A DNA stretch of 64,000 nucleotides, from assembly GCF_900103505.1 (NCBI RefSeq), contig NZ_FNIA01000004.1, forward strand, positions 1 to 64,000. Reading direction: 5' to 3'. The translations under genes and the position numbers were made by a program. Below the pieces are notes generated by a model. That model was given only the letters and a program-made list of their open reading frames with translations, did no database searches and had not been told where the DNA came from. Every line of letters begins with the position of its first letter. Within the stretch, counting starts at the first letter, position 1. Below, in pieces: positions 1 to 64,000 of this stretch. Source of the stretch: Haloarchaeobius iranensis. GTDB taxonomy: Archaea; Halobacteriota; Halobacteria; Halobacteriales; Natrialbaceae.

Positions 1-340
1 AGGGGTCGTGCCAATCGCTCCATACAACCCGCGAAACACTGACCACCCGAAAGATATCGAGTACAGAGTCGAAGACCGCATCACCGAACACAGCGAGGAC
101 GTTCAGCTCAAGCAGTCAGTCTTAGACGAGACGTACAACCACCGGACAGGGGTCGAACGGACCAACGACGCAGTCAAGGACTGCGGCCTCGGGCACGTCC
201 GCGCCCGAGGCCGCGTCCACGCACGAACAGAAGTGTTCCTGGCACTGTGTCTCCGGCTCGTCATTGCTATCACCAACTACGAGCGAGGAAACGAACCGGG
301 CTGTGAGAAACTATGAGATGGATTCTATGACACGCTCTGA
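1..340 (+). mobile_element. Right end of an insertion sequence
   Basis: This stretch covers the transposase tail plus about 25 bp after its stop. The DoxX reading frame on the minus strand is recognisable down to about position 340 and then turns into unrelated sequence that is antisense to the transposase, which places the element end at roughly 335-345. The other end, the terminal inverted repeat partner and any target duplication are outside the window, so the boundary is approximate. Confidence 0.55.
2..316 (+). CDS. Transposase, C-terminal part (cut by window edge)
   Basis: The frame is open from the window edge and ends at TGA 314-316, giving about 104 residues of a DDE-type transposase C-terminus. 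The stretch YNHRTGVERTNDAVKDCGLG, with its catalytic-region Glu and Arg, and the following RGRVHARTEVFLALCLRLV are typical of IS4/IS5-group transposases of haloarchaea. The N-terminal DDE residues lie outside the window. The element sits against a DoxX gene whose 3' end is missing, so the insertion is relatively recent. The exact IS family cannot be set from this fragment. Confidence 0.75.
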   Translation, partial: GVVPIAPYNPRNTDHPKDIEYRVEDRITEHSEDVQLKQSVLDETYNHRTGVERTNDAVKDCGLGHVRARGRVHARTEVFLALCLRLVIAITNYERGNEPGCEKL

Positions 341-686
341 CGACGTTCTTCAGGAACGCGGTCATCTCGGTCTGCTGCTGTTCCGGGTCCTCGACCGCCC
401 AGAAGTCGTGCATGAGCGGCGTGGTCACGACGAGGAACACCGCGATGGCACCCGCGCCGAGGGCCGGGTAGAACCCCAGCGCGATGGAGAGCCCCCCGAA
501 GAGGAGCATGCCCCCGGTGAACGGGACCATCAGGCCCGGAGCCGGGACGCCCTTCATGCCGGCGTAGCCCGCCATGTCCTCGGCGTTCAGGAAGTGGTTC
601 ACGCCCATGAACGCGACGACGCCCCCGACGAGCACCCGGGCGACGAGGAAGACGACGGCCGCGGTGCCGGTTATCTCGAGCGTCAT
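270..686 (-). pseudogene. DoxX family membrane protein, 3' end replaced by IS sequence
   Basis: From ATG 686 the protein starts as a DoxX-family membrane protein. Three hydrophobic segments are visible (about residues 8-30, 50-70 and 75-95), with GVNHFLNAEDMAGYAGMKG and GGMLLFGGLSIALG typical of the family. After residue about 116 (MTAFLKN) the expected last transmembrane helix is gone. The frame instead runs 20 or so residues through IS DNA to a stop at 270. The tail is Arg/His-rich and not membrane-like. DoxX proteins often sit beside HxlR regulators and are linked to thiol or redox stress. The divergent HxlR gene at 823 fits that pattern. The product is probably non-functional, or at least lacks its last helix. 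Confidence 0.75.
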
Positions 687-745
687 CGGTTCGCCTCCGT
701 GCGGTTCTGGTCGGTCCGAGTCGATGCGAGTCTCGGGTCGAAATC

Positions 746-819
746 TGGTATCATTACGTTACCTGGTTTTATTCCGAACCTATATATACTTCAGGCGACA
801 ATTGGGTAACCAGATACCA
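746..819. promoter_or_regulatory. Divergent promoter with paired inverted repeats (HxlR operator candidate)
   Basis: Two related sites flank an A/T-rich TATA box (TATATATAC, 781-789). Left, 746-763: TGGTATCATTACGTTACC. Right, 805-819: GGTAACCAGATACCA, whose reverse complement TGGTATCTGGTTACC matches the left site apart from spacing. Each site also has GGTA...TACC dyad symmetry. The right site overlaps the expected transcription start of the HxlR gene (ATG 823) and the left lies on the DoxX side, as expected for an autoregulating repressor controlling both genes. The assignment to HxlR is inferred from position. Confidence 0.5.
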
Positions 820-822
820 TCG

Positions 823-1170
823 ATGTCATCGGAAGCACTCGACTCGACGGAGAAGAACGGTACCGCCGAGAAGAACGCGGGCGCCTGCCCGGTCGTCAAT
901 TCGCTCGAACAGATCGGGTCGCAGTGGCGGCTCGTCGTCCTCCACGACCTCGCGGAGGGAGAGAAGCGGTTCAACGAGCTGAAGCGGTCGACCGGCGCGA
1001 GCTCGCGAACCCTCTCGCGCGTCCTCGACGACCTCGGCGAACTCGGCTTCGTCGAGCGCCGCGTGGAGGCCGACGCACCCATCGCGTCCTACTACAGCCT
1101 CACCGAGAAGGGTGCGTCGCTCTGTCCCGTCTTCGACGAGATCGAGAGCTGGGCGGCCGACTGGCTCTGA
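823..1170 (+). CDS. HxlR family winged-helix transcriptional regulator
   Basis: 115 residues. The HxlR signature is clear: a Cys near the N-terminus (GACPV, about residue 23), IGSQWRLVVLHDLAEGEKRF, the recognition helix region (SRTLSRVLDDLGELGFVERR) and the wing YSLTEKG. Regulators of this type are small dimeric repressors or activators, often sensing reactive electrophiles or redox change through the N-terminal Cys. I chose ATG 823 because the longer open frame upstream runs back through the promoter and loses similarity. It is divergent from the DoxX gene and followed after 1 bp by a DUF357 gene. Confidence 0.85.
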   Translation: MSSEALDSTEKNGTAEKNAGACPVVNSLEQIGSQWRLVVLHDLAEGEKRFNELKRSTGASSRTLSRVLDDLGELGFVERRVEADAPIASYYSLTEKGASLCPVFDEIESWAADWL

Positions 1171-1171
1171 G

Positions 1172-1456
1172 ATGGCTGCGGACCTCCAGGAGAAGACCGA
1201 CCGGTACCACGACCTGCTCGCCGAGGCGCTGGAGGAGGTCACCGTCTCGGCACCCGGGGACACGCCGATGGGTGAGGCGGCGCTCGACTGCCTGGAGATG
1301 GCCGCCTCGTACCTCGACGACGGCGAGCACTTCCGCGAGAACGACGACCTCGTGAACGCGCTGGCGGCGTTCTCCTACGGGCACGCGTGGCTGGATGCGG
1401 GTGCCCGGGTCGGGCTGTTCGACGTCCCACGCGAGGGCCATCTGTTCACCGTCTGA
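1172..1456 (+). CDS. DUF357 family protein
   Basis: 94 residues. This is a short, all-helical archaeal protein of the DUF357 family. LDCLEMAASYLDDGEHFRE and the alternation of acidic helices followed by NALAAFSYGHAWLDAGARVGL are the family hallmark. The function is unknown, and homologues occur throughout archaea. The start ATG 1172 lies 1 bp after the HxlR stop, so the two are probably co-transcribed. Confidence 0.85.
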   Translation: MAADLQEKTDRYHDLLAEALEEVTVSAPGDTPMGEAALDCLEMAASYLDDGEHFRENDDLVNALAAFSYGHAWLDAGARVGLFDVPREGHLFTV

Positions 1457-1474
1457 AGACCCGTTCCTCCCGTC

Positions 1475-2650
1475 TCAGCCGTCCAACCCGCCGGAGAGCA
1501 CGTCCTCGACGACGCTCTCCAGAATCGGGAGCGCCCGCTCCGCTTCGGCGACCGGGATGGACTCGTCGACGGTGTGGGCTTCGGAGAGCGAGCCCGGCCC
1601 CCAGACGACCGCCGGCGTGCCGTCCGCGACGAACTCCCGGGCGTCGGTCGCCGCGGCCATCCCCCACGGTTCGTCGGGGGCGAGGTCGCCGGTCCCGTCC
1701 CGGACGAGTTCCGCGAGTGGGTGGTTCGGCTCGATGCCCGCCGACGCGTAGTGCTGGACCGTCTCCCGTTCGGCGACGACGCCGTCCTCGCGCTCGGCGG
1801 CGGCGAGCAGATCGTCGACCTCGCGGTCGACGTCCTCGATGGACTCGTCGGGGAGGATGCGCCGGTCGAGCAGGAACTCGGCGCGGGCGGGGACGACGGC
1901 CATGTTCGACCCGGTGCCGGCCTCGAACGCGGTGACGTTCGCGTACGCCTGCCCGACGAGCGGGTCGCTGCGCTCGCGGAGTCGCGCGTCGTACTCGTCG
2001 ATGCGGTCCATGACGTCCCGGGCCCCGTCGATGGCGTTCGTCCCCTCGTCCGGGTTGCTCGCGTGGGTGGACTCCCCGTGGACGCCGATGCGGTAGGTGA
2101 CGACGCCCTTCGCGCTCGTCGCGACGCGGAGCTCGGTCGGTTCGAGGACGACGGCGTAGTCGCCACCGTATCCCTCCTCGATGAGGGTCCGCGTCCCGGG
2201 CAGGCCGGTCTCCTCGCCGGCGGCCGCGTGGACGACGAGCGTCCCGGGCGGCTCGGCGTCGGCGCGTTCGCGGTTCAGGGTCGCGACCATCGCCAGCGCC
2301 AGCCCGGTCTTCATGTCTGTACTCCCGCGGCCCCAGAGCCTCCCGTCCTCGACCTCGCCGCCGAAGGGGTCGTGAGCCCACTCGTCGGGGTCGTCGGCCG
2401 GTACCACGTCGGTGTGGCCGTTGAGCACGAGCGTCGGGTCGCCCGAGCCGACCGTCGCGACGGCGTTCGGCCGGTCCGTGTTCGGCGTCGGCACCAGCTC
2501 GGCGTCGACGCCGTGCTCGGTGAACCAGTCGACGACGTACTCGGCGCAGGGGCGCTCGTTCCCCGGCGGATTCTCGGAGTCGACCCTGACGAGACGGGCC
2601 GCGAGGTCGACCACGTCGTCCGGGTACTCGGCGTCGGATGCCTCGACCAT
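1475..2650 (-). CDS. M20 family metallopeptidase (ArgE/DapE/CPG2-like)
   Basis: 391 residues, normal for the family. Di-zinc ligands are visible: NGHTDVVP (His79, Asp81 catalytic), GRGSTDMK (Asp112), GEETG (Glu146 general base, Glu147 ligand) and a C-terminal EAHTVDE His. The central lid domain (about residues 185-300) contains VHGESTHASNP. These enzymes hydrolyse the amide bond of N-acyl amino acids or succinyl-diaminopimelate. The sequence does not tell which substrate. It ends 18 bp from the convergent DUF357 gene and lies 3 bp downstream of the trans-sulfuration gene, so it is likely in the same operon and possibly works in amino-acid salvage. Confidence 0.85.
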   Translation of the reverse strand: MVEASDAEYPDDVVDLAARLVRVDSENPPGNERPCAEYVVDWFTEHGVDAELVPTPNTDRPNAVATVGSGDPTLVLNGHTDVVPADDPDEWAHDPFGGEVEDGRLWGRGSTDMKTGLALAMVATLNRERADAEPPGTLVVHAAAGEETGLPGTRTLIEEGYGGDYAVVLEPTELRVATSAKGVVTYRIGVHGESTHASNPDEGTNAIDGARDVMDRIDEYDARLRERSDPLVGQAYANVTAFEAGTGSNMAVVPARAEFLLDRRILPDESIEDVDREVDDLLAAAEREDGVVAERETVQHYASAGIEPNHPLAELVRDGTGDLAPDEPWGMAAATDAREFVADGTPAVVWGPGSLSEAHTVDESIPVAEAERALPILESVVEDVLSGGLDG

Positions 2651-2653
2651 GGC

Positions 2654-3814
2654 TCAGTCCAGTGCCACGTCGAGCGCCTGCGCCAGGTCCGCGACGAGGT
2701 CCTCGTGGTGTTCGATGCCGACGCTCAGCCGGACCAGCCCCTCGTCGATGCCGGCCTCGGCGAGCTCGTCGGGCGAGAGGTCCTGGTGGGTCATCAGCGC
2801 GGGCACCTCGACGAGGCTCTCGACGCCGCCAAGGCTCTCCGCGAGCGCGAACACCTCCAGCCCGGCGGCGAACTCGGTGACCGTCTCCCGGTCGCCGTCG
2901 AGTTCGAACGCCACCATCCCGCCGAAGTCGGCCATCTGCCGGGCCGCGACCTCGTGGTTCGGGTGCGACTCGAGCCCGGGGTAGTACACCGGGTCGACGC
3001 CGGGCTGGTCGTCGAGGAACTCGGCGACCGCGCGGGCGTTCGCGCAGTGCCGGTCCATCCGCGCCGAGAGCGTCTTCATCCCGCGGAGGACCAGGAACGA
3101 GTCGAACGGCCCGAGGATGGCGCCCCGGGTGTACTGGGTGTACTCGATGTCTTCGGCGACATCCGGGTCGTTCGTCGCGACCGCGCCGGCGAGCACGTCG
3201 GAGTGGCCGCCCTGGTACTTCGTGAGCGACTCGACGACGATGTCGGCGCCGAGTTCGAGCGGGCGCTGGAGGTACGGCGACGCGAACGTGTTGTCGTTCG
3301 CGAGCAGCGCGTCGTGCTCGTGGGCCGCTTCGGCGGCCGCCTCGATGTCGCCGACCCGCAGCACCGGGTTCGTCGGCGTCTCGAAGTAGACCAGCTCGGT
3401 GTCGGGCCCGATGGCGTCCGCGATGGCGTCGGCGTCGTTCACCGGGACGTGGGTCGTCTCGATACCGTACTCGGCGTAGACGTCGGCGAGCAGGTCGTGG
3501 GTCTCCGCGTAGAGGTTCTTCGCGGCGACGACGTGGTCGCCCGGCGAGAGGGTTGACGCGAACACGGCGTCGATGGCGGCCATCCCGCTCGCGAAGGCGA
3601 AGCCGTGTTCACCGCCCTCCAGCATCGCGAACGAATCCTCGAGCGCGCCACGGGTCGGTGCGGACATGCGCGAGTACCGGTGTTCGCTCTGCTGCTCCGT
3701 CGGCGACGCGTACTCGTAGGTGGCGTTCGCGTAGATCGGCGGCATCATCGCACCGTACTGGTCGTTTCTCGCGTGTGAGTGGACCTCCCGTGTCTCGAAG
3801 TGACGCTCGTCCAT
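2654..3814 (-). CDS. Trans-sulfuration PLP enzyme (cystathionine gamma-synthase/lyase type)
   Basis: 386 residues, full length for the Cys/Met metabolism PLP family (fold type I). YSRMSAPTRGALED binds the neighbouring-subunit phosphate, FASGMAAI the cofactor, and ESLTKYQGGHSD carries the Schiff-base Lys199. Sequence alone cannot separate cystathionine gamma-synthase, gamma-lyase and O-acetylhomoserine sulfhydrylase. The GAMMPPIYANATYEY start fits haloarchaeal cystathionine synthase/lyase annotations. An M20 peptidase follows after 3 bp. Confidence 0.85.
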   Translation of the reverse strand: MDERHFETREVHSHARNDQYGAMMPPIYANATYEYASPTEQQSEHRYSRMSAPTRGALEDSFAMLEGGEHGFAFASGMAAIDAVFASTLSPGDHVVAAKNLYAETHDLLADVYAEYGIETTHVPVNDADAIADAIGPDTELVYFETPTNPVLRVGDIEAAAEAAHEHDALLANDNTFASPYLQRPLELGADIVVESLTKYQGGHSDVLAGAVATNDPDVAEDIEYTQYTRGAILGPFDSFLVLRGMKTLSARMDRHCANARAVAEFLDDQPGVDPVYYPGLESHPNHEVAARQMADFGGMVAFELDGDRETVTEFAAGLEVFALAESLGGVESLVEVPALMTHQDLSPDELAEAGIDEGLVRLSVGIEHHEDLVADLAQALDVALD

Positions 3815-3934
3815 ACGCCACCCACGACGGTCGCTGGTTTATACGTGTTCCCCGGAGCAGCCCCTGCCGCTGCCCGGAACACCGCCGCTCGTTGGCGATG
3901 GAATTACAAGGGGGGGCCGAGTCCAGACGTACTG

Positions 3935-4210
3935 ATGGAGGCCGTTCTCTGGTACGTGATGACCGGAACTCGCGGCGGTGAGAACCGGGTCCGCATCCTC
4001 CGTGCCATCGACGAACGGCCGCGCAACGCGAACAAGCTCGCCGAGGAGCTGGACCTGGACTACAAGACCGTCCGACACCACCTCGACGTGCTGATGGAGA
4101 ACGACATCGTCCAGAACAGCGGCGACGACTACGGCGCGGTGTACCTGCCGACGGGACAGGCGCGTGACCACTGGGACACGGTCGAACAGATCATCGAACA
4201 GGTGGAGTGA
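3935..4210 (+). CDS. Winged helix-turn-helix regulator (ArsR-like)
   Basis: 91 residues. This is a single winged-helix domain: ENRVRILRAIDERPRNANKLA, the recognition helix YKTVRHHLDVLMENDIVQ and a short wing. No metal-binding cysteines are present, so it is not a metal sensor of the classical ArsR kind. ATG 3935 is preferred because the upstream in-frame extension overlaps the divergent promoter region and is not helix-forming. The membrane protein at 4272 follows after 61 bp, and this pair is common in haloarchaea, suggesting a small regulator with a membrane partner. Confidence 0.8.
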   Translation: MEAVLWYVMTGTRGGENRVRILRAIDERPRNANKLAEELDLDYKTVRHHLDVLMENDIVQNSGDDYGAVYLPTGQARDHWDTVEQIIEQVE

Positions 4211-4271
4211 GCACTACTATGGCCGAAATTGGGAAAGAGTATTTCATTGGACCTTCCAAAGGGTGGAATAG

Positions 4272-4574
4272 ATGAGCATCTGGGTGGACCTGGCGAAGGT
4301 TTCGACCGGCGTCAACGTGCTGTTGTTGCTGGTACTCGGCTACATCTGGGGCCGCAACTACCTGAAGTTCCGGTCGAAGCACACCCTCGGGCTGCTCATA
4401 TTCTCCATCTTCCTGCTGGCGGAGAACGCGCTCGTGCTGTACTACTACCTCGTGGACCCGACGCTGTCGGGCTGGTGGCACGACCAGGTGTCGCCGGTCT
4501 GGCGCGCACAGATGATAATCCACGGGCTCCAGACGCTCGGCCTCGCCTTCCTCGTCTGGGTCAGCTGGGACTGA
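4272..4574 (+). CDS. Conserved haloarchaeal membrane protein
   Basis: 100 residues with three predicted membrane helices (about residues 10-24, 38-58 and 82-98) and little else, apart from a conserved-looking linker GRNYLKFRSKHTLG. The family has no assigned function that I know. A TATA-like AGTATTTCA (4237-4245) in the 61-bp gap before it could give it its own promoter, but co-expression with the winged-helix gene upstream is likely. Confidence 0.7.
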   Translation: MSIWVDLAKVSTGVNVLLLLVLGYIWGRNYLKFRSKHTLGLLIFSIFLLAENALVLYYYLVDPTLSGWWHDQVSPVWRAQMIIHGLQTLGLAFLVWVSWD

Positions 4575-4750
4575 TTCGGGGCGATACTCGGCGGGCTGAA
4601 ACGACCGACTTATTACCGGAACCGTTTATGCTGCCGTTCAGTCCCACTCCGAGCGCCACCGTCAGACGGCGGCTGCCGTGATAATCGCGGGACTGCGGAC
4701 ATATGTGGAACGAAATTGGGTGAGAGGCGGGCCGCAGTTCGGAAAATTCC

Positions 4751-4759
4751 TTTTTAATA
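4751..4759 (+). promoter_or_regulatory. TATA box of the DUF7282 surface-protein gene
   Basis: TTTTTAATA ends 20 nt before ATG 4779. This spacing places the transcription start almost at the ATG, so the mRNA should be leaderless or nearly so. The sequence upstream (4575-4740) shows no other gene. Confidence 0.6.
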
Positions 4760-4778
4760 CCTTCCCGTCGGTCCGGGT

Positions 4779-6860
4779 ATGCGAGACAGATTGACGGTAC
4801 TGATCGTCGTCGTCGCACTCTGCACCAGCGCGGTCGCAGGGGTCGCGGCGGCAGGCACCGACACGACGGCCGAGTCGAACCACGCCTCGGTCACGTTCGA
4901 AGCACAGACGTCCGGCGGCCACACGGTGACCGTCGACGAGGTGACGATGGCGGAGGGCGGCTTCGTGACCATCCACGACGCCAGCGTCACCGAGGGGAAC
5001 GTCTTCGGCAGCGTGCTGGGTACCTCGACGTACCTGGAGGAGGGCACGCACGAGAACGTGACCATCACGCTCGACGACCCGGTGAGCGAGGACGCGACGC
5101 TCGTCGCGATGGCACACCGGGACACGGACGGCGACCGCTCGTACTCGTTCGTCGCCTCGAACGGTGAGGCGGACGGGCCGTACACGGCTGACGGCAGCGC
5201 CGTCGTCGACACGGCCGCGGTCACCGTCTCCGCGACGGTCTCGATGGACGACGGCGCCGTCGCGAACGACACGGTCGTCGTCGACCGCGTCGCGCTCTCG
5301 GAGGGTGGCTTCGTGACGGTCCACGACGCGACCGTGACCGATGGTGCCGTCTTCGACAGCATCCGCGGCACCAGCCAGTACCTCGAGGCGGGCGTCCACG
5401 AGAACGTCCGCGTCACGCTCGACGAGCCGCTGACCGAGGACACGACGCTGGTGCCGATGGCCCACGAGGACTCCGACGGTGACGGGACGTACACGTTCGA
5501 GGAGTCCGAGGGCGCCGCCGACGGCCCCTACACCGCGAACGGGAGCGCCGTCGTCGACACGGCCGCGGTCAGCATCGGCACCGAGGCGACCGTGAGCTTC
5601 GCGAACCAGTCCACCGGCGGCGAGCGCGTCGTCGTGGACGAGGTGTTCCTGCCCGAGGGCGGCTTCGTGACGGTCCACGACGCGACCGTGACCGAGGGTG
5701 CGGTGTTCGAGAGCATCCGGGGCACCTCCGCGTACCTCGCACCGGGCACGCACGAGAACGTCGAGGTCATCCTCGAGGAGCCTGTCACCGAGGACACCAC
5801 GCTGGTCCCGATGGCTCACAAGGACACCGACGGTGACATGGAGTACACGTTCGAGGAGTCCGAGGGCGGTGCCGACGGCCCGTACACGGCTGACGGCGGC
5901 GCCGTCGTCGACACCGGGATGGCGACGCTCGGCGCGAGCGTCTCGATGGCCGACCAGGTCTCGGACGGCCGCACGGTCGTCGTCGAGGATGTCGACCTCG
6001 CGGAGGGCGGCTTCGTGACGGTCCACGACAGCTCGCTGTTCGCCGGAGCGGTGTTCGAGAGCGTCGTCGGGACGTCCGAGTACCTCGAGGCCGGCCACCA
6101 CGAGGAGGTGACGGTCACGCTCGACCAGCCGGTCCGCTCGACGGGGACGCTGGTCCCGATGGCACACATGGACTCCGACGGTGACGAGACGTACACCTTC
6201 GCCGAGACCGAGGGTGAGGCGGACGGTCCGTACACGTACGACGGCGGCGCGGTGGTCGACACCGCCCGCGTCCAGGTCGGCGCGTTCGTCAGCATGAGCG
6301 ACCAGGAGACCGACGGCACGACGGTCGTCGTCGACTCGGTGACGCTGCAGGACGGCGGCTTCGTGACGGTCCACGATGCGACCGTGACCGAGGGCGCAGT
6401 GTTCGAGAGCATCCGGGGTACCTCCGCGTACCTCGGTCCGGGCACGCACGAGGACGTCGAGATAACGCTCGACGCCCCCCTCGAGGAGGACACGACGCTG
6501 GTCCCGATGGCCCACTACGACAGCGACGGTGACGGGACGTACACGTTCGAGGAGTCCGAGGGCGCCGCCGACGGCCCCTACGTCTCCGCCGGCGGCGCTG
6601 TCGTCGACACCGCCAGTGCGACCGTGACCGGCGGGATGGACGACGGGACCGAGACGACGACGACGGACGACGACTCGATGGAGACGACCGAGATGGACGA
6701 CGGGACGACGATGACGGAGGAGACGACCGCGATGGACGGCACGGAGATGGACGGTGAGGGCGAGTCCGACGACGGTGGCTCGCCCGGCTTCGGCATCGCC
6801 GTGGCGCTCGTGGCGCTCGTCGCGGCTGCCGGCATCGCGCGGCGGCGCGCAGACCGGTAA
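4779..6860 (+). CDS. Secreted DUF7282 repeat protein with PGF-CTERM anchor
   Basis: 693 residues. A Sec signal peptide (about 1-25) is followed by five tandem copies of a domain of about 110 residues (about 36-148, 150-257, 260-370, 372-481 and 484-600). Each has GGFVTVHD, a GTS.YL core, THENV or similar, a LVPMAH.D.DGD block and DGPYT..G.AVVDTA. This is the DUF7282 family. A Thr/Asp/Glu-rich linker (about 615-665) follows, then SPGFGIAVALVALVAAAGIA plus Arg residues, a PGF-CTERM signal processed by archaeosortase A and joined to lipid. The product is therefore an S-layer-associated surface protein. The role of the domain is unknown. Confidence 0.85.
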   Translation: MRDRLTVLIVVVALCTSAVAGVAAAGTDTTAESNHASVTFEAQTSGGHTVTVDEVTMAEGGFVTIHDASVTEGNVFGSVLGTSTYLEEGTHENVTITLDDPVSEDATLVAMAHRDTDGDRSYSFVASNGEADGPYTADGSAVVDTAAVTVSATVSMDDGAVANDTVVVDRVALSEGGFVTVHDATVTDGAVFDSIRGTSQYLEAGVHENVRVTLDEPLTEDTTLVPMAHEDSDGDGTYTFEESEGAADGPYTANGSAVVDTAAVSIGTEATVSFANQSTGGERVVVDEVFLPEGGFVTVHDATVTEGAVFESIRGTSAYLAPGTHENVEVILEEPVTEDTTLVPMAHKDTDGDMEYTFEESEGGADGPYTADGGAVVDTGMATLGASVSMADQVSDGRTVVVEDVDLAEGGFVTVHDSSLFAGAVFESVVGTSEYLEAGHHEEVTVTLDQPVRSTGTLVPMAHMDSDGDETYTFAETEGEADGPYTYDGGAVVDTARVQVGAFVSMSDQETDGTTVVVDSVTLQDGGFVTVHDATVTEGAVFESIRGTSAYLGPGTHEDVEITLDAPLEEDTTLVPMAHYDSDGDGTYTFEESEGAADGPYVSAGGAVVDTASATVTGGMDDGTETTTTDDDSMETTEMDDGTTMTEETTAMDGTEMDGEGESDDGGSPGFGIAVALVALVAAAGIARRRADR
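4884..6620 (+). repeat. Five tandem ~330-bp coding repeats
   Basis: The DNA encoding the five DUF7282 domains is itself repetitive. Blocks such as GGCGGCTTCGTGACGGTCCA recur in each unit with few changes (near 4960, 5305, 5660, 6005 and 6355), and copies 2, 3 and 5 are the most alike. This suggests recent duplication or gene conversion. Copy number may vary between strains, and short-read assembly could collapse it. Confidence 0.7.
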
Positions 6861-6966
6861 GGCAGCCAACCGGCACCCAACCCTTTTATACCAGCACGTC
6901 AGCGAGTGGCATGGCAATATATAAGGCTTTCACCGTCGAGCGGTATCGAGATGTACTCATCGGTGC

Positions 6967-6999
6967 TATACTTATAAACTAGGGCTAAAGTTTATATAC
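6967..6999 (+). promoter_or_regulatory. Double TATA promoter of tfb
   Basis: Two strong boxes, TTATAAACT (about 6972-6980) and TTTATATACT (6991-7000), precede the TFB gene. A further A/T-rich run (AATATATAAG, about 6916-6925) lies higher up. The lower box predicts a start near 7020, giving a leader of about 65 nt before ATG 7087. Stacked TATA boxes suggest two start sites or regulated use. Confidence 0.5.
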
Positions 7000-7086
7000 T
7001 TGCCGCACTAACTAAGGGTGAAGAGTACTCCGACGAGGGCGTTCTTTCTTTCTGGCCCGAACGGAGGCGAGCTTCAGGAGATCAAC

Positions 7087-8076
7087 ATGAGCGATTCAAT
7101 AACCACCCGTTTCACAGAGGAGACACAGACGACAGAGACGAACGAGCGAACACGGACGGAGACGAGCGAGGCCGAGATGACCTGCCCCGAGTGTGGCGGT
7201 GACGTGCGGTTCGACGCCGAGCACGGCGAGACCGTCTGCACCGACTGCGGGCTCGTCGTCGACGACCAGAACATCGACCGCGGGCCCGAGTGGCGTGCGT
7301 TCGACGCGAGCGAGCGCGACTCGAAGTCCCGCGTCGGCGCGCCGACGACGAAGATGATGCACGACGACGGCCTGTCGACGAACATCGGCTGGCAGGACAA
7401 GGACGCCTACGGGCGCTCGCTGTCCAGTCGCCAGCGCAAGAAGATGCAGCGCCTGCGCACCTGGAACGAGCGCTTCCGCACCCGCGACAGCAAGGAGCGC
7501 AACCTCAAGCAGGCCCTCGGCGAGATCGACCGGATGGCCAGCTCGCTCGGTCTCCCGAAGAACGTCCGCGAGACGGCGTCGGTCATCTACCGCCGCGCAC
7601 TCGCGGAGGACCTGCTCCCCGGCCGCTCCATCGAGGGCGTCGCCACCGCCGCGCTGTACGCCGCGGCACGCCAGGCCGGCACGCCGCGCAGCCTCGACGA
7701 GATGGCGGTCGTCAGCCGTGTCGACAAGATGGAGCTGACCCGGACGTACCGCTACGTCGTCCGCGAGCTGAAACTCGAGATCCAGCCCGCCGACCCCGAG
7801 AAGTTCGTGCCGCGGTTCGCCAGCGACCTCGACCTCAGCGACGAGGCCGAGCGCCGGGCGCGCCAGCTGCTCGAGAACGCCCGCGACGCGGGCATCCTCT
7901 CGGGGAAGTCGCCGGTCGGGCTCGCCGCGGCGGCCATCTACGCGGCCGCCCTGCTGACCAACGAGAAGGTCACCCAGAGCGAGGTCAGCGAGGTCGCGAA
8001 TATCTCCGAGGTCACCATCCGCAACCGGTACAAGGAGCTGCTGGAGGCCTCGGATACGGGCTTCGCTTCCGCCTGA
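7087..8076 (+). CDS. tfb: Transcription initiation factor B (TFB, TFIIB homologue)
   Basis: 329 residues. The N-terminal zinc ribbon has C33-x2-C36 and C51-x2-C54. It is followed by the B-reader/linker region (WRAFDASERDSKSRVGAP), then two cyclin-like core repeats (about 125-215 and 222-315) with the conserved RSIEGVATAALYAAAR and KSPVGLAAAAIYAAALL helices. TFB joins TBP-bound DNA and recruits RNA polymerase. Haloarchaea carry several TFB paralogues with different promoter preferences, and this is one of them. I take ATG 7087, preceded by GGAG. An in-frame GTG at 7018 would add 23 residues not typical of TFB. Confidence 0.95.
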   Translation: MSDSITTRFTEETQTTETNERTRTETSEAEMTCPECGGDVRFDAEHGETVCTDCGLVVDDQNIDRGPEWRAFDASERDSKSRVGAPTTKMMHDDGLSTNIGWQDKDAYGRSLSSRQRKKMQRLRTWNERFRTRDSKERNLKQALGEIDRMASSLGLPKNVRETASVIYRRALAEDLLPGRSIEGVATAALYAAARQAGTPRSLDEMAVVSRVDKMELTRTYRYVVRELKLEIQPADPEKFVPRFASDLDLSDEAERRARQLLENARDAGILSGKSPVGLAAAAIYAAALLTNEKVTQSEVSEVANISEVTIRNRYKELLEASDTGFASA

Positions 8077-8156
8077 TCGGGCGGGTCTCCCACGAATCGC
8101 TCCGGCTTCGGGGTTAGCCTCAACCTTTTTCTCCCCAGGTGGTGTTATCCCGTGCC

Positions 8157-8336
8157 ATGGTGGAAACCTACGTCCGGCTTCTCTGTCCTGAGTGTAACAA
8201 GGAGTGGGAGCTGGGACCGGACGAGCTCCCCGGCCCGAAGCGTAACTACAGCTGCCCGACCTGCCACGCGACGCGTCGCGTGGCGGAGTTCATGCGGACG
8301 GAACGCGACCTCGAGACGCTGAAACAACTCCGGTGA
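8157..8336 (+). CDS. Small two-CxxC zinc finger protein (DUF7836-like)
   Basis: 59 residues with CPEC (residues 10-13) and CPTC (33-36), a zinc-ribbon-like arrangement with basic residues after the second pair (ATRRVAEFMR). Very small zinc finger proteins of this kind are widespread in haloarchaea and are thought to bind nucleic acid or proteins. The specific role is unknown. It abuts the convergent aIF-2 beta gene with no gap. The start at ATG 8157 is chosen over 8139 for a cleaner N-terminus. Confidence 0.75.
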   Translation: MVETYVRLLCPECNKEWELGPDELPGPKRNYSCPTCHATRRVAEFMRTERDLETLKQLR

Positions 8337-8744
8337 CTACAGGTCGGGGACCGCCGAGAGCGCCCCGCACGCATCGCACTTCAGTACCGTCGTCCCCTGC
8401 TCGGTGACGAGCCGCGTGTCCGGCGAGGCACACTCCGTACAGCGGACGAACGAGTCGACGTACTCGGCGAGCGCGTCGGCGATGCGGTCCTGGCGGAACT
8501 CGCCCTTGAGCCGCGCCCGGCCCCGTTCGTCGATGTGGCCACTGGTCCCCAGTTCGTCCTGGAAGAACTTCATCACGTGCGACGGCTCGCGGTTCAGGGT
8601 GTCCGTCGTCGCCTTGAAGTTCTCGTAGACGGTCATCTTTCCCTCCTGCCGGACCTCGGCGTCGGGGACGCTGAAGCGCTCGCCCGTGGAACTGATCTCG
8701 GGCGTCTCGTCCATCGCGCGGTCCAGTTGGTCCTCGTAGTCCAT
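8337..8744 (-). CDS. eif2b: Translation initiation factor aIF-2 subunit beta
   Basis: 135 residues, the archaeal length. The domains are an N-terminal helix, a central alpha-beta core (VYENFKATTDTLNREPSHVMKFF-like block and ELGTSGHIDE) and a C-terminal zinc ribbon CTEC...CDAC (about residues 101-131). It is a subunit of the heterotrimer that brings initiator tRNA to the small ribosomal subunit. It lies alone on this strand, with an SRPBCC gene 55 bp upstream. Confidence 0.92.
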   Translation of the reverse strand: MDYEDQLDRAMDETPEISSTGERFSVPDAEVRQEGKMTVYENFKATTDTLNREPSHVMKFFQDELGTSGHIDERGRARLKGEFRQDRIADALAEYVDSFVRCTECASPDTRLVTEQGTTVLKCDACGALSAVPDL

Positions 8745-8799
8745 ACCTACAGGGACGTGCCGACGGAACTAAAATTGCTTCGTACTTCGAGCGGAACGG

Positions 8800-9222
8800 C
8801 TACGGACCGTCGCCGAACCGCTCCTGCAACCAGTCGAGCTGCCGGGTCAGCTCCGTGGAACGCTGTCGCTTGATGACCGTCGCGTCGAGCACCTGCCCGA
8901 CGATGGCGACATCGAGCGCGAACTCGGTCTCGGCGGTGACCTCGCACGATTCGGTATCGCCGGTGACGGTGTACCAGGTGGTCATCGACTCGAAGATGCC
9001 GTCGCGTTGCTCCAGCACCAGCGTCTCGGGGTCGTCCCTCGTCACGACGAGTTCGAGCTGAATCTCCAGCAGGCCGACGTGGTTCGTGATGGTGACGACG
9101 TCGTCCTCGACGGTCACCCCGTCGAAGCCGGCGGCCTCGGTGAACGCCTGGAGGTCGCCCACCGCGTCCCTGACGGCGTCCGCCGACCCGTCAATCGACC
9201 GCGTGAGACTGACCGTGTTCAT
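8800..9222 (-). CDS. SRPBCC (START-like) domain protein
   Basis: 140 residues with the alternating strands and long C-terminal helix of the SRPBCC/polyketide-cyclase-like fold. It opens NTVSLTRSIDGSADAVRDAV and closes with a helix ending TRQLDWLQERFGDGP. Such proteins bind hydrophobic ligands in a deep pocket. No ligand can be assigned. There is no catalytic signature. Confidence 0.7.
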   Translation of the reverse strand: MNTVSLTRSIDGSADAVRDAVGDLQAFTEAAGFDGVTVEDDVVTITNHVGLLEIQLELVVTRDDPETLVLEQRDGIFESMTTWYTVTGDTESCEVTAETEFALDVAIVGQVLDATVIKRQRSTELTRQLDWLQERFGDGP

Positions 9223-9321
9223 GAACGACCCTCCTCGCCCCGGCTACAAAGCTTCGAGGGCGGCCCGAACATATTCGAGTCGTCTGGTTTCAACCCGTGG
9301 ACCGGCCGGGTCGCGCGGCAC

Positions 9322-10530
9322 TCAGTACGCCGCTTCGAGCACTGCTTCGATATCCGACTGTGTCGCGTCGAGCCCCGGTGGCGCGTTCCTCATGAAGGAG
9401 TCCGAGAGGATCGCCTCCGCGACCGCCGGGAACTCCGTTGGCTCCGGCCCGTCCACGTCGCGGAGCTGTGTCGGCAGGTCGAGCGCGTCACGGACCGCGG
9501 TGACGGTCTCGACGACCGCAGTCGCCGGCTCCGCCGCGTCCCCGACGCCGAGCGCGTCGGCGAGGAGCTCACGCCGGGCATCGACGTGCTCGAACAGGTA
9601 CTCGAGGACGTGGGGGACGACGACGGCGTGGGCGACGCCCTGCTGGACGCCGTAGCCCCGCGTCAGCCCGTGCCCGAACGCGTGGACGACCGAGAGCGTC
9701 GTCTCGGACGGGCGCGAGATACCGTACTGGACGAGCGTGATGCCCTCCACGACGGGGTCGAGGACGGCCGGTGTCGCGCCCTCGCGTCCGAGCCGCGGGA
9801 GGTGCTCGGCGAGCAACCGGAGGCCGCGACCCGCGGTGCCGTCGGTCACCGGCGTCCGGGTGCTCGCGTACAGCGTCTCGACGCCCTTGTCGAAGCCGTT
9901 CATGGCCGAGCCGACGAGCACGGACTCGGGCGTCGTCGCGACGAGTTCGGCGTCACCGACGACGGCGGTCGGCATCAGGCGCTCGTCCCAGACGCCGCCG
10001 GCGACGAACGCATCGACCAGGCTCGACGACGGGTGGGCCGTGATGCCGGCCACCTGCGAGAGGTCGGCCCCGGCCAACGTGGTCGGCACCGCGAACACCG
10101 GCGCGAGGTCGCCGTCGGGAATGGAGACGGTGCCGGTCTCGGCGAGTTCGGCACCGACCCGGTCCGGAGGGCGTTCGTCGGCGTGCAGGACGCTCATCAC
10201 TTTCGCAACGTCGATGCTGCTCCCGCCACCCACCGCCACGAGTGCGTCCGCGTCGTGTCGTTTCATCGCAGCCACCCCGTCGTACGCGGTCGAGAGCCGT
10301 TTGTCGGGTGTCGTCTGCGGGAACTCGCCGGCGAGGCGGTCGCCCAGGCCCGTACGGACCGGCTCCATCACGGCGGCAGTCCGGCCGACCGTCGAGCCAC
10401 AGACGACCAGCGCACGCTCACAGCCAGTCGACGCGAGCTCCGGCCCGAGGGAGGCGACCGACCCGGACCCGAGCCGGAGCGTCGGCCCGTCGTACTCGAA
10501 CCGGACGCCGCCGGGGGTGTCGTGATGCAT
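9322..10530 (-). CDS. Iron-containing alcohol dehydrogenase family protein with altered metal site
   Basis: 402 residues, family length. The nucleotide-binding motif GGGSSIDVAK is at 101-110 and the C-terminal half is all-helical. Against the four classical ligands (Asp, His, His, His as in FucO), I read Asp214 and His283 as kept. The second ligand is Glu218 (GFDKGVET instead of a D-x3-H motif) and the fourth is Gln297 (YGVQQG instead of a PHG motif). The protein may bind a different metal, or bind metal differently. It resembles a haloarchaeal subgroup, and I cannot give its substrate. It is monocistronic and divergent from the kinase at 10816. Confidence 0.8.
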   Translation of the reverse strand: MHHDTPGGVRFEYDGPTLRLGSGSVASLGPELASTGCERALVVCGSTVGRTAAVMEPVRTGLGDRLAGEFPQTTPDKRLSTAYDGVAAMKRHDADALVAVGGGSSIDVAKVMSVLHADERPPDRVGAELAETGTVSIPDGDLAPVFAVPTTLAGADLSQVAGITAHPSSSLVDAFVAGGVWDERLMPTAVVGDAELVATTPESVLVGSAMNGFDKGVETLYASTRTPVTDGTAGRGLRLLAEHLPRLGREGATPAVLDPVVEGITLVQYGISRPSETTLSVVHAFGHGLTRGYGVQQGVAHAVVVPHVLEYLFEHVDARRELLADALGVGDAAEPATAVVETVTAVRDALDLPTQLRDVDGPEPTEFPAVAEAILSDSFMRNAPPGLDATQSDIEAVLEAAY

Positions 10531-10815
10531 GGTGGCCAGACGTACGTGCCCCCGCCGTATGTCGCTTCGCCCACCGGCGACGCTGGACCAGTGGCGGGCT
10601 ACAGTTGCACCGCCGACACATCTCCCACGCCTCCTTCTACCAACCGTTTACGCCTGGCGGCCGCCGAAGCGGGGGCCGCGGTGGCAGCGGTCGTCCACCT
10701 CCACGCCCGGAACCCGAACCTCCGACAGCCGGGGCACCGCTCAGCGGGACCGCCACAAGTTACCTACGGCGTGACTGTCAAGAGGTATCTAACCGCAGAC
10801 GCGGTGCACGCCACG

Positions 10816-12669
10816 ATGGGAGACGACACACTACAGACCGACCTGGAGGGCCTCGTCCAGCACGCGCCGGGGCTCGCGATGGTCATCGGCCGGGACGCGC
10901 GTATCCGACGGACGAGCGAGCCCGTCGAACAGGTGCTCGGGTACGTCCCGGCGGAGTTGACCGACCGTCACCTCGGCGAGTACGTCCACCCGGCCGACCG
11001 GGCGGCGGCCATCGCCACCGTCTCCGAACCGGGGGACCCGACCGACGAGCCGACGGAGTGCCGTCTGGCGACCGTCGACGACGGCTGGGCCCGCGTGCGC
11101 GTCGTGCCGAGCGCCGGGCCGAACGGTGGCTACGTCATCGTGGACGGGACCGACACGGGCCAGCCCGACGACGGCCGGACGGCACTGCCCGAGGGGACGA
11201 GCGACGGCTTCCTCGCCGTGGACGGCGACCGGGTGGTCACCCGGCTCGACGACCGGGCGGTCGAACTCCTGGGACGCGGCCGGGAGCAACTCGTCGGCGA
11301 TGCCCTCGCGACCGGACTGCAGGACGAAGCGGGCGAGACGCTCGACGACCGTCTCGCGACCGCAATAGCGACCGGCGACTCGGCCTCGTTCGACCTCGAC
11401 TACGGCCCCACGGGCTCGCTGCTCGCGGTCCAGGTGTACCCGTCCGGGGACGGGGCGACCGTCTCCCTCCGCGACGTGACCGAGGAGCGACGGGTGGCCA
11501 CGGAACTCGAGGAGAGCGTAGCGGCGCTCCATCAGCTCTACAAGCTGGCGTCGAACACGGAGCTCAGCTTCGAGGAGAAACAGTCGCGGGTGCTCGAACT
11601 CGGCCGCTCCTACCTCGGCCTCCCGTACGGCTTCGTCTCGAAGACCGACGATTCGACACAGCACATCGTCACCGCGACGGGCGACCACGAGCTGCTGCAG
11701 CCGGGGGAGAGCTGTCCGATCGAGCGGTCCTACTGCCGGAAGACCGTCGAGACCGACGGCATCCTCGCGATGCACGACGCCCTCGCGGCCGAGATAGGTC
11801 CCGACGACCCGGCCTACGAACTGTTCGAGCTCGGCGCCTACGTCGGGGGGAAGCTCGTCGTCGACGGCGGGCTGTACGGGACGCTCTGCTTCGCGGCGAC
11901 GGCACCCCGCGACCGCGAGTTCACCGGGAGCGAGCGGGCGTTCGTCGAGGTCGCCAGTCGCTGGCTCGCCTACGAGGTCGAGCGCCACGAGTACCAGGCA
12001 CAGCTCGAGGAGCGCAACGAACGGCTGGCGGAGTTCGCGAGCTTCGTCAGTCACGACCTCCGGAACCCGCTGAACGTCGCCGAGGGCGAACTCGAGCTCG
12101 CGATGACGGCGGTGGAGAACGAACACCTCGAGGAAGTGGCCTGGGCCCACGAGCGGATGCGCGAGCTCATCCAGGACCTCCTCTCGGTGGCCCGCGGCGG
12201 CGACGAGGTCCAGGACCCCTCGACGGTCGACCTCCCGTCGTCCGTCGACGTCTGCTGGCGGAACGTCGAGACGGACCAGGCGACGCTGGTCGTCGAGGCC
12301 ACCGGCGTCGTCGAGGCCGACGAGGGGCGGCTCCGCCAGCTGTTCGAGAACCTCTTCCGGAACGCCGTGGAACACGGGTCCTCGGACGCTGGTTCGGCGA
12401 CGCGCGACGCCGAGCAGGCCGGCGCGGACGTGACCGTCACCGTCGGCGACTTGCCTGACGGGTTCTACGTCGCCGACGACGGCCCCGGTATCCCCGAGGA
12501 CGAGCGCGACCAGGTGTTCGAAGCCGGCTACACGACCGCCGCGGACGGCACCGGCTTCGGCCTGCGGATCGTCGAGCAGGTCGCCCAGGCCCACGGCTGG
12601 ACCGTGACGGTGACCGGGAGCGCGGCCGGCGGGGCCCGGTTCGAGTTCACGGGCGTCGACGGTCGGTGA
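10816..12669 (+). CDS. PAS-PAS-GAF sensor histidine kinase
   Basis: 617 residues and no membrane helices, so a cytoplasmic sensor. The order is PAS (about 1-105), a second PAS-like domain (about 115-230, ending VSLRDVTEERR), a GAF domain (about 240-400, with CPIERSYCRKTVETDG), HisKA with phospho-acceptor His413 in FVSHDLRNPL, and HATPase_c (about 470-617; N box ENLFRNAVEHG, G1 DDGPGIP, G2 GTGFGL). It is of the bacterio-opsin-activator-like haloarchaeal kinase type. ATG 10816 is used because the in-frame stretch before it runs antisense through the dehydrogenase gene. No response regulator is adjacent. Confidence 0.9.
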   Translation: MGDDTLQTDLEGLVQHAPGLAMVIGRDARIRRTSEPVEQVLGYVPAELTDRHLGEYVHPADRAAAIATVSEPGDPTDEPTECRLATVDDGWARVRVVPSAGPNGGYVIVDGTDTGQPDDGRTALPEGTSDGFLAVDGDRVVTRLDDRAVELLGRGREQLVGDALATGLQDEAGETLDDRLATAIATGDSASFDLDYGPTGSLLAVQVYPSGDGATVSLRDVTEERRVATELEESVAALHQLYKLASNTELSFEEKQSRVLELGRSYLGLPYGFVSKTDDSTQHIVTATGDHELLQPGESCPIERSYCRKTVETDGILAMHDALAAEIGPDDPAYELFELGAYVGGKLVVDGGLYGTLCFAATAPRDREFTGSERAFVEVASRWLAYEVERHEYQAQLEERNERLAEFASFVSHDLRNPLNVAEGELELAMTAVENEHLEEVAWAHERMRELIQDLLSVARGGDEVQDPSTVDLPSSVDVCWRNVETDQATLVVEATGVVEADEGRLRQLFENLFRNAVEHGSSDAGSATRDAEQAGADVTVTVGDLPDGFYVADDGPGIPEDERDQVFEAGYTTAADGTGFGLRIVEQVAQAHGWTVTVTGSAAGGARFEFTGVDGR

Positions 12670-12673
12670 CCCG

Positions 12674-13714
12674 TCAGCCGGCCTCGTTCTCCTGGGTGTC
12701 GCCTTTGTCGGTGTCGATGTTGAGCTCGGCGAGCAGCCGGGCCGTGACGACCTGTTCGACGATGTCGACGAGGTGCCGGTCGTTGGACGTGTAGTCGGCG
12801 AAGATGCCGAGCGGTATCTCCGCACCAGCCATCTCCCGATGCCCACCGCCGCTGCCCGCGTCGTCGAACGCATCGTGGAGGACGCTGCCGACGTTGACCC
12901 GCGAGTCCGTCGTCCGGCCGCTCAGCTGGATGGAGTCGCCGACGATGCCGAAGACGAACGTCGTCCCGACACCCTCGAGCGTCGCGAGGTAGTCGGCCGC
13001 CTGTGGCAGCGCGTCGCGCTCGCTGGTCCGGCCGACGTTCGAGAGCAGCACCGCCCCGAACACCTGCCGGTTCTCGATGGCGTCGGCGATGGCATCGACG
13101 GTCGCGCTGCTGACCGCAGGACTGGAGAGCTTCCTGAGGAGGTCGCGGTCGGCCTGCCCGTGGAGGAACCCCGCGGCCTCGTACTCGGCGGCGGTCGCCC
13201 CGCGCAGGAACCCGAGCGTCTCGCGCCGGATGGCGAACAGCAGCGCCGTCGCGAGCTGGTCGTCGAGCTCGGTATCGAGCTCGCGGACGTACTCCGTGAG
13301 GATGGTTGCCGTCGCGCCGACGTCGTCGCGGTGGTCCTGGAAGCCGGCCTCGATATCGTCGGTCGGGTGGTGGTCGATGACCACGTCCACCAGCGTGCCG
13401 TCGGGGACGTGGTTGTTCACCCCGGGGACGGCGTGGTCGACGAACGCGAGCAGCGACCCCGGCTCGCGGTCACGGACGATGTCGGCGTCGAACTCCTGGA
13501 GCTCTATCTCCAGCAGGTTGACGAGCGCGCGGTTCTGCTGGTGCGAGATGTCGCCGCTGTAGAGGATGCGTCGCTCGTCGATGCCCGCGTCGGCGGCGAT
13601 GCGACCCAGGGCGAGCGCGCTCGCGAGGCAGTCGGGGTCCGGGTTGTTGTGGCAGACGATGGTCAGCTCGTCCCCCTCGGTGAGGATGTCCCGAAGTTCG
13701 GTGGCAGCACTCAT
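12674..13714 (-). CDS. DHH family phosphoesterase (NrnA/RecJ-like)
   Basis: 346 residues. The DHH domain has HNNPDPD (residues 22-28, metal-binding), a central Asp in FVDHAVPG and the VIDHHPTDD signature near residue 113. The DHHA1 domain ends with SGGGHREMAGAEI for substrate binding. The size and lack of an extra DNA-binding domain point to a nanoRNase or cyclic-dinucleotide-type phosphodiesterase rather than RecJ itself. It converges on the histidine kinase with a 4-bp gap. Confidence 0.88.
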   Translation of the reverse strand: MSAATELRDILTEGDELTIVCHNNPDPDCLASALALGRIAADAGIDERRILYSGDISHQQNRALVNLLEIELQEFDADIVRDREPGSLLAFVDHAVPGVNNHVPDGTLVDVVIDHHPTDDIEAGFQDHRDDVGATATILTEYVRELDTELDDQLATALLFAIRRETLGFLRGATAAEYEAAGFLHGQADRDLLRKLSSPAVSSATVDAIADAIENRQVFGAVLLSNVGRTSERDALPQAADYLATLEGVGTTFVFGIVGDSIQLSGRTTDSRVNVGSVLHDAFDDAGSGGGHREMAGAEIPLGIFADYTSNDRHLVDIVEQVVTARLLAELNIDTDKGDTQENEAG

Positions 13715-13755
13715 TGTCGGGACGTTCGCAGCGAGGCATCAAGCCTCTGGTGCCG

Positions 13756-14493
13756 TCAGCCCTCCTCGACGAGCGCGAGTCGCCGCACGTACCGACGGAT
13801 GAGGTCGCCCTCGCCGTCGCGAAGCTCGACGGTGAACTGCTGCTGACCGCGGACCGACCGCACCTCGCTGGCCCGGATGGTGAACTCGTACGGCGGGTCG
13901 TCGTCGACGTGGATGTCCTGGCCGCCGCTGCGGACGACGACGCTGTCGACGCCACGGGAGTCAGAGAGGTGGCAGTGCACCGCCACGTCCTCGTCGACGT
14001 CGGACTTGACGCAGTGGAGGTCCGGGCTGATGTCGGCACCGCTCGACTCGAGGGTGCTCCGGAAGTCGACGGTCATCGCCCCGACAGGGACCGTCCCGAG
14101 GACGAGGACGGCGACGAAGAAGACGACGAGCATCGCGTTCGGGAGCCGCTGTCCGAGCGTCCGGAGCCAGCCGCTCGCCCGCCGGAGGCGGTAGGCCAGC
14201 GGGAGCGTGACGAGGTGGTGTATCGGCCCGTACGCCAGGAGCAGGAACCCGTAGGCCATCGGGTAGCGGAGCAGCCAGAGGTCGGGGTTGTACGAGTAGA
14301 GGATGTTCGAGCCCGCCCAGCAGAACAGCCCGAGGAACAGCAGACCGCCGCTCTTCATGACCCGCCAGCTGACCGAGTCGGCGTAGTACACCGTCTTCAG
14401 CGTGCTCCAGGCGTTCCCGACGAGTCCGAGCAGGAACGCGACGGGGGAGGCGGCCTCGTCGGCACCGGTCGACTCGGTCGGGTCGTCCGTCAT
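13756..14493 (-). CDS. Haloarchaeal membrane protein with C-terminal beta domain
   Basis: 245 residues. Three predicted membrane helices (about 48-66, 76-98 and 115-140) are followed by a soluble region of about 100 residues, beta-rich and probably outside the cell (DSRGVDSVVVRSGGQDIHVD and DPPYEFTIRASEV). I do not recognise the family. Its ATG overlaps the stop of the heme O synthase gene by 4 bp, so it belongs to the heme-copper oxidase operon and may be an accessory or assembly factor. Confidence 0.65.
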   Translation of the reverse strand: MTDDPTESTGADEAASPVAFLLGLVGNAWSTLKTVYYADSVSWRVMKSGGLLFLGLFCWAGSNILYSYNPDLWLLRYPMAYGFLLLAYGPIHHLVTLPLAYRLRRASGWLRTLGQRLPNAMLVVFFVAVLVLGTVPVGAMTVDFRSTLESSGADISPDLHCVKSDVDEDVAVHCHLSDSRGVDSVVVRSGGQDIHVDDDPPYEFTIRASEVRSVRGQQQFTVELRDGEGDLIRRYVRRLALVEEG

Positions 14494-15557
14494 CGGTTGG
14501 AGTTATCGGCGGGGTGGCGGTGGTCGTTGTCCCGAACGTATTCCCGGAGCACGACCGGGAGCTCGTCGACCAGCGCACGGACGACCGGCCGCCACTCGTG
14601 GCCGGGGGCCGCCCGGACGCCCCGGAGCGCGGGGCGGGCGTTCCAGAGACCGACGAACAGCGCCGGGACCGCGACGAGGGCGACCGCCGCGAGCGCCGGC
14701 TCGGCTCCAGAGACGAGGCCGCCGACGCCCCAGGCGACGAACAGCGTCGACAGGAACAGGTTCGAGGTGAAGAAGGCGCGCACGGCGTCCGGCTCGCTGC
14801 CGGTCCGGCTGAACCCGCGATAGCCGAGCAGGAGCGCGCCCCCGGCGGCCGCCAGGGTGACGGCGTACAGCAGGCCAGCGAACGGGACGAGCAGCGCCGC
14901 GACGGCCAGCGTCGCCCAGACGGCGTACCACACCGCCCGGCGGACGACCGCCTCGTCGGCGACGACCGGCAGCGTCGGCACCCCGGCGGCCGCGAAGTCC
15001 GACCGGTAGACGTGGGCGAGCGCCCAGGCGTGGGCCGGCGTCCAGGCGAACACCAGCGCCGCCATGAGGACCGCCTCGACCGAGAGCGGAGCGACGGCCG
15101 TCCACCCGGCCAGCACCGGGAACGACCCGGCGGAGCCCCCGAGTACGACGCCGGTCCAGTGGCGGCGCTTCAGTCCGACCGTGTAGAGGCCGACGTACGC
15201 GGCGACGCCGAGCCACATGTAGCCGCCAGCCACGAGCGGGAGCGTCGCCAGCCCGACCGCACTCCCCGCGACGAACAGGGAGAGTGCGAACGCGAGCGCG
15301 ACCCGGTGATCGAGCCGCCCGCTGGGGAGCGGTCGGTCCGCGGTCCGCTCCATGTGGCGGTCGAGCTCGCGGTCGTACCAGCAGTTCAGCGCCGCCGAGC
15401 TCGCCGCGATCAGCGCCCCCGCGACCACGAATCCGGCGACGACGCTCGGCGGGCCGCCACCGGCCGCCAGGAGCGCGAACAGCCCCGTGACACAGAGCAG
15501 CGCCACGATGCGGGGCTTGACCAACGACCAGAGCTGTCGCGGGAGCGCCCGGTCCAT
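14490..15557 (-). CDS. ctaB: Heme O synthase (protoheme IX farnesyltransferase)
   Basis: 355 residues, a UbiA-superfamily integral membrane prenyltransferase with about 8-9 helices. The prenyl-diphosphate motif NCWYDRELD is near residue 59 and the second conserved loop YRSDFAAAGVPTLPVV is diagnostic for CyoE/CtaB. It attaches a farnesyl group to heme b. Compared with the usual 290 or so residues there is a C-terminal extension of about 60. It is co-transcribed downstream of the heme-copper oxidase subunits (2-bp gap), so heme O or A is probably used in that complex. In many haloarchaea CtaB is fused to other domains, but here it stands alone. Confidence 0.9.
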   Translation of the reverse strand: MDRALPRQLWSLVKPRIVALLCVTGLFALLAAGGGPPSVVAGFVVAGALIAASSAALNCWYDRELDRHMERTADRPLPSGRLDHRVALAFALSLFVAGSAVGLATLPLVAGGYMWLGVAAYVGLYTVGLKRRHWTGVVLGGSAGSFPVLAGWTAVAPLSVEAVLMAALVFAWTPAHAWALAHVYRSDFAAAGVPTLPVVADEAVVRRAVWYAVWATLAVAALLVPFAGLLYAVTLAAAGGALLLGYRGFSRTGSEPDAVRAFFTSNLFLSTLFVAWGVGGLVSGAEPALAAVALVAVPALFVGLWNARPALRGVRAAPGHEWRPVVRALVDELPVVLREYVRDNDHRHPADNSNR

Positions 15558-15559
15558 CG

Positions 15560-17278
15560 TCAGGGACCTATCCCCCAGATGTTCGAGAGCAGGTACCAGT
15601 TCAGCGCCGTCAGCACGACGAACGTCGCGAAGAACACCAGCGTCAGCACGAACGTCCCCCGCATGCTCTGCTCGTGGACCGGCTCGTGGTCCGACCCACC
15701 GCCGTCGGCGACGGTGCGACTCAGGTCACCGACCGGTCCGCCCTCGAACTCGTCGCCCGTGAACAGCGTGGCGAGGGCGACGACGACGAACAGCGCGCCA
15801 CCGACGATGGAGACCAGCGCGCCGACCCCGAAGATGGCGAAGAACGGCGCGGCCGCCTCGAAGCTGAACTCCGTCCCGGGGATGTCCATCACGGTCGGGT
15901 GCCGTCGCGGGACGCCGAACAGAACGCCCGCGTACATCATCATCACGACGGTCACGCCCATCGCGCCGCCGTAGAGGAACGGCTGTATCTTCGCGATGGG
16001 GCCGAGCGACCACTCGCGGCCGAACACCAGCCGGAGCACGTAGTAGCCCAGGCCCATGAACGCGAGCGTCGTTCCGGTGGCGACCGTCGCGTGGAAGTGC
16101 CCCGGCACGGCGAGCGTGTTGTGCCAGGTCATGTTGAGCTGCATCTGGCCCATCATGACGCCGGTGATGCCGCCGAGGAAGCCGAAGAGGACGATGCTCA
16201 GGATGGTCGCCGAGAACCCCGGGTCGTCCCACGGGCCGCTCCAGAGCCAGCCGAACAGGCCGCCGCCCTTGCCCTTGGCGCGGCGGCCGGCCTCCAGCCC
16301 GGCGGGGATGGCGAAGGCGTGGATCATGCTCGCCAGCACCGCGCCGTAGGCCGCGTACGACGTGTTCCACATCCGCCAGCCGGTCGAGACCACGGGGTCG
16401 GACATGAGGTGGTGCGCCGCCCCCATGTTGATGAAGAAGATGTAGAGCACGAACGCGGTCCGGGAGACCTTCTGGCTGGCGACCTCGGCCCCGCCGACGA
16501 CGTGGGTGATGAAGTACCAGACGGTTATCATCGCGAGCAGGTTGATCTGCTGGCTGCCGTGCCCGATGATCCAGTACATCTGGCGGTAGAACGCCGAGTC
16601 GAGCGTCGCCAGTATCTCCAGCCGCCAGAGCAGCGCCGGCCCGTAGGTGAGCACGCCGCCGACCAGCGCCTCGAAGGCGATGATGCTGGTCGCGAACGCC
16701 CCGAACGCGACGAGCGGGAGCGTGGCGTTCGGGTTCTCGCGCTTCTCCCGCCACATCGTCGCGAAGAACGGCAGCGCGGCGACGATTGCGCCGAGGACGA
16801 ACACGAGCGCCCCGAGGTAGAACTGCCAGCTCGACTCCAGCGGGACGTAGGAGGTCAGCAGCGGCGCGTTGTTCGGGTAGCTCGTCAGCCAGATCGCGGC
16901 GTTGACCGTCACCGCGCCGGCGAGCATGGCGACGTAGCCCGCCTTCGCCAGCGACGGGAGCGCCAGCTTCCTGCCGAGCACGAACGGGCCGCCGACGTAG
17001 AGGATGGCGATCTCCATGAACACCATCCAGAAGATGAGCAGGTTCCACGCGTGGATGCTCAGGTAGGTGTAGAAGTCGCCGGGCGAGAGCAGCCCGACGA
17101 CCTCCCAGCGCGTGAGCGCGACGAACACCGCGAAGACGCCGCCGACAGCGAGCGCCAGGATGGCCGTCAGTCCGTACAGCTTCACCATGTCCTCCGCCGA
17201 CCGGTGGATGTCGAGCCCGGTCACCGAGCAGCGGCGGAAGCCGTCGTCGTCGTAGTCGTAGGTGCTGCGTCCGAACAT
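15560..17278 (-). CDS. Heme-copper oxidase superfamily subunit I, probable nitric oxide reductase
   Basis: 572 residues with about 12-14 membrane helices. Ligands visible are His76 and His396 (low-spin heme), His394 (active-site heme, in VPGHFHATVA), and His240, His289 and His290 (CuB; IIGHGSQQIN and GAAHHLMSDP). At the +4 position after His240, where A- and B-type oxygen reductases carry the Tyr cross-linked to His, this protein has Gln244. All known oxygen reductases need an active-site Tyr, whereas NO reductases lack it, so NO reduction is the better call. I start at ATG 17278, 1 bp after the subunit II stop. A longer frame upstream overlaps subunit II. Confidence 0.85.
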   Translation of the reverse strand: MFGRSTYDYDDDGFRRCSVTGLDIHRSAEDMVKLYGLTAILALAVGGVFAVFVALTRWEVVGLLSPGDFYTYLSIHAWNLLIFWMVFMEIAILYVGGPFVLGRKLALPSLAKAGYVAMLAGAVTVNAAIWLTSYPNNAPLLTSYVPLESSWQFYLGALVFVLGAIVAALPFFATMWREKRENPNATLPLVAFGAFATSIIAFEALVGGVLTYGPALLWRLEILATLDSAFYRQMYWIIGHGSQQINLLAMITVWYFITHVVGGAEVASQKVSRTAFVLYIFFINMGAAHHLMSDPVVSTGWRMWNTSYAAYGAVLASMIHAFAIPAGLEAGRRAKGKGGGLFGWLWSGPWDDPGFSATILSIVLFGFLGGITGVMMGQMQLNMTWHNTLAVPGHFHATVATGTTLAFMGLGYYVLRLVFGREWSLGPIAKIQPFLYGGAMGVTVVMMMYAGVLFGVPRRHPTVMDIPGTEFSFEAAAPFFAIFGVGALVSIVGGALFVVVALATLFTGDEFEGGPVGDLSRTVADGGGSDHEPVHEQSMRGTFVLTLVFFATFVVLTALNWYLLSNIWGIGP

Positions 17279-17279
17279 G

Positions 17280-17819
17280 TCACCCCTCCACGTGGATGGT
17301 GCTGTGCATACTCCGGTGGCCGTTGCCACAGAACTCGTTGCAGACGACGTGGTACGTGCTGGGCTCGTCGAACTCCATCTCGACGACCCACTCGTAGTCC
17401 GGCAGTATCTGCAGCGACATCTGCTGGCTCAGGTTCTCCTCGTTGCGCACCGAGAAGCCGTGCTGGACGTCGTAGGAGCCCAGGTGGAACCGGTACGTCT
17501 CACCAGCCTCCAGCACGACCGGCAGCCCGTCCCAGCCCCACTGGAGCGCACCGACGTAGACGTCCTCGTCGGCGGGGACGAGCCCGCGCTCGGTGTCTTC
17601 CGCCCGGTCTTTGAAGTCGGCGACCTTCGTCTGGAACTCGTCGGGCGTGATGCTGTAGGTCTGGCCGACGTTGTTCTGGTCGCCGAACTCCGTCCAGCCG
17701 ATCATCCAGCCGAACAGGGAGAGGGCCCAGCCGGCCGAGAGCGCGATCCACAGCGTCTCGCGTCGGTTGACGGCCTCGTCCCACCAGTTCCCCTCCGGTT
17801 CGTCGAGTGGTGAATCCAT
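17280..17819 (-). CDS. CuA-binding subunit II of the heme-copper complex
   Basis: 179 residues: one N-terminal membrane anchor (about 22-42) and an extracellular cupredoxin domain. All CuA ligands are in place: His120 (DVQHGFSV), Cys160, Glu162 carbonyl, Cys164, His168 and Met171 (VVCNEFCGNGHRSM). It takes electrons from a soluble donor such as a blue copper protein and passes them to subunit I. Presence of CuA separates this complex from cNOR and qNOR types. It lies between the small subunit and subunit I in one operon. Confidence 0.9.
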   Translation of the reverse strand: MDSPLDEPEGNWWDEAVNRRETLWIALSAGWALSLFGWMIGWTEFGDQNNVGQTYSITPDEFQTKVADFKDRAEDTERGLVPADEDVYVGALQWGWDGLPVVLEAGETYRFHLGSYDVQHGFSVRNEENLSQQMSLQILPDYEWVVEMEFDEPSTYHVVCNEFCGNGHRSMHSTIHVEG

Positions 17820-17825
17820 CCGTGG

Positions 17826-17981
17826 TCACCCCATGGGGACGCTGAAGATGTCGATCAGTCCCCAGACGATGTACGAGAGCACCCAGTAGACGATTGCCGC
17901 GAGCGCGAGCAACCAGATGCTGTCGAGAAGTCGCTGGGGCCACGGTACGTCCTTGGCGGTCGAGTCCGGGTCCGTCGCCAT
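17826..17981 (-). CDS. Small single-helix subunit of the heme-copper complex
   Basis: 51 residues with one membrane helix (about 19-43, LALAAIVYWVLSYIVWGL). It is the first gene of the oxidase operon, 6 bp before subunit II. Small one-helix subunits are common in B-type oxidases and related NO reductases. ATG 17981 is chosen. An upstream in-frame ATG at 18068 would add 29 residues across the promoter region. Confidence 0.65.
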   Translation of the reverse strand: MATDPDSTAKDVPWPQRLLDSIWLLALAAIVYWVLSYIVWGLIDIFSVPMG

Positions 17982-18119
17982 GGGGGATAGTCGGTCGAAA
18001 TCGCCCGAGTAGCTGTTCCCGAACGTATTCGTCGACCCTGTCACGGGCTGGGAATCCGCCGCACGCACACTCGACGCGTTCCCGAATCATTTAGGACACC
18101 CGGCGTACAAATCCGGGGC

Positions 18120-18407
18120 ATGACCGAGGAGATACCGGATGAAGTCGCCGCGCTCGTCGACAAGATGGCCTCGGAGTACGTCCAGTCCGAGTACGAGATC
18201 GCCGAGGCTCTCGCGGCCGCGGAGGGCCCACTGACACTCGACGAACTCGTCGAAGAGACGGGGTACACCGAACGAACCGTGGAGAAACGAACGGGCACCC
18301 TCGAGGACCGGCTCGGCGGCGAGCCGCTGTTCCAGCGCGACGAGGACGACAACCCGATGCTCCACCCCGTGCTGGCACGCGCCATCCGCGACGACACGGA
18401 CGAGTAA
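18120..18407 (+). CDS. Helix-turn-helix regulator
   Basis: 95 residues forming one winged-helix-like domain: EGPLTLDELVEETGYTERTV as turn and recognition helix, then TGTLEDRLGGEPLFQRDEDD as wing. No effector domain or metal site. It is divergent from the heme-copper operon (138-bp gap) and precedes the tubulin cluster by 106 bp, so it could control either. The divergent position favours the oxidase operon. Confidence 0.65.
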   Translation: MTEEIPDEVAALVDKMASEYVQSEYEIAEALAAAEGPLTLDELVEETGYTERTVEKRTGTLEDRLGGEPLFQRDEDDNPMLHPVLARAIRDDTDE

Positions 18408-18457
18408 CGCCACACAGCGAGGCCAGCCCGACGGCCACAGCGGCCGCGCTATCGCTC

Positions 18458-18479
18458 GTCGCCGCGGGAGGGCGGCGAC
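18458..18479 (+). terminator. Hairpin with following T-tract
   Basis: A perfect 8-bp stem GTCGCCGC/GCGGCGAC with a 6-nt loop lies 50 bp after the regulator stop and is followed by ACAAACGTTTTC. It may end the regulator transcript or shape the leader of the next gene. Archaeal termination relies mainly on the T-tract, so this is tentative. Confidence 0.35.
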
Positions 18480-18513
18480 AAACGTTTTCATGCAACCCGT
18501 CTGATGTGTGGGT

Positions 18514-20394
18514 ATGCAAGACGGACAGCTGTTGCCGTTCGCCGGGTGGGGGCTCGCCGGACTCCCCGTGGTGGGGACGTTCCTGCAGGCAGCGTTCGCG
18601 CTCGCCGGCGTGGAGGCGCGCACACTCCCGGTCGTCGGTGGCGTCGTCGACGCGTTCATCTCGCTGCAGGTGTTCAAAGAGGCGGCCATCCAGTTCAAGG
18701 CGAGCACGGCGGTCGTGCTGGTCCTCTTCGTGCTCATCGCCGCCGCGTGGGTGGGACAGGGTGTCGCCATGGGCTTGCTGCGGAACCGCGACGTGACCTT
18801 CGCCTGCGCCGGGCTCGTCTCCGTGCTCTTTCTCGTTCTCTTCTTCGGGGTCTACTCGTCGCTGTTCGGCAGCGGCATCGGCGTCGCACAGCTCGCGCTG
18901 TTCTTCGCCGTCCCGTTCGTCGCCAGTGCGGGCGCGCTGGGCGGTGCCTGGCTCCGCGACTGGACGGTCGACCTCGAGTCGGCGGCGGCCGAGGACCTCG
19001 CCGAAGCGGCGGACCTCGTCGACCGGAAGCGAGAGACGTTCGAGTCCGAGTACCGCCGGACGATGGGCGACGAGACCCTCGACGCCCTCGCGGACCTCGC
19101 CCCGAACGCCGTCAGCGAGGCCCGGGCCGCTGTGGACCGCGAGCGCGAGGCCTACGACGAACTCGCATCGAAAGTTGAGAGCGTGCGGTCGTCCGTCACG
19201 GACGCCAGCGAGGGGCGGCGGCGGGCCGCGGAGCTGCTCGACAGCGCGAAGCGACGCGACCCGGAGGGCGCGGTCGACCGCGTCCAGGCCGACCTCGCCG
19301 ACGGCGTCGACGCGGCGGTCGAACGCGGCGACGTGGACCTGACGGTGCGCTCGCGCTACGGCCGGACCTACGAGGTCGTCAACCTCCGGAGCACGTTCCG
19401 CGAGGTCAGGCTCCCGCCGAGCAACGAGCCGACCCACGTCGGGGAGGTCGACCGGACCGTCCGGCGGCTGCTCGACCGCGACGACGTCGACCTCGCGACG
19501 GTCGCCGATGTCCTCGACGAGATACGGGTCCACCAGGAGCGCATCGAGCGCCACGTCGCCGACACCGAGGAGTCCTTCGACGAGGCTCACGATGCCGCGG
19601 AAGGCGATGTCGAGCGGGCCCGCGACGAGCTGGAACGGCTCGAGGGCGCGGTTCGCGAGCGCGTCGAGTCGAAGCTGGTCGAGGGGCACGACCCGGGCGT
19701 CGATAGCGTCCACAGCGTCGAGACACAGCTCCGCGAGGCTCGCGAAGCGCTCCACGACTGTCGCTTCGACGAGGCAGAGCGGCTCGTCGAAGACGCGCGG
19801 CGCACCGCCGACGGCCTGCTGACCACGGTGCAGTTCTTCGGCAGCCTCGCGGGTGCGCTCGACCACGGACAGGACCGCGTGAGCCTCCCCGGCGAGGTCG
19901 ACCCCGAGTTCGCCCGCGACCTCGCGCCGGCCTTCGAGAGCGAGTACGGCGTCGAGTACCGCGTCGCGGACGGCCACATCAGCGTCAGCAACCGCGGCGA
20001 CCCGGCCTCAGTGGAGTCGACGAGGGACCGGGACCGTTCGACGGGCCGTTCGTCGTCCGCCGCCGGCAGTGCCAGCGGCGGCCGTGAGGAGTACGTCGAC
20101 CCGGAGGAGGTCGTGGACGAGGTGTTGCTCCTGTTCGACGAGCTGTCGGCCGTCGCCGAGGCCGGGTCCGACACCGTCCACCTGGAGACCGGCGACCTCC
20201 CCGACTACGCGGTCCAGTCCGAGGCGCTGGCGGCCATCGAACGGTTCTCCAGCCGACAGAACGACCTCGTGGAGTCGTTCGACGTGCCGGCTGGTGCGCC
20301 GCCCGGCATCGTGGACGTTCGCTTCACCGACCGAACCGACGCCCCCGACGCGCTGGATACGCTCTACGACCGCTTCAAGGAGCAGTACGTGTAG
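18514..20394 (+). CDS. Polytopic membrane protein with long cytoplasmic coiled coil (tubulin cluster)
   Basis: 626 residues. The N-terminal part is hydrophobic: an amphipathic stretch at 8-32, then membrane helices at about 65-88, 95-115 and 121-146. It is followed by about 350 residues of charged helix with coiled-coil character (about 150-500; e.g. RARDELERLEGAVRERVESK), a Ser/Gly/Arg linker (about 505-530) and a small C-terminal domain. No catalytic motif is seen. I do not recognise the family. Domain layout is shared with the protein at 26873, suggesting related scaffold roles. It is the first gene of the 27-kb locus and probably a separate transcript, since a strong hairpin follows it. 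Confidence 0.75.
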   Translation: MQDGQLLPFAGWGLAGLPVVGTFLQAAFALAGVEARTLPVVGGVVDAFISLQVFKEAAIQFKASTAVVLVLFVLIAAAWVGQGVAMGLLRNRDVTFACAGLVSVLFLVLFFGVYSSLFGSGIGVAQLALFFAVPFVASAGALGGAWLRDWTVDLESAAAEDLAEAADLVDRKRETFESEYRRTMGDETLDALADLAPNAVSEARAAVDREREAYDELASKVESVRSSVTDASEGRRRAAELLDSAKRRDPEGAVDRVQADLADGVDAAVERGDVDLTVRSRYGRTYEVVNLRSTFREVRLPPSNEPTHVGEVDRTVRRLLDRDDVDLATVADVLDEIRVHQERIERHVADTEESFDEAHDAAEGDVERARDELERLEGAVRERVESKLVEGHDPGVDSVHSVETQLREAREALHDCRFDEAERLVEDARRTADGLLTTVQFFGSLAGALDHGQDRVSLPGEVDPEFARDLAPAFESEYGVEYRVADGHISVSNRGDPASVESTRDRDRSTGRSSSAAGSASGGREEYVDPEEVVDEVLLLFDELSAVAEAGSDTVHLETGDLPDYAVQSEALAAIERFSSRQNDLVESFDVPAGAPPGIVDVRFTDRTDAPDALDTLYDRFKEQYV

Positions 20395-20419
20395 GCGGGG
20401 ACGGAAGTCTCGGCTCCCG

Positions 20420-20453
20420 GTACGAGTGCCCCCAGCACATCGGGGGCGCGTAC
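20420..20453 (+). terminator. Strong stem-loop between coiled-coil gene and first tubulin
   Basis: GCCCCC/GGGGGC stem with 8-nt loop, extended by outer GTAC/GTAC pairing, starts 26 bp after the stop codon at 20394. The rest of the 230-bp gap up to 20624 has only a weak TATA-like CATATCTC (20579-20587). The stem-loop may be an RNA 3' end or a processing signal. Confidence 0.35.
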
Positions 20454-20624
20454 TACTCCACTCTCCCGTGGTATCCGCCATCCTCCCGAGGGTCCGTGAC
20501 TCCGCGCAATGGGGGTCCCTTCCGGCGCCGATCACGAACCGTCTCGGTCGGGGTCGTTCTCTCGGCGGGCCAGTACGTTCATATCTCAGGCTACACCACT
20601 TCCCCACAGTGACCGTCGGCTATC

Positions 20625-22232
20625 ATGTCTGAAACATGTAAAATATGTGTCTCGCCGCGTGGGGAGTGGGACCACGACACGCTGGAGAGCCACATCGCAC
20701 ACGAACATCGAGACGAACCGAAGTCGGTCGAGCAGGTGTATCCTGACCTCTACGAACCGATCTTCGTCGAGGAACGGTACTGGGAGGACGAGGTCGAGGA
20801 GCCGGACGACGAACCGTTCCCGGGCGGCGGCAACGGCAACGGGGCGACCGCCAACGGGGAGACCGATTTCGGGCTCTCCTCGGTCGGGAAGAAGTGGTAC
20901 GTCATCGGCGTCGGTGGGGCCGGGAACCACATCGTCGACGCCATCCTGCTGCGCCGGAACACGCTCGCCGACGAGAACGAGGACCGGGTCCGTATCTGGC
21001 AGGGTGGGCTCGCGGGGGCGGGCGTGCTCAACACGAACGTCGCCGAGATCGAGGAGACGTACTACGCACAGGAGGAGAAGGGCTACAACCGCCACGACAT
21101 CGTGGCGAACTGCATCATCGGGCAGGGCGTCCACAACTACGCCGGGGCCGGCTATCGCTGGGACCACGGCCGGGACTTCGTGCTCGCGGACTTCGAGGAC
21201 GGCGGCAACCCGTTCCAGGAGCGCTGGGACATGAACCCGGTCGAGCTGCGCGACTCCCAGGCAGTCATGTTCGTCCACAGCGTGACGAAGGGGACCGGTT
21301 GTGGGTCGACCCCGGTCATCGCGGAGAAGCTCCGCGAGGCGGTGCTGGACGACGACAAGGTCGTCGGGAAACCGATATTCTCGTCGGTCGTCATCCCGAG
21401 CGAGTACGCCGACCGCTCCGGGCGGGCGATGGTCAACGGCGTCATCGGGATGGCCCGGACGGCGGCGAACGTCGACGCGATCATCCCGTTCGACAACCGC
21501 AAGCTGCGAGAGGCGACCCAGGACATCGAGCCGCGCATCCACGGCGTCGAGCGGTACAACCCGCCGGAGTTCGCCGACCTGAACAAGCCGCTGGTGGCGT
21601 TCCTGGAGGCGTTCACGATGTCCTCCATCCCGCAGGTGGTCGACCAGGACACCGACCTCTCCGTGCGCGGTGAGGTGTTCGACCCGGCGGACAGCTTCCG
21701 CCCGGTGCAGGACAAGTACCCGTTCGACCCGGACCGGGCGTACAACCCGGCGGTCGTGCTCGCGCCGGTGCTCGGGAAGATACACGCGAACTCGTTCGAC
21801 CGGTCGAAGCTCCAGATGCTCGCCCGGAAGGCGCTGTTCCAGAACAAGCTCGCCGACTTCGACCCGACGACGGCCTGGGGTGGGACGTTCCTCATCTACG
21901 GGCCCGAGGAGAAGATGTCCAAGGTCGCGCCGCTCATCAACGACGGCGTGCTGACCGAGGTGCTCGCCAGCCCGGACTTCCTCGACCGGGACACCGTCGC
22001 CGGCGTTGAGACGGTGGACATCCACACGCACCAGCTTGTGACGCCGTACCTCGACGACATCTACCTCTGGGGGACGCTCTGGAACCCCGAGATGCCGTCG
22101 CTGGAGGAGATGTACGAGCACGCGCTGACGATGAAGCAGGACGGCAACAGCCAGCTCTCGGCCGGCGTGCGCGAGGTGTGGGACCAGGTGGAACCGCTGT
22201 TCGACTGCCTCGGCCGGAAGAACATGCCCTGA
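20625..22232 (+). CDS. Tubulin/FtsZ-superfamily GTPase 1, with N-terminal zinc finger
   Basis: 535 residues. Residues 5-29 look like a C2H2 finger (CKIC, then HIAHEH), followed by an acidic/Gly-rich linker to about 85. GTPase elements are T1 VIGVGGAGNHIVDA (93-106), T2 VLNTNVAEIE (134-143), T4 tubulin signature TKGTGCGST (221-229) and a T6-like VDAIIPFDNRKL (283-294). The first signature Gly is Lys222. The C-terminal half is long (about 220 residues) and matches no canonical FtsZ tail. It belongs with tubulin-like families annotated in archaea and bacteria outside FtsZ1, FtsZ2 and CetZ. It should bind GTP and polymerise. The next gene starts 10 bp later. Confidence 0.85.
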   Translation: MSETCKICVSPRGEWDHDTLESHIAHEHRDEPKSVEQVYPDLYEPIFVEERYWEDEVEEPDDEPFPGGGNGNGATANGETDFGLSSVGKKWYVIGVGGAGNHIVDAILLRRNTLADENEDRVRIWQGGLAGAGVLNTNVAEIEETYYAQEEKGYNRHDIVANCIIGQGVHNYAGAGYRWDHGRDFVLADFEDGGNPFQERWDMNPVELRDSQAVMFVHSVTKGTGCGSTPVIAEKLREAVLDDDKVVGKPIFSSVVIPSEYADRSGRAMVNGVIGMARTAANVDAIIPFDNRKLREATQDIEPRIHGVERYNPPEFADLNKPLVAFLEAFTMSSIPQVVDQDTDLSVRGEVFDPADSFRPVQDKYPFDPDRAYNPAVVLAPVLGKIHANSFDRSKLQMLARKALFQNKLADFDPTTAWGGTFLIYGPEEKMSKVAPLINDGVLTEVLASPDFLDRDTVAGVETVDIHTHQLVTPYLDDIYLWGTLWNPEMPSLEEMYEHALTMKQDGNSQLSAGVREVWDQVEPLFDCLGRKNMP

Positions 22233-22241
22233 GGTGACCCG

Positions 22242-23834
22242 ATGGGTGCAGCAATCGCGGCCGACCTGACGCTACAGCAGGCCGCCCAGACCGGTCACTC
22301 GACGCTGGTCCTCGCAGCGGCAGCCGTCGGCGCGCTCGTCGTCGGCCTCGGTGCCGGTGCCCTGGGCACGCACCTGCTCGGCGGCTCCGACGGCTCCGGA
22401 GGTTCGAGCGCGGCCGTCGCACGGTTCGCCCAGCCGCTCTCGACCGAGCCGGACGCCGACGCCGTCCACGACGAACTGCAGACGCTGACGGCGGCGACCG
22501 ACACCATCCTGCGGGCGGCGAGCGACACGCCCGCCGTGGACCGCCGTGACTCCCGCTCGGACGCGCTGCAGTCGCTGGCGCGGGCGCTCTCGGGTGGCGA
22601 CCTCCACCTCACCGAACGGCCACCCGACACTGCGGGGGCTGGCACCGGCGGACAGGAGCGGGCCGGGGGCCTGGCGGTCGACGCCGTCGCCACCGAGCTG
22701 CGCTCTGTGTGGTCGCCGGGCTCCCGGGCCGCCCGGGACCTGCTCGACACGCTGTCGGACCCGAACGCGCGGCGCGGCGACGCCTACGACGCGCTCGACC
22801 GGGCCGTCGAGGACCTCGAGCGCGCCCACCGTGTGACGGAGGCGGCAGAGCGTGCCGGGAGCGTCCGAGGACCGGACCAGGCCCGGACGTTCGACGACAG
22901 GCTGCACGAGCTTGACGGGCCGCTGGCGTCGTCGCTCCGGCCGGTCTCCGCTCGGCTGGCCGACGCACTGACCGAACTCGACGCGGAGCGCTCCAGCCAG
23001 TCGGCCAACGCGACGGCCCTCGCCGACATCTGCGACCGGGCGGAGCGCGACACGACGGTCTCGCTCCGCGGCAGTGACACGGCTGCCCGTGGCGACGACC
23101 TCGTCGAACAGCTCGAACGCGGCGACCTGTCGTTCAGCACGGGCGAGACGGATGTCGCCGCCGTCGCGGCCACGGTCGAGTCACGGCAGTCGCCCGACAG
23201 CGCGGCGGCGGCCCGGCTGCTCGACGAACTGAAGTCGGCCGGAACGACCGACGAGGACAGCCTCCGGGCGGCGCTTCGGACCGCCACGGGGGCACTCGAC
23301 GAGCACGCCGCGACGAGACAGCTCGTCGCGGGCGTCGACCGGGAGTCGGTGACCGAGCTCGCGAACGCGGTGAAGCGTGACCTCGACCCGGGCGACCCCG
23401 TCGAATCGGCGTTGCTGGAGCGTGTCGCCGACCTGCAGGGCTCGCTCGACCGCGCAGGACAGTCGGACCTCGTCCGACCGTACGTCGTCAGGCACGAGCT
23501 CTCGTTCTACCGCGACACGCTGCTCCCGACGCTCGACTCGGCCCGCTCGGATGCGACGGCCGCGGAGACGCCGTCGGGGCTGGTGGCGCGGGTCGGCGAC
23601 CGCATCGAGGAGGTCGAGGAGTACTACGAGCTGCGCGACGACCACAACCACACCATCCCCAGGCACTTCGTCTCGGTGGCGCGGTCGCTCCACGACGAGG
23701 GCGAGCGGCTCTCGACGCGGGACCCCGAGCGCGCCAGGGGGACGCTGGCGGCGGCGCTCGAACTGCTCGATGCGACCGAGCAGCTGTACGAACGCAACCA
23801 GTTCTCCATCATGTTGCGTCGGCTCCGGGGGTAG
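22242..23834 (+). CDS. Membrane-anchored helical protein (tubulin cluster)
   Basis: 530 residues. A single membrane helix (about 21-46, Ala/Val/Gly-rich) is followed by a Gly/Ser linker and about 470 residues of acidic helix. No enzyme motif is visible. The tail from about 440 (RIEEVEEYYELRDD onward, with LAAALELLDATEQLYERNQF) looks like a TPR- or four-helix-bundle-type segment. It is probably a cytoplasm-facing scaffold for tubulin 1, with which it forms a two-gene transcript ending in a pyrimidine-rich tract. I do not recognise the family. Confidence 0.7.
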   Translation: MGAAIAADLTLQQAAQTGHSTLVLAAAAVGALVVGLGAGALGTHLLGGSDGSGGSSAAVARFAQPLSTEPDADAVHDELQTLTAATDTILRAASDTPAVDRRDSRSDALQSLARALSGGDLHLTERPPDTAGAGTGGQERAGGLAVDAVATELRSVWSPGSRAARDLLDTLSDPNARRGDAYDALDRAVEDLERAHRVTEAAERAGSVRGPDQARTFDDRLHELDGPLASSLRPVSARLADALTELDAERSSQSANATALADICDRAERDTTVSLRGSDTAARGDDLVEQLERGDLSFSTGETDVAAVAATVESRQSPDSAAAARLLDELKSAGTTDEDSLRAALRTATGALDEHAATRQLVAGVDRESVTELANAVKRDLDPGDPVESALLERVADLQGSLDRAGQSDLVRPYVVRHELSFYRDTLLPTLDSARSDATAAETPSGLVARVGDRIEEVEEYYELRDDHNHTIPRHFVSVARSLHDEGERLSTRDPERARGTLAAALELLDATEQLYERNQFSIMLRRLRG

Positions 23835-23870
23835 GACGGGCGTGCGTGACAGCGGGTGGACCGAAGAACT

Positions 23871-23890
23871 ATCTTTCTTCTTACAATTTT
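23871..23890 (+). terminator. T-rich terminator after the tubulin 1 unit
   Basis: ATCTTTCTTCTTACAATTTT lies about 35 bp after the stop at 23834. Pyrimidine/T-rich tracts of this sort are the usual archaeal transcription end signal. Confidence 0.5.
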
Positions 23891-23953
23891 CCGAAGCGTA
23901 GATTTCCTACAAAATACGAGTGACGTGAAACTATCCTTCGGTGGCCAGTACTG

Positions 23954-23960
23954 TTTTATT
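23954..23960 (+). promoter_or_regulatory. TATA box of the second tubulin operon
   Basis: TTTTATT ends 32 nt before ATG 23993, in an A/T-rich gap (23835-23992). Predicted start near 23985, giving a very short leader. It marks a new transcription unit that probably runs to 37083 through eight tightly packed genes. Confidence 0.55.
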
Positions 23961-23992
23961 CCAGATAGCGGAACAGATACTCGAGTGAATCA

Positions 23993-25501
23993 ATGACGTA
24001 TCTGTTCGTGGGGGCCGGACAGGCAGGGAGTGCTATCGTCGACGCCGTGTTCGAGTACACGTCCGACTCGACGCTCGGACTGTTCGGCGGCAACGACATC
24101 ACAGCGCTCGCCGAACCCATGGTGTTCAATTCGACAATTCGAGACCTGCAGAACCTCTCGAACGTGGCGGAGTCGGACCAGTTCGGCATCGCCGAACAGC
24201 ACGGTATCGTCGACGGGACCACCGCCGGGTTCGAGGAGCGTGTCACCGGCGGTTTCGGCCGCGACCCGAAGGAGGCCGACGAGGTGATGAGCGAACACGC
24301 GGACGAGGTCGTCGACCTCCTCCGTCGCCGGTTCGGCTCGCGGGACGGACTCGCGACCGACGGCGGCGGCCCCGGCTGGGACGAGGCGGACCGGACCGAC
24401 GACTACGACGACGGCTGGGCGGAGGAGCCGGCGGATACCCGCGGCGATGGCTGGGAGGAGGAGCCGGCCGACAGCCGCGACGACGGCTGGGGCGACGAGC
24501 CGGCCGACGAGTGGGCCGAGGACACCGGCGGTGGCTGGGAGGACGGCGAGGTCGACCGGGAGGTCGAGAACATCGAGGCCGAGATGAGCGGTGAGCCACG
24601 GGACGCCACGGAGAGCGAGGAGATACAGTTCGCGTTCGTCTGCCTCGGTCTCGGCGGCGGTACCGGTTGCGGCATCGCACCCCACATCGTCGACGCCATC
24701 GACGAGTACACGGACGGCCGGGCGAGCATCGTGGCGCTGGCCATCCTCCCGAACACGATGGGGCCGATGACGAGCGGCGGCGACGACGAGGACGGCGGTG
24801 CGGGCCGACAGGCCTGGAACGCCAGGTACGGACTCGACCGACTGGAGGACAAGGTCGACGGCATCGTGCTCGTCGACAACCAGCGCATCTCGTACCAGGC
24901 GGCGGCCGAGAGCCAGTTCGCGGAGTACAACGAGTACATCGCGGCGGGCATCTACGACCTCGTCGCCGGACCGGTCCTCTCGGGCATCGACCCGAGCGAC
25001 TACGCCGACATCGACACGCCCGACATCGACGTGCAGGACATCGTCACGTCGCTGTCGTTCGGCGTCGGGGGCAGCGACTCCAAGGCGGGCTACGCCGCGC
25101 TCGGGCGGGCGGCGACGATGACGCGCTCGCTCTCGGGCTATCTCGTCCCGTTCCTGGGGAAGAAGGCGATCGACAGCGCCGCTCTCGTCCGGCTCGCGAC
25201 GAGCAAGCAGTCCGTCTCGGACCTGGACACCGCCGACGCCCAGAAGGCGATCGGGCTCGTTCGTGCGCCGTCGGGCTATCTCGCCGGCGGGAGCAACCGC
25301 ATCGAGACCTCGACCATCCGCGAGTACCTCCAGGCACAGTGTGCGCTCCAGGAGGTGAACCTCGGCGTCGCGCTCAACGACCGCAACCTCGCGACGGTGA
25401 CGACGCTGCTGACCTACGAGCGCGAGGACATCTCCCGCATCGCGGAGATCGAGGAGAAGGCCGCGGAGTACGAGGAGCGAACCGAGGCGATGGTCCAGTG
25501 A
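23993..25501 (+). CDS. Tubulin/FtsZ-superfamily GTPase 2, with acidic Trp-repeat insert
   Basis: 502 residues. T1 is LFVGAGQAGSAIVDAV (4-19), a T2-like segment is VFNSTIRDLQ (44-53), the canonical signature is GLGGGTGCGIAP (219-230) and T6-like is VDGIVLVDNQRIS (288-300). Between T2 and T4 there is an unusual insertion (about 125-195), a low-complexity acidic run with seven Trp residues built on DDGWAEEPADTR-like units. The start at the very N-terminus leaves only three residues before the nucleotide-binding strand. The gene overlaps the next one by 4 bp. It is clearly diverged from tubulin 1 and tubulin 3, so the three are not recent duplicates. Confidence 0.85.
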   Translation: MTYLFVGAGQAGSAIVDAVFEYTSDSTLGLFGGNDITALAEPMVFNSTIRDLQNLSNVAESDQFGIAEQHGIVDGTTAGFEERVTGGFGRDPKEADEVMSEHADEVVDLLRRRFGSRDGLATDGGGPGWDEADRTDDYDDGWAEEPADTRGDGWEEEPADSRDDGWGDEPADEWAEDTGGGWEDGEVDREVENIEAEMSGEPRDATESEEIQFAFVCLGLGGGTGCGIAPHIVDAIDEYTDGRASIVALAILPNTMGPMTSGGDDEDGGAGRQAWNARYGLDRLEDKVDGIVLVDNQRISYQAAAESQFAEYNEYIAAGIYDLVAGPVLSGIDPSDYADIDTPDIDVQDIVTSLSFGVGGSDSKAGYAALGRAATMTRSLSGYLVPFLGKKAIDSAALVRLATSKQSVSDLDTADAQKAIGLVRAPSGYLAGGSNRIETSTIREYLQAQCALQEVNLGVALNDRNLATVTTLLTYEREDISRIAEIEEKAAEYEERTEAMVQ

Positions 25502-25770
25502 GGTCGCGTCGGTTCGCGGTCGTCGGGCTGGTGTTCGCGTGTCTGCTGACCCTCGCGGGGGTCGGAGGGACGGCCGCCGCGCAGGACGACGCGAGCGTCG
25601 CCGACGCCATCGACCGCACCGAACGCGTCGCCGAACTGGAGTCCCTCGCCGAGCAGTCGCTGCTCCAGTACCTCGGCGGTGGCGGCATCGGGCTCGGCCT
25701 CGGTATCGTCCTCGGCAGCGTGGTGGTGTACCGGATACAGAAGTCGCGGATCGACGAGACCTACGAATGA
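25498..25770 (+). CDS. Small signal-peptide membrane protein
   Basis: 90 residues from GTG 25498, which overlaps the stop of tubulin 2. A signal-like hydrophobic N-terminus (about 5-27, ending TAAAQDD), a short extracellular acidic stretch (about 28-56) and a C-terminal membrane helix (about 58-78, GGGGIGLGLGIVLGSVVVY) with a basic cytoplasmic end. Unknown family. It could be a membrane tether for the tubulin. The GTG start is inferred from the overlap and the good signal peptide. Confidence 0.65.
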   Translation: MRSRRFAVVGLVFACLLTLAGVGGTAAAQDDASVADAIDRTERVAELESLAEQSLLQYLGGGGIGLGLGIVLGSVVVYRIQKSRIDETYE

Positions 25771-26876
25771 ACGGACGAGCCCTCCGAACGACCCTCGTCG
25801 TGCTCTGTGCGGTCTGGCTCGTCGCCGCACCGTTCGCGGGTGGCGGGGTGGCCGCCCAGGCGGCAGCGACGGGCGACTCGGCCGACGTGGCCGTCTGCGA
25901 CTCGGTCGAGTCCAGCGGGACGGTCGCGGTTGCGACGGTCCCGGGCAGCGACGAGCCACTCCGGGACGACCGCGCGCTGTACGCGGGCACGAGGCTCACG
26001 ATACGCCTCTGTGACGCCGACGGCGTGGTCACGCCGTACGGGGAGAGCGGGGCCTGGTTCCTCGCAGCCTGGGACGGCTACGAGATACAGAACACGACCG
26101 ACTCGAGCGTCACCATCCGACTGACCGAGGGCTACGGGCAGCTCACGGTGGCGTCGCAGGTCCGGCCGACCGGGAAGGCCGAAACCGGGCCGACGGTCAC
26201 CGAACCCACGCCGAACGTCGTCCAGCCGGCGTTCGGTGATGGGACGCTGTTCGTCCCGACTGCAGACGCCGTCGGGACCTACGGCGAGCACGAGGCCAGC
26301 TACCGGACGGCGCTGAACGAGACGGCGGCGACCACCGACCGTCTCGAGTCGCTCTCGTCTGCCGTGAACGGTAGCGGCCTGACAGACACACGGGCGACGA
26401 ACGCGACGGAGACGCTCCGGGCGCTCGCCGCGGCGACGAACGCGACCGACCGGACCGGCGGCGAGTACCGCTCGTACCTGTTCCGGGTGGCCGCCGAGTC
26501 GCCGACGCCGGGGGTCGCCGTCGACGCCATCGACGCCTCCCGAGAGCGCGAGGATACGGTCGAGCAGGACGCCGCCGGCGCGGTCGAGAGCTACGAGTCG
26601 GCGCTCGACGCCCGGGCGAGCGACGCCCGCTCGACGGTCAAGACGAACCTCCTCGTGGGGCTGGTCGGCGGACTGCTGGTCGGAGTCGTCCTGGGCGGGG
26701 TCGTACCCTACGTGGCGGCGTCGAGCACCGAGGGCCGCATCCGGGTCGACTCCTCCGCGGAGTACAGCCGGAAGGCGCAGTGGCTCCCGGTCGGCGTCGG
26801 CGTCCTCGTCCTGCTGGCGACGGTCGGGCTGCTGGTTGCGACGGACGGGCTTTCGATACTTACGGTGATACTATGA
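25767..26876 (+). CDS. Secreted/membrane protein with extracellular domain and two membrane helices
   Basis: 369 residues. A Sec signal peptide (about 1-30), a beta-rich extracellular part (about 36-170) and a helical segment (about 172-290) carrying several N-glycosylation sequons (NTT, NET, NGS, NAT). These are followed by two membrane helices (about 294-316 and 340-358) joined by a cytoplasmic loop. Unknown family. The 4-bp ATGA overlaps on both sides show tight coupling with its neighbours. Confidence 0.7.
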   Translation: MNGRALRTTLVVLCAVWLVAAPFAGGGVAAQAAATGDSADVAVCDSVESSGTVAVATVPGSDEPLRDDRALYAGTRLTIRLCDADGVVTPYGESGAWFLAAWDGYEIQNTTDSSVTIRLTEGYGQLTVASQVRPTGKAETGPTVTEPTPNVVQPAFGDGTLFVPTADAVGTYGEHEASYRTALNETAATTDRLESLSSAVNGSGLTDTRATNATETLRALAAATNATDRTGGEYRSYLFRVAAESPTPGVAVDAIDASREREDTVEQDAAGAVESYESALDARASDARSTVKTNLLVGLVGGLLVGVVLGGVVPYVAASSTEGRIRVDSSAEYSRKAQWLPVGVGVLVLLATVGLLVATDGLSILTVIL

Positions 26877-28999
26877 AAGGACAGACTCGCGCCGCGCTCG
26901 GAATCGGCGCACTGACGGTACTGTTGGCCGCGGTGGGGGCCGGACTGTTCGTGTTCGCGGGCACGCAAATCGGCGTCTACTTCGTGGTCGCTGGCATCCC
27001 GGTCGTCCTGCTGTTGGTGGCCGTCGCGTACGTCCGCGGCGTCCTCAGCGGCGAGGACAACACGGGGCAGTACGTGGAACAGCGCACGAAACAGGTCGGC
27101 GAGTCGCTGCGGGACTTCTGGCGGTCGCTCTCGACCATCGAGGAGTCCTACCCCCGGTTCGACGCGGGCACGTTGCGCTCCCGGGCGGACTCGCTCGTCT
27201 CGGACTACGAGGCACAGGGGGGCGAGTTCGACCGGAGCTCCGGCTCGTTCAGCGTCGGCAAGGGCGCATCGAGCGGCGAACTGCAGGAGCTCGAACGCAT
27301 CGACGCGGAGGTGACGACGCTCGCCGCCGACCGCGACGACCAGCTGTACGACTTCGTCCGCGACGAACTCGACGCGCTGCACGGCGACTTGCTCGCGCTT
27401 GCGGACGCCGACATCGCGTCCGACCCGGTCGCGCCGCCCGAGCCCCCGACCCCGGACGAGGGGGCACCCAGCGGGCTCGCGTACTGGGAGGCCGTCGGGG
27501 AGGACCTGGCGGAGTACCGGACCGAGGCCGACGCGACCGTCGACGAGGCCATCGCTCGCGTCCGGGACATCCAGCGGAACGCGACCGACACCTACGACGA
27601 GGCCGCCGTCGACCGACACCTCGAGGACGCCGAGGCGGACCGCCGCGACGGCGAGTACGGCCACGCAGTCGACGCGGTCCTCGAGGCCCGGGCTACCCTC
27701 GAGAGCGAGCTCTCGGGCTCGTTCGACAAGGACCGCGAGGACCTCGACGCGTTCGTCGACACCATCCTCGACTCCGGGGCCGAGCAGTACGTCGACGCCG
27801 AGCTGTTCGACCAGGTGCGGTCGGTCCAGCGCGAGCTCGACGCGCTCGACTCGGCGCTCGACGTCGGCTCCCTGAGCGAGCATCGACAGACCGTCAGGAC
27901 GGCGGCCCTCGACATCGTCTCGGCCCTCCAGCGCGAGGTCGACCGTCACGTGGAGCGCCTCGCGGGCGAGGACCTGCCCGCAGGCTACTACAGCCGTCCG
28001 GCCGTCGCCGACGAGGACCACGGCGACGAACTGCGCGCAATCGGCCCCGTCCGCGAGCTCGACCGCGAGTGGGCGAGCGTTGTGGCCGACCTCGTCGACG
28101 CCGTCGGCACGGTGAAGACCAAGGCCACGGTCGTCGAGGCGTACGGCGACGTCAGCGAGACCATCGAACAGGAGCTCCGGCGGAACGGCAGCGTCACCGC
28201 GGACGACCTCCCGGTGCGAAACGCCGGCCAGTTCTTCGGGCTCTACTTCCGTCGCAACCCCGACGTGGAGTTCGACCCCGACGAACCCGCGCTCCACCGC
28301 GGTGACGTTGAGACGTACACCGTCGACGTGACCGTCTCCTACGACGAGGGCAGCGAGGCCAAGCGGCGAGCGACGGTGATGCTCGACGGCGGCGAGTACG
28401 ACGGCCGCGAGGTCGTCGAGACCCACCTCGTCGGCACCGCCACGTTCGCCGACGTGCCCTTCGGTGAGTACGACCTCGTCGTCGCGCCCGGCGAGGACGA
28501 CTACGGTCGCGTCGAACGGAGCGTCACCGTCGAGGGCGACAGCGACCTCTCGGTCGACCTCGAACCCGTCACGCTGGTCGAGCAGCTCGTCGGCGACCGC
28601 CGGGACGAGATCGCAGAGCACGTCACCGAGTTCGGGCCGCGGCTCCGCGACCGCTTCGACGAGGAGGGCTATCTCAGCACGGAGATGGCGTTCCCCATCA
28701 CCGACGACTTCGTGCCCGGCCTGCTCGCCGAGTGGGCCGACCGGGAGGGGTACACCGTCACCCGCACCGACGACGGCACCGTCATCGTCTACGACGACTC
28801 GCAGCTCTCCCAGGAGATCATGAACGTCATCCAGTACAACCTCGACGAGGGGGATCGACTCAGTTACGAACGCATCCGGTCGCAGTACCTGTCGGTGCCG
28901 GTCCCGAACCCCGTCATCGAGGAGCTCGCCGCGTCGACCGGCCTGTCGGTGGAGACGACGCCGGACAGCCTGCTGAAGCCCGCCGGAGGTGAGGCCTGA
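26873..28999 (+). CDS. Membrane-anchored coiled-coil protein with Ig-like domain (tubulin cluster)
   Basis: 708 residues. Two membrane helices at about 7-28 and 33-54 are followed by a cytoplasmic body of long acidic helices (about 60-450, a coiled coil with a Pro-rich break near 180-195). A beta-sandwich-like domain is at about 475-565 (carboxypeptidase-regulatory-like: GTATFADVPFGEYDLVVAPG), with a C-terminal alpha/beta domain at about 570-700. No enzyme motif. The layout parallels the protein at 18514. The stop overlaps the start of tubulin 3 by 1 bp, so it is probably the membrane scaffold of that GTPase. Confidence 0.75.
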   Translation: MKGQTRAALGIGALTVLLAAVGAGLFVFAGTQIGVYFVVAGIPVVLLLVAVAYVRGVLSGEDNTGQYVEQRTKQVGESLRDFWRSLSTIEESYPRFDAGTLRSRADSLVSDYEAQGGEFDRSSGSFSVGKGASSGELQELERIDAEVTTLAADRDDQLYDFVRDELDALHGDLLALADADIASDPVAPPEPPTPDEGAPSGLAYWEAVGEDLAEYRTEADATVDEAIARVRDIQRNATDTYDEAAVDRHLEDAEADRRDGEYGHAVDAVLEARATLESELSGSFDKDREDLDAFVDTILDSGAEQYVDAELFDQVRSVQRELDALDSALDVGSLSEHRQTVRTAALDIVSALQREVDRHVERLAGEDLPAGYYSRPAVADEDHGDELRAIGPVRELDREWASVVADLVDAVGTVKTKATVVEAYGDVSETIEQELRRNGSVTADDLPVRNAGQFFGLYFRRNPDVEFDPDEPALHRGDVETYTVDVTVSYDEGSEAKRRATVMLDGGEYDGREVVETHLVGTATFADVPFGEYDLVVAPGEDDYGRVERSVTVEGDSDLSVDLEPVTLVEQLVGDRRDEIAEHVTEFGPRLRDRFDEEGYLSTEMAFPITDDFVPGLLAEWADREGYTVTRTDDGTVIVYDDSQLSQEIMNVIQYNLDEGDRLSYERIRSQYLSVPVPNPVIEELAASTGLSVETTPDSLLKPAGGEA

Positions 29000-30198
29000 T
29001 GTCGCGCGGCCAGTTCACGCGGTGGGCCGTCATCGCCTCCGGCGAGGGCGGCGGTCGCATCGCCTCGCAGTTCTTCAACCGGGCGGAGAACCCCGGCATC
29101 GAGGACCGCATCCTCGTGATGAACACGAACCGGAACGACATCCGGAACACCATCGACCGCATCGACGCGAGCATCACCGACACCGGCGACATCGGGGAGA
29201 ACCACGCGCTCGAGTTCGGCGACAAGCAGGGCGCGGGGAACTCCTACTACTACGGTCGGCAGGCCGCAGAGCAGGACCTCGACCGCATCACGAGCCACAT
29301 CAAGCAGACGTTCACCACGGCGGACGCGTTCCTCTACGTCGCCACGCTCGGCGGCGGAACCGGCAACGGCTCCATCCCGTTCGTCGTCGACCAGTTCAAG
29401 CAGGGGCTCACCGTCAGCGAGAGCGAGCCCTGGATGGACAGCGTCATCCACGTCGCGATGGCGGTCTGGCCGTACTACTGGGAGCCCGACCAGCGGCACT
29501 TCAACGCGGTGTCCGGGCTCTCCCGCCTCCTCAGGAACCGCGACGGCGGGCAGAACGCCGACATGGTGATGCTCGCGGCGAACTCGCACCTCGACGCCGA
29601 GAACGGGAGCGACTACGACCGCGTGAACGAACTCATCATCGAGGCGGTCGACCTGATGATCGGTGCGGGCCGGGAGACCCACGGCGTCATCGACGTCGAG
29701 GACCTGGTGACCATCCCGCGCCAGTACGGCTCCTACCACTTCACGCCGGCCGTCGCCACGGAGATGAACGGCGACATCTACGAGCTGGAGTACATGTTCG
29801 ACAAGGCGGCGGAGAACCCGTTCGTCCCGTTGGACGTCGCCACCTCCCAGATCGTCTTCCCGGTCGTCCGCGCGCCGGAGAGCATGATCGACAACGGCGA
29901 CATCACCGAGCCGGAGGTGTACCAGGCGTTCAACCAGTGGCAGAACAAGCACGACCTCAGCGTCGCCGGGCAGGCGAGCCTGACGCCCAAACGCGGTCGC
30001 GGGTCGGACGTCGACGTGCTCCTCCTGTTGGGCGGGTTCGACCTGAGCCCGCTGTTGAACCACTCGATGGAGCAGTACGAGCAGGTCCGGGACAACCTGG
30101 CCCGCGGGAACACCGCGGGGGCGGAGGGACTGACCGAGCGCGAGGTGCAGGCGGTGCTCGACAACCTCGCCGACTATCGCGACCAGAACGAGGGGTAG
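28999..30198 (+). CDS. Tubulin/FtsZ-superfamily GTPase 3
   Basis: 399 residues, the most compact of the three. GTP-binding elements are all visible: T1 IASGEGGGRIASQF (12-25), T2 LVMNTNRNDI (39-48), T3 DKQGAGNSYYYGRQ (75-88), T4 ATLGGGTGNGSIP (115-127) and T6 MLAANSHLDA (191-200). T2 with MNTN and T3 with GAGN are close to FtsZ, and the signature motif is intact. The C-terminal third has no FtsZ-like interaction tail. It is expected to be cytoplasmic and polymer-forming, possibly co-assembling with the two other tubulins of the locus. Confidence 0.88.
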   Translation: MSRGQFTRWAVIASGEGGGRIASQFFNRAENPGIEDRILVMNTNRNDIRNTIDRIDASITDTGDIGENHALEFGDKQGAGNSYYYGRQAAEQDLDRITSHIKQTFTTADAFLYVATLGGGTGNGSIPFVVDQFKQGLTVSESEPWMDSVIHVAMAVWPYYWEPDQRHFNAVSGLSRLLRNRDGGQNADMVMLAANSHLDAENGSDYDRVNELIIEAVDLMIGAGRETHGVIDVEDLVTIPRQYGSYHFTPAVATEMNGDIYELEYMFDKAAENPFVPLDVATSQIVFPVVRAPESMIDNGDITEPEVYQAFNQWQNKHDLSVAGQASLTPKRGRGSDVDVLLLLGGFDLSPLLNHSMEQYEQVRDNLARGNTAGAEGLTEREVQAVLDNLADYRDQNEG

Positions 30199-30200
30199 TC

Positions 30201-33200
30201 ATGTCGTGGGGAACTCGCGCGACGGCACTGCTCGCACTCGCGGTCCTCGTCGCCACGGTGGCCGGCGTCGGGGCGGCAGCGACGGCAGCGGACGGCACGA
30301 CCGCCGCGGAGGCGTCGGTCTCCGTCGAACGGACGGGCCCGGAGACGCTCGACGTGACCGTCGAGTTCGAGAACGGCACGGAGAACCTCTCGACGGTCAC
30401 GCTCGCTATCGCGGGCGCTGACGGCACCGCCGAGGCGAACGTGAGCGAGACCGCCGACGGGGACTGGGAGGCCGAACTCGGGGTCACAGACCTCGTCAGC
30501 GCGTCCGAGACCGCCCCGCTCGGCGGCGCGACGGTCGAGGTCAGCGCCGATAACGCGACGCTCGGCGAGGACACGGCCGACCTCCGGTACGCCTCCCTGG
30601 ACGGGACGGCGGCGCGGTTCGAGGACGGCGCGGTCCACCTCACGCCCGTCGACGTTCGCGGCTTCGCCACCACCGCACCCGTCCCGGTGAGCGTCGGTGA
30701 CGCGACGGTGAACGCGAGCTACGATGCCGAGGCCGGCGCGCTGGTGCTCGACGCCGACGCGCTCGGGGGCCTCGACCGGGCCTCACTGTTCGAGGACCGG
30801 CAGCTCCGCGTCGCGCCCGACGAGGGCGTGACGGCGACGCCGACCTCGGTGAACCTGCGTGCCGCCGCCGAGGCGGCCAGCGAACTCGTCGCGAGCGGCG
30901 ACGGCGTCGCCATCTCAAACCCGCTCCTGTCGGTGCTCGACGCGGGGACGTACCACCTCGAGCTGACGACCGAGTCGCCCGACGGGCAGTTCGCCGGCCC
31001 GGTCGAACCGACCGACGCCGGCGTCGAACTCCCCCGGGCCGCACTCGCCGCGAACGTCACCGCGACGCTCTCGGTGGGTGACGCCGACGGTCCGCGGCTC
31101 CTCGACTCGTGGACGAGCCGGTACGCGAGCGAGTCCGTGGACGTGTACGTGAACGGGAGTCGCTTCGAGACGACGGTCGACGACGTGACCGAAGTGTTCG
31201 TCGCAACCGGTGACGACGTCACCAGCCTCGCGGTCAGCACCGAGAACGGCACCTACATGACGAACGGGACCCTGCCCGTCGACAGGCCGGTCCTGCTCGT
31301 CGCCGGCAACGACACCGTCTCCGGTCACACGGTCGAAGGACAGTTCGGGGCCGGCACCGGACAAGACGAGGAGCAGGGGCAGGAGGGGACCGCCAGCGAA
31401 GCGCCCGCCACGACCAATGGCCAAGGGGCGACGAACACGACGAACTCGTCGGCCGGTGGTATCGACATCGCGGGGCTGCAGTACAACGTCCTGACCATCC
31501 TCACGCTCGTCGGGGCACCGGTGTTGTTCGGAATACTGGTCGCGCTTCTCGTTCATTTCCTCATTGGGCCGACGGGCGTGTATCCGAAGACGCTCCGGGC
31601 GGGAACGTTCCTCATCGTCGCGGGCGGATTGCTGGGGGTGGTCGTAGATATCGGACTCGGTGCCTTCCTCCTGCAGCCACCGACGTACATCGATTACTGG
31701 CAGCCGGCACTGGTGGGCTGGGTGTTCGGAGCGGCCGCCTGCTGGGTACCGGCGTACGGGCTCGCGACCAGCGGAGCCGGCGCGGGTGGCGGTACCACGA
31801 CGACCCCGGACCCGGTCGACGTGACGGTCACGCTCGTCGACGGCAACGGGCACCGCATCCGGGAGGGAGCGAACGTCGTCGCCAAGCCGACCCGGGGAAC
31901 CGGCTCGAAGACCACGAAGGCGACCGAGTCCGGCAAGGTCGACCTGTCGCTGCTCCCCGGCGGCTGGCAGCTCACCGCGGCGGTCGGCACCCAGCAGCAG
32001 ACCGACCGGCTCGAGGTCGAGGACGGGAGGCAGACCGGCGAGCAGGCGCAGCTTGCCTTCCCGCGACCGGGGGTGACGGTGACGATAACCGACAAGCAGG
32101 ACGGGGAGCCGATTCCCGGCGCCCGCGTCACGGTCGAACCGGACGAGGGCGACACGAAGACGGACGACACCGGCCGGAACGGTCGCGCCGGCGTCACCCT
32201 GCCGTACGCCGCGTCCAGCGCGACGGTGCACGTCGACCACCCGAAGTACCACGCCGCGAGCAACGACCGCACGCTGGCGGACGACGGCCCGCTCGAACTG
32301 AACGTCGGGCTGGGCCGGCAGACGGGGCGGCTGTCGGTGACCGCGGAGGTCGACGGCGTCGCGACCGAGGGACTGCCGGTCTCCATCGGTCCCGCCGGCG
32401 ACGACCGCTACCGCGTCGACGAGCGGCAGGGGTCGCGCCGGACGGACGAGCGCGGTCGGGTCAGAGCCTCCGACGTGTTCGTGGGCGACTACGTCGTCGG
32501 GCTGGACGTGGCCGGCTCGCAGTCGGACCTGTTCCGGACCCGGTCGACGGAGGTCGCAGTCCGCGAGGACGAGCCGACGAAGGTCACCGTCCAGGCGTCG
32601 TTCGAGTGGACGGTGCCACAGGCGACGCGGGACCGCATCCGCCGGCTCAGGCGCGAGGTCGACGGCCTCTCCGAGCAGTCGGGGCGGGACACGGCGTTCC
32701 CCGGCTACTACGGGAGCGTCGTCGACCGTCTGCTCGACCTGGTCGAGGGGCTCCCGCAGTACGGCCACCTGTTCGCGACCGGTGAACACCGACCCGACGA
32801 CGTGGCCGACGCGCTGCTCGACGCGGCCGAGGACGGCATCTCGCGGGTGAACACGGCGATGACCACGAAGCGCAACGTCGACATGTTCGCCGCGTGCGCC
32901 GACATGCCCAGCGTCGACCCCCGGTGGGACGGCGACGAACTCACCCACGAGACGTACTTCGACTACGTCGATGCGGACGTCGACAGCGACCTGACGGGGC
33001 GGATCGAGCGGACCCGGGCGCGCATCGACGACGAACGGGCGGACCTGACCGAGGTGGAGCCGACGACCGAGATGTGGGAGCACGCCAGGGAGCTGTTCCA
33101 GGAGACGAGACGCGAGCGCGAACCGCTCGCGAAGGCGGCCCGTGCACTCCTCGTCGCCGGGCTGCTGGACGCGGTCGAGCACAGCTTCGACCGGCGAGAG

Positions 33201-33233
33201 CTGCGGGAACGGATGAAGCGGACGGTGTTCTGA
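30201..33233 (+). CDS. Large transmembrane protein with extracellular and cytoplasmic Ig-like domains
   Basis: 1010 residues. The signal peptide (1-29) is followed by an extracellular region of about 400 residues with many N-x-S/T sites and a Thr/Asn/Gln-rich stalk. Three membrane helices lie at about 430-455, 465-487 and 500-522. On the cytoplasmic side are three beta-sandwich segments of carboxypeptidase-regulatory type (about 535-610, 615-690 and 695-790; e.g. DGEPIPGARVTVEPDEGDTK), then about 220 residues of helix. The topology would link cytoplasmic tubulins to the outside. It starts 2 bp after tubulin 3. I do not recognise it as a named family. Confidence 0.75.
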   Translation: MSWGTRATALLALAVLVATVAGVGAAATAADGTTAAEASVSVERTGPETLDVTVEFENGTENLSTVTLAIAGADGTAEANVSETADGDWEAELGVTDLVSASETAPLGGATVEVSADNATLGEDTADLRYASLDGTAARFEDGAVHLTPVDVRGFATTAPVPVSVGDATVNASYDAEAGALVLDADALGGLDRASLFEDRQLRVAPDEGVTATPTSVNLRAAAEAASELVASGDGVAISNPLLSVLDAGTYHLELTTESPDGQFAGPVEPTDAGVELPRAALAANVTATLSVGDADGPRLLDSWTSRYASESVDVYVNGSRFETTVDDVTEVFVATGDDVTSLAVSTENGTYMTNGTLPVDRPVLLVAGNDTVSGHTVEGQFGAGTGQDEEQGQEGTASEAPATTNGQGATNTTNSSAGGIDIAGLQYNVLTILTLVGAPVLFGILVALLVHFLIGPTGVYPKTLRAGTFLIVAGGLLGVVVDIGLGAFLLQPPTYIDYWQPALVGWVFGAAACWVPAYGLATSGAGAGGGTTTTPDPVDVTVTLVDGNGHRIREGANVVAKPTRGTGSKTTKATESGKVDLSLLPGGWQLTAAVGTQQQTDRLEVEDGRQTGEQAQLAFPRPGVTVTITDKQDGEPIPGARVTVEPDEGDTKTDDTGRNGRAGVTLPYAASSATVHVDHPKYHAASNDRTLADDGPLELNVGLGRQTGRLSVTAEVDGVATEGLPVSIGPAGDDRYRVDERQGSRRTDERGRVRASDVFVGDYVVGLDVAGSQSDLFRTRSTEVAVREDEPTKVTVQASFEWTVPQATRDRIRRLRREVDGLSEQSGRDTAFPGYYGSVVDRLLDLVEGLPQYGHLFATGEHRPDDVADALLDAAEDGISRVNTAMTTKRNVDMFAACADMPSVDPRWDGDELTHETYFDYVDADVDSDLTGRIERTRARIDDERADLTEVEPTTEMWEHARELFQETRREREPLAKAARALLVAGLLDAVEHSFDRRELRERMKRTVF

Positions 33234-33236
33234 TAG

Positions 33237-34307
33237 ATGGATGGACTGAAACTCCTCGTCGGGCTGGTCGTGTTGGCGTCCGTGACCGCGTCGCCGGCTG
33301 TCGCCGCGAGCGCTGGTGGGACACCCGGCGCATCGGCGACGACCGGTGACGCGGCCGTGACGACGACCCAACAGCCCGACACGACGGTCGGACAGGCACG
33401 GAGTGACCAGCCGCCGGAGACGGCCGACGAGTACCTCGCGGCGTTCAACGAGCTGTCGGGGACGCCGGCGTTCGAGCAGTACACCGAGTTCGAGACCATC
33501 CGGTCGCTCGCGGTCTCGAAGCTCCAGGTCGTCGAGTTCGACGACGAGACGGAGCGCGAGATGGCGACCGTACTGACGCTGCTCCGGTCGTTCAACGAGA
33601 GCTACACCGCGGCCGAGAACGGCTCCGTCCAGGCGAGCCTGGAGGCCGCGAACGGGACCGCACAGCAGGTGCAGGCGCTCGAGGAGCAGGGGCTCACGTA
33701 CGCGCCGCTGGCCGACCTCGCGCTCAGCCGGTTCTACGAGAACCAGGGGGACGCACTGCTCCAGTCGGCATCGGCCGTGACGGCGACGCCCGAGAAGCTC
33801 CGGTTGCTCGAGCAGGCAGCGACGGCATTCCGTGCGGCCGGTGCCTCCCAGAAGTTCTCGCAGGTGAACCTGCGGGTCGAGGAGCTGCGCAACCAGTACG
33901 AGCGCGACGTGGCGCGGATGAACACCGCCGAGCAGCGCGCGACCAGCTTCCTCGAGAGCTGCTCGTCCTGTGACGGCGTGAGCGCGGTGGCGAGCGGCGA
34001 ACTGTTCGGGACGTTCGCGCTGTATCTGGAGTCGGGCGGCACGCTCGCGGATGTCCGCGACGCCGAAGAGCGCGCGACCGAGAACGCGCTCTCGGACCGG
34101 CAGAGTCAGCTTGCCGGTCTGCGAAGTGATATCTCGTCGGCGCGGACGACGCTCGCACTCGCCAGCACCGCGTTGCTGGTCGGGTACGGCGCACTCGTCG
34201 CGCTGTTCGCGATGCTGGTGACCCACCGGCTCGTCGTCTGGCGGCGGACGGTCGACGCGGCGAACGTCGGCGACATCGTGGTCCTCCAGGGTGGTCACGA
34301 TGCGTAG
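33237..34307 (+). CDS. Secreted helical protein with C-terminal membrane anchor
   Basis: 356 residues: signal peptide (about 1-24), Thr/Gln-rich linker to about 60, helical repeat-like body (about 62-300; Ala-rich helices such as LRLLEQAATAFRAAGASQKF suggest TPR-like packing), a CSSC pair near residue 241-244 that could form a disulfide, and one membrane helix (about 303-330) with a short basic tail. The body is therefore extracellular. It overlaps the next gene by 8 bp. Unknown family. Confidence 0.7.
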   Translation: MDGLKLLVGLVVLASVTASPAVAASAGGTPGASATTGDAAVTTTQQPDTTVGQARSDQPPETADEYLAAFNELSGTPAFEQYTEFETIRSLAVSKLQVVEFDDETEREMATVLTLLRSFNESYTAAENGSVQASLEAANGTAQQVQALEEQGLTYAPLADLALSRFYENQGDALLQSASAVTATPEKLRLLEQAATAFRAAGASQKFSQVNLRVEELRNQYERDVARMNTAEQRATSFLESCSSCDGVSAVASGELFGTFALYLESGGTLADVRDAEERATENALSDRQSQLAGLRSDISSARTTLALASTALLVGYGALVALFAMLVTHRLVVWRRTVDAANVGDIVVLQGGHDA

Positions 34308-37083
34308 GACCGCCGGAACCGCGGTCGTGCTCGTCGTGCTGCTACTCGCCGGCGCTGCGGTCGCAGTGCCGGCGACGGCTGGCCACGCCGCACCCGCGGG
34401 GACCGGCGAGACGGTACTGGGCGACGAGCGCCAGTCGGCCGACGGGGCGACCGTCGTGCCACAGACGGCGCAGCTCGACCTCCAGCGGGCGTTCCCGGGT
34501 GAGACCGACACCGACATCGCGTCCATCGAGTTCACGGCCAGCAGCAACACGACCGTCACCGCGCCGCAGGAACGCACCGACGGCGAGGTGACGTTCGAGT
34601 TCGACCGCTGGTCGGGTGACGGCGACGCCGGGTCCAGCAACACGTTCGACGTGGTCCAGGGCGAGACGTACGAGGTCGAGTACGAGGCGACCGGGGCCTC
34701 GCAGGGGGACGCCGGCTACGACACGACGCGCTCCGTCTACATCTCGCGCAGTGGCGGCATGAGCGGGACGCTCGAAGCGAACGTCGAGTACGTCGAGCCC
34801 GCGTTCGGCGCCACCGACGCCGGGTCGACGGAGGAGGTCCGGTTCGAGGGGGCGAGCGAGCAGACGCTGAGCGTCACCGTCGAGTTCCGGAACAGCGGGG
34901 CCGGCGACATGGACCTCCAGTCGACCTCGGCGTCGGCCGGCGCGGACATCACGGCCTCGACCGCCAGCGCACCGAACCGCGTCGACGCCGGCGAGACCGA
35001 GGCCGTCACCGTCGACATCACCGTCGACGAGGCGGCCCGCGAGGGAGTCCACTCCATCGACCTCACCCTCGAGGACAGCCTGGGCAACGTCGAGACGGTC
35101 AGGTTCGACATCGACGTGGTGAAGGCGACCTCGGTCGAGTCGGACGAGCCCGTCGTCGACATCGGGGACGTGCTCGTCGGGACAAGCGAGAGCGTCCCGG
35201 TGACCATCACCGAGCAAACCGGGTACGACAGCGTCGACGTGTCGGTGAGCGACCCGAGCGGCGTCAACCGGAACGCAACCGCCTCGGTCTCCGGACTGGC
35301 CGGCAGGCTCGGGGCCGGCGACAGCAGGACCGGCACCGCGACGGTCGCCATCGACGGCGGCGCCGTCCAGCACGCCGAGAAGACCTGGACGGTCCGGCTA
35401 GACACGGACGACCCGGACGCCGAACGGGAGTCGTTCCGCATCGACGCCCGCGTCATCTACCCGGCGATGTTCGGCGACTCGACCGGCACCGGGGCCTCGT
35501 ACACGTTCGACGAGCCGCGTGGCGAGTCGACGTTCACGCGCGAGGTCACGGCGACCGTCGAGAACGCGGGCGACCTGCCGCTGGCCATCGAGGACGTCAG
35601 CGTTGGCTCCCCCACCTTCGACGACGACTACGTCAGCGCCGAGATGACGCGCGGCTCGAACAGCATCCCGGGACAGGACAGTCGTGACTACGTCCTCGAC
35701 GTGGCCCTCGACGGCGAGGTGCCCGAGGGCGAGCACACGCTGAACCTCCGGTTCACGTCCAGCAACGCCTCCGCGGGTACCCAGACCGTCGAGGTGCCGC
35801 TCACCGTCGAGCACGAGACCGAGCTGGGCGTCGATTCCGAGCGCGTCGAGTTCGGCCAGCTGGAGATCTCCCGGACCGACACCGGGACGGTGACGGTTTC
35901 CGAGGTGCTCGGCTACAACGCCATCGAGAACCTCGAACTCCGGCGCGTCGACGGCCCCGACGAGGGGTGGCTCACGGTCCAGCGCGACGTGCCGGAGCAA
36001 CTCGCCGCCGGCTCCGAGAGTCAGACCGTCTTCAGTCTGCAGTTCGACACCGACGCCGAGGTACTGACCCCCTACGAGTGGACGTTCCGGGTCGACGGCG
36101 ACGACGTCGAACCACGGACCATCACCGTGACCGCCGAGCCGGGCATCATCGAGGGCGAGGAGACCCACGAGCGGCTCCAGTCGTTCGAGGACCACACCGA
36201 CCTCGGCGAGTCGGCCGGCTCGATGGACGAGATGCTGACCCGGCTGGAGGAGAAGATCGAGGACGGCGACCTCGAATCCGGCCAGGACATCTCCCGCGGG
36301 TTCACCGCAGCCCAGACGTTCGTCGAGTACCTCGACGCGGCCGAACGCGTCCAGGAGGTCCGCGAGTCGGAGGGGAACGATGCGGCCCAGGACGAGCTGG
36401 TCCGGGCGGCCTCGACGTACAACACCGTCGCACTGTACGTCTCCGAGCTCGAGGACCCGGAGCTCCGCGAGCTCGGCCAGCAGGCACTCGAAGAGGGCAA
36501 CGCCGTGCTGGACGACGAGATCGCGACCCAGCGGTCGTACTACGAGGAGCGCATCGCGAGCGAGGAGACCTCCCTGCTGGAGGAGGCGATGTTCAAGCGC
36601 AGCCTCGCCCGCATCGCCGTCCTCGAGGGTGAGGACGAGCGCGCGACGCAGCTGCAGACCGAGGCCGACGCCGCGTTCGAAGCCTACTCGACGAACGTGA
36701 GCCGGGGGCAGGACAGCCTCCAGGAGGCCCGGTCCGCCAGGGAGAACCTCAGTGGGTCGACGTTGACCTCGGTCGGGGGGACGCCACTGCTGTTGAACCC
36801 GGCGAACCTCGGGCCGTTCGACGACCGGCGCGCGCACATCGAGTCGCAGTACGACGGCGCCATCGAGCACTTCGAGGCGGTCGGCGAGCAGGAGACAGCC
36901 GACTCCATCCGCGCCGAGCGCGACCAGCGGCTCTCGGCGCTCTCGACCGCTCGCACCGCGATGTTCGTCGTCACCGCGGGCTACGTGCTCGCGTTCCTCG
37001 CGCTGGTGCTCCACCTGATTCGGGGCACGCTGGCGTACGTCTCGGACGCCAACGAGGCCGTCAGCGGCGAGTTCCTGGTCTGA
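34300..37083 (+). CDS. Secreted Ig-like/coiled-coil protein with C-terminal membrane anchor
   Basis: 927 residues from ATG 34300. The signal peptide (about 1-30) is followed by roughly five beta-sandwich segments (about 45-620) of the kind found in archaeal surface proteins, e.g. TLSVTVEFRNSGAGDMDLQS. A long helical, probably coiled-coil stretch (about 625-890) and a membrane helix (about 892-915) near the C-terminus complete it. The gene at 33237 has the same end topology. It likely forms a rod or fibre outside the cell, tethered to the membrane next to the tubulin machinery. Last gene of the long plus-strand operon. Confidence 0.7.
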   Translation: MRRTAGTAVVLVVLLLAGAAVAVPATAGHAAPAGTGETVLGDERQSADGATVVPQTAQLDLQRAFPGETDTDIASIEFTASSNTTVTAPQERTDGEVTFEFDRWSGDGDAGSSNTFDVVQGETYEVEYEATGASQGDAGYDTTRSVYISRSGGMSGTLEANVEYVEPAFGATDAGSTEEVRFEGASEQTLSVTVEFRNSGAGDMDLQSTSASAGADITASTASAPNRVDAGETEAVTVDITVDEAAREGVHSIDLTLEDSLGNVETVRFDIDVVKATSVESDEPVVDIGDVLVGTSESVPVTITEQTGYDSVDVSVSDPSGVNRNATASVSGLAGRLGAGDSRTGTATVAIDGGAVQHAEKTWTVRLDTDDPDAERESFRIDARVIYPAMFGDSTGTGASYTFDEPRGESTFTREVTATVENAGDLPLAIEDVSVGSPTFDDDYVSAEMTRGSNSIPGQDSRDYVLDVALDGEVPEGEHTLNLRFTSSNASAGTQTVEVPLTVEHETELGVDSERVEFGQLEISRTDTGTVTVSEVLGYNAIENLELRRVDGPDEGWLTVQRDVPEQLAAGSESQTVFSLQFDTDAEVLTPYEWTFRVDGDDVEPRTITVTAEPGIIEGEETHERLQSFEDHTDLGESAGSMDEMLTRLEEKIEDGDLESGQDISRGFTAAQTFVEYLDAAERVQEVRESEGNDAAQDELVRAASTYNTVALYVSELEDPELRELGQQALEEGNAVLDDEIATQRSYYEERIASEETSLLEEAMFKRSLARIAVLEGEDERATQLQTEADAAFEAYSTNVSRGQDSLQEARSARENLSGSTLTSVGGTPLLLNPANLGPFDDRRAHIESQYDGAIEHFEAVGEQETADSIRAERDQRLSALSTARTAMFVVTAGYVLAFLALVLHLIRGTLAYVSDANEAVSGEFLV

Positions 37084-37184
37084 ACCACTGGAACTCGCCC
37101 GAACGCCGCGCCGTCGCGACAGCGATGAGCCCCGAAGCACCCGGAACAACGCTTATCGTTTTTCATGAACAATCTCGAAGGACG

Positions 37185-37574
37185 ATGCCCCGGGACCGCT
37201 CGGATGCCCGTGCTGACGACGCCGGCGGTGAGACCACCGCGGCCGGTCTCGCCGACGACCAGCTCTACCGTGGGCTCGCGGCGACCGAACGACGCCGCGT
37301 CCTCTACGCCCTGCTGACGGTCGGCCCAGCGACCGCCCAGCAGCTGGCGACGGTCCTCGCCGGATGGCAGGCCGGCGACAGCGGCCGGTTGGTGACGGCG
37401 GAGCAGCGCGAGGAGCTGCTGACCGAACTCGTCCACGTCCACCTCCCGCTCCTGGATGAGACCGGCCTGGTGGTCCGCGAACGACCGTCGAGCGACATCG
37501 AGATCGGGCCGCTCGACCCGCGCGTCAGGCAGCTCGTCCGCGACAGCATCGCCGCCGAGGCGGCGGAGGAGTGA
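37185..37574 (+). CDS. DUF7344 winged-helix protein
   Basis: 129 residues. The core (about residues 25-110) is the haloarchaeal DUF7344 winged helix: ATERRRVLYALLTVGPATAQ, then a helix and YTGL-type wing replaced here by LVVRERPSSDIEIGP. Proteins of this family act as small transcription regulators and are often paired with DICT-domain proteins, as here. ATG 37185 lies about 30 nt after a TATA-like GCTTATCG (37151-37158), so the transcript would have a short leader. An upstream in-frame ATG at 37125 precedes that box and is less likely. Confidence 0.75.
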   Translation: MPRDRSDARADDAGGETTAAGLADDQLYRGLAATERRRVLYALLTVGPATAQQLATVLAGWQAGDSGRLVTAEQREELLTELVHVHLPLLDETGLVVRERPSSDIEIGPLDPRVRQLVRDSIAAEAAEE

Positions 37575-37576
37575 GG

Positions 37577-38287
37577 ATGCTCGACCGGATACTCGAGCGT
37601 CTCACGCGGAGCGACAGGCAGTTCACGGTGTACGGTCGGGACGGGGGGACCGACATCGAGGAGCAGTTCGCGGCGCACTCGGTGACCGTGGACTGCCGAC
37701 AGCTCCCGCCGGACGGCCCGGACCCCTTCGTGGTCGTCGAGGAGGCCGGCGAGTTCGTGGGTGTCCTCCCCGTCACCGAGCTGGAGTGGCTGCTGACGCC
37801 GCCGGTCGTCCGGCCGACCTCCCCGGCGGCGGTCTCCCCGGGCTACCGCGTCCTGTTCGAGGTGCTCGACGAGACGGTGTTCACCGCGTTGAACCGTCGC
37901 CAGCTCGACGCGGTGAGCAAGGAGATAGAGGACCGCGCTCGTCGCGTGGGGAGCGGCCGGCTCCGGGCCAGCTTCCAGCAGCTCTCCACGTTCGCCGACC
38001 AGGTCGAGTGGTACTGGACGCTCGGGGAGGCCGGGCTGGACATCCACGTCTACGGTGCACCGGACTGGGAGCCGCCGGCGATACCCGGAGTGACGTACCA
38101 CGGCTACGGCGACGGGTCAGTCGAACGCTACTGGGTCCTCACGTTCGACGGCGGGTCGGACCCGTCGCAGGCGTGTGGGTTGGCCGCGCGAGCGGACGCC
38201 GACTCGTTCGACGGGTTCTGGACCGACGACGCGGAACTCGTCGAGGAGATCGAGCACGCGCTGCGGGCCGAAGCCGGCGTCGACTGA
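37577..38287 (+). CDS. DICT sensory domain protein
   Basis: 236 residues. The opening (LERLTRSDRQFTVYG) and the block NRRQLDAVSKEIEDRARRVG and GRLRASFQQLSTF are typical of the DICT domain, a sensory module first noted beside cyclases and two-component proteins, including in haloarchaea. No DNA-binding domain is present. It starts 2 bp after the DUF7344 stop and ends 6 bp from the convergent beta-propeller gene. The pair may sense a signal for the locus, but this is inferred from position only. Confidence 0.7.
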   Translation: MLDRILERLTRSDRQFTVYGRDGGTDIEEQFAAHSVTVDCRQLPPDGPDPFVVVEEAGEFVGVLPVTELEWLLTPPVVRPTSPAAVSPGYRVLFEVLDETVFTALNRRQLDAVSKEIEDRARRVGSGRLRASFQQLSTFADQVEWYWTLGEAGLDIHVYGAPDWEPPAIPGVTYHGYGDGSVERYWVLTFDGGSDPSQACGLAARADADSFDGFWTDDAELVEEIEHALRAEAGVD

Positions 38288-38293
38288 CACCGT

Positions 38294-41140
38294 TCAGTCG
38301 GTCTGTTCGAACGGCGTCGAGAGGTGGACGGGCACGGACAGCTCCTCCTCCGGCTCGTCGTCCTCCCAGGTCGCCGTCCACCCCTCGAGATGCGACCGGG
38401 ACCACTCCTCCGGCGTGGCCGCGACCGGGCCATCGAGTGCGAGCCGGTCCGTCTCCCCGTCGCAGGTGACCAGCAGGTCGACCGCCAGCTCGCGGTCGCT
38501 CTCGGCGGGTTTCACGTCGACGAAGTGCTCGACCGTCTCGCCGGGCTGGAGCGACTGGACGGTCTCCTCGACGTAGATCATCTCGTTCAGTCGCTCGCCG
38601 GTGGCCGCGAGCTGGAGCTCCTGGATTGGCTCCTCGGAGACGTTCCGCAGGTTGCAGACGACCTTGCTGTAGGTGTCGGCGACGTGGGTCTCGCGACCGA
38701 CGCCGGGGTCGAGCCGGTTCGCGACGGCGGTCCCAGGCCCGGCGTCGCGTTCGACGGTCGCGAGCGACTGGAACCGCCTGTCACCGCCGTACTCGACGGT
38801 GAGTGGCACCACCGCGTCGGTGTCGGAGAGCTCCGTCTCGGGTGCCGGAACGCTGCCCGACCAGCGGACGGTCTCGCCGGGGGCGAGCCCCTCGCCGTGG
38901 GGGTCGATATCCCAGGCACCGACCCAGGTCACGTCGACCCCTTCGACGGAGAGGTAGTCGTCGGTGCGGTTCTCGACGGTGCCGCGGACACGGACCGTCG
39001 GCCCGCTCGCGTCCACGCTCGCCCGGACGACGAGTGGGCCGTCGCGAACGTCGACGTCCATCGCGCCGGTCTCCGCGAGGTGACCGCCGTCCGCCGTCGC
39101 GGCGACGGGGGGGAGCTGGCTCCGGCCACGGCGAGCGAGCGCGTGGGCCCGCTGATAGCGGCGTTCCTCGCCCCGGTCGAAGGACCCGAGCCGGAACTGC
39201 TCGCCGTCTGCCACGAGCGTGAGGTCGTCGGTCTGCCCCTCGGTGTCGACAGCGAGGTACTCCAGGAACGCCTCCGTCGCGGCCGGCTCGTCGTCGGCCA
39301 CGGCGCGACGGAGTGACACGGCCGGGGGAGCGCTGCCCCCCGGCGTGTCTCCCCGGCCCGCCTGCCGGCCGCCGCCGGGCTGTCTTGCCTGACCACCTCG
39401 CCCGCCGGCAGGCTGCCCGCGGTCCGCCCCCGTCGGAGCCTCGGCCCGCTGGTCGCGGCCACCGGGGGCAGCCCCCGCCGCGAAACTGTTGTCGAGAGTG
39501 AGGTCGTGCGTGTCCTCGACGCCGGCGCCGTCGAGCCGGACCCGGAGCACGTTCCCGTCGAGCCCGGCGGCGACGGCCCCCGGAAGGGCGACCGACAGCG
39601 TCCACGTCGCCCCCGGCGCGACGTCGACGGCGCGTTCGACCGGGCCGGCGTCTCCGACGCCCAGCAGGACGAGCGAGTCCGCGACCTTCGTCTCGGTCGG
39701 GTTCTCCACGGTCACGTCGACGAACAGGAACGACCCCTCGACCGTCGGCTCGACCGACACCGTCACCGAGCCGTCGGTCGCGCTCGTCGACGCGGTCGCG
39801 ACCGTCGCCCCGGCGTCGTCCACGACCGTCCGCTCGACGGACTCGCCAGGGGTGTACCGCTCTGTCACCTCGACACGGCTCGTCTCTCCCGGGGCGACCG
39901 CGCCCACGTGGAGGTCGTCCTCGCGGACCCGGAGCTCCTGGAGCACCTCGCCCTCGTTGTGGACGAACAGCGTCGCGTGGACCGTCGCGCCCTCGACGCG
40001 GTCGACGGTCAGCTCGGCCGCGACGGACTCCTCGGGCGGGTCCGGCCGGTCGATGGCTATCGACTCGCTCGCCAGCGCCACGCCGTCAGCGGAGACGCTG
40101 ACCTCGGCGGTCTCCCCGTCCTCGACGTCGGTCACTTCGAACTCCGCCGCCGTGCTACCGCCAGCCGGCAGGTCGACCGTCGTGCTCCGACGCGCCGTCG
40201 TCGCCCCCTCGACCGCGATTGTCACCGTCGTGCTCCCCGCCGTCTCGGCCTCGTTCGTCAGTTCGACGACGAGCGGCTCGCCCGGGCCGATCGCGTCGAC
40301 CGGGAGCGTCGCGGTCACCGCGTCCACGTCGGCGCTCCGGCGATGGACCGAGAGCGTGTCCTCGCGGTAGACGCAGACGAGGTCGCCGTTCCGGGCCGGG
40401 TACACCGACCCCGCCGGCAGGCCGTCGACGGACTCGTAGGTCCCGTCGGGCTGCACCGCGAGCAGGCCGTCTGCGGTCCGCACGAGCAGCGTCTCGTCGC
40501 CACGTGGCGTGACCTGTGTGGGACGTATCTCCGTGCGCCAGTCAACCGACCCGGACGTGGGGTCAACCCCCACGAGCTGGTCGGACTTCAGCGCGGCGAC
40601 GACCGTTCCACCGGTGCCGCCGACGCCCGTGAGTGCGCTGCCCAGGTCCGCGTCGAACACCTGCTCCCCCTCGGCGTCGACCCCGGTGACGAACGACCAC
40701 GCACCGAGCAGGAAGCGTCCGTCGGCGGCGACGAACGACACGTCACCGGCCACGTCAGCGTACGGTCTGTCCACCGTCCAGCGGCGGGAGCCGCTCTCGC
40801 CGTCCACGCCGACGAGGCTCCGTTCCGTGAGCACGCAGACGACGCCCTCGTCCGGGAGCGCTGCGACGCCCTCGACGCCCTCGGCCCCGAGGTCGAGCGA
40901 CCAGACGCGGGAGCCGCTTCCCCCCGGAGAGAGCGCGAGCAGCGCGTCGGCGGTCAGCACGTAGACGCGCTCGCCCAGCGCGACGTCGACCGGCTCGGCA
41001 TCGACAGGGAGCGTCGTCCGGTCGGTGCCCCGGACGTAGGTCAGGTCACCGTCGCCGACGAGGGCGACGTCGTCGACACCGCCGTCGCTGGCCGTGACCG
41101 ACGGCAGCTCGAACGCCGCGACTTCGGCGTAGCCGCTCAC
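38294..41140 (-). CDS. Cytoplasmic beta-propeller/Ig-like repeat protein (partner of AAA ATPase)
   Basis: 948 residues without a signal peptide or membrane helix. The N-terminal part (about 1-285) has PQQ-type propeller blades (VWSLDLGAEGVEGVAALPDE, RRWTVDRPYADVAG and others). Then come two or three CARDB/Ig-like segments (about 290-570), a Gly/Gln/Arg-rich flexible linker (about 575-630) and a further beta-rich half (about 630-948). It overlaps the upstream AAA ATPase by 4 bp, so the two are made together. A propeller plus Ig layout is typical of an adaptor that recruits substrate. The family is not one I can name. Confidence 0.72.
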   Translation of the reverse strand: MSGYAEVAAFELPSVTASDGGVDDVALVGDGDLTYVRGTDRTTLPVDAEPVDVALGERVYVLTADALLALSPGGSGSRVWSLDLGAEGVEGVAALPDEGVVCVLTERSLVGVDGESGSRRWTVDRPYADVAGDVSFVAADGRFLLGAWSFVTGVDAEGEQVFDADLGSALTGVGGTGGTVVAALKSDQLVGVDPTSGSVDWRTEIRPTQVTPRGDETLLVRTADGLLAVQPDGTYESVDGLPAGSVYPARNGDLVCVYREDTLSVHRRSADVDAVTATLPVDAIGPGEPLVVELTNEAETAGSTTVTIAVEGATTARRSTTVDLPAGGSTAAEFEVTDVEDGETAEVSVSADGVALASESIAIDRPDPPEESVAAELTVDRVEGATVHATLFVHNEGEVLQELRVREDDLHVGAVAPGETSRVEVTERYTPGESVERTVVDDAGATVATASTSATDGSVTVSVEPTVEGSFLFVDVTVENPTETKVADSLVLLGVGDAGPVERAVDVAPGATWTLSVALPGAVAAGLDGNVLRVRLDGAGVEDTHDLTLDNSFAAGAAPGGRDQRAEAPTGADRGQPAGGRGGQARQPGGGRQAGRGDTPGGSAPPAVSLRRAVADDEPAATEAFLEYLAVDTEGQTDDLTLVADGEQFRLGSFDRGEERRYQRAHALARRGRSQLPPVAATADGGHLAETGAMDVDVRDGPLVVRASVDASGPTVRVRGTVENRTDDYLSVEGVDVTWVGAWDIDPHGEGLAPGETVRWSGSVPAPETELSDTDAVVPLTVEYGGDRRFQSLATVERDAGPGTAVANRLDPGVGRETHVADTYSKVVCNLRNVSEEPIQELQLAATGERLNEMIYVEETVQSLQPGETVEHFVDVKPAESDRELAVDLLVTCDGETDRLALDGPVAATPEEWSRSHLEGWTATWEDDEPEEELSVPVHLSTPFEQTD

Positions 41141-42873
41141 ACTGCATCGCCTCCGGCGCCGTCGCCCGTCGCTCCGTCGCCCGCCGGTCCGTCAGCCGCC
41201 GCGTCGCCGGCACCGCCGTCCGGCGCGGCGTCACCGTTCTGGCCGCCCTCGCCCGCCGCACCGTCGTCCCCGACGGCGTCACCGCCGCCCGCACCGAGCA
41301 GGGATTCGAGCGCGCTCGGCTCGGTTCCGAGGCGCATCCCCAGCCGGTCGGCCTGTGCCTCGACGTAGCGCTGCATCTCCGGGTAGCCCTCCAGGTCGTC
41401 CGTCTTCTCGCGGACGCTGGCGACGTACTGCCGGACCGTCTTCGGCTCCGAGGCCGCGAGCTTCTCGAGCAGGTAGTCGGTGTCGGGGACGATGGGGTCG
41501 CCGTCGATGACGCTCTCGACCAGCTCGCGCTGGAACTCGCTGCCGAGGATGCGGTCGGCGACCTCGGCCGGCGTGTAGCCGACCGACGCCTCGCCGAGGC
41601 GCTCGTAGTCGATCTCGTTCGCGGTCGACAGCGAGTCGAGCTGCTTGCGCCAGACCTCCGCCATCACCGTCTCGTCCGGCTGCGGGATGAACTGCTGGAT
41701 GGGAAACCGCCGGGTCGCCGCCGGGTCGATGGTGAAGGGCATGTTCGTCGCGCCGATGACGAGCAGGTTGTCCTCGACGTCGTTCATCTCCTGGAGGAAC
41801 GCGTTCGTCAGCGAGCGCTCGTGGCGCTGGAGCGAGTCGTCGCCGCGGTCGGGGATGAGCGTCTCCACCTCGTCGAAGAAGAGCACGCAGAAACCCTCCT
41901 GTGCGATGCCGTGGGCCTTCTCGAACACCGCCGAGACGCGCTTCTCGGACTCGCCGGAGTACTTCGAGAGGATGTCCGAGCCACGTACCTCGAGGAACTT
42001 CACCGGCCCGTAGTTGTCCTCGATGCTCGTGTTGTACATCGCCTCGTGTGCGATGGCCTCCGAGACGAGCGTCTTCCCACAGCCCGGCGGCCCGTACAGC
42101 ATCATCGAGCTGCCCCGTGACGCGAACGCCTGCCCGTAGCGACGCTCGACCTCGTTCCGCGTCTCGGCGTCGAACAGCGCGAGCAGCATCCGGGCCGTCT
42201 GCTTGACCTCCGGCAGCCCGGCCACGTCCTCCTCGAAGGAGACCGTCGGCTTCTTCGGTTCGAGGTTCACCTCGACGGCCTCGTCCTCGGCGACCTGCTG
42301 GCCGCCACCGGGGCCGCCGCCGTGGGTCGGGCCACCCCCACCGCGCGACCGGCTCGACTCCGTCGCCTTCAGCTCGCGGAGTTCGCCGGCCCCGATGAAC
42401 TCGATGTCGGTGTCGGCGGTCACCCGGACCGTCGTGTAGCCGGCCGGCTCGACCGTCGCCGCGGTGAACGTCGCCAGGCTGTCCCCCTGCTTGACGACCT
42501 CCTCGAAGGGATGCAGGAGGTAGTTCGTCGAGCGCAGGAACGACTCCAGCTTCTCCGGGCCGTTGCCGCCGGCGTGTATCTTCACGGCGTCGCACTCGAC
42601 CACGTCGTGGACCGATGCGTTCGGGTCCACCCGGAAGTCCCGCGAGGAGTCGATGCCGCCGAACAGCTCGGCGACGTTCCGGTGCATCCGAACTTTGTTC
42701 CCGATGGTCTCGCCTGCGAGCGGGCCGTCGTCGACCGGCTTCACGAGGAAATGTGCCGACCGGTTCTTGTGGCGGATCTCCACCACGTCGCTCGCGTTCC
42801 CGAGCTTCGATTCGCCTATCTTTACGTGTGAGGTCGGCTGGTCCTGTCGAAGTATCGGCGTCAGATTAAGCAT
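41137..42873 (-). CDS. Cdc48-like AAA ATPase
   Basis: 578 residues with one AAA domain. Walker A GPPGCGKT (261-268), Walker B LFFDEVE (331-337), sensor 1 GATN (374-377) and Arg fingers in ATRRF (386-390) are intact, so it should be an active hexameric ATPase. The N-terminal part (about 1-165) is beta-rich, somewhat like the Cdc48 N-domain, then a Gly-rich linker (about 178-192). The C-terminal end (about 540-578) is Gly/Ala/Asp-rich and disordered. There is no MIT domain, so it is not a typical Vps4/CdvC. It sits between the propeller gene and two helical-protein genes in one operon, overlapping both neighbours. Confidence 0.88.
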   Translation of the reverse strand: MLNLTPILRQDQPTSHVKIGESKLGNASDVVEIRHKNRSAHFLVKPVDDGPLAGETIGNKVRMHRNVAELFGGIDSSRDFRVDPNASVHDVVECDAVKIHAGGNGPEKLESFLRSTNYLLHPFEEVVKQGDSLATFTAATVEPAGYTTVRVTADTDIEFIGAGELRELKATESSRSRGGGGPTHGGGPGGGQQVAEDEAVEVNLEPKKPTVSFEEDVAGLPEVKQTARMLLALFDAETRNEVERRYGQAFASRGSSMMLYGPPGCGKTLVSEAIAHEAMYNTSIEDNYGPVKFLEVRGSDILSKYSGESEKRVSAVFEKAHGIAQEGFCVLFFDEVETLIPDRGDDSLQRHERSLTNAFLQEMNDVEDNLLVIGATNMPFTIDPAATRRFPIQQFIPQPDETVMAEVWRKQLDSLSTANEIDYERLGEASVGYTPAEVADRILGSEFQRELVESVIDGDPIVPDTDYLLEKLAASEPKTVRQYVASVREKTDDLEGYPEMQRYVEAQADRLGMRLGTEPSALESLLGAGGGDAVGDDGAAGEGGQNGDAAPDGGAGDAAADGPAGDGATGDGAGGDAV

Positions 42874-43525
42874 TGTCTCCTCCGTTCAGTCGCCCGCCCG
42901 CCCACTCCGCGAAGGAGAGCGGCCGGGCACTCCGTCGGTCCGTTCGACGCCCGACGAACGCCGCGCCCGAGCTCGCCCGGACGAGCACGTCTCGCAGCGA
43001 CGCGAGCATCCGCGAGAGGCTCTCGCAGGCGGCCTGCGCGTCCGAAGCGTCCACCGCACGACTCCGGCGCGCCAGCGTCTCCGCCCGCGCCAGCAGGTCC
43101 TCGGTCACCACCCGCAGCACCGCGAGCGTCGGTCCCCAGTTCCGGGCTGGCGGGCCGCTGTGCGCGAGCGGGACGACCAGTTCGCCGGCGTGGCGCTCGA
43201 CCCGCCCTGCGTCGACGAGTGCGTCGACGAGTGCGTCGACGGCTTCATCCCTCGTCGACGCCGGGTCGGCGTAGCGCGCCTCGAGCACCCTCGTCAGCGC
43301 GTCGTCGAGGCCGTCGCCGGCCCGCCCCACCTGCGAGGGGAACGGCGCAGCGGCGACGAACGCCTCGCCCAACTCGGCCAGCGCGTCCGTCGCCTCGTCC
43401 GCGGTCCGGTACACCGACACGTCGTCGTAGGTCGTGGCCCCCAGCAACGTCTCCATCCGCTCGTCCACCCGTCTGAGCGTCCCGAAGAACGATTCAGCTC
43501 GGAGCACGGTCGACGTGGTCGACAC
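42866..43525 (-). CDS. Small helical protein of the AAA/tubulin locus
   Basis: 219 residues, almost all helix: FFGTLRRVDERMETLLGATT, ALTRVLEARYADPASTRDEA and a long Ala/Arg helix near 150-190. The middle (about 85-120, DALVDALVDAGRVERHAGEL) could be a winged-helix-like element. No motif of known function. It overlaps the AAA gene by 8 bp, so translation is likely coupled. It may be a substrate adaptor. Confidence 0.65.
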   Translation of the reverse strand: MSTTSTVLRAESFFGTLRRVDERMETLLGATTYDDVSVYRTADEATDALAELGEAFVAAAPFPSQVGRAGDGLDDALTRVLEARYADPASTRDEAVDALVDALVDAGRVERHAGELVVPLAHSGPPARNWGPTLAVLRVVTEDLLARAETLARRSRAVDASDAQAACESLSRMLASLRDVLVRASSGAAFVGRRTDRRSARPLSFAEWAGGRLNGGDNA

Positions 43526-43537
43526 GAGTCGTCCCCC

Positions 43538-44578
43538 TCAAACCTCGAAGTTGACCGCGTCCGCGTCCGTCTCGACCTCCTCGTCGGCCGTCTGCTGTGC
43601 ACTCTCGGCGGCCTCCTGGACGTCGCCGACGGTGTCCTCCACCATCGACGCGAGGTCCGTCGCCGAGGTCTGGTCGATCTTCTCGTCGATGTCGCCGACG
43701 CCACCGAGCTTCGTCGCCAGCGTCCCCATGTTCTCCACGATGTTCGTCGCGTCGTTGGGGAACTCCCGCTTCTGGACGGCGACCACCCGGATCTCCTGTT
43801 CTTTCGTCACGAGCGCCTCCTTCGCGGAGTTCAGCATCGATATCTGGTGGGCGAGCTCGGACGTCCCCTCCTCGACCGTCTCGAGCAGGTTCTCCTTGTC
43901 GACCTCCTTCATCTGCTTGTGGTAGATGAACTGGCGTTTGAGCTGCTGGTACCGGTTCCGCTCGCTCTCGTCCAGCTGCGACGGGTCGTCGGGCACGCCA
44001 GGACCGTCGCCGAGCGCCTTCAGCTCCTGTGCGGTCTCCTGGATGCGCTCGTCGATGCGGTTCGACCCGGTGTCTATCTCGTCCATCTTCTCGTTCAGCT
44101 TGTCCCGGGCCCGCTTGACGCGCTCTTTCGTCTCGTCGATCTTGTCGACGCAGGCCTCGATGCCGGCGGCCCAGTTCAGCGCGGCCCGCCCGGAGAGGTC
44201 GTCGTCGCGCGGGTCCTGGAGCAGCACGACGTCGTTGCCGTCGAACCGCAGAATCTCCTGGTCCTCGAAGTACTCGAGCAGCGCGTCGGCCTGTCGCTCG
44301 CTGGAGACGACCCTGCCCTGTTCGTCCTCGGCCGCCGCGAGCGTCTCGATGGCCGTCTGGCGGTCGATGCGCCCGTTACCCGCCTCCAGGTTCATCTCCC
44401 CGAGGAGGTCGCCCTTGATGATGGCTCGCACCGCACGCTCCCATTCGCCCTCTACGTCGTCGCCGTTGGTCCAGTCCGCCTCCATGCGGACCATCTCGTC
44501 GGTCTCGTTCACCGGGTTCGCGATGACGTAGTCGACGCCATCGACGGTCGTGGTCTCGAACGTGTATTTTCGTGGCAT
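43538..44578 (-). CDS. Winged-helix plus coiled-coil protein, ESCRT-III-like layout
   Basis: 346 residues. The N-terminal region (about 45-122) looks like a winged helix (IDRQTAIETLAAAEDEQGRV, ALLEYFEDQEILRFDGNDVV). Four or five long helices follow: about 128-188, 205-265 and 272-335. The last ones (HKQMKEVDKENLLETVEEG; TDLASMVEDTVGDVQEAAE) have the charged coiled-coil followed by a short acidic helix seen in Snf7/ESCRT-III proteins, and a winged helix before it recalls CHMP7. Sequence identity is too low to claim homology by eye. An AAA ATPase two genes downstream fits such a role. It could also simply be a coiled-coil scaffold. Confidence 0.65.
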   Translation of the reverse strand: MPRKYTFETTTVDGVDYVIANPVNETDEMVRMEADWTNGDDVEGEWERAVRAIIKGDLLGEMNLEAGNGRIDRQTAIETLAAAEDEQGRVVSSERQADALLEYFEDQEILRFDGNDVVLLQDPRDDDLSGRAALNWAAGIEACVDKIDETKERVKRARDKLNEKMDEIDTGSNRIDERIQETAQELKALGDGPGVPDDPSQLDESERNRYQQLKRQFIYHKQMKEVDKENLLETVEEGTSELAHQISMLNSAKEALVTKEQEIRVVAVQKREFPNDATNIVENMGTLATKLGGVGDIDEKIDQTSATDLASMVEDTVGDVQEAAESAQQTADEEVETDADAVNFEV

Positions 44579-44599
44579 TGTCTGAATCCTGACTGCTGG

Positions 44600-45661
44600 T
44601 TACGTGTCGACGCCCCCGAACTCCGCCTCGGCGACGACCGCTGCGTAGCGCTCCTCGACGGCCTCCCGGACGTACCGGTTGACCGACGGGTCGTTGCTCA
44701 CCTGCATCTCCTCGACGTGCTCGCTCGCGGCCTCCTCGAACTCCGTCGGCGACGCCGGCAGCACGTCGCGTTCGGACTTCACGTCGGTCAGCACCCGTCG
44801 TGCCTCCCCCTCGACGTAGGCGTCGAACTCGTCCCGCATCACCACCATCTCCCGACCCACCTCGAGGTCGAGTCGGTCGGCGAGTGCGTCCTGCGTCGCC
44901 TCGACGATCTCGTCCTGCATCCCGTGGGCCTGCGAGAGCACGTCGAACCGGGCCTCTATCTCGGAGCGGACGACGCCCGGGAACTCCGCCGTGGGCACGA
45001 GGTACTGCGAGTCCTCGAACTGTGCCTCGACCTCGTCCTCGACCTCGCTCGCGACGTACCGCGCGAACTCGTCGAGCGCGCTCTTGACGAGGTACTCGCC
45101 GTCGAGGTCCACGATGAACCCCTCCTGTTCGAGGTAGCGGATGACGTCGGTCGTCGCCGCCACGTCGATGACCTTCTCCAGGTCGCTGTGGCTTATCTTC
45201 CCCCGCGCTGCCTTGCGTTCGAGCTGGGAGTCCAGCCCGACGTTGCCCGCGTGCTCCTTGAGCCGCGGCCCGATGGTGTAGTAGTCGCGCTCCCCTGCCG
45301 TGATACGCGCCACGAGGTCGCGGGACTCCAGCTCGGTGGCGAAGTAGTCCACGTCGTCTATCGCCAGGTCGAACCGCGACCGGAGCGTCTCGGACGTGAT
45401 GACGATTCGTTGACTGAACACGCTCGTCAGTTCGTTGGTGACGGCGTCGGAACTCCCCACGCTGAACGTGTCGACGTAGTAGACGCCGTCGCGGATCTGC
45501 TCCAGGTCGGAGAACTCGTCCTCCGTCAGGTCTCGGAGTGCCTTCTTGAGGTCCGACGTGGACAGGTTGCTCGCGTTGAGCGTGCCGGTGTCCGCGCTCT
45601 CGTATCGCTTCTGGATCTCCCCCCGCTTGTCCGTCACGTAGAGAAACCCGTAGTTCGACAT
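44600..45661 (-). CDS. Tandem winged-helix-like protein (first gene of minus-strand operon)
   Basis: 353 residues. After an N-terminal alpha-beta stretch there are two helix-turn-helix-like segments: about 85-130 (VITSETLRSRFDLAIDDVDY, then SRDLVARI) and about 153-195 (GKISHSDLEKVIDVAATTDV, then GFIVDLDGEYLVKSA). A mostly helical C-terminal half follows. Tandem winged helices in a row recall eukaryotic ESCRT-II and UFL1 in fold layout only. It is not an obvious DNA-binding repressor, as basic residues are few. An alternative start at ATG 45718 would add 19 residues and lies just after a TATA-like box. Confidence 0.68.
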   Translation of the reverse strand: MSNYGFLYVTDKRGEIQKRYESADTGTLNASNLSTSDLKKALRDLTEDEFSDLEQIRDGVYYVDTFSVGSSDAVTNELTSVFSQRIVITSETLRSRFDLAIDDVDYFATELESRDLVARITAGERDYYTIGPRLKEHAGNVGLDSQLERKAARGKISHSDLEKVIDVAATTDVIRYLEQEGFIVDLDGEYLVKSALDEFARYVASEVEDEVEAQFEDSQYLVPTAEFPGVVRSEIEARFDVLSQAHGMQDEIVEATQDALADRLDLEVGREMVVMRDEFDAYVEGEARRVLTDVKSERDVLPASPTEFEEAASEHVEEMQVSNDPSVNRYVREAVEERYAAVVAEAEFGGVDT

Positions 45662-45744
45662 TGCAACGGACCGACATATGTCTTCAAGGGCGTCGGTGTC
45701 GACCGGCAGCAGTGACATACACAGGTCTATATCTATCCGAGACA

Positions 45745-45751
45745 AAATACT
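45745..45751 (-). promoter_or_regulatory. TATA box candidate of the minus-strand operon
   Basis: On the minus strand GTATTTT lies about 27 nt before ATG 45718 and 85 nt before ATG 45661. A second A/T-rich run, AGATATAG (about 45726-45733), lies nearer the gene. Either could drive the five-gene operon. Confidence 0.4.
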
Positions 45752-45790
45752 TCGGGCCGTGTGCCTCCGCACGCGAGGCGCGTGCGACGC

Positions 45791-46456
45791 TCAGAACTCG
45801 GTGCCCTTCCGTGCGCGCTGGCCGGCCTCGATGGGATGCCGCTCCTTCCGGACGTTCGTGACGAGGTCGGCCACGCCGTCCAGCCAGTCCGGCCGCTCGT
45901 GTCCGCCGGTCAACACCAGCTCGAGGTCGTCGGGCTTGCCCTCCACGAGCGCCACCACCTCCTCCACGTCGAGCAACCCCCGATTCGTCGCGTAGCACAC
46001 CTCGTCCAGCACGAGCATGTGGACGCCGTCAGTCGGGTCGCCGTCGAGGCCGAGCGGGGCCGTCAGGTCGGCCGCCGCGCAGCCCTCCAGTATCTCCCGG
46101 GTCCGCGCCATCCCGCCGGCCGCCTGGGCCGCGTGCTCGTCGTCGTCCGAACCGTCCATGAAGCCGTGCCAGCCGTAGTGCCCCGTGTTCTCGTAGGAGG
46201 CCCCCGGCATGGCGTCGATTGCACTGTACTCGCCGCGGACGTCCTCGACGCTGTCCGCGCCGCCTTTCATGAACTGGAGCACGTGGACGCGGTAGCCGTG
46301 GCCGGCCGCCCGGAACGCCATCCCGAGCGCGGCGGTCGTCTTGCCCTTCCCGTCGCCCCAGAACGCCTGTACGAGCCCGAACTCCTCGGGCGCGCTCGGT
46401 TCGATGGTTCTCGACTCGGGTCGCCGCTCGTCGACCGCCTGCTCGCTGTCGGTCAT
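45791..46456 (-). CDS. cobO: Cob(I)yrinic acid a,c-diamide adenosyltransferase
   Basis: 221 residues. Walker A-like GDGKGKTTAALG (about 34-45), the MKGGADSVED block, and VHMLVLDEVCYATNRGLL are the CobA/CobO/BtuR signature. It transfers the adenosyl group of ATP to the cobalt of corrinoids to make the adenosylcobalamin precursor. The N-terminal 25 residues are an acidic extension. No other cobalamin gene is nearby, and a MOSC gene lies 9 bp upstream. Confidence 0.9.
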   Translation of the reverse strand: MTDSEQAVDERRPESRTIEPSAPEEFGLVQAFWGDGKGKTTAALGMAFRAAGHGYRVHVLQFMKGGADSVEDVRGEYSAIDAMPGASYENTGHYGWHGFMDGSDDDEHAAQAAGGMARTREILEGCAAADLTAPLGLDGDPTDGVHMLVLDEVCYATNRGLLDVEEVVALVEGKPDDLELVLTGGHERPDWLDGVADLVTNVRKERHPIEAGQRARKGTEF

Positions 46457-46465
46457 CGTGACGGC

Positions 46466-47263
46466 CTACGGCACGTCCGACCTTGAATCTCCCAGTTCGA
46501 CAGCGTCCCCGACGTGGAGCACGTCGCCCCACGACGACTCGGGGATCCGCGTGTTGACCATCAGCCGGTAGTAGTGGTCGAACCAGTCCCGGTTCGCCCA
46601 GTCCGGCAGCGTGACCTCGCGCTGCGCCACGAACGTCTCCCGAAAGCCGGGGGTCTCCGCGCCGGTGTCGGGGTCCCGCGTCGGGACGGCACAGCGCTGG
46701 CAGGGCTGGACGCCCTCGAAGTCGACCGCTCCGACGGTGAACTCCCTCACCGACCCGCGGTCCGCGTACAGCCGGTCCTCCCAGAACGGCTCCCCGGCGT
46801 CTACGACGAGGTTCGGCCGGAACCGGCGAAGCATCTCTGCCGCGTCGACCCCGTCGAACCAGCCGGCGACTGCCGCGGCCGTCTCCCGGGCGATGACCGT
46901 CGGGCCGTCGGCCTCGGTGTCGTCGGGCATCCCGCCGGAGGCATCGCGGACGACGCTGACCGGGTAGTCGAGGAACTCGCTCAGCCAGGCGTTCAGCGCG
47001 CCGCGTTCGGCGTCCATGCTGAACGTCGCCCAGTCGTCGTCGCCGCGCTCCCTGATGGAGAGCTCGCGGCGCTCGGGGTCGTAGTCGGACGCGAGCCGGT
47101 GGAGGGCCGGCTCGCGCTTCCCGTTGACGAACTCGCGGTCGCCGTCGACGATGGCGAACTCGCGGTCGTGTCGGAGCGCGCCGGCGTTGACCTCGACGGC
47201 GTCGAGTGAAAGCGGGTCGAGCGACTTGACGGGGTAGACGCGCAGGCTGGAGACGGTGGGCAT
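46466..47263 (-). CDS. MOSC domain protein
   Basis: 265 residues: N-terminal MOSC beta-barrel (VSSLRVYPVKSLDPLSLDAV) and MOSC domain with the conserved Cys region GVQPCQRCAVPTRDPDTG. MOSC proteins carry molybdenum-cofactor sulfide or act on Mo-cofactor substrates such as N-hydroxylated compounds (mARC/YiiM groups). The single-domain layout resembles the mARC-type without a partner domain. ATG 47263 is used because the longer open frame upstream is antisense to the next gene's promoter. Confidence 0.85.
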   Translation of the reverse strand: MPTVSSLRVYPVKSLDPLSLDAVEVNAGALRHDREFAIVDGDREFVNGKREPALHRLASDYDPERRELSIRERGDDDWATFSMDAERGALNAWLSEFLDYPVSVVRDASGGMPDDTEADGPTVIARETAAAVAGWFDGVDAAEMLRRFRPNLVVDAGEPFWEDRLYADRGSVREFTVGAVDFEGVQPCQRCAVPTRDPDTGAETPGFRETFVAQREVTLPDWANRDWFDHYYRLMVNTRIPESSWGDVLHVGDAVELGDSRSDVP

Positions 47264-47356
47264 GCCGGTGGTTTGGGAGCGGGGGGCGTCAACGGTTGCG
47301 GTTCCCATGGCCCCCCGACCCACCGATTTATCTCGGCGGTGGGCGAAGGCCGGGCC

Positions 47357-48196
47357 ATGGCTACGGTCGAGGTCGACGGACACGATATCAGGTACGCCGA
47401 GGCGGGTGAGGGACCACCGCTCCTGTTGCTCCACGGGGGCATCATCGACGCCGGGCCGGTCTCGTGGGGCGATGTCATCGAGCCGCTGTCGGAGCGTTTC
47501 ACCGTCTACGCGCCGGACATGCTCGGCTACGGCGACAGCGACGTACCGGACGTGGACTACACCATCGACCGACACGTCCGGACGATGGCGGGCTTCTGCG
47601 ACGAACTCGGTATCGAATCGCCGTCGGTCTGCGGCCTCTCACTGGGTGGCGCGGTCGCGCTGGGCCTCGCGCTCGATACGGACGTCGAGGTCTCGCATCT
47701 CGTCCCGACGAGCTGCTTCGGGCTCGGCACCGAACTCCCGCGCGGGACGCTCTCGTGGGCGCTCTCGCGGCTGCCGTTTCTCAACAGAATCGCGGTCGCG
47801 CTGTTCCGGCGGAGCCGCGGCTTCACGAAGGCGAGTCTGGCGGGCATCGTCCACGACACGGACGGCCTGTCGGCGGACTGCGTCGACGCCGTCTGGGAGT
47901 ACGCCCGGAAGCCGAACGCCTGCGTCGCGTTCCGGAACTTCAGGAAGCACGAGATGACCCGCGACGGCTACGTGACGAACTTCGCCCCCCGGCTGGGCGA
48001 ACTCGACGTCCCGACGCTGTTCGTCCACGGTCGGCACGACGAGGTGGTCCCCGTGGAACTGGCCGAGCGGGCTGCGCCGCGGGCGCCGACCGCCGAGCTG
48101 ACGGTGCTGGAGCGCTGTGCGCACTGGCCGCCGCGGGAGCAGCCCGACCGGATGGTCGAGCTGCTGACCGAGTTCTGCGTCGGGACGGACACCTGA
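47357..48196 (+). CDS. Alpha/beta hydrolase
   Basis: 279 residues. Oxyanion loop LLLLHGG (about 21-27), nucleophile elbow GLSLGG (Ser about 98), acid in VHGRHDEVVPVE and catalytic His in ERCAHWPP. The cap (about 120-190) is helical. It belongs to the large esterase/epoxide hydrolase/dehalogenase-like group. The substrate is not readable from the sequence. ATG 47357 preferred, as the extra N-terminal 28 residues are not alpha/beta-hydrolase-like. Confidence 0.85.
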   Translation: MATVEVDGHDIRYAEAGEGPPLLLLHGGIIDAGPVSWGDVIEPLSERFTVYAPDMLGYGDSDVPDVDYTIDRHVRTMAGFCDELGIESPSVCGLSLGGAVALGLALDTDVEVSHLVPTSCFGLGTELPRGTLSWALSRLPFLNRIAVALFRRSRGFTKASLAGIVHDTDGLSADCVDAVWEYARKPNACVAFRNFRKHEMTRDGYVTNFAPRLGELDVPTLFVHGRHDEVVPVELAERAAPRAPTAELTVLERCAHWPPREQPDRMVELLTEFCVGTDT

Positions 48197-48283
48197 ACCG
48201 CCCGGGAGGTCCCGGCGACCGTAACCCAACCCAGGTGGCCGTTAGTGCAAAGCTACTTGTCATCGACAGCCCAAGCCCCGACA

Positions 48284-49099
48284 ATGGCCCCCGACGCCGA
48301 CCCGGAGGAGGAACAGAGCGTCCTCCAGAGCAAGCGCAACGCGACGCGCTACCAGATTCTCTCGGAGATCGCAGAGCGTCAGCCGGCGGTCAGCCAGCAG
48401 GAGATCGCGGACGAGATCGGTGTCACGGCACAGGCCGTCAGCGACTACCTCCAGGACCTGGTCGAACGGGACTACGTCCGCAAGCTCGGCCGCGGCCGCT
48501 ACGAGGTGACGAAGGAGGGCGTGGACTGGCTCATCTCGCGTACCGAGGACCTCCGCGAGTACGTCACCCACGTCTCCGAGGAGGTCATCGGACAGGTGGA
48601 CGCCGAGACAGCAATCGCGGACGACCCCATCGAGGAGGGACAGACGGTGACGATGTCGATGCGAGACGGCGTCATGCGGGCATCGACCGACGGCGACGGC
48701 AGTGCGACGGCTGTCGCCGTCACCAGCGCCGAGCCCGGCCAGGACGTGGGCGTGACCGACTTCGAGGGCGTGCTCGACTACGAGCTGGGGACCGTCACCG
48801 TCGTCTCCGTCCCGCGGGTCGCGAAGAACGGTTCGTCCACGGTGGCGCCGGCCGCTCTCGCGGACCACGCCGGCACCCACGACCTGTTGGCTGTCTCCGG
48901 GACGGAGTCGCTGGTCGCCTGTATCGAGGCCGACCTCGACCCCGACATCCGCTTTGGCTCCGCCGAGGCCGTCACGGAGGCGGCGACGAAGGGGCTGACC
49001 GTGCTGCTGGTGGTCGTCACGGACGAGCTCTCGCGACACACCGACCGGCTCCGCGACGGGAACATCGGCTACGAGGTCGTCGACGCAGCAGACCTCTGA
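48284..49099 (+). CDS. MarR-like winged-helix regulator (DUF7839 type)
   Basis: 271 residues. The N-terminal winged helix (about 15-80: RYQILSEIAERQPAVSQQEI, AQAVSDYLQDLVERDYVRKL) is followed by a C-terminal domain (about 110-270) with an alpha/beta arrangement (GTVTVVSVPRVAKNGSS) that may bind a small molecule. The product is soluble. Such proteins are common, single-copy-like regulators in haloarchaea. I do not know a confirmed target. It has its own promoter region upstream (48197-48283). Confidence 0.78.
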   Translation: MAPDADPEEEQSVLQSKRNATRYQILSEIAERQPAVSQQEIADEIGVTAQAVSDYLQDLVERDYVRKLGRGRYEVTKEGVDWLISRTEDLREYVTHVSEEVIGQVDAETAIADDPIEEGQTVTMSMRDGVMRASTDGDGSATAVAVTSAEPGQDVGVTDFEGVLDYELGTVTVVSVPRVAKNGSSTVAPAALADHAGTHDLLAVSGTESLVACIEADLDPDIRFGSAEAVTEAATKGLTVLLVVVTDELSRHTDRLRDGNIGYEVVDAADL

Positions 49100-49946
49100 G
49101 GCCGACGACCTCCCGGGAGATTACTACGACGTATTCGACAGACTGCGAGGACGCACCGCCGCTCATATCGATATATTTAAGTGATGGTTGCTTCTACGAG
49201 TTGACACCTCAATCCCGACTCTCGACCGGGAACGGGGTACCCACTGACGATGACCCGCTCGATGCTTACCATCTCGGCGTTCGCCACCGCGGTCACTGGC
49301 GAGGCCGCCACTGCCGGCGTGGAGGGTTCCTCCGCTGCCGGCTGCCAGCGCGGCGCTGGGGATGGTGAACCGAGCGGGACCCGTAATCCGACGGGGTATC
49401 CCGCCGTTCGGTTCGTCTCTGCCGGCGCCGCGTGACGGTGTTGACGCGGCCCGGCGGTGTTTCTGCCGATTCCTACGGCTCCTAGGCACCGCCGCTCGCG
49501 CCGGCAGTCGGGTTCTCCGAACCGAACTGGTTCCATCCTGACTGACCGGCGGGGTCGCGTCTCCACCTCGACCGCAGCGCCGACACGCGAACCGAGCACC
49601 GACTGTAGCGTCCGCTCGCATCCTCGACGTGAGGGACGCTACCGTCGGCCACACTCGCCCGTGCGGTTCGCCGCCGCCGGAGCCGGCCACCGCGGCCGGT
49701 GGGGTTCGACTCCCCACGGGCGGTTCGCCCCAACGGGGGCACGATGTTCGCTGCCGGGGCACTCGCCTCGTCGCAGAGAGGCATCGCTGGAGACTGGGGG
49801 TGTCGGTCCGACCGACCGGCACTCCCGCGAGTCGTCGCAGGCCAGCCTGTCACGGCTCGCACGCACGCCACACGGGTCTCGTACCCTCGCGGACGGCGAC
49901 CACCGACCTCGCGTCGGCGACCGCGTTCGACTCGCGGCGAGGGAGT
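49100..49946. other. Non-coding-looking stretch with TATA box and GC-rich folds
   Basis: About 850 bp without a reading frame that looks like a haloarchaeal protein. A strong TATA-like run ATATATTTAA (49171-49180) would start a plus-strand RNA near 49200. The frame after it, ATG 49184, ends after six codons. An open frame at 49250-49435 (61 residues, opens MTRSMLTISAFATAVTGEAA) is possible but unconvincing. Inside, 49656-49722 folds like a tRNA: 7-bp outer stem CGCCCGT/ACGGGCG, a 5/7/5 hairpin and a TTCGACT loop on a GGGG/CCCC stem. It lacks U33, a variable loop and a normal D-arm, so it is not called as tRNA. Confidence 0.4.
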
Positions 49947-50267
49947 ATGGCCCAGACAAGTCTCGGCCGAGAGACAGAAGCGACCGTCCACCTGCGCGTC
50001 CGCGTCCCCGACGGCGCGTCCGGCGACCTGCTCGCCGGCGCAGCGACCGTCGTCGCACGGATCGACGCGCTGGACGACGTCGACGTCGAGGAGATAACCG
50101 GCATCACGCCGAACCTCAACGCCATCGTCGTCGACGTCCGTGCGACCGTCACGCTTCGCTCGGAGGCCACCGACGACAGCACCGTTCGGGCCGACCTCGA
50201 GGACGGCACCGGCATCGAAGCCGTCCACGAGGTCGCGCTCGCGAACAGGACCGCAGCGACGGCGTAA
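49947..50267 (+). CDS. Small uncharacterised protein
   Basis: 106 residues, acidic and beta-rich: VHLRVRVPDGASGDLLAGAA, then TPNLNAIVVDVRATVTLRSE. No signal peptide, membrane helix or known motif. Amino-acid use (Asp/Val/Ala-rich, few Lys) fits a real haloarchaeal protein, unlike the frames upstream. The start at ATG 49947 follows GAGGGAGT. Family unknown. Confidence 0.6.
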   Translation: MAQTSLGRETEATVHLRVRVPDGASGDLLAGAATVVARIDALDDVDVEEITGITPNLNAIVVDVRATVTLRSEATDDSTVRADLEDGTGIEAVHEVALANRTAATA

Positions 50268-50520
50268 CGCGGCTTCCCCGCCCCGCTACGTCCGCCCTCG
50301 CGGACCCCACCGCGACTGCCGACGCCGTCCACACTGACGACGGCCCTCCGACGGTCGAGTGCGGCCACACCGGCGTGGCCGCGCCCGTCATCCCACCGCA
50401 GTCGTGCTTCTGCGGGCGATTCTGACGCCCGCGTCCCGCTCACCGGTAGCGTCAAGGCCGCTCCACGCGAGGTCGACGTAGGACGGAACCGGCGTCGACC
50501 CGGAACCAACTACCCCATGA

Positions 50521-50532
50521 TTTATTATTTAT
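50521..50532 (+). promoter_or_regulatory. TATA box of the MTH865 family gene
   Basis: TTTATTATTTAT lies 18-30 nt before ATG 50551, so transcription should begin at or just before the start codon (leaderless). Confidence 0.6.
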
Positions 50533-50550
50533 CCGGTCGAACGGGTGCCT

Positions 50551-50805
50551 ATGGCAGATGAAGATGACCTTCGCGAGCAGATGATCGACGCCTTCGGTGG
50601 CGCTGACTACCCAATCTCCAGCCCGATGGACCTCGTGCCGGCGCTCCCGAACGGCCCGGGCACCCGCTTCGAGTCCGGTGACTTCTCCATGACCGCGATG
50701 GAGCTCCAGACGAAGCTCCCCGGCGGCGACTTCCCGTACGACGACGTGGAGTCGTTCGTCGACGACATCATGGAGAACCTCGAGGACGCCGGTCACCTCG
50801 ACTGA
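50551..50805 (+). CDS. MTH865 family protein
   Basis: 84 residues. The whole protein matches the MTH865 family: LREQMIDAFGGADYPISSPM, then DLVPALPNGPGT, then MTAMELQTKLPGGDFPYDDV and a final helix. It is a small EF-hand-like helical fold of unknown function found in methanogens and haloarchaea. The start is set by the TATA box immediately upstream. Confidence 0.88.
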   Translation: MADEDDLREQMIDAFGGADYPISSPMDLVPALPNGPGTRFESGDFSMTAMELQTKLPGGDFPYDDVESFVDDIMENLEDAGHLD

Positions 50806-50889
50806 GCGACTCGCTACTCACTTCTTTCGACGCCACGGTCCGACAGCGACAGCGTCCGCGTGCCCGACTGCGACGGGCGAAGCCCGCCC

Positions 50890-51756
50890 TCAGCCGTCGC
50901 TTGCGACGTATCTGACCTGCCGGCTCTGCCGGCCGAGGACCGAGTTCAGGTGGTAGGTCATGTCGTGCTGGCCGTCGCCGAGCTCCCCGTCGCCCAGCGG
51001 GGTCGTGTCGAAGTCGCCGGTGTACTCCCACGTCTCGGAGCCGCCCGCGGGGACGATGAACGACGGGGCGGTGACCGGCGTGTAGGCGATCCGCGGGCCG
51101 ACGCGGTTCAGGCCGGCGACGAACCGGGCGTCCACGTCGCCCTCGTTCCGGACCGTGAGGGTGACCGTCGGATGCTCGCCCTTGGGGACCGTCTCGGGGA
51201 CGCTGAACGACATCGACAGCGCCGGGTACTCGGCGGCGAGTCTGGTTCGCAGCGACTCGCCCGGCCGCCACTCGCCGCCGGGCCAGCCGACGCGGGCGTG
51301 CTCTGCGGCCACGACCTCGGGCAGCTCGAACAGCAGCCAGCCGCTCTCGTTGCCGTCGCCGTAGCTGTCGTCCTCGTGGTACTGCCGCCAGAGCTGGCGT
51401 TCCACCGGGTCGACCGGGGAGTAGGCCTCGTCGCCGTGAACGAAGGTGAACTCGCCCCGGCCGGGCGGCGCGTCGGCCGCGGTCGCGTCCACCGAGAGGA
51501 ACAGGTACCCACCGGCGTCGTCGATGACGTGGATGGAGTCCGTCGCCAATTCGACGATGGCTGGCTGGTACGTCGCGAGGGAAACGTCGACCGGTGATTC
51601 GGCGGGCTGTGTCGTGGTCGGCTGGTCGGTCGGTGTGACGGTGCCGTTCGTCGTGTCCGTTTCGTCCGCCGGGTCGTCGCCGGTAGAGCCGGACAGACAG
51701 CCGGCGAGTCCGGCGAGCGTCGCGCCGGCCGTAGAGAGGAGGGCTCTGCGTCGCAT
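50890..51756 (-). CDS. Tat-exported lipoprotein with Ig-like C-terminal domain
   Basis: 288 residues. RRRALLSTAGATLAGLAGCL combines a Tat-type twin Arg with a lipobox (LAGC, Cys20), so it is probably exported folded and lipid-anchored. A Thr/Asp-rich linker (about 22-58) follows. The rest is beta-rich, with HPTVTLTVRNEGDVDARFVA suggesting an Ig/CARDB-like domain in the last third. Function unknown. It is 133 bp before the divergent MBL hydrolase gene. Confidence 0.8.
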   Translation of the reverse strand: MRRRALLSTAGATLAGLAGCLSGSTGDDPADETDTTNGTVTPTDQPTTTQPAESPVDVSLATYQPAIVELATDSIHVIDDAGGYLFLSVDATAADAPPGRGEFTFVHGDEAYSPVDPVERQLWRQYHEDDSYGDGNESGWLLFELPEVVAAEHARVGWPGGEWRPGESLRTRLAAEYPALSMSFSVPETVPKGEHPTVTLTVRNEGDVDARFVAGLNRVGPRIAYTPVTAPSFIVPAGGSETWEYTGDFDTTPLGDGELGDGQHDMTYHLNSVLGRQSRQVRYVASDG

Positions 51757-51857
51757 GCAAGAGCCGGTCCCGTGTTCTCGGGCATATGTCTTCTGTCGCG
51801 CCCGCCGGGCCGCCGTGTCGACGACCGACTTTTGCCCGGCCCACCCGAACGACGCCC

Positions 51858-52709
51858 ATGGTCACGCAGGTCGCCCCCGACACGTACGCGCTCGACGCTC
51901 GGATGATGGACACTCCGGCGACGATGTCGCCCTACGTCGTCGACGCCGTCGAGCCGGTCGTCGTCGACCCCGGCCCCGCAGCCGGTATCGAACACGTCGT
52001 CGACGACCTCGCGGCGGTCGGCGTCGAGCCGGCCGAGGTCGCGTATATCGTGCCGACACACGTCCACCTCGACCACGCCGGTGCGACGGGCGCACTGGCC
52101 GAGCACTGCCCGAACGCGACGGTGGTCGTCCACGAGCGCGGGGTCGACTACCTCACCGACGCCGCGAAGCGCGACCGGCTGTACGAGAGCGCCCGCGCCG
52201 CCGTCGGCGACCAGATCGCGACGGGCTACGGCCGGCCCGAGCTCGTCGACCGCCGCCGCTGCCGCGTCGTCTCGGGCGGCGAGACGGTCGACTGCGGGGA
52301 CCGCTCGCTCGAACTCGTGGACGCACCGGGGCACGCACCCCACCAGGTGGCCGTCCTCGACGACCGGACCGGCGCGCTGTTCGCCGGCGACGCCGCCGGG
52401 ATGAGCCTGTTCGGCGAGCTGCTCCCGACGACGCCCGCCCCGGACTTCGACCTCGAACTGAGCCTCGAGACGCTGGCGCGGCTGCGCGAACGCGACGCCG
52501 AGACCCTCTGCTACGGCCACTACGGAGCCCACGACGACCCCGACGACGCGCTCGGCGCGTACACCGAGTTGCTGCCCGAGTGGGTCGCCGCCGTCGAGGA
52601 GGCCGCGGCGGCACACGAGGACCGCGACGCCATCGTCGCCGCCCTGTCGAAGGAGTGGTCCTCGCCGACCATCGAACGCGACGTCGTCGGCGTGTTGCAG
52701 ACCCTGTGA
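51858..52709 (+). CDS. MBL-fold metallo-hydrolase
   Basis: 283 residues. The zinc motif THVHLDHAG (about 59-67), a further His in DAPGHAPHQ, the Asp in LFAGDAAG and the last His in CYGHYGAHDD complete the binuclear metallo-beta-lactamase site. It resembles glyoxalase II- or phosphorylsulfamidase-like haloarchaeal hydrolases, but the substrate is unknown. ATG 51858 chosen; no signal peptide. Confidence 0.88.
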   Translation: MVTQVAPDTYALDARMMDTPATMSPYVVDAVEPVVVDPGPAAGIEHVVDDLAAVGVEPAEVAYIVPTHVHLDHAGATGALAEHCPNATVVVHERGVDYLTDAAKRDRLYESARAAVGDQIATGYGRPELVDRRRCRVVSGGETVDCGDRSLELVDAPGHAPHQVAVLDDRTGALFAGDAAGMSLFGELLPTTPAPDFDLELSLETLARLRERDAETLCYGHYGAHDDPDDALGAYTELLPEWVAAVEEAAAAHEDRDAIVAALSKEWSSPTIERDVVGVLQTL

Positions 52710-52761
52710 AGGCGATCCACGACAGCCAAACCGACTTCATCTCCCCTTCTGGGTCCAGCCG

Positions 52762-52869
52762 ATGTACGTCGTCCTGCCCTGCATCTCGATGGACCCGTCG
52801 CGTCGCATCGAGGCCCTCGAACTGGTCGCGGCGCCCACCGCCACCGTCGGCGTCGACGACCGCGACTGA
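52762..52869 (+). CDS. Possible tiny protein (35 residues)
   Basis: In the 218-bp gap between the MBL and USP genes is an ATG-initiated frame of 35 codons, MYVVLPCISMDPSRRIEALE then a short acidic end. It has haloarchaeal codon use and a single Cys. No family is recognised. It could be a small protein or the remnant of a longer gene. Confidence 0.25.
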   Translation: MYVVLPCISMDPSRRIEALELVAAPTATVGVDDRD

Positions 52870-52927
52870 TTCCCACCGATGGAGAGTCGGGGGACGTTTT
52901 AAGCGCCTGACGGGTGACAGTTCAGAT

Positions 52928-53362
52928 ATGGTCGACAGAATCCTGGTCCCCTACGACGAGTCCGAACAGGCACGGTCGGCGCTGGAGCACGCGCTGACGA
53001 CCCACGCCGACGCCGAGGTCGTCGTCCTGAACGTCATCGACCTCATGGAGGCGGGCTACAGCGCCCCCTTCGACGGCGGGCTGCCCGGCTACTGGGAGGA
53101 GTGGTACGAGCAGGAGGAGACGGTGGCCGAGGACCTGCTCGCGCAGGCTCAGGAGATTGCAGACGAGTACGACGTCGAGCTGGAGACGGACGTCGTCGTG
53201 GGACGGCCCGCTCGCGCCATCAACGAGTACGCCGACGAGCACGACATCGACCAGATACTCATCGGGAGCCACGGTCGCACCGGCGTCAGCCGCATCCTCC
53301 TCGGCAGCGTCGCCGAGGCGGTCGTCCGCCGAGCGCACTGTCCCGTGACGGTCGTCCGCTGA
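52928..53362 (+). CDS. Universal stress protein (UspA) family
   Basis: 144 residues. Rossmann-like USP fold, with VDRILVPYDESEQARSALEH at the start and the ATP-binding motif LIGSHGRTGVSRILLGSVAE (G2xG9xG(S/T)) near the end. The insert GYSAPFDGGLPGYWEEWYEQ is usual in haloarchaeal UspA. The stop overlaps the start of the PPOX gene by 1 bp, so they form an operon. Confidence 0.9.
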   Translation: MVDRILVPYDESEQARSALEHALTTHADAEVVVLNVIDLMEAGYSAPFDGGLPGYWEEWYEQEETVAEDLLAQAQEIADEYDVELETDVVVGRPARAINEYADEHDIDQILIGSHGRTGVSRILLGSVAEAVVRRAHCPVTVVR

Positions 53363-53832
53363 TGTTCCCACTGAACGGGGCGTGGGCGCACGACGACGTG
53401 GCCGCGTTCCTCGACGACGCCCGCATCCCGGTCCGGCTGGCGTGTCGAACCCCGAAGGGCGGGCTCTGGATGCTCTCGCTCTGGTTCGAGTACGACCCCG
53501 ACGCGGGCCAGCTGGCCTGTGCCACCGCCGCCTCGGCCGACGTCGTCCGCTACCTCCGCGAGGACGACACCGTCGCCTTCGAGATATCGACGAACCGACC
53601 GCCCTATCGCGGCATCCGCGGGCAGGGCATCGCGACCATCACGCCGGACGACGAGAAGGCCCTGCTGCGACGGCTGCTCGAACGCTACCTCGGCGGCACC
53701 GACTCCGGCCTCGCGCGGTCGCTGCTCGACCCCGGCCGCGAGGAGGTCCGCATCGAGCTCGACGTGACGAAAGCGTACACGTGGGACTTCTCCGACCGGA
53801 TGCCGTCGGACGCGCCCGAGCCGGCGGAGTAA
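53362..53832 (+). CDS. Pyridoxamine 5'-phosphate oxidase-like flavoprotein
   Basis: 156 residues, split-barrel FMN-binding fold: FLDDARIPVRLACRTPKGGL, LWFEYDPDAGQLACATAASA, and VAFEISTNRPPYRGIRGQG. Proteins of this type bind FMN or F420 and reduce small molecules. The exact substrate is unknown. Co-transcribed with the USP gene. Confidence 0.82.
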   Translation: MFPLNGAWAHDDVAAFLDDARIPVRLACRTPKGGLWMLSLWFEYDPDAGQLACATAASADVVRYLREDDTVAFEISTNRPPYRGIRGQGIATITPDDEKALLRRLLERYLGGTDSGLARSLLDPGREEVRIELDVTKAYTWDFSDRMPSDAPEPAE

Positions 53833-53885
53833 CCTCGGGTGCGGCCTCGGACACGGTTTTAGGCCCCCACCCCGTAGCAGTCCCC

Positions 53886-55469
53886 ATGACCGACCTGCTG
53901 GACGACGACGCCCTGCCGGCGACGCTGAGCCGCGACCGGTTCGAGCGGCTCGACGGCCTCGTCACGACGGCCGACGGGGGCCGTGACCGCCGTGCAGTCC
54001 TCGAGACGTTCACCGGCGAGACCGCGGCGACCGTGACTGAGTGCGAGCCCGCGGACGTCGAGTACGCCGTCGAGCGAGCCGCCGCGGCCCGGGAGCGGTG
54101 GGCCGACCGCGCCCCCGAAGAGCGCGCCGCCGTCGTGAAACGCCTCCACGACATCGTGCTCGACCGGCAGGACGAACTGCTCGACCTCGCTCAGCTGGAG
54201 AGCGGCAAGTCCCGGGCCCACGCCTTCGAGGAGGTGCTCGACGTGGCGATGACGAGCCGGTACTACGGCTCCCGCGCCCCCGAGATGCTGGCGACGGAGC
54301 GCCGCGACGCCGCGGTCCCGTTCCTCTCCTCGAAGGCCGAGGTCGTCCACCATCCCGTCGGCGTCGTCGGTATCATCGCGCCGTGGAACTACCCTATCAC
54401 GCTCGCCATCTCCGACGCGCTCCCCGCGCTGCTGGCGGGGAACGCCGTCGTCCTCAAGCCCGCCGAGACGACCCCGTACACCGCGCTGGCTCTCGTCGAA
54501 CTCCTGCGAGAAGCGGGGCTGCCGCACGACCTCGTCCAGGTCGTCACGGGCGACGGCGCGGAGCTCGGACCCGCGCTGGTCGACAACGTGGACTACGTCA
54601 GCTTCACCGGGTCGACGGCGACCGGGCGCGAGGTCGCCGCCGCCGCCGGCCGGAACCTCGTCGACTGCTCGCTCGAACTCGGCGGGAAGAACTCCGTCGT
54701 GGTGCTGGACGACGCGGACCTCGACGACGCCGTCGAGGGTGCCGTCGGTGCGTGTTTCACCAACGCCGGGCAGCTCTGTATCGGTACCGAGCGCGTCCTC
54801 GTCGACGAGTCGCTGTACGACGCGTTCCTGTCGCGGTTCGTCGCCGCCGTCTCCGACCTCTCGCTCGGCGCGAGCTACGAGTACGGCGTCGACGTGGGGT
54901 CGCTCGCCTCGGGCGACCAGCTCGAGACCGTCGAGGCACACGTCGCCGACGCCCGCGAGCGCGGCGCGACGGTCCACGTCGGCGGCGACCATCGGCCCGA
55001 CATCGGCCCCTACTTCTTCGAGCCCACCGTCCTGACCGGTCTCCCGCACGACGCCCGGGCCGCCTGCGAGGAGACGTTCGGTCCGGTCGTGAGCGTCGCA
55101 CCCGTCGCCGGCGAGCGCGAGGCCATCGACCGCGCGAACGACACCGACTACGGCCTGAACGCGAGCGTCTGGACGACGAACCGCGACCGAGGCCGGGCCG
55201 TCGCTCGCGAGATCGACTGCGGCACCGTCACCATCAACGGCGGCTACCTGGAGACCTGGGCGGCCGTCGACGCGCCCATGGGCGGCCGGAAGGACTCGGG
55301 CCTCGGCCGTCGCCACGGGACGGAGGGACTCATGCGGTACACGGAGTCACAGACGATCGCGGCGCGGAACTACCCGGTCGTGCCGCCCATCGGCATCGAA
55401 TCGGAGTGGTACGCCCGCGCCCTCAGTGCGTCGCTCCGGCTCTGGCGGAAGCTGCCGTTCCTCCGGTAG
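53886..55469 (+). CDS. Aldehyde dehydrogenase (succinate-semialdehyde type)
   Basis: 527 residues. The NAD(P) site IIAPWNYP and FTGSTATG, catalytic Glu in LELGGKN (about residue 263) and catalytic Cys298 in NAGQLCIGTERV are intact. C-terminal block GLNASVWT and the NGGYLETWAAVDAPMGGRK region fit the succinate-semialdehyde/betaine-aldehyde group. A typical 500-residue family, here with about 25 extra N-terminal and 30 C-terminal residues. It oxidises an aldehyde to the acid. The substrate is not determined. It ends next to the convergent DUF7519 gene with no gap. Confidence 0.9.
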   Translation: MTDLLDDDALPATLSRDRFERLDGLVTTADGGRDRRAVLETFTGETAATVTECEPADVEYAVERAAAARERWADRAPEERAAVVKRLHDIVLDRQDELLDLAQLESGKSRAHAFEEVLDVAMTSRYYGSRAPEMLATERRDAAVPFLSSKAEVVHHPVGVVGIIAPWNYPITLAISDALPALLAGNAVVLKPAETTPYTALALVELLREAGLPHDLVQVVTGDGAELGPALVDNVDYVSFTGSTATGREVAAAAGRNLVDCSLELGGKNSVVVLDDADLDDAVEGAVGACFTNAGQLCIGTERVLVDESLYDAFLSRFVAAVSDLSLGASYEYGVDVGSLASGDQLETVEAHVADARERGATVHVGGDHRPDIGPYFFEPTVLTGLPHDARAACEETFGPVVSVAPVAGEREAIDRANDTDYGLNASVWTTNRDRGRAVAREIDCGTVTINGGYLETWAAVDAPMGGRKDSGLGRRHGTEGLMRYTESQTIAARNYPVVPPIGIESEWYARALSASLRLWRKLPFLR

Positions 55470-57074
55470 TCAGAGGTCGTCGAACTGGGTGTACCACGGC
55501 CCCCGGTCGACGTGCTGGTCCGGCCCGTCGCCGTCCTCACCGTCGCTCGCGCCGTCGCCGCCGGACGCGAGCGCGGCGAAGCAGACGAGCGCGAGGAGCA
55601 GTAGCGCCAGTGCGCCGACGGCCCGCCATCTGGGCACGTCGACGGCGAGCGCGGCTGCCCCGATGAACTCGACGCCGAGCAGCGTGACGAGGACGGTGGC
55701 GGCACCGACCGCGAGCACGCCCGCCGCGTGGATGACCTCGCCACGACGGGTCTCGGCATCCCGGCCGACCTCGTTGCCGACCAGGGACGCGTTCACCGAG
55801 AGGTCCCACGTCGCCAGCGCGGCCGCCACCCCGATGAACACCACGGCTGCCGGTGCGCCCCCGAAACCGGCCGCGATGGCGCTGAGTAGCAACAGCCCCG
55901 CGCCGGCCGTCGAGCCGTTCTCGGCCGGGGCGGTCGCCTCGTCCCACACCACGAACATGAACACGGGGAGCGAGACGAGGACGGCACACAGGGCCATGAC
56001 GACGAGCGCGAGGAACGTCGTCCCCATCCCGTATGTCGCGAAAGCGATGTCGAGCGTCGACCCGTCGGTGACGGACCAGTCGACGAGCCAGGTGACCGGC
56101 GGCAGCGCCGTCAGGACGCCGACGAGCACGGAGACGACGGCACCGCCCGCGGCGTAGCCCAGCGTCTTCGGCGGTTCCCGGCCGACCCAGCGCACGACGG
56201 CCAGCTGGCAGAGCCGGGCGACGAGGACGCTCCCGAACAGCAGGATTGCCGCGCCGAGCAGCGCGTGTGGCACCCACGACTGGAGGAACCAGCCCACGAC
56301 CGTCCCGAAGGGACCGGTCTGGACCAGCAGGCGCGTGAACAGCGCCCGTCCCGTGCCGGTGGTCGCCAGCACGAACTGGAGTCCGAGCAGGACGTAGACG
56401 CCCTTCGGGACGTCGCCGGCTCGCACGCCGAACTGTCGGAGTGCGGTCTCACGACTGTCGAACCGACGACGGGGGAGCCAGCCGTCGACGACCGCGAGTG
56501 CGCGCTCGACGACGACGGCGAGGACGAGCACCTCGACCTGGAGCATGAGGAACCCCACGAGCGGGCCAGCTCCGACGAGGGCACCGTAGCCCGCGACGGT
56601 CAGGACCGCAGCCGAGCGGAACAGCGCCACGTGGACCCCGGCGAGCAGGACCGTCCCGGCCACGACCACGACCAGCGAGCGCGAGAGCGCGCCGCCGAGC
56701 GACCGGACCAGCCCCTCGTCGATGCCGACGGTGAGCGAGAGCCCGAGCAGCAGCACGGCGAGCGTGCCGAACGTCGTCACGGCCGCCGCCGCGAGCGACG
56801 GCTTGTACGCCACGATGGCGCCGCCGACGCCGAGGACGCCGAAGACGAACCAGACGCTCCCGACGGCCCGCTGCCGGCTCTCGTCCTCCGAGACGCCGGT
56901 TGCGCCGCGGACGAGCGCGCCGGTGCCGAGCAGTCCGAGCAGCAGCTCGGGCGCCTGCCCGAGCAGCCCGGGACCGGTGCCGAGTCCGAGCAGGAGCGCC
57001 GCGACGGCGGCGACGGCGAGCGCGAGCCGGCTGCTGAACCGCGCCGGCTCGTCGTCGAACTCGTACGGCGTCAT
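55470..57074 (-). CDS. DUF7519 multi-pass membrane protein
   Basis: 534 residues with about 12 hydrophobic segments across the length. It is a haloarchaeal DUF7519 protein: after the N-terminal PARFSSRLALAVAAVAALLL there are repeated Gly/Ala/Val-rich helices, with a central loop around 205-225 (DSRETALRQFGVRAGDVPKG). It is the last gene of the DUF4129-DUF7269-DUF58 operon, its ATG overlapping the DUF58 stop by 4 bp. No transporter signature is visible. Confidence 0.78.
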   Translation of the reverse strand: MTPYEFDDEPARFSSRLALAVAAVAALLLGLGTGPGLLGQAPELLLGLLGTGALVRGATGVSEDESRQRAVGSVWFVFGVLGVGGAIVAYKPSLAAAAVTTFGTLAVLLLGLSLTVGIDEGLVRSLGGALSRSLVVVVAGTVLLAGVHVALFRSAAVLTVAGYGALVGAGPLVGFLMLQVEVLVLAVVVERALAVVDGWLPRRRFDSRETALRQFGVRAGDVPKGVYVLLGLQFVLATTGTGRALFTRLLVQTGPFGTVVGWFLQSWVPHALLGAAILLFGSVLVARLCQLAVVRWVGREPPKTLGYAAGGAVVSVLVGVLTALPPVTWLVDWSVTDGSTLDIAFATYGMGTTFLALVVMALCAVLVSLPVFMFVVWDEATAPAENGSTAGAGLLLLSAIAAGFGGAPAAVVFIGVAAALATWDLSVNASLVGNEVGRDAETRRGEVIHAAGVLAVGAATVLVTLLGVEFIGAAALAVDVPRWRAVGALALLLLALVCFAALASGGDGASDGEDGDGPDQHVDRGPWYTQFDDL

Positions 57075-58411
57075 CGCTGCCACCTCCGCGTCGCACGCTC
57101 GATGGCGGCGTACAGCGGCTCGTCCGGCGACCACTCGATGACATCGGTCGTCCGGTTCCGGAGCTGGGAGACGCGGCCCTGGCGCTTGATGGCCTCGACG
57201 ACGCTCCCCGGCGTCTCCGTCGAGGTGACGTCCGGCGAGACGACCCGGAGCGCGTGGCCGGACGCCCGGAGTCGTTTCAGCAGGTCGAGCGGGGCGTCGT
57301 CGAGCAGCGGCGAGACGAACACCACCTGCGCGCCGTTGGGGACGCGACGGCGGAGCCAGTCCACCCGCCAGCCGCCGTCCGTGGCGGCCACTCCGCCCGT
57401 GTCCCCGTCACCCGGCGACGGGTCTGGGTCGCCGGAGTCGGCTGCAGCGGCGTTCGTCGCGGTCCCCGTCCCGCGGACCGGGATGGAGGTCGCGGACTGT
57501 ACGTCCAGGTTGTTCCGGATGCGAGCCGCCTGGTCGTCGCCGGTGCCGGGGCGCAGGTAGCCGAGCGAGCTGCCGTACTGGGCCAGCCCGACGCGGTTGC
57601 CGGCGTCGAGCAGGTGGCCGGCGATACGCCCGGCGGCGTAGGTCCCGAGCTCGACGCCGTCTGGCTCCTCGGGGCGACGTGACACCCGTGCCACGCGCCG
57701 CGTGTCGACCACGACGACGATGGTCGCCGCCTGGTCGGTGCGGAACTCGACGGTCCGGAGCTCGCCGCTGCGGGCGAACTCCCGCCAGTCGATGCGGTTC
57801 ATCGGGTCCGAGTGGTGGTACTGCCGGATGGAGTGGAACTCGATGCCCGACCCGGTCGAGTCCGTCTCGACGCGACCGGGGTACGGGATGGTCTGGTCGG
57901 CGAGGTGCATGTCCTCGACCGGCGCGTGACACGACAGCCGGCTCTCGACCGGGAGCGTCTCGGTGACCTCGACGCCGCCGCTGACGTTGCGCGCGACGAC
58001 CGTCGGCTCGCCGAACGCGTGGACGCCACGGCGGACCTTCACCGAGTAGGTGAACGACTCGGTCTCGTCCGGCTGGAGTCCCGTCATGAACCGCGGCGAC
58101 CCCTCGACGACCCCCAGCGTCTCGGGGACGCCGTCGACGATTCGCAGGTCGGCCAGGGGCTCGTCCGCGGCGTTCCGGACGGTGACGGTCACCTCGACCT
58201 CGTCGCCGGGCATGGGTGACGAATCCGAGAGCGACCGCTCGACGTCCACGTCGAGCGCCGGTGGGCGACTCGCGTAGCCGTACACCGCGTAGCCGAGGCC
58301 GATGGCGGCCGCGCTGAACACGACCGTGTTCCCGGCCAGCAGCCCCAGCGTCCCGGTGACGAGAGCGACGGTCAAGCCGATGTTCCACCGGCCGGTGTCC
58401 CTTCGTGTCAT
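57071..58411 (-). CDS. DUF58 domain protein
   Basis: 446 residues. Two N-terminal membrane helices (about 10-50), an Ig-like segment (about 52-150, VEVTVTVRNAADEPLADLRI) and the DUF58 domain. The key block DPMNRIDWREFARSGELRTV and the vWA-like LRTVEFRTDQAATIVVVVDT are visible. DUF58 proteins usually work with a MoxR AAA ATPase and VWA proteins in cofactor insertion or surface-protein maturation. No MoxR gene is adjacent here. Overlaps both neighbours by 4 bp. Confidence 0.85.
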   Translation of the reverse strand: MTRRDTGRWNIGLTVALVTGTLGLLAGNTVVFSAAAIGLGYAVYGYASRPPALDVDVERSLSDSSPMPGDEVEVTVTVRNAADEPLADLRIVDGVPETLGVVEGSPRFMTGLQPDETESFTYSVKVRRGVHAFGEPTVVARNVSGGVEVTETLPVESRLSCHAPVEDMHLADQTIPYPGRVETDSTGSGIEFHSIRQYHHSDPMNRIDWREFARSGELRTVEFRTDQAATIVVVVDTRRVARVSRRPEEPDGVELGTYAAGRIAGHLLDAGNRVGLAQYGSSLGYLRPGTGDDQAARIRNNLDVQSATSIPVRGTGTATNAAAADSGDPDPSPGDGDTGGVAATDGGWRVDWLRRRVPNGAQVVFVSPLLDDAPLDLLKRLRASGHALRVVSPDVTSTETPGSVVEAIKRQGRVSQLRNRTTDVIEWSPDEPLYAAIERATRRWQR

Positions 58412-59061
58412 TCGGTCTCGACCCCCGTGAGGTCGGCTCGCGCAGCGATCTCGTCGACGGTGTGTTCGACGTGGCGGTCGTACGCCTCGCCGGACAGCCA
58501 GTCGTAGAACTGCATCTTGAGTGGTGGTTCGGGTGCGTCAGCGCCGCCGAGGAAGCTGCGTGCGCGGGGGTCGGTCGTCCAGGTACCCGCCTCGAGCATC
58601 GCCGCGGCCTCCTCGTGGCTGCAGTCGTGGCTGCGGGCGAGCACGCCGATGGCGGCCGCCCGTATCTCTTCCTCGACGCTGTTTCGCTCGCGAGCTTCCC
58701 ACCACTCCGACGGCCCGGGTTCGCGGAGCGTGCCGTCGACGCTCTCGATGCTCTCGTCGAGGCCGTGGCCGGTCTCGCCGACCGAGTCGTAGTTCGCCGC
58801 TTCCGGCGTCCCGAACGACGGCGGCTCGGGTGCCTCGTCGTCCCGGCCCTGGACGATTCGGAAGACGCCGAGGACGGCGGCGGTGAGTCCGAGCAACGCG
58901 ATAGTGGTCCCGTTGGCGAGCGCCGTGACGGGAGCGCGGAGCGTCGTGAGCGGCATCGGGAGGAACGCGAGCGCGACCGCGCCGAGCAGCGACGCGCTCC
59001 CGACGGCTGTCAGGAGCGGACGGACGGGCAGACCGAGGCGGTCCAGGATTCGGGGCGTCAT
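58408..59061 (-). CDS. DUF7269 family membrane protein
   Basis: 217 residues. One or two N-terminal membrane helices (about 15-65) and a helical cytoplasmic part with ARSHDCSHEEAAAMLEAGTW then TTDPRARSFLGG, which is typical of the haloarchaeal DUF7269 family. It is always found in DUF58 operons that I know of, and here it overlaps the DUF58 and DUF4129 genes by 4 bp each. Confidence 0.8.
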   Translation of the reverse strand: MTPRILDRLGLPVRPLLTAVGSASLLGAVALAFLPMPLTTLRAPVTALANGTTIALLGLTAAVLGVFRIVQGRDDEAPEPPSFGTPEAANYDSVGETGHGLDESIESVDGTLREPGPSEWWEARERNSVEEEIRAAAIGVLARSHDCSHEEAAAMLEAGTWTTDPRARSFLGGADAPEPPLKMQFYDWLSGEAYDRHVEHTVDEIAARADLTGVETE

Positions 59062-60182
59062 CCGTCACCCTCCAGCCGGTCCCGGATCTCCGCGAGCGCC
59101 TCCCGTGCCGTGCGCTTGCGTTCGTCGCTCCGCGGGTAGCGGCCGTAGCGGACGTCGCGGAACACGGCCGTCAGCCGTTCGACGGCCGACCGCGGGAGGC
59201 CGCCGTCGACGGCCGCACGGGCGACCTCAGCTGGTGTCTTCGACTCGGCGCGGCGGAGCGGTACGGAGTCGACCATCGTCTCCCAGGCCTCGTCGATGCT
59301 CACCGGACCCTGGTCGACGGGTTCGCCGTCGGCGTCGGTGTCGGTCCGCGCACCGTCGCGCGGGTCGTCCGGTTTGTCGCCGCGCCGGGAGAGCCAGTCG
59401 CGGGTCGACAGCCCGGCCGTCAGCGAGGAGAGGCCGAGCGAGAGCGAGCCGAGCCCGCTCCCGAGTCCCCGTGGTATCGCGACGAGGCCCTTGCCGAGGG
59501 TCCTCGGGACGGCGACGAACGCCTTCCCAATGCCGGACGCGAGGTCGTCGAGCCCGGCGAACAGGCCGCCAGCGGTCCGCCCGAGCCCGTCGAGCACCTG
59601 CGGTGCCGACGCCGTCAGCCCGACGAGGACGGACATCGTCCCCTGCGGAATCGCGAGGAACGAGGCCCGTACCCGGAACGTCGGCAGGACGGGGAGGTCG
59701 ACGACGTAGCCGTCGAACTCGCCCGTCTGCTGTCGTTCGACGTCGGCGATGACCGCGAGAACCGCCACGACGACGGCGCAACAGAGGAACAACACGAACA
59801 GCTGCAGGAGGAAGCTGAAGATAGGGAACCCGTCACCGCGGTCCGGTCCCGTGGCCCCGCCGGTGTCGTCGTCCTGCTGGTCGGTGGTCGCGGTCGGGTC
59901 CGCCGTCTGTGAATCGGTGGTCTGCTCCGGAGAGTTGGCGCCGACGGTGGTCTCGGTCGCCGCCGGTCCCTGCGTGGCCCTCGTGGTCGTGTCCGGGTTC
60001 TCGACCGTCCCGGCCGGCCCTTCGACGTCGGCTGGCACGTTCGAGTCCGACGGCTCCGCGAAGCCGTCGCCGACGGTGCCGGGGTACGTGCCGTACCCCG
60101 ACGCCGGGAACAGCGACGCCGCGAGGAGGACCGTCAAGACGGAGACAACGACGAGGACCGCGCGACTCAGGTCGTATCCCAC
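59058..60182 (-). CDS. DUF4129 domain protein
   Basis: 374 residues. Signal/anchor helix (about 8-28), a Thr-rich extracellular stalk (about 35-115), a membrane helix (about 122-146), a juxtamembrane Gly/Leu-rich stretch and the C-terminal DUF4129 domain (about 285-370; SIDEAWETMVDSVPLRRAES, and VFRDVRYGRYPRSD). DUF4129 proteins are associated with MoxR/DUF58 and transglutaminase-like systems. It is the first gene of the operon. Confidence 0.82.
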   Translation of the reverse strand: MGYDLSRAVLVVVSVLTVLLAASLFPASGYGTYPGTVGDGFAEPSDSNVPADVEGPAGTVENPDTTTRATQGPAATETTVGANSPEQTTDSQTADPTATTDQQDDDTGGATGPDRGDGFPIFSFLLQLFVLFLCCAVVVAVLAVIADVERQQTGEFDGYVVDLPVLPTFRVRASFLAIPQGTMSVLVGLTASAPQVLDGLGRTAGGLFAGLDDLASGIGKAFVAVPRTLGKGLVAIPRGLGSGLGSLSLGLSSLTAGLSTRDWLSRRGDKPDDPRDGARTDTDADGEPVDQGPVSIDEAWETMVDSVPLRRAESKTPAEVARAAVDGGLPRSAVERLTAVFRDVRYGRYPRSDERKRTAREALAEIRDRLEGDG

Positions 60183-60204
60183 ACGAACAGAGAAATGTCT
60201 AAGC

Positions 60205-60216
60205 GTTTAAATATAT
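60205..60216 (-). promoter_or_regulatory. Promoter of the DUF4129-DUF58 operon
   Basis: TTTAAATATATT on the plus strand reads as an AATATATTTAAA box on the minus strand, about 25-30 nt before ATG 60182. The message should be leaderless. The plus-strand HtpX-like gene has its own box, AATATTTTT (60281-60289), 27 nt before ATG 60316. Confidence 0.55.
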
Positions 60217-60315
60217 TGCTATTCAATCGTCGGGCGGGGTGGTGAAATAAGGGTGATGGGCCACCTCACATCAATCCACGAATATTTTTGTTTCTTCAGA
60301 AACGAGCCGCTACTA

Positions 60316-61368
60316 ATGGAACGCGACACCGCCCTCACGTGGCGCATCCTCCTCTGCCTCCTGACGATACTGGTCGTCGACGTGGTCCTCGTCGCAGCCG
60401 CCGCCTACCTGGTCGGGCCCTGGGTCGCGCCGCTCCAGGTCGCAGTCGCGGACGCCGTCGGGCTCTCCGGGACCTCTCCCCTCGTATGGGGTGGCGTCGT
60501 CGTCCTCCCGGTCGCGCTCGCGTTCGGCTGGGCACAGCTCCAGTACAGCCGGCGAGAGCTGCTCGACGAGGTCGATGCTCCACTCGAGTCCGGTGGGACG
60601 TACCCGGCGGTGCAGGGCCGGCTCCAGCGCCTCGCCGTCGGCGCGGACATGGCCACGCCGTCGCTCGCCGTCGCGCAGACCGACGTCCCCAACAGCTTCG
60701 CCGTCGGCGGCGTCACCGACGGCACGGTCGTGGTGAGCACCGGCCTGCTCGACGCGCTCGACGAGGACGAACTCGACGCCGTGCTCGCCCACGAGCTCAC
60801 ACACCTCCGGAACCGCGACGCGCTCGTGCTCACGCTCGCCTCGTTCGTCCCCGCGCTCATCAGCGACGACTTCAGTCCGTTCGGCTCCCGCGCGACGAGC
60901 ACCGCGGTCTGGACCGGGCTGGTCGTGGTCGCCTACGTCCTGAGCGCGCCGTTCATCGACGCCACCCCGTTCACCCTCGGCTACACCGTCTCGTTCGTGT
61001 TCACGCTGCTGGTCACCGTCGTCCTCGGCGGGGTCTTCCTCGGTATCGCGGGTGCCGTCGTCCTCGGCCTGAGCCAGCACCTCTCGACGTACCGCGAGTA
61101 CGTCGCCGACCGGTCGGGGGCCGTCCTCGCCGGCCAGCCGACCGCCATGGCGACCGCGCTCAGGAAGCTCGACCAGTCGGTCGAGACCCCGACCGCCGAC
61201 AAGCGACGCGAGTACGCGGGCGTCGCCGGCCTCTGTTTCCTCCCCCACGGCTTCTCGACCGACGACGAGCCCGTCGACGAGGGCGAGTTCACGGTGGAGA
61301 CGCGTTCGCACCCCGCGACCGAGCAGCGTATCGAACGCCTCCAGCAGCTCGAGCGCAAGCAGTTCTGA
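60316..61368 (+). CDS. htpX: M48 family membrane metalloprotease (HtpX-like)
   Basis: 350 residues. Two N-terminal membrane helices (about 9-32 and 55-72), the zinc motif HELTH (159-163), and a further ligand Glu in YREYVADRSGAVLAG. Two more helices lie between (about 192-212 and 225-262). It degrades misfolded membrane proteins in bacteria (HtpX), and haloarchaea have several M48 copies. The domain order is that of HtpX. ATG 60316 is preferred over an upstream GTG/ATG at 60253. Confidence 0.88.
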   Translation: MERDTALTWRILLCLLTILVVDVVLVAAAAYLVGPWVAPLQVAVADAVGLSGTSPLVWGGVVVLPVALAFGWAQLQYSRRELLDEVDAPLESGGTYPAVQGRLQRLAVGADMATPSLAVAQTDVPNSFAVGGVTDGTVVVSTGLLDALDEDELDAVLAHELTHLRNRDALVLTLASFVPALISDDFSPFGSRATSTAVWTGLVVVAYVLSAPFIDATPFTLGYTVSFVFTLLVTVVLGGVFLGIAGAVVLGLSQHLSTYREYVADRSGAVLAGQPTAMATALRKLDQSVETPTADKRREYAGVAGLCFLPHGFSTDDEPVDEGEFTVETRSHPATEQRIERLQQLERKQF

Positions 61369-61387
61369 GAACGGTCCGGGCGCGGTC

Positions 61388-62164
61388 CTACGTCGACAGC
61401 AGGTCCGCACCGCCCGTGATACCGATGACCTGACCGGTCACGTAGCGTGCCTGCTCGCTGGCGAGGTAGCAGACCATCGGCGCCACGTCGTCCTCGCGAC
61501 CCAGCTCCTCCATCGGCGTCGCCTGGCGGACGCGCTCGAAGGACGGCTGGAACTGCTCCAGCGTCTCCGGGTCCATCTCCGCCAGCTCCTTGACGACGAT
61601 GCTCGGCGCGAGCACGTTCGAGGTGACGCCGTCCGTCGCGCCCTCCAGCGCGAGCGTCTTCCCGAAGCCGACCAGGCCCGACTTGGTCGTCGAGTACGAC
61701 AGCTGGCCGAAGCTCCCGTGGGTGCCCGCGATGGACGCCATCGTGATGACACGCCCCCAGCCCCGCTCGCGCATCTCGGGGAATATCTCCTTCGTGATGT
61801 TGTACGCCCCGGTGAGGTTCAGCTCGACGTCGCGGTCCCAGAGCTCGTCGTCGAAGTCGCCGACGCGCGAGACGGCGTCGACGAACCCGGCGTTGTTCAC
61901 GAGGATGTCGACGCCACCGGTCGCCTCCCGTACCTCGCCGACGGTCTCGCGCACGTCCTCGCGGTCCGTCAGGTCGCAGGTGACCGCCATCGCGTCGCCG
62001 CCGTCCTCCTCGATCTCTTCGACGACGCGCTCCGCGCCGTCCGTGTCCACGTCGAGGACGGCGACCTCGGCCCCCTCCGCTGCGAGATGCCGTGCGTCCT
62101 CGCTGCCGAGGCGGCCAGCGCCGCCCGTCACCAGTGCTGTCCTGTCGTCGAGTCCGAGGTCCAT
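61388..62164 (-). CDS. Short-chain dehydrogenase/reductase (SDR)
   Basis: 258 residues. The classical SDR layout is present: TGGAGRLG nucleotide motif (about 14-21), NNAG (about 91-94), catalytic Ser in MASIAG, and YSTTK (Tyr/Lys). The C-terminal half has VLAPSIVVKELAEM, close to 3-oxoacyl reductase/glucose dehydrogenase-type SDRs. The substrate is unknown. It is monocistronic, convergent with the M48 protease (19-bp gap). Confidence 0.9.
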   Translation of the reverse strand: MDLGLDDRTALVTGGAGRLGSEDARHLAAEGAEVAVLDVDTDGAERVVEEIEEDGGDAMAVTCDLTDREDVRETVGEVREATGGVDILVNNAGFVDAVSRVGDFDDELWDRDVELNLTGAYNITKEIFPEMRERGWGRVITMASIAGTHGSFGQLSYSTTKSGLVGFGKTLALEGATDGVTSNVLAPSIVVKELAEMDPETLEQFQPSFERVRQATPMEELGREDDVAPMVCYLASEQARYVTGQVIGITGGADLLST

Positions 62165-62435
62165 GGGCGCGGAAACGGACCCGGGATTGTTAGTTGTTCG
62201 CATCGGTCGCTCGCTGTTCCGGTACTGGGCGTTCCACCGCTTTCTGCTGCTGTCGTGAGGAGCAGAACGTCGAACGGCCCGATAAGCCGTGCTGAAGTGT
62301 GAGTACTTCCTGGGCTCAACAGCCAGGCCGTCACTGCTGGCTCGGCTCGCGGGCCCCGCTCCGTCCGAGGTCGTCGAGCCAGCCACGCGCCGGCCGGTTT
62401 GGTAGTCAGCGCCGAGACGGCAGGAGGGCAGACCG

Positions 62436-64000
62436 TCAGAACGCGTCGAGCGTCGCGTCGACCATCGTCCGCTGGAGGTCCGCGGGCTCGGGTGCGGGGA
62501 AGGTGACGACGGGCGGCCGCCCGGTCGCACCGGCGACTGCCTCGTCGAGTTCGTCGAACAGTTGGCCGGTCGGGACGTCGTCGCGGTCGACGCCCGTGAT
62601 GGTACACCACGCCTTCGTCCGGGTGAGCGCGACGAACGCCTCGTTCCGCCGCTGGACCACGTCGGACCGTCGGCCGGCGTCGGCGACGGTGTCGAGGCCG
62701 ACGACGTACACCTGCGCGGCCTGGTTCCCCTTCGCACGGTTGACCCGGGAGACGGTGACCGCGCCCTCGCGGTCGAACACGTCCGGGTCGCTCTCCCAGA
62801 CGAGGTTGGGGTCGACGCTCCGGCGGCGGAGGCGATCGGCGAGCGACTCGCCCCAATCCCGCGAGCGGTGGACGGGGCCGAGGACGACGACGGCGATGCG
62901 TTCCGGCGCGAGCCCGTGGCGGCTCACGTCGCGCTCGACCGCGTCGGCGACGGCGTCGAGCTCCGCGCCGCGGTCGGCGAACGTCTCCGTGACGACGAAC
63001 GGCCGCGCGGCGTCGACACCGGAGAGCGGGTGCGGGGAGTGCTCGGGTGGCCGTCGCAGGGTGACGGGGGAGCCGTACTGTCTGAAGTCACCGTCGACCT
63101 CGTACCCGATGTCCTCCCAGCCCGACTGCGTGGTTAGCGCCTGGACCGCGCCGTCGTCGCGGAGCAGGCCCATCCCGAACACGTGCGCGAGCACGAGCAC
63201 CGGGCGGGGCGTGCGGTACGCCGTCCGCATCACCTGGCTCTTCTGCACCCCGCCCTCGTAACTGCCCTGCAGGTCCACCCGTGGCGTGCCGTCGGCCTCA
63301 GTGCCGAAGACGTCCGTCGGCCGGGGTGCGGACAGCGTCTGGAGGCTCTGTGCCTCGTCGTAGGCCCAGACGAGTCGCTTCGGCGGTCGAAGTGCGGCGT
63401 GGCAGAGCCGGAAGAACGGCGGCTCGAAGTCCTGCGCCTCGTCGACCAGGATGGCGTCGTACCGTTCCGGAATCCGGTCGGCGTCGAGCACCTCCGCACA
63501 GCACTGCGCGAGCAGGTCGCCGTCGTCCCGATCGAACGTCGAGCGCGCGTCGCCGAACGTCCGCGGTTCGACGCCGGCGGCCTGTGCGACCTCGTAGTAG
63601 AGCCCGCGACGGGTGCGGCCACCCCAGCCGTGGAGCACCTCGAGACGGTCCCAGTCCGGCTCGGTGCCGGCGTAGTGCTCGTGGTACCGGCGGATGGTCT
63701 CGATGACCGTCGGGTACAGCGAGCGCGTCTGGAACGTCACGACGACCCGCCAGTCCGGGTGCCGGGCGTGCATCTGGGCCGCCTTCTGGGCGAGCAGCAC
63801 CGACTTGCCCGAGCCGGCGATGCCCCGTATCTGCTGTGGTCCGTCGGGAATCTGCAGCCCGACCTCCTCCTGCTTGCCGTCGAGCCGTTTCAGGCCGCCC
63901 GCGACGTGCTCGTACAGCTCGGCCTTCGTGCCGGCCGCCTCCGGCGAGGGGCCGTCGCCGGCCGCGGGACGCGACTCGCCGCTGATCGGCTGTCCACCGC
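62436..64000 (-). CDS. Superfamily 1 DNA helicase (UvrD-like), N-terminus cut by window edge
   Basis: At least 521 residues are in the window. Motif I GIAGSGKS lies at about 63800-63830 and shows the frame continues beyond the annotated starts to the edge. Motif II VDEAQDFEPPFF, a Q-motif-like QKSQVMRTAYRTPRPVLVLA (motif IV region) and motif VI EAFVALTRTKAW are clear. It is a DNA-unwinding ATPase of the UvrD/REP class, possibly for repair or in a restriction-type system. The upstream part, including any nuclease-like N-domain, is outside. The gap 62165-62435 shows no gene. Confidence 0.88.
   Translation of the reverse strand, partial: GGQPISGESRPAAGDGPSPEAAGTKAELYEHVAGGLKRLDGKQEEVGLQIPDGPQQIRGIAGSGKSVLLAQKAAQMHARHPDWRVVVTFQTRSLYPTVIETIRRYHEHYAGTEPDWDRLEVLHGWGGRTRRGLYYEVAQAAGVEPRTFGDARSTFDRDDGDLLAQCCAEVLDADRIPERYDAILVDEAQDFEPPFFRLCHAALRPPKRLVWAYDEAQSLQTLSAPRPTDVFGTEADGTPRVDLQGSYEGGVQKSQVMRTAYRTPRPVLVLAHVFGMGLLRDDGAVQALTTQSGWEDIGYEVDGDFRQYGSPVTLRRPPEHSPHPLSGVDAARPFVVTETFADRGAELDAVADAVERDVSRHGLAPERIAVVVLGPVHRSRDWGESLADRLRRRSVDPNLVWESDPDVFDREGAVTVSRVNRAKGNQAAQVYVVGLDTVADAGRRSDVVQRRNEAFVALTRTKAWCTITGVDRDDVPTGQLFDELDEAVAGATGRPPVVTFPAPEPADLQRTMVDATLDAF

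What the first reader, a model, noticed from the sequence alone, without database searches (positions are those of the whole stretch)
18514..45661. A ~27-kb locus pairing three tubulin-like GTPases with membrane coiled coils, a Cdc48-like AAA ATPase and an ESCRT-III-like protein
Seen: three GTPase genes with tubulin T1/T4 motifs, at least six membrane-anchored helical/Ig proteins between them, and a convergent five-gene operon with an AAA ATPase. Established: extra FtsZ/tubulin families beyond FtsZ and CetZ have been described computationally in archaea and bacteria and proposed to act in membrane remodelling. Inference: this set is one machine, with a GTP-driven polymer coupled to the envelope and remodelled by the ATPase. 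I do not know a described function for this combination.
Basis: partly seen in the sequence, partly recalled or inferred. Interest (0 to 1): 0.9.

Follow-up and report, generated by a model that had tools for sequence, protein, structure and literature searches.

The report
Mobile three-tubulin membrane machine in haloarchaea
A block of sixteen genes, found in about one in ten salt-loving archaea and apparently gained and lost as a unit, encodes three different tubulin-like proteins, a set of membrane-anchored partners and a protein-remodelling motor, and most likely forms a cell-membrane reshaping machine that earlier computer studies had seen only in part.

Summary
Window 18508-45661 holds two convergent operons of 16 conserved genes: 11 on + (three tubulin/FtsZ-superfamily GTPases among membrane proteins) and five soluble ones on - (winged-helix/coiled-coil proteins, a Cdc48-like AAA ATPase, a beta-propeller/Ig protein). 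Among 391 haloarchaeal genomes, 38 have the minus operon; the same 38, and no others, have close TubA. TubB and TubC are in those 38 plus two. Gene order is nearly invariant. In one genus the operons lie apart, yet both are kept. Component distances correlate with each other (mean 0.83-0.94), not with host FtsZ (0.38-0.58). Two Haloarchaeobius relatives without the locus have its flanking genes 2.7-3.7 kb apart. It is not wholly new: mBio 2024 described a 'Halo_adaptin ESCRT system' with this ATPase, propeller/Ig and winged-helix proteins and one CetZ-like protein, apparently this locus. New here: three co-inherited GTPases, the full gene set, mobility as a unit, and modular variants in which half-loci sit beside an FtsZl1 cassette. 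'ESCRT-III-like' was not supported by profile or fold searches. Likely role: a GTP-polymer and AAA machine remodelling the membrane, separate from division (inferred).

The parts
18508..20394 (+). g01: N-terminal transmembrane helices, then a long cytoplasmic coiled coil (628 aa; in-frame ATG at 18514)
   Evidence: homologue in every locus that has TubA
20625..22232 (+). TubA: tubulin/FtsZ-superfamily GTPase with an N-terminal C2H2 zinc-finger-like motif (C5, C8, H23, H28) and a conserved C-terminal tail
   Evidence: PF00091 9e-14; T1/T4/T6/T7 conserved; C and H residues invariant in 20 homologues
22242..23834 (+). g03: helical protein, N-terminal transmembrane helix here but in only 13 of 40 homologues
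23993..25501 (+). TubB: tubulin/FtsZ-superfamily GTPase (GGGTGCG T4 loop; acidic repeat insert seen in this genus)
   Evidence: PF00091 9e-13; nearest PDB sequences are CetZ structures
25498..25770 (+). g05: small protein with two hydrophobic segments
25767..26876 (+). g06: membrane protein, three hydrophobic segments in 41/41 homologues
26873..28999 (+). g07: two N-terminal transmembrane helices, then a large cytoplasmic coiled coil (41/41 homologues)
28999..30198 (+). TubC: tubulin/FtsZ-superfamily GTPase (GGGTGNG T4 loop, T7 D-x-x-D)
   Evidence: PF00091 6e-11; PDB 4b46, a CetZ, E 1e-12
30201..33233 (+). g09: signal peptide, ectodomain, transmembrane helices, CarboxypepD_reg/Ig-like and helical domains
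   Evidence: PF13620 1.2e-9
33237..34307 (+). g10: signal peptide, helical ectodomain, C-terminal transmembrane helix (two hydrophobic segments in 41/41)
34291..37083 (+). g11: signal peptide, Ig-like ectodomains, coiled coil, C-terminal transmembrane helix
   Evidence: weak Ig-like Pfam matches below their cut-offs
38294..41140 (-). m1: PQQ/WD40-like beta-propeller plus Ig-like repeats, soluble; present in every variant of the locus
   Evidence: PF13360 5.7e-10
41137..42873 (-). m2: single-domain Cdc48/Vps4-like AAA ATPase with an N-terminal domain distantly related to Cdc48-N
   Evidence: PF00004 2.2e-31; hhalign probability 93% to haloarchaeal Cdc48 N domains
42866..43525 (-). m3: helical protein; the AlphaFold model shows helices, a winged-helix-like segment and a long helical hairpin
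   Evidence: mean pLDDT 83; no PDB fold match
   Evidence: mean pLDDT 80; ESCRT-III/PspA relationship not supported
44600..45661 (-). m5: winged-helix plus helical protein, first gene of the minus operon
   Evidence: weak MarR and SelB winged-helix matches; conserved with the operon

Best explanation
One accessory 16-gene machine, gained and lost as a block, that remodels the cell membrane or envelope. Shown: two operons co-occur, co-diverge and travel together; three distinct GTPases keep all superfamily nucleotide and catalytic motifs; the plus operon supplies the membrane-anchored partners and the minus operon only soluble proteins, including a Cdc48-like AAA ATPase. Inferred: TubA, TubB and TubC form one mixed GTP-dependent polymer or three cooperating ones on the inner face of the membrane, tethered by the coiled-coil membrane proteins g01 and g07. 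Proteins with Ig and helical ectodomains (g06, g09, g10, g11) carry the assembly through the membrane to the S-layer or cargo. The propeller/Ig protein m1 is the adaptor, and the AAA ATPase with m3-m5 extracts or disassembles subunits so that the assembly can cycle. The likely outcome is vesicle, tubule or local envelope shaping, separate from division.
For: TubA and m4 occur in exactly the same 38 of 391 genomes; TubB and TubC in those 38 plus G042 and G048 (log10 P about -53 by genome, -17 by genus, genomes and genera treated as independent). Order 1-A-3-B-5-6-7-C-9-10-11 against m1-m5 is near-invariant. In genus g34 the operons are 78-257 kb apart or on different contigs, yet both are complete. 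Each component's distances correlate on average 0.83-0.94 with the others but 0.38-0.58 with FtsZ1; partial Mantel 0 of 5000. T1/T4/T6/T7 are kept in 40/40 of each GTPase. TM helices lie in plus-operon non-GTPase genes. The host has two FtsZ and three CetZ elsewhere. In two relatives without the locus, wH95 and cobA are 2.7-3.7 kb apart. Partial loci sit beside FtsZl1 genes, a family proposed for membrane remodelling (PMC2875224).
Against: No experiment shows polymers, membrane binding or an ATPase substrate. No ESCRT-III fold or sequence was detected in m3 or m4. Sub-modules exist without the AAA cassette (G042, G048, G031, G081), so the ATPase is not strictly required. Co-occurrence shows linkage, not the product of the machine.
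Confidence: 0.6

Rival explanations
1. Two unrelated systems lie side by side: a tubulin cluster and an AAA/winged-helix cluster that share a site.
For: Converging operons are transcribed separately; sub-modules exist; genus g34 has them apart.
Against: Exact co-occurrence in 38 of 391 genomes, including where they are unlinked, and strongly correlated divergence.
Confidence: 0.05
2. An anti-phage or inter-cell conflict system: mobile, patchy, with an AAA ATPase.
For: Patchy distribution and gain/loss as a block, presence on megaplasmids, presence/absence within one genus.
Against: In PADLOC only the generic AAA domain matches strongly (IetA, TRIP13), with two weak matches of coiled-coil proteins; no nuclease, toxin or effector domain was found by Pfam; 16 genes is unusually large.
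Confidence: 0.1
3. A plasmid or chromosome segregation apparatus like TubZ/RepX.
For: TubZ and RepX are among the PDB matches of TubC, and RepX of TubB; the locus is on plasmids in Halobacterium salinarum R1, Halobaculum and a Natrinema; TubA carries a zinc-finger-like motif and m3-m5 show winged-helix-like segments.
Against: Seven membrane or secreted proteins in the operon; it lies on large contigs up to 4.48 Mb in other genomes; several nearest PDB matches are CetZ.
Confidence: 0.08
4. A cell-shape, surface-structure or cell-contact apparatus (secretion or adhesion) rather than vesicle or tubule formation.
For: Large Ig-type ectodomains with signal peptides; relationship to the CetZ branch, whose founding member controls cell shape.
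Against: Sparse presence across families (16 of 86 genera) does not suggest a general shape determinant; no secretion channel component seen.
Confidence: 0.15

Closest known systems
Halo_adaptin ESCRT system (PMC10936438, mBio 2024; example ATPase WP_014555335.1; a Haloquadratum walsbyi CetZ-like protein is discussed)
   Same: Vps4-like ATPase with a Cdc48/VAT-type N domain and no MIT domain, WD40/PQQ + Ig 'adaptin-like' protein, winged-helix proteins upstream of the ATPase, further Ig and membrane proteins, CetZ-related protein; haloarchaeal; vesicle formation proposed. Genome G014, whose 3,148,033-bp contig and 47% GC fit my recollection of H. walsbyi C23, carries the complete 16-gene locus.
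   Different: The paper's main text names one CetZ-related protein and one membrane protein. Here there are three GTPase families and seven membrane proteins in one conserved set. Its ESCRT-III assignment rests on weak PspA similarity that I could not reproduce. Its supplements were not readable here, so identity of loci was not checked by accession.
FtsZl1 (Tubulin_2, PF13809) membrane-remodelling operons (PMC2875224, 2010)
   Same: Tubulin-superfamily GTPases with membrane proteins, in cells that also have ordinary FtsZ; membrane remodelling proposed. FtsZl1 proteins sit beside half-versions of the present locus.
   Different: TubA, TubB and TubC score best with PF00091, and only TubB touches PF13809, below its cut-off. 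No vWA domain or protein kinase was found among the 16 genes.
CetZ (archaeal cell-shape tubulins)
   Same: Nearest solved structures for TubB and TubC are CetZ proteins; similar T7 and C-terminal blocks.
   Different: A, B and C form three clades (UFBoot 100 each) outside the CetZ clade (95) in a small tree.
Halo.Tub group (PMC9871819, 2023)
   Same: [quoted passage not shown] possibly members of this locus.
   Different: No accessions in the text I could read, so identity is unproven; the AAA operon is not mentioned in the passages I read.

Membership tests
Tubulin/FtsZ superfamily (TubA, TubB, TubC) | GTPase domain above the Pfam cut-off, with T1/T4 glycine loops, T6 Asn and T7 acidic pair | tested here: met
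   52.6, 49.3 and 43.4 bits against a cut-off of 33; motifs in 40/40 homologues each, T4 of TubA altered to TKGTGCG
FtsZ (division) | Above the NCBIfam ftsZ equivalog cut-off; groups with FtsZ | tested here: not met
   25-38 bits against 295; separate clades; host has its own two FtsZ
CetZ | Branches inside the CetZ clade | tested here: not met
   A+B+C form a clade of their own (82) next to CetZ (95); limited sampling of CetZ
FtsZl1 / Tubulin_2 | PF13809 above cut-off and a ~1000-aa protein with coiled coil | tested here: not met
   TubB 20.4 bits against 27, others no match; lengths 399-535 aa
Cdc48/Vps4 group of AAA ATPases (m2) | AAA domain nearest to Cdc48/Vps4 | tested here: met
   PF00004 2e-31; Cdc48/p97 best in PDB; NCBIfam CDC48 and CdvC among the top families, below their cut-offs
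Cdc48/VAT N domain (m2 N-terminus) | Recognisable Cdc48 N-type domain | tested here: inconclusive
   hhalign 93% (E 2.8e-7, one comparison) over the second half of the domain; no Pfam CDC48_N hit at the locus; PDB profile search negative
Vps4 proper | MIT domain | tested here: not met
   No MIT match in Pfam at E<=1; agrees with PMC10936438
ESCRT-III / PspA (m3, m4) | Snf7/PspA sequence or fold | tested here: inconclusive
   No Pfam match, no PDB profile match, no Foldseek hit at E<=0.001, PspA profile comparison not significant. Long helices match poorly in such searches, so absence is not proof
Halo_adaptin locus type | VAT-N-type single AAA + PQQ/Ig protein + winged-helix proteins + CetZ-like GTPase in haloarchaea | tested here: met
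   against PMC10936438; accession-level identity not testable here

The most novel reading that the evidence does not exclude
A mobile three-tubulin machine: three distinct, catalytically intact tubulin-family GTPases, never found all together outside one 16-gene set, build a mixed or layered polymer on the membrane. The set has exchangeable power cassettes, either the Cdc48-like AAA/winged-helix operon or an FtsZl1 operon, connected by the propeller/Ig adaptor m1. This would be a fourth functional class of archaeal tubulin machinery besides FtsZ, CetZ and FtsZl1.
Probability: 0.35. Interest if true: 0.88.

Novelty: new variant of a known kind. Interest (0 to 1): 0.72.

Why it matters
Multi-component tubulin machines tied to a Cdc48-family ATPase and membrane coiled coils are usually thought of as eukaryotic. 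Here is such a set in cultured archaea, including a laboratory species (Halobacterium salinarum R1, plasmid PHS2). It appears dispensable, since it is absent from about 90% of haloarchaea, and it is gained or lost as a block, which makes it genetically testable. It would show whether several tubulins can specialise within one prokaryotic machine, and would give earlier separate predictions (Halo_adaptin, Halo.Tub, FtsZl1) a common frame.

Tried and rejected
(1) The name search in genome contigs with a single protein found only Haloarchaeobius sp. FL176, so organism names for most genomes are missing. (2) ESCRT-III identity of m4 and m3: two AlphaFold models and two Foldseek searches gave nothing significant; profile comparison of m4 with PspA gave E 0.014 over 25 columns, no better than other coiled coils. 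(3) m3 and m4 share a winged-helix-then-'NW'-then-hairpin layout, but the profile comparison is weak (E 0.0037 one way, 1.4e-4 the other, probability under 10%), so a paralogy claim was dropped. (4) PDB profile search of the AAA N domain alone was negative. (5) A GvpG match of g07 (E 0.011) and PADLOC matches of the AAA domain were set aside as generic or chance. (6) Outside Halobacteria: m5 was found in 3 of 197 genomes of the phylum, all of them Halobacteria already known to carry the locus. (7) VNG6260G, called cetZ5 in Hbt. salinarum NRC-1 (PMC7439475), may be one of these GTPases, but I could not map it.
Full report
OBSERVATION. The window is a haloarchaeal contig of the genus Haloarchaeobius: GC about 70% with strong third-position bias, TubC 99% identical to Haloarchaeobius sp. 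FL176. Gene calling gives a + strand run from 18508 to 37083 and a - strand run from 45661 down to 38294. The three GTPases score 52.6, 49.3 and 43.4 bits against the PF00091 cut-off of 33. The AAA ATPase is unmistakable and its nearest PDB sequences are the D2 domain of Cdc48/p97. Hydrophobic segments occur in the plus-operon non-GTPase genes and in none of the window's minus-operon genes.

WHAT BELONGS TO IT. I searched 391 Halobacteria genomes. The minus-operon protein m4 is in 38. Close TubA is in the same 38, with two remote relatives at 36% identity in G031 and G081. TubB and TubC are in the same 38 plus G042 and G048. The chance of m4 and TubA coinciding exactly is about 10^-53 by genome, or 10^-17 by genus for 16 of 86 genera; both figures treat the units as independent. 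I fetched the loci and built profiles for each gene. The order g01-TubA-g03-TubB-g05-g06-g07-TubC-g09-g10-g11 converging on m1-m2-m3-m4-m5 is preserved in almost all; a few apparent swaps or splits involve overlapping or broken frames. G248 and G162 are cut by contig ends. In one genus (G017, G061, G098) the operons are apart, 78 to 257 kb or on different contigs, yet both are complete. The small HTH gene at 18120, the HTH + DICT pair at 37125-38287, and the flanking cox and cobA genes occur only within the genus and are not part of the unit.

ONE EVOLUTIONARY UNIT. Over 28 genomes, pairwise protein distances of each component correlate on average 0.83-0.94 with the other components but only 0.38-0.58 with the host's FtsZ1. 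TubC against the AAA ATPase gives 0.94, or 0.93 after removing the FtsZ1 signal; partial Mantel tests gave 0 of 5000 permutations for three plus/minus pairs. Two genomes of the same genus lack the locus, and there wH95 and cobA, which flank it in the window, are 3.7 kb (G233) and 2.7 kb (G328) apart instead of 27.4 kb. This looks like gain or loss of a block with these ends. The locus is on plasmids in Halobacterium salinarum R1 (PHS2), three Halobaculum species and a Natrinema, and elsewhere on contigs of up to 4.48 Mb. H. salinarum R1 has all 16 genes, OE_RS12075 to OE_RS12000, two of them annotated as 'cell division protein FtsZ' (assigned by order, orientation and size, only TubC by sequence).

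THE THREE GTPASES. Each is a separate clade (UFBoot 100), together next to but outside the CetZ clade (82 for A+B+C, 95 for CetZ), far from FtsZ. T1, T4, T6-Asn and the T7 D-x-x-D pair are kept in 40/40 homologues of each; only the T4 of TubA departs from GGGTGxG. None looks degenerate, so all three are probably active GTPases (inference). TubA also has an N-terminal C2H2 motif whose four residues are invariant in 20 homologues. The nearest solved structures for B and C include CetZ entries 4b46, 4b45 and 3zid (the names CetZ1, CetZ2 and archaeal CetZ for these entries are from memory). The host has two FtsZ and three CetZ genes elsewhere, so the locus is additional to the division and shape systems.

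THE MINUS OPERON. m2 has one AAA domain and an N-terminal domain that matches haloarchaeal Cdc48 N domains at 93% hhalign probability over its second half. m1 is a PQQ-type propeller with Ig-like repeats. m3, m4 and m5 are helical with winged-helix-like segments (AlphaFold models of m3 and m4; weak SelB winged-helix match of m5). I could not confirm ESCRT-III: profile searches of the PDB, Foldseek and comparison with haloarchaeal PspA were all negative. Long helical hairpins are hard for these methods, so I call it inconclusive rather than excluded.

MODULAR VARIANTS. G042 and G048 carry TubB to g11 plus m1, without g01-TubA-g03 and without m2-m5. G031 and G081 carry g01-TubA-g03 plus m1 without the other GTPases and without m2-m5; G031 also has a g09-like gene. 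m1 is the only component in every variant. In three of these four (G042, G048, G081) an FtsZl1 protein (Tubulin_2, above cut-off) lies within about 15 kb. In G048 and G081 it lies upstream of m1 on the same strand with one or two related membrane genes between, that is, in the place of the AAA cassette. Frames over 800 aa with a Tubulin_2 match above the cut-off occur in 11 of 59 sampled genomes, so adjacency in three of four is not expected by chance. This links the present system to the FtsZl1 systems of PMC2875224 and suggests exchangeable cassettes around m1. It rests on four genomes.

KNOWN OR NEW. PMC10936438 (mBio 2024) describes the Halo_adaptin ESCRT system: Vps4-like ATPase with a VAT-type N domain, WD40/PQQ plus Ig proteins, winged-helix proteins, an ESCRT-III-like protein by weak PspA similarity, two more Ig proteins, a membrane protein and one CetZ-related protein; vesicle formation was proposed. 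The Haloquadratum walsbyi protein cited there, and the full locus in G014 (contig of 3,148,033 bases, 47% GC; identification as H. walsbyi C23 is from memory), make it almost certain that this is the same system. PMC9871819 (2023) noted 'Halo.Tub' copies in quasi-tandem with coiled-coil genes, possibly the same GTPases. In the texts I could read, neither joins three GTPases, seven membrane proteins and the AAA operon into one unit, nor reports the block mobility or the FtsZl1 variants. Hence a new variant of a known kind: the kind is described, the full make-up and its behaviour are not.

MECHANISM. Shown: composition, topology by hydrophobicity, intact GTPase motifs, co-inheritance. Inferred: GTP-dependent polymers of TubA-C tethered by g01 and g07; trans-membrane coupling through the Ig and helical ectodomain proteins; m1 as adaptor; AAA-driven turnover with m3-m5; output in vesicle, tubule or envelope shaping. 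One functional system: about 0.93. Membrane or envelope remodelling by GTP polymers: about 0.6. Vesicle formation in particular: about 0.3.

Noticed in passing
L033, L044, L051 (genomes G017, G061, G098), next to m5: In the one genus where the two operons are separated, two extra CetZ-type genes in tandem lie beside the AAA/winged-helix operon.
   Followed up: partly
L104 and L115 (G340 contig C2, 463,690 bases, the length of the Halobaculum halobium plasmid NZ_CP126159.1): One plasmid carries two copies of the locus; in one of them TubA and TubB are split into two frames, so that copy looks degraded.
   Followed up: no
window 23993-25501: TubB has an acidic repeat insert (WEEEPADSRDDGW-like, about residues 118-200) between T1 and T4 that is missing or shorter in other genera.
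   Followed up: no
G000 contig C52:26804-27205: The window's own genome also encodes an FtsZl1 (Tubulin_2) protein far from this locus, in an 807-aa frame.
   Followed up: no
window 37125-38287: An HTH (DUF7344) plus DICT-domain gene pair sits between the convergent operons in all four Haloarchaeobius loci and nowhere else; DICT relatives at about 33% identity lie near the sites without the locus in G233 and G328.
   Followed up: partly
window 41515-41612, minus strand: ARAGORN reports a 98-base tRNA-Cys inside the AAA gene; it lies in conserved coding sequence and is probably a false positive.
   Followed up: no
window 4779-6860: Predicted surface protein (693 aa, very acidic) built of at least five repeats of about 110 aa, with a threonine-rich stalk and C-terminal anchor.
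   Followed up: no
m3 and m4 (window 42866-44578): Both families have an invariant Asn-Trp at the start of their helical region after a winged-helix-like segment; they may be distant paralogues.
   Followed up: partly

Follow-up and report, generated by a model that had tools for sequence, protein, structure and literature searches.

WHcc, encoded at positions 43538-44578 of the window (the whole 64,000-nucleotide stretch of Haloarchaeobius iranensis DNA analysed here), is a coiled-coil protein that probably carries a winged helix. It is best explained, with moderate confidence, as an adaptor or scaffold of a haloarchaeal ESCRT-like membrane-remodelling machine driven by GTPases and an ATPase. 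Its five-gene operon matches, slot for slot in the core, the haloarchaeal ESCRT system Halo_adaptin described by Makarova et al. (2024, mBio; PMC10936438; preprint PMC11188069), a match judged by gene order and domains. New here are the occurrence of WHcc, the AAA ATPase and the tubulin-like protein tub1 in identical sets of genomes, the presence of three tubulin-superfamily genes in a second operon, and a module that the small protein p219 and WHcc appear to share.

The five-gene operon

The operon is read on the minus strand and consists of the following genes:

44600..45718, minus strand: 'up', first operon gene, 372 aa counted from the ATG conserved in relatives; arCOG11740 slot of Halo_adaptin
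43538..44578, minus strand: WHcc, the flagged open reading frame, ATG start, 346 aa; second gene of the operon
42866..43525, minus strand: p219, small helical protein in the "derived ESCRT-III" slot; 124-column module in common with WHcc
41137..42873, minus strand: AAA ATPase with a single AAA domain, Vps4/Cdc48-like, 578 aa
38294..41140, minus strand: PQQ beta-propeller protein with probable Ig-like repeats (adaptin-like slot); no hydrophobic segment found

The order 'up' (a probable tandem winged-helix protein), WHcc, p219, AAA ATPase and PQQ propeller is kept in 17 of 20 further haloarchaeal stretches examined by profile search; among the other three, one is ended by the end of its contig, and two carry a solitary WHcc-like gene. 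By tblastn, all five genes were located at 7 of 10 named loci, two of the remaining loci are cut off by the end of a contig, and at the last one (L041) only a profile detected p219. The same order is also kept on plasmid PHS2 of H. salinarum R1. A simple hydropathy count found no hydrophobic segment of transmembrane strength in any of the five core proteins. One contig (G365, C2; loci L057 and L058) carries two copies of the operon, with the AAA frame split in one of them. Directly upstream of the operon in the window lies an open reading frame (45791-46456) that by eye resembles a Cob(I)alamin adenosyltransferase, a neighbour common only to the other Haloarchaeobius locus among the loci compared.

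The first gene product, 'up', probably consists of repeated winged helices, as suggested by a low-confidence model; its profile search against solved structures gave matches at chance level only, and no Pfam helix-turn-helix or winged-helix model scored above its cut-off in either of the first two operon genes. A likeness of 'up' to UFL1 is conceivable. The propeller of the last gene product is recognised by Pfam (PQQ_2, 39.7 bits versus a cut-off of 27.6), and its Ig part is weak (CARDB, 13.6 bits, under its cut-off).

The first-pass annotation had placed an AAA ATPase two genes from WHcc and found it to be free of a MIT domain, and both points hold for the protein encoded at 41137-42873. It is recognised by the Pfam AAA model with 109.4 bits, and MIT is absent from its Pfam matches up to E=1. 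Its best profile matches in the PDB are Cdc48/VCP proteins, and its N-domain contains a short Cdc48-N-like stretch with a weak likeness to VAT_N (hhalign prob 9.2, score 26.4, 25 columns; shuffle maximum 18.7). It has the AAA domain and a weak N-domain likeness in common with Cdc48/VAT but possesses one AAA domain where Cdc48 has two; with Vps4 it has in common the AAA domain, whereas the MIT domain of Vps4 is missing here. A tree of 49 sequences places the group with Vps4 (support 95/89) and away from the genome's Cdc48, from PAN and from further AAA domains; the branch leading to it measures 2.67 changes per column and carries a long-branch warning, which makes this placement unsafe. A tree of 21 sequences without the longest branches has no outside root and leaves the choice between Vps4 and Cdc48/PAN grouping undecided.

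WHcc and its relation to p219

WHcc is a real gene, since homologues at 24-97% identity occur in 38 of 391 genomes of the class. The protein comprises an N-terminal region, a probable winged helix (about residues 70-119), a conserved NWAA motif, long helices (130-270) and an acidic tail. A structural model built on 11 sequences predicts helices at 130-187, 204-225, 228-270, 277-292 and 306-331, as well as a helix-helix-strand-strand order at residues 73-119 that fits a winged helix. Mean pLDDT is 61.7, with values mostly of 70-86 in the helical part and mostly of 50-68 in the winged-helix region; residues 1-70 lie outside the confidently modelled part. The low pLDDT of this region, together with the lack of a match among the Pfam helix-turn-helix models, renders the winged helix probable rather than proven. 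The layout proposed by the first-pass annotation, a coiled-coil protein resembling ESCRT-III in its order of parts, is accordingly visible in the model as far as helices and acidic tail are concerned, and probable for the winged helix. The tail (residues 304-346) has a net charge of -13 and contains no lysine or arginine, compared to a net charge of -1 for residues 204-272. Nine alignment columns are invariant across 25 WHcc homologues, among them N135-W136, located where the first long helix starts.

WHcc belongs to no family in Pfam or NCBIfam; a profile search against solved structures yielded chance-level matches only, a Foldseek fold search with the model gave no match at E<=0.001, and no WHcc relative was present among 600 pattern matches in viral contigs. 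The best VIA-align row, IncA (Z 13.4), was dismissed as having a score typical of unrelated helical bundles. Four extra WHcc-like genes were noticed (L059, 9709-10647; L060, 9328-10128; L062, 3870-4805; L041, 7772-8242), two of them solitary and two just upstream of an operon; possibly, they encode interchangeable or specialised partners of WHcc.

Profile comparison aligned p219 residues 60-183 with WHcc residues 69-200 (score 34.6, prob 38, 124 columns), and in the opposite direction gave a score of 26.7 (prob 6.6); the controls, 40 column shuffles each way, reached maxima of 17.0 and 16.2, and the reversed profile 13.9. The aligned stretch includes the NW motif as well as the winged-helix-like part and the first helix, and is suggestive of p219 being a shortened paralogue of WHcc. 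If so, the two proteins have to be judged together: both are derived from ESCRT-III, or neither is. Against solved structures, the p219 profile gave chance-level matches only. On a plasmid of Natrinema sp. SYSU A 869 (L132, 21034-23331) p219 is joined in frame to the AAA ATPase in an open reading frame of 765 aa. The propeller gene of this strain is split, so the join may reflect a frameshift or sequencing error, and the joined frame was left out of the evidence for function.

The tubulin operon and its co-occurrence with the five-gene operon

A second operon, on the plus strand of the window, ends with the gene for B930 convergently with the five-gene operon and places tub1 about 20 kb from WHcc:

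18508..20394, plus strand: B628, four N-terminal hydrophobic segments and a long soluble part; first gene of the tubulin operon in relatives
20625..22232, plus strand: tub1, tubulin/FtsZ superfamily (PF00091, 52.6 bits, cut-off 33)
22242..23834, plus strand: B530, single N-terminal hydrophobic segment, long soluble part
23993..25501, plus strand: tub2, tubulin/FtsZ superfamily (PF00091, 49.3 bits, cut-off 33)
25767..26876, plus strand: B368, hydrophobic N-terminus, two C-terminal hydrophobic segments
26873..28999, plus strand: B708, two hydrophobic segments at the N-terminus, followed by a long soluble part
28999..30198, plus strand: tub3, tubulin/FtsZ superfamily (PF00091, 43.4 bits, cut-off 33)
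30195..33233, plus strand: B1012, hydrophobic N-terminus, two internal hydrophobic segments, carboxypeptidase-regulatory-like domain
33237..34307, plus strand: B356, hydrophobic N-terminus, C-terminal hydrophobic segment
34291..37083, plus strand: B930, hydrophobic N-terminus, Ig-like part (NEW3/FixG_C-like, under cut-off), C-terminal hydrophobic segment

By the same simple hydropathy count, seven of the ten proteins contain hydrophobic segments of transmembrane strength, and none of these segments lies in tub1-3. The order B628-tub1-B530-tub2-B368-B708-tub3-B1012-B356-B930 is repeated in the other genomes read; matches were obtained at 25 of 31 loci for B930 and at 19 of 31 for B356. A Tubulin_2 match of tub2 stayed under the cut-off.

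WHcc (E<=0.001), the AAA ATPase (E<=1e-60; list compared by eye) and strong tub1 matches (best score of at least 515 bits) each identify 38 of 391 genomes of the class, and the three sets are identical. These genomes are spread over 16 of 86 genera and hence do not represent 38 independent events; a Fisher value for the overlap takes no account of common descent and was left out of the argument. The two operons are 265 kb apart on one contig in one genome (G106) and 71 kb apart in another (G162), and the presence of both despite such distances indicates that their link is not only physical. That the ATPase operon and the three-tubulin membrane operon co-occur so exactly suggests a joint function, which would bring both great archaeal membrane-shaping families into one machine.

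Weaker tub1 matches without WHcc were found outside the 38 genomes in G147 (216 bits) and G066 (180 bits), and the remaining genomes gave tub1 matches of at most 33 bits. About 57 kb around the two weaker genes (L149, L150) contain only B628-, tub1- and B530-like genes of the set, plus a B1012-like gene in G066, and AAA matches are present only in G066, at a generic level. The reduced B628/tub1/B530 cluster perhaps represents a related machine with other partners.

WHcc and the ESCRT-III family

Likeness of WHcc to ESCRT-III/CHMP7 and PspA extends to the general helical layout and the charge polarity; no sequence match was found, and the MIM1 motif is absent. Neither Snf7 (PF03357) nor PspA_IM30 (PF04012) appears among the Pfam matches of WHcc up to E=1 or, for 25 homologues, in a list showing 25 of the 47 families matched, and PF04012 does detect ordinary haloarchaeal PspA at about 1e-31. 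A C-terminal MIM1 pattern was present in none of 44 WHcc sequences and none of 39 p219 sequences. Compared with a profile of 30 haloarchaeal PspA sequences, WHcc scored 25.9 over 30 columns, and reversing WHcc or PspA gave 24.8 and 29.7; p219 scored 18.3 (prob 0.8; at most 14.8 after shuffling, 11.2 reversed), marginally above its controls and not significant. The test is a weak one, as its positive control, the known relation of PspA to 13 archaeal ESCRT-III sequences, scored only 19.7 (prob 1.2), and it is therefore compatible with a distant ESCRT-III homology of WHcc or p219. A cut to the coiled coil alone took the first row as reference, since the row from the window had been removed as a duplicate, and its borders are approximate. 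ESCRT-III or PspA chains were not among the 50 VIA-align matches listed for the low-confidence WHcc model, a result that does not speak against such a fold. A role of WHcc as the counterpart of ESCRT-III/CHMP7 is not supported.

That haloarchaea lack the canonical ESCRT machinery, as the first-pass annotation had assumed, agrees with the genomes sampled: Snf7 exceeded its cut-off in 0 of 294 genomes of the phylum, a weak result given that the model missed its cut-off in the Sulfolobus control too, and a canonical Vps4 match (E<=1e-75) occurred in 15 of 196 phylum genomes, none of them of the same order as the window. The assumption does not extend to ESCRT systems of every kind, some of which are reported for haloarchaea in PMC10936438. 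Matches of the Snf7 model in haloarchaea coincided with PspA places in three of three cases and were rejected.

Comparison with described systems

Halo_adaptin begins with a winged-helix protein (arCOG11740), followed by a winged-helix/coiled-coil protein (arCOG11741), a weakly PspA-like protein taken as a derived ESCRT-III, and a Vps4-like ATPase that lacks MIT and carries a VAT_N-related domain; in addition, it comprises adaptin-like propeller/Ig proteins (two propellers) and one CetZ-like protein (PMC10936438). One sentence of that paper credits the winged-helix duplication to arCOG11741, which we read as a slip for arCOG11740. The operon described here likewise encodes a probable tandem winged-helix protein, a coiled-coil protein with a putative winged helix, a small protein in the ESCRT-III slot, a MIT-less Vps4-like ATPase and a propeller protein with probable Ig-like repeats, and likewise has a tubulin-family (CetZ-like) protein as well as membrane and Ig-like proteins nearby in a haloarchaeal host. 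Unlike Halo_adaptin in its published description, the present set includes three tubulin-superfamily genes, a single propeller in the operon, and two operons that can be unlinked; the strict co-occurrence measured here goes beyond that description. The ESCRT reading of the locus thus stands for the operon as a whole, through its match with Halo_adaptin and the MIT-less Vps4-like ATPase, and is not supported for WHcc as the ESCRT-III itself. The system has already been predicted in print, and its authors inferred a role in vesicle formation or protein sorting (PMC10936438). The name Halo_adaptin was not found in other papers of the literature searched, nor did the search find experiments on any component.

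Two further systems invite comparison. The Halo.Tub proteins are haloarchaeal tubulin-like proteins with several quasi-tandem copies and coiled-coil neighbours (Santana-Molina et al., 2023, PMC9871819); by description, they have in common with tub1-3 the host group, the tubulin likeness and the multiple copies, and the text on Halo.Tub in that source links no ATPase to them. The FtsZl1 systems are membrane-associated clusters of several genes, one of them for a divergent FtsZ homologue, and membrane remodelling was inferred for them (Makarova and Koonin, 2010, PMC2875224), yet their FtsZl1 coiled coil, vWA proteins, kinases and additional GTPase were not seen here by Pfam.

Proposed function and alternatives

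The reading of WHcc as part of an ESCRT-like remodelling machine draws on the five-gene order, the identical genome sets, the Halo_adaptin match, the p219-WHcc module, the charge polarity of WHcc and the grouping of the AAA ATPase with Vps4; it is weakened by the poor models of WHcc and 'up', the weak VAT_N likeness, the unsafe Vps4 placement and the differences in gene count from Halo_adaptin. For WHcc itself, the role of an adaptor or scaffold resembling ESCRT-II is more probable than that of the ESCRT-III polymer. In such a machine, the membrane proteins would anchor the complex and reach outside, and the tubulin-like proteins would polymerise with GTP beneath the membrane. A coiled-coil scaffold made up of the tandem winged-helix protein, WHcc and p219 may connect the cytosolic PQQ/Ig adaptor, which could bind cargo or an anchor, to the AAA hexamer. 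By analogy to Vps4 and ESCRT-III, the ATPase might pull at the acidic tails of either WHcc or p219 and thereby remodel or recycle the assembly. The output would most likely be a local deformation of the membrane, or sorting into vesicles, and not cell division, a role made unlikely by the absence of the set from 353 of the 391 haloarchaea sampled. Haloarchaeal vesicle formation is reported to be driven by the small GTPase ArvA, with CetZ deletions being without effect in H. volcanii (PMC10927574), so vesicles in general do not depend on this machine. A stricter version, in which membrane-anchored tubulins and an AAA ATPase acting on WHcc/p219 form an obligate tubulin-ESCRT hybrid, with winged-helix coiled coils unrelated to ESCRT-III in place of the ESCRT-III polymer, is conceivable and rather doubtful.

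WHcc could instead be an ESCRT-III/CHMP7-like filament former with p219 as its accessory paralogue, a reading that we regard as unlikely. Its order of winged helix, long helices, short helices and acidic tail fits, and the longer WHcc holds the fuller helical part if the module in common with p219 is real; yet the Snf7/PspA searches were negative, none of the 44 homologues carries MIM1, the PspA score lay within the range of its reversed controls in a test of low power, and PMC10936438 assigns the ESCRT-III role to the next gene, in the slot of p219. A machine that positions chromosomes or plasmids, in which WHcc would be a kleisin-like winged-helix coiled coil acting with tubulin-like filaments and the AAA ATPase, is very improbable. 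Proteins of the TubZ type act in the replication and stability of plasmids (PMC2875224), and 5 of 25 WHcc homologues match MukF_M, but these matches are weak and stand among many coiled-coil matches, several proteins encoded with the tubulins have N- and C-terminal hydrophobic segments, and no SMC or ParB-like partner was recognised in the core or tubulin-operon proteins scanned.

The patchy spread over 16 of 86 genera, plasmid copies (one beside IS elements) and weak PADLOC matches (LmuB for WHcc, 3e-5; IetA/TRIP13 for the AAA ATPase) would also suit a conflict or defence cassette composed of an AAA unfoldase, a propeller/winged-helix sensor and a membrane effector. This is quite improbable, as the PADLOC matches track coiled coils and generic AAA likeness, and none of the five core or ten tubulin-operon proteins scanned showed a recognisable nuclease or toxin domain. 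Moreover, defence systems are not known to look like this set, with its roughly 15 genes and three tubulin homologues. An Aravind-type conflict system is a further conceivable reading, for which the PADLOC matches are generic only.

Plasmid-borne copies

In H. salinarum R1 both operons reside on plasmid PHS2 (OE_RS12000 to OE_RS12070), where two genes of the set are annotated as FtsZ and most as hypothetical; because H. salinarum is a laboratory archaeon, this copy makes deletion and tagging practical. On PHS2 (L131, 6387-17138) the five-gene operon lies downstream of several IS elements (ISH6, ISH8 and TnpB type) and of short PQQ-propeller genes. A further PQQ propeller gene is located upstream of the operon on both this and the Natrinema plasmid (L131, 2851-3795; L132, 15079-16818), and may correspond to the second adaptin-like protein of the published Halo_adaptin system.
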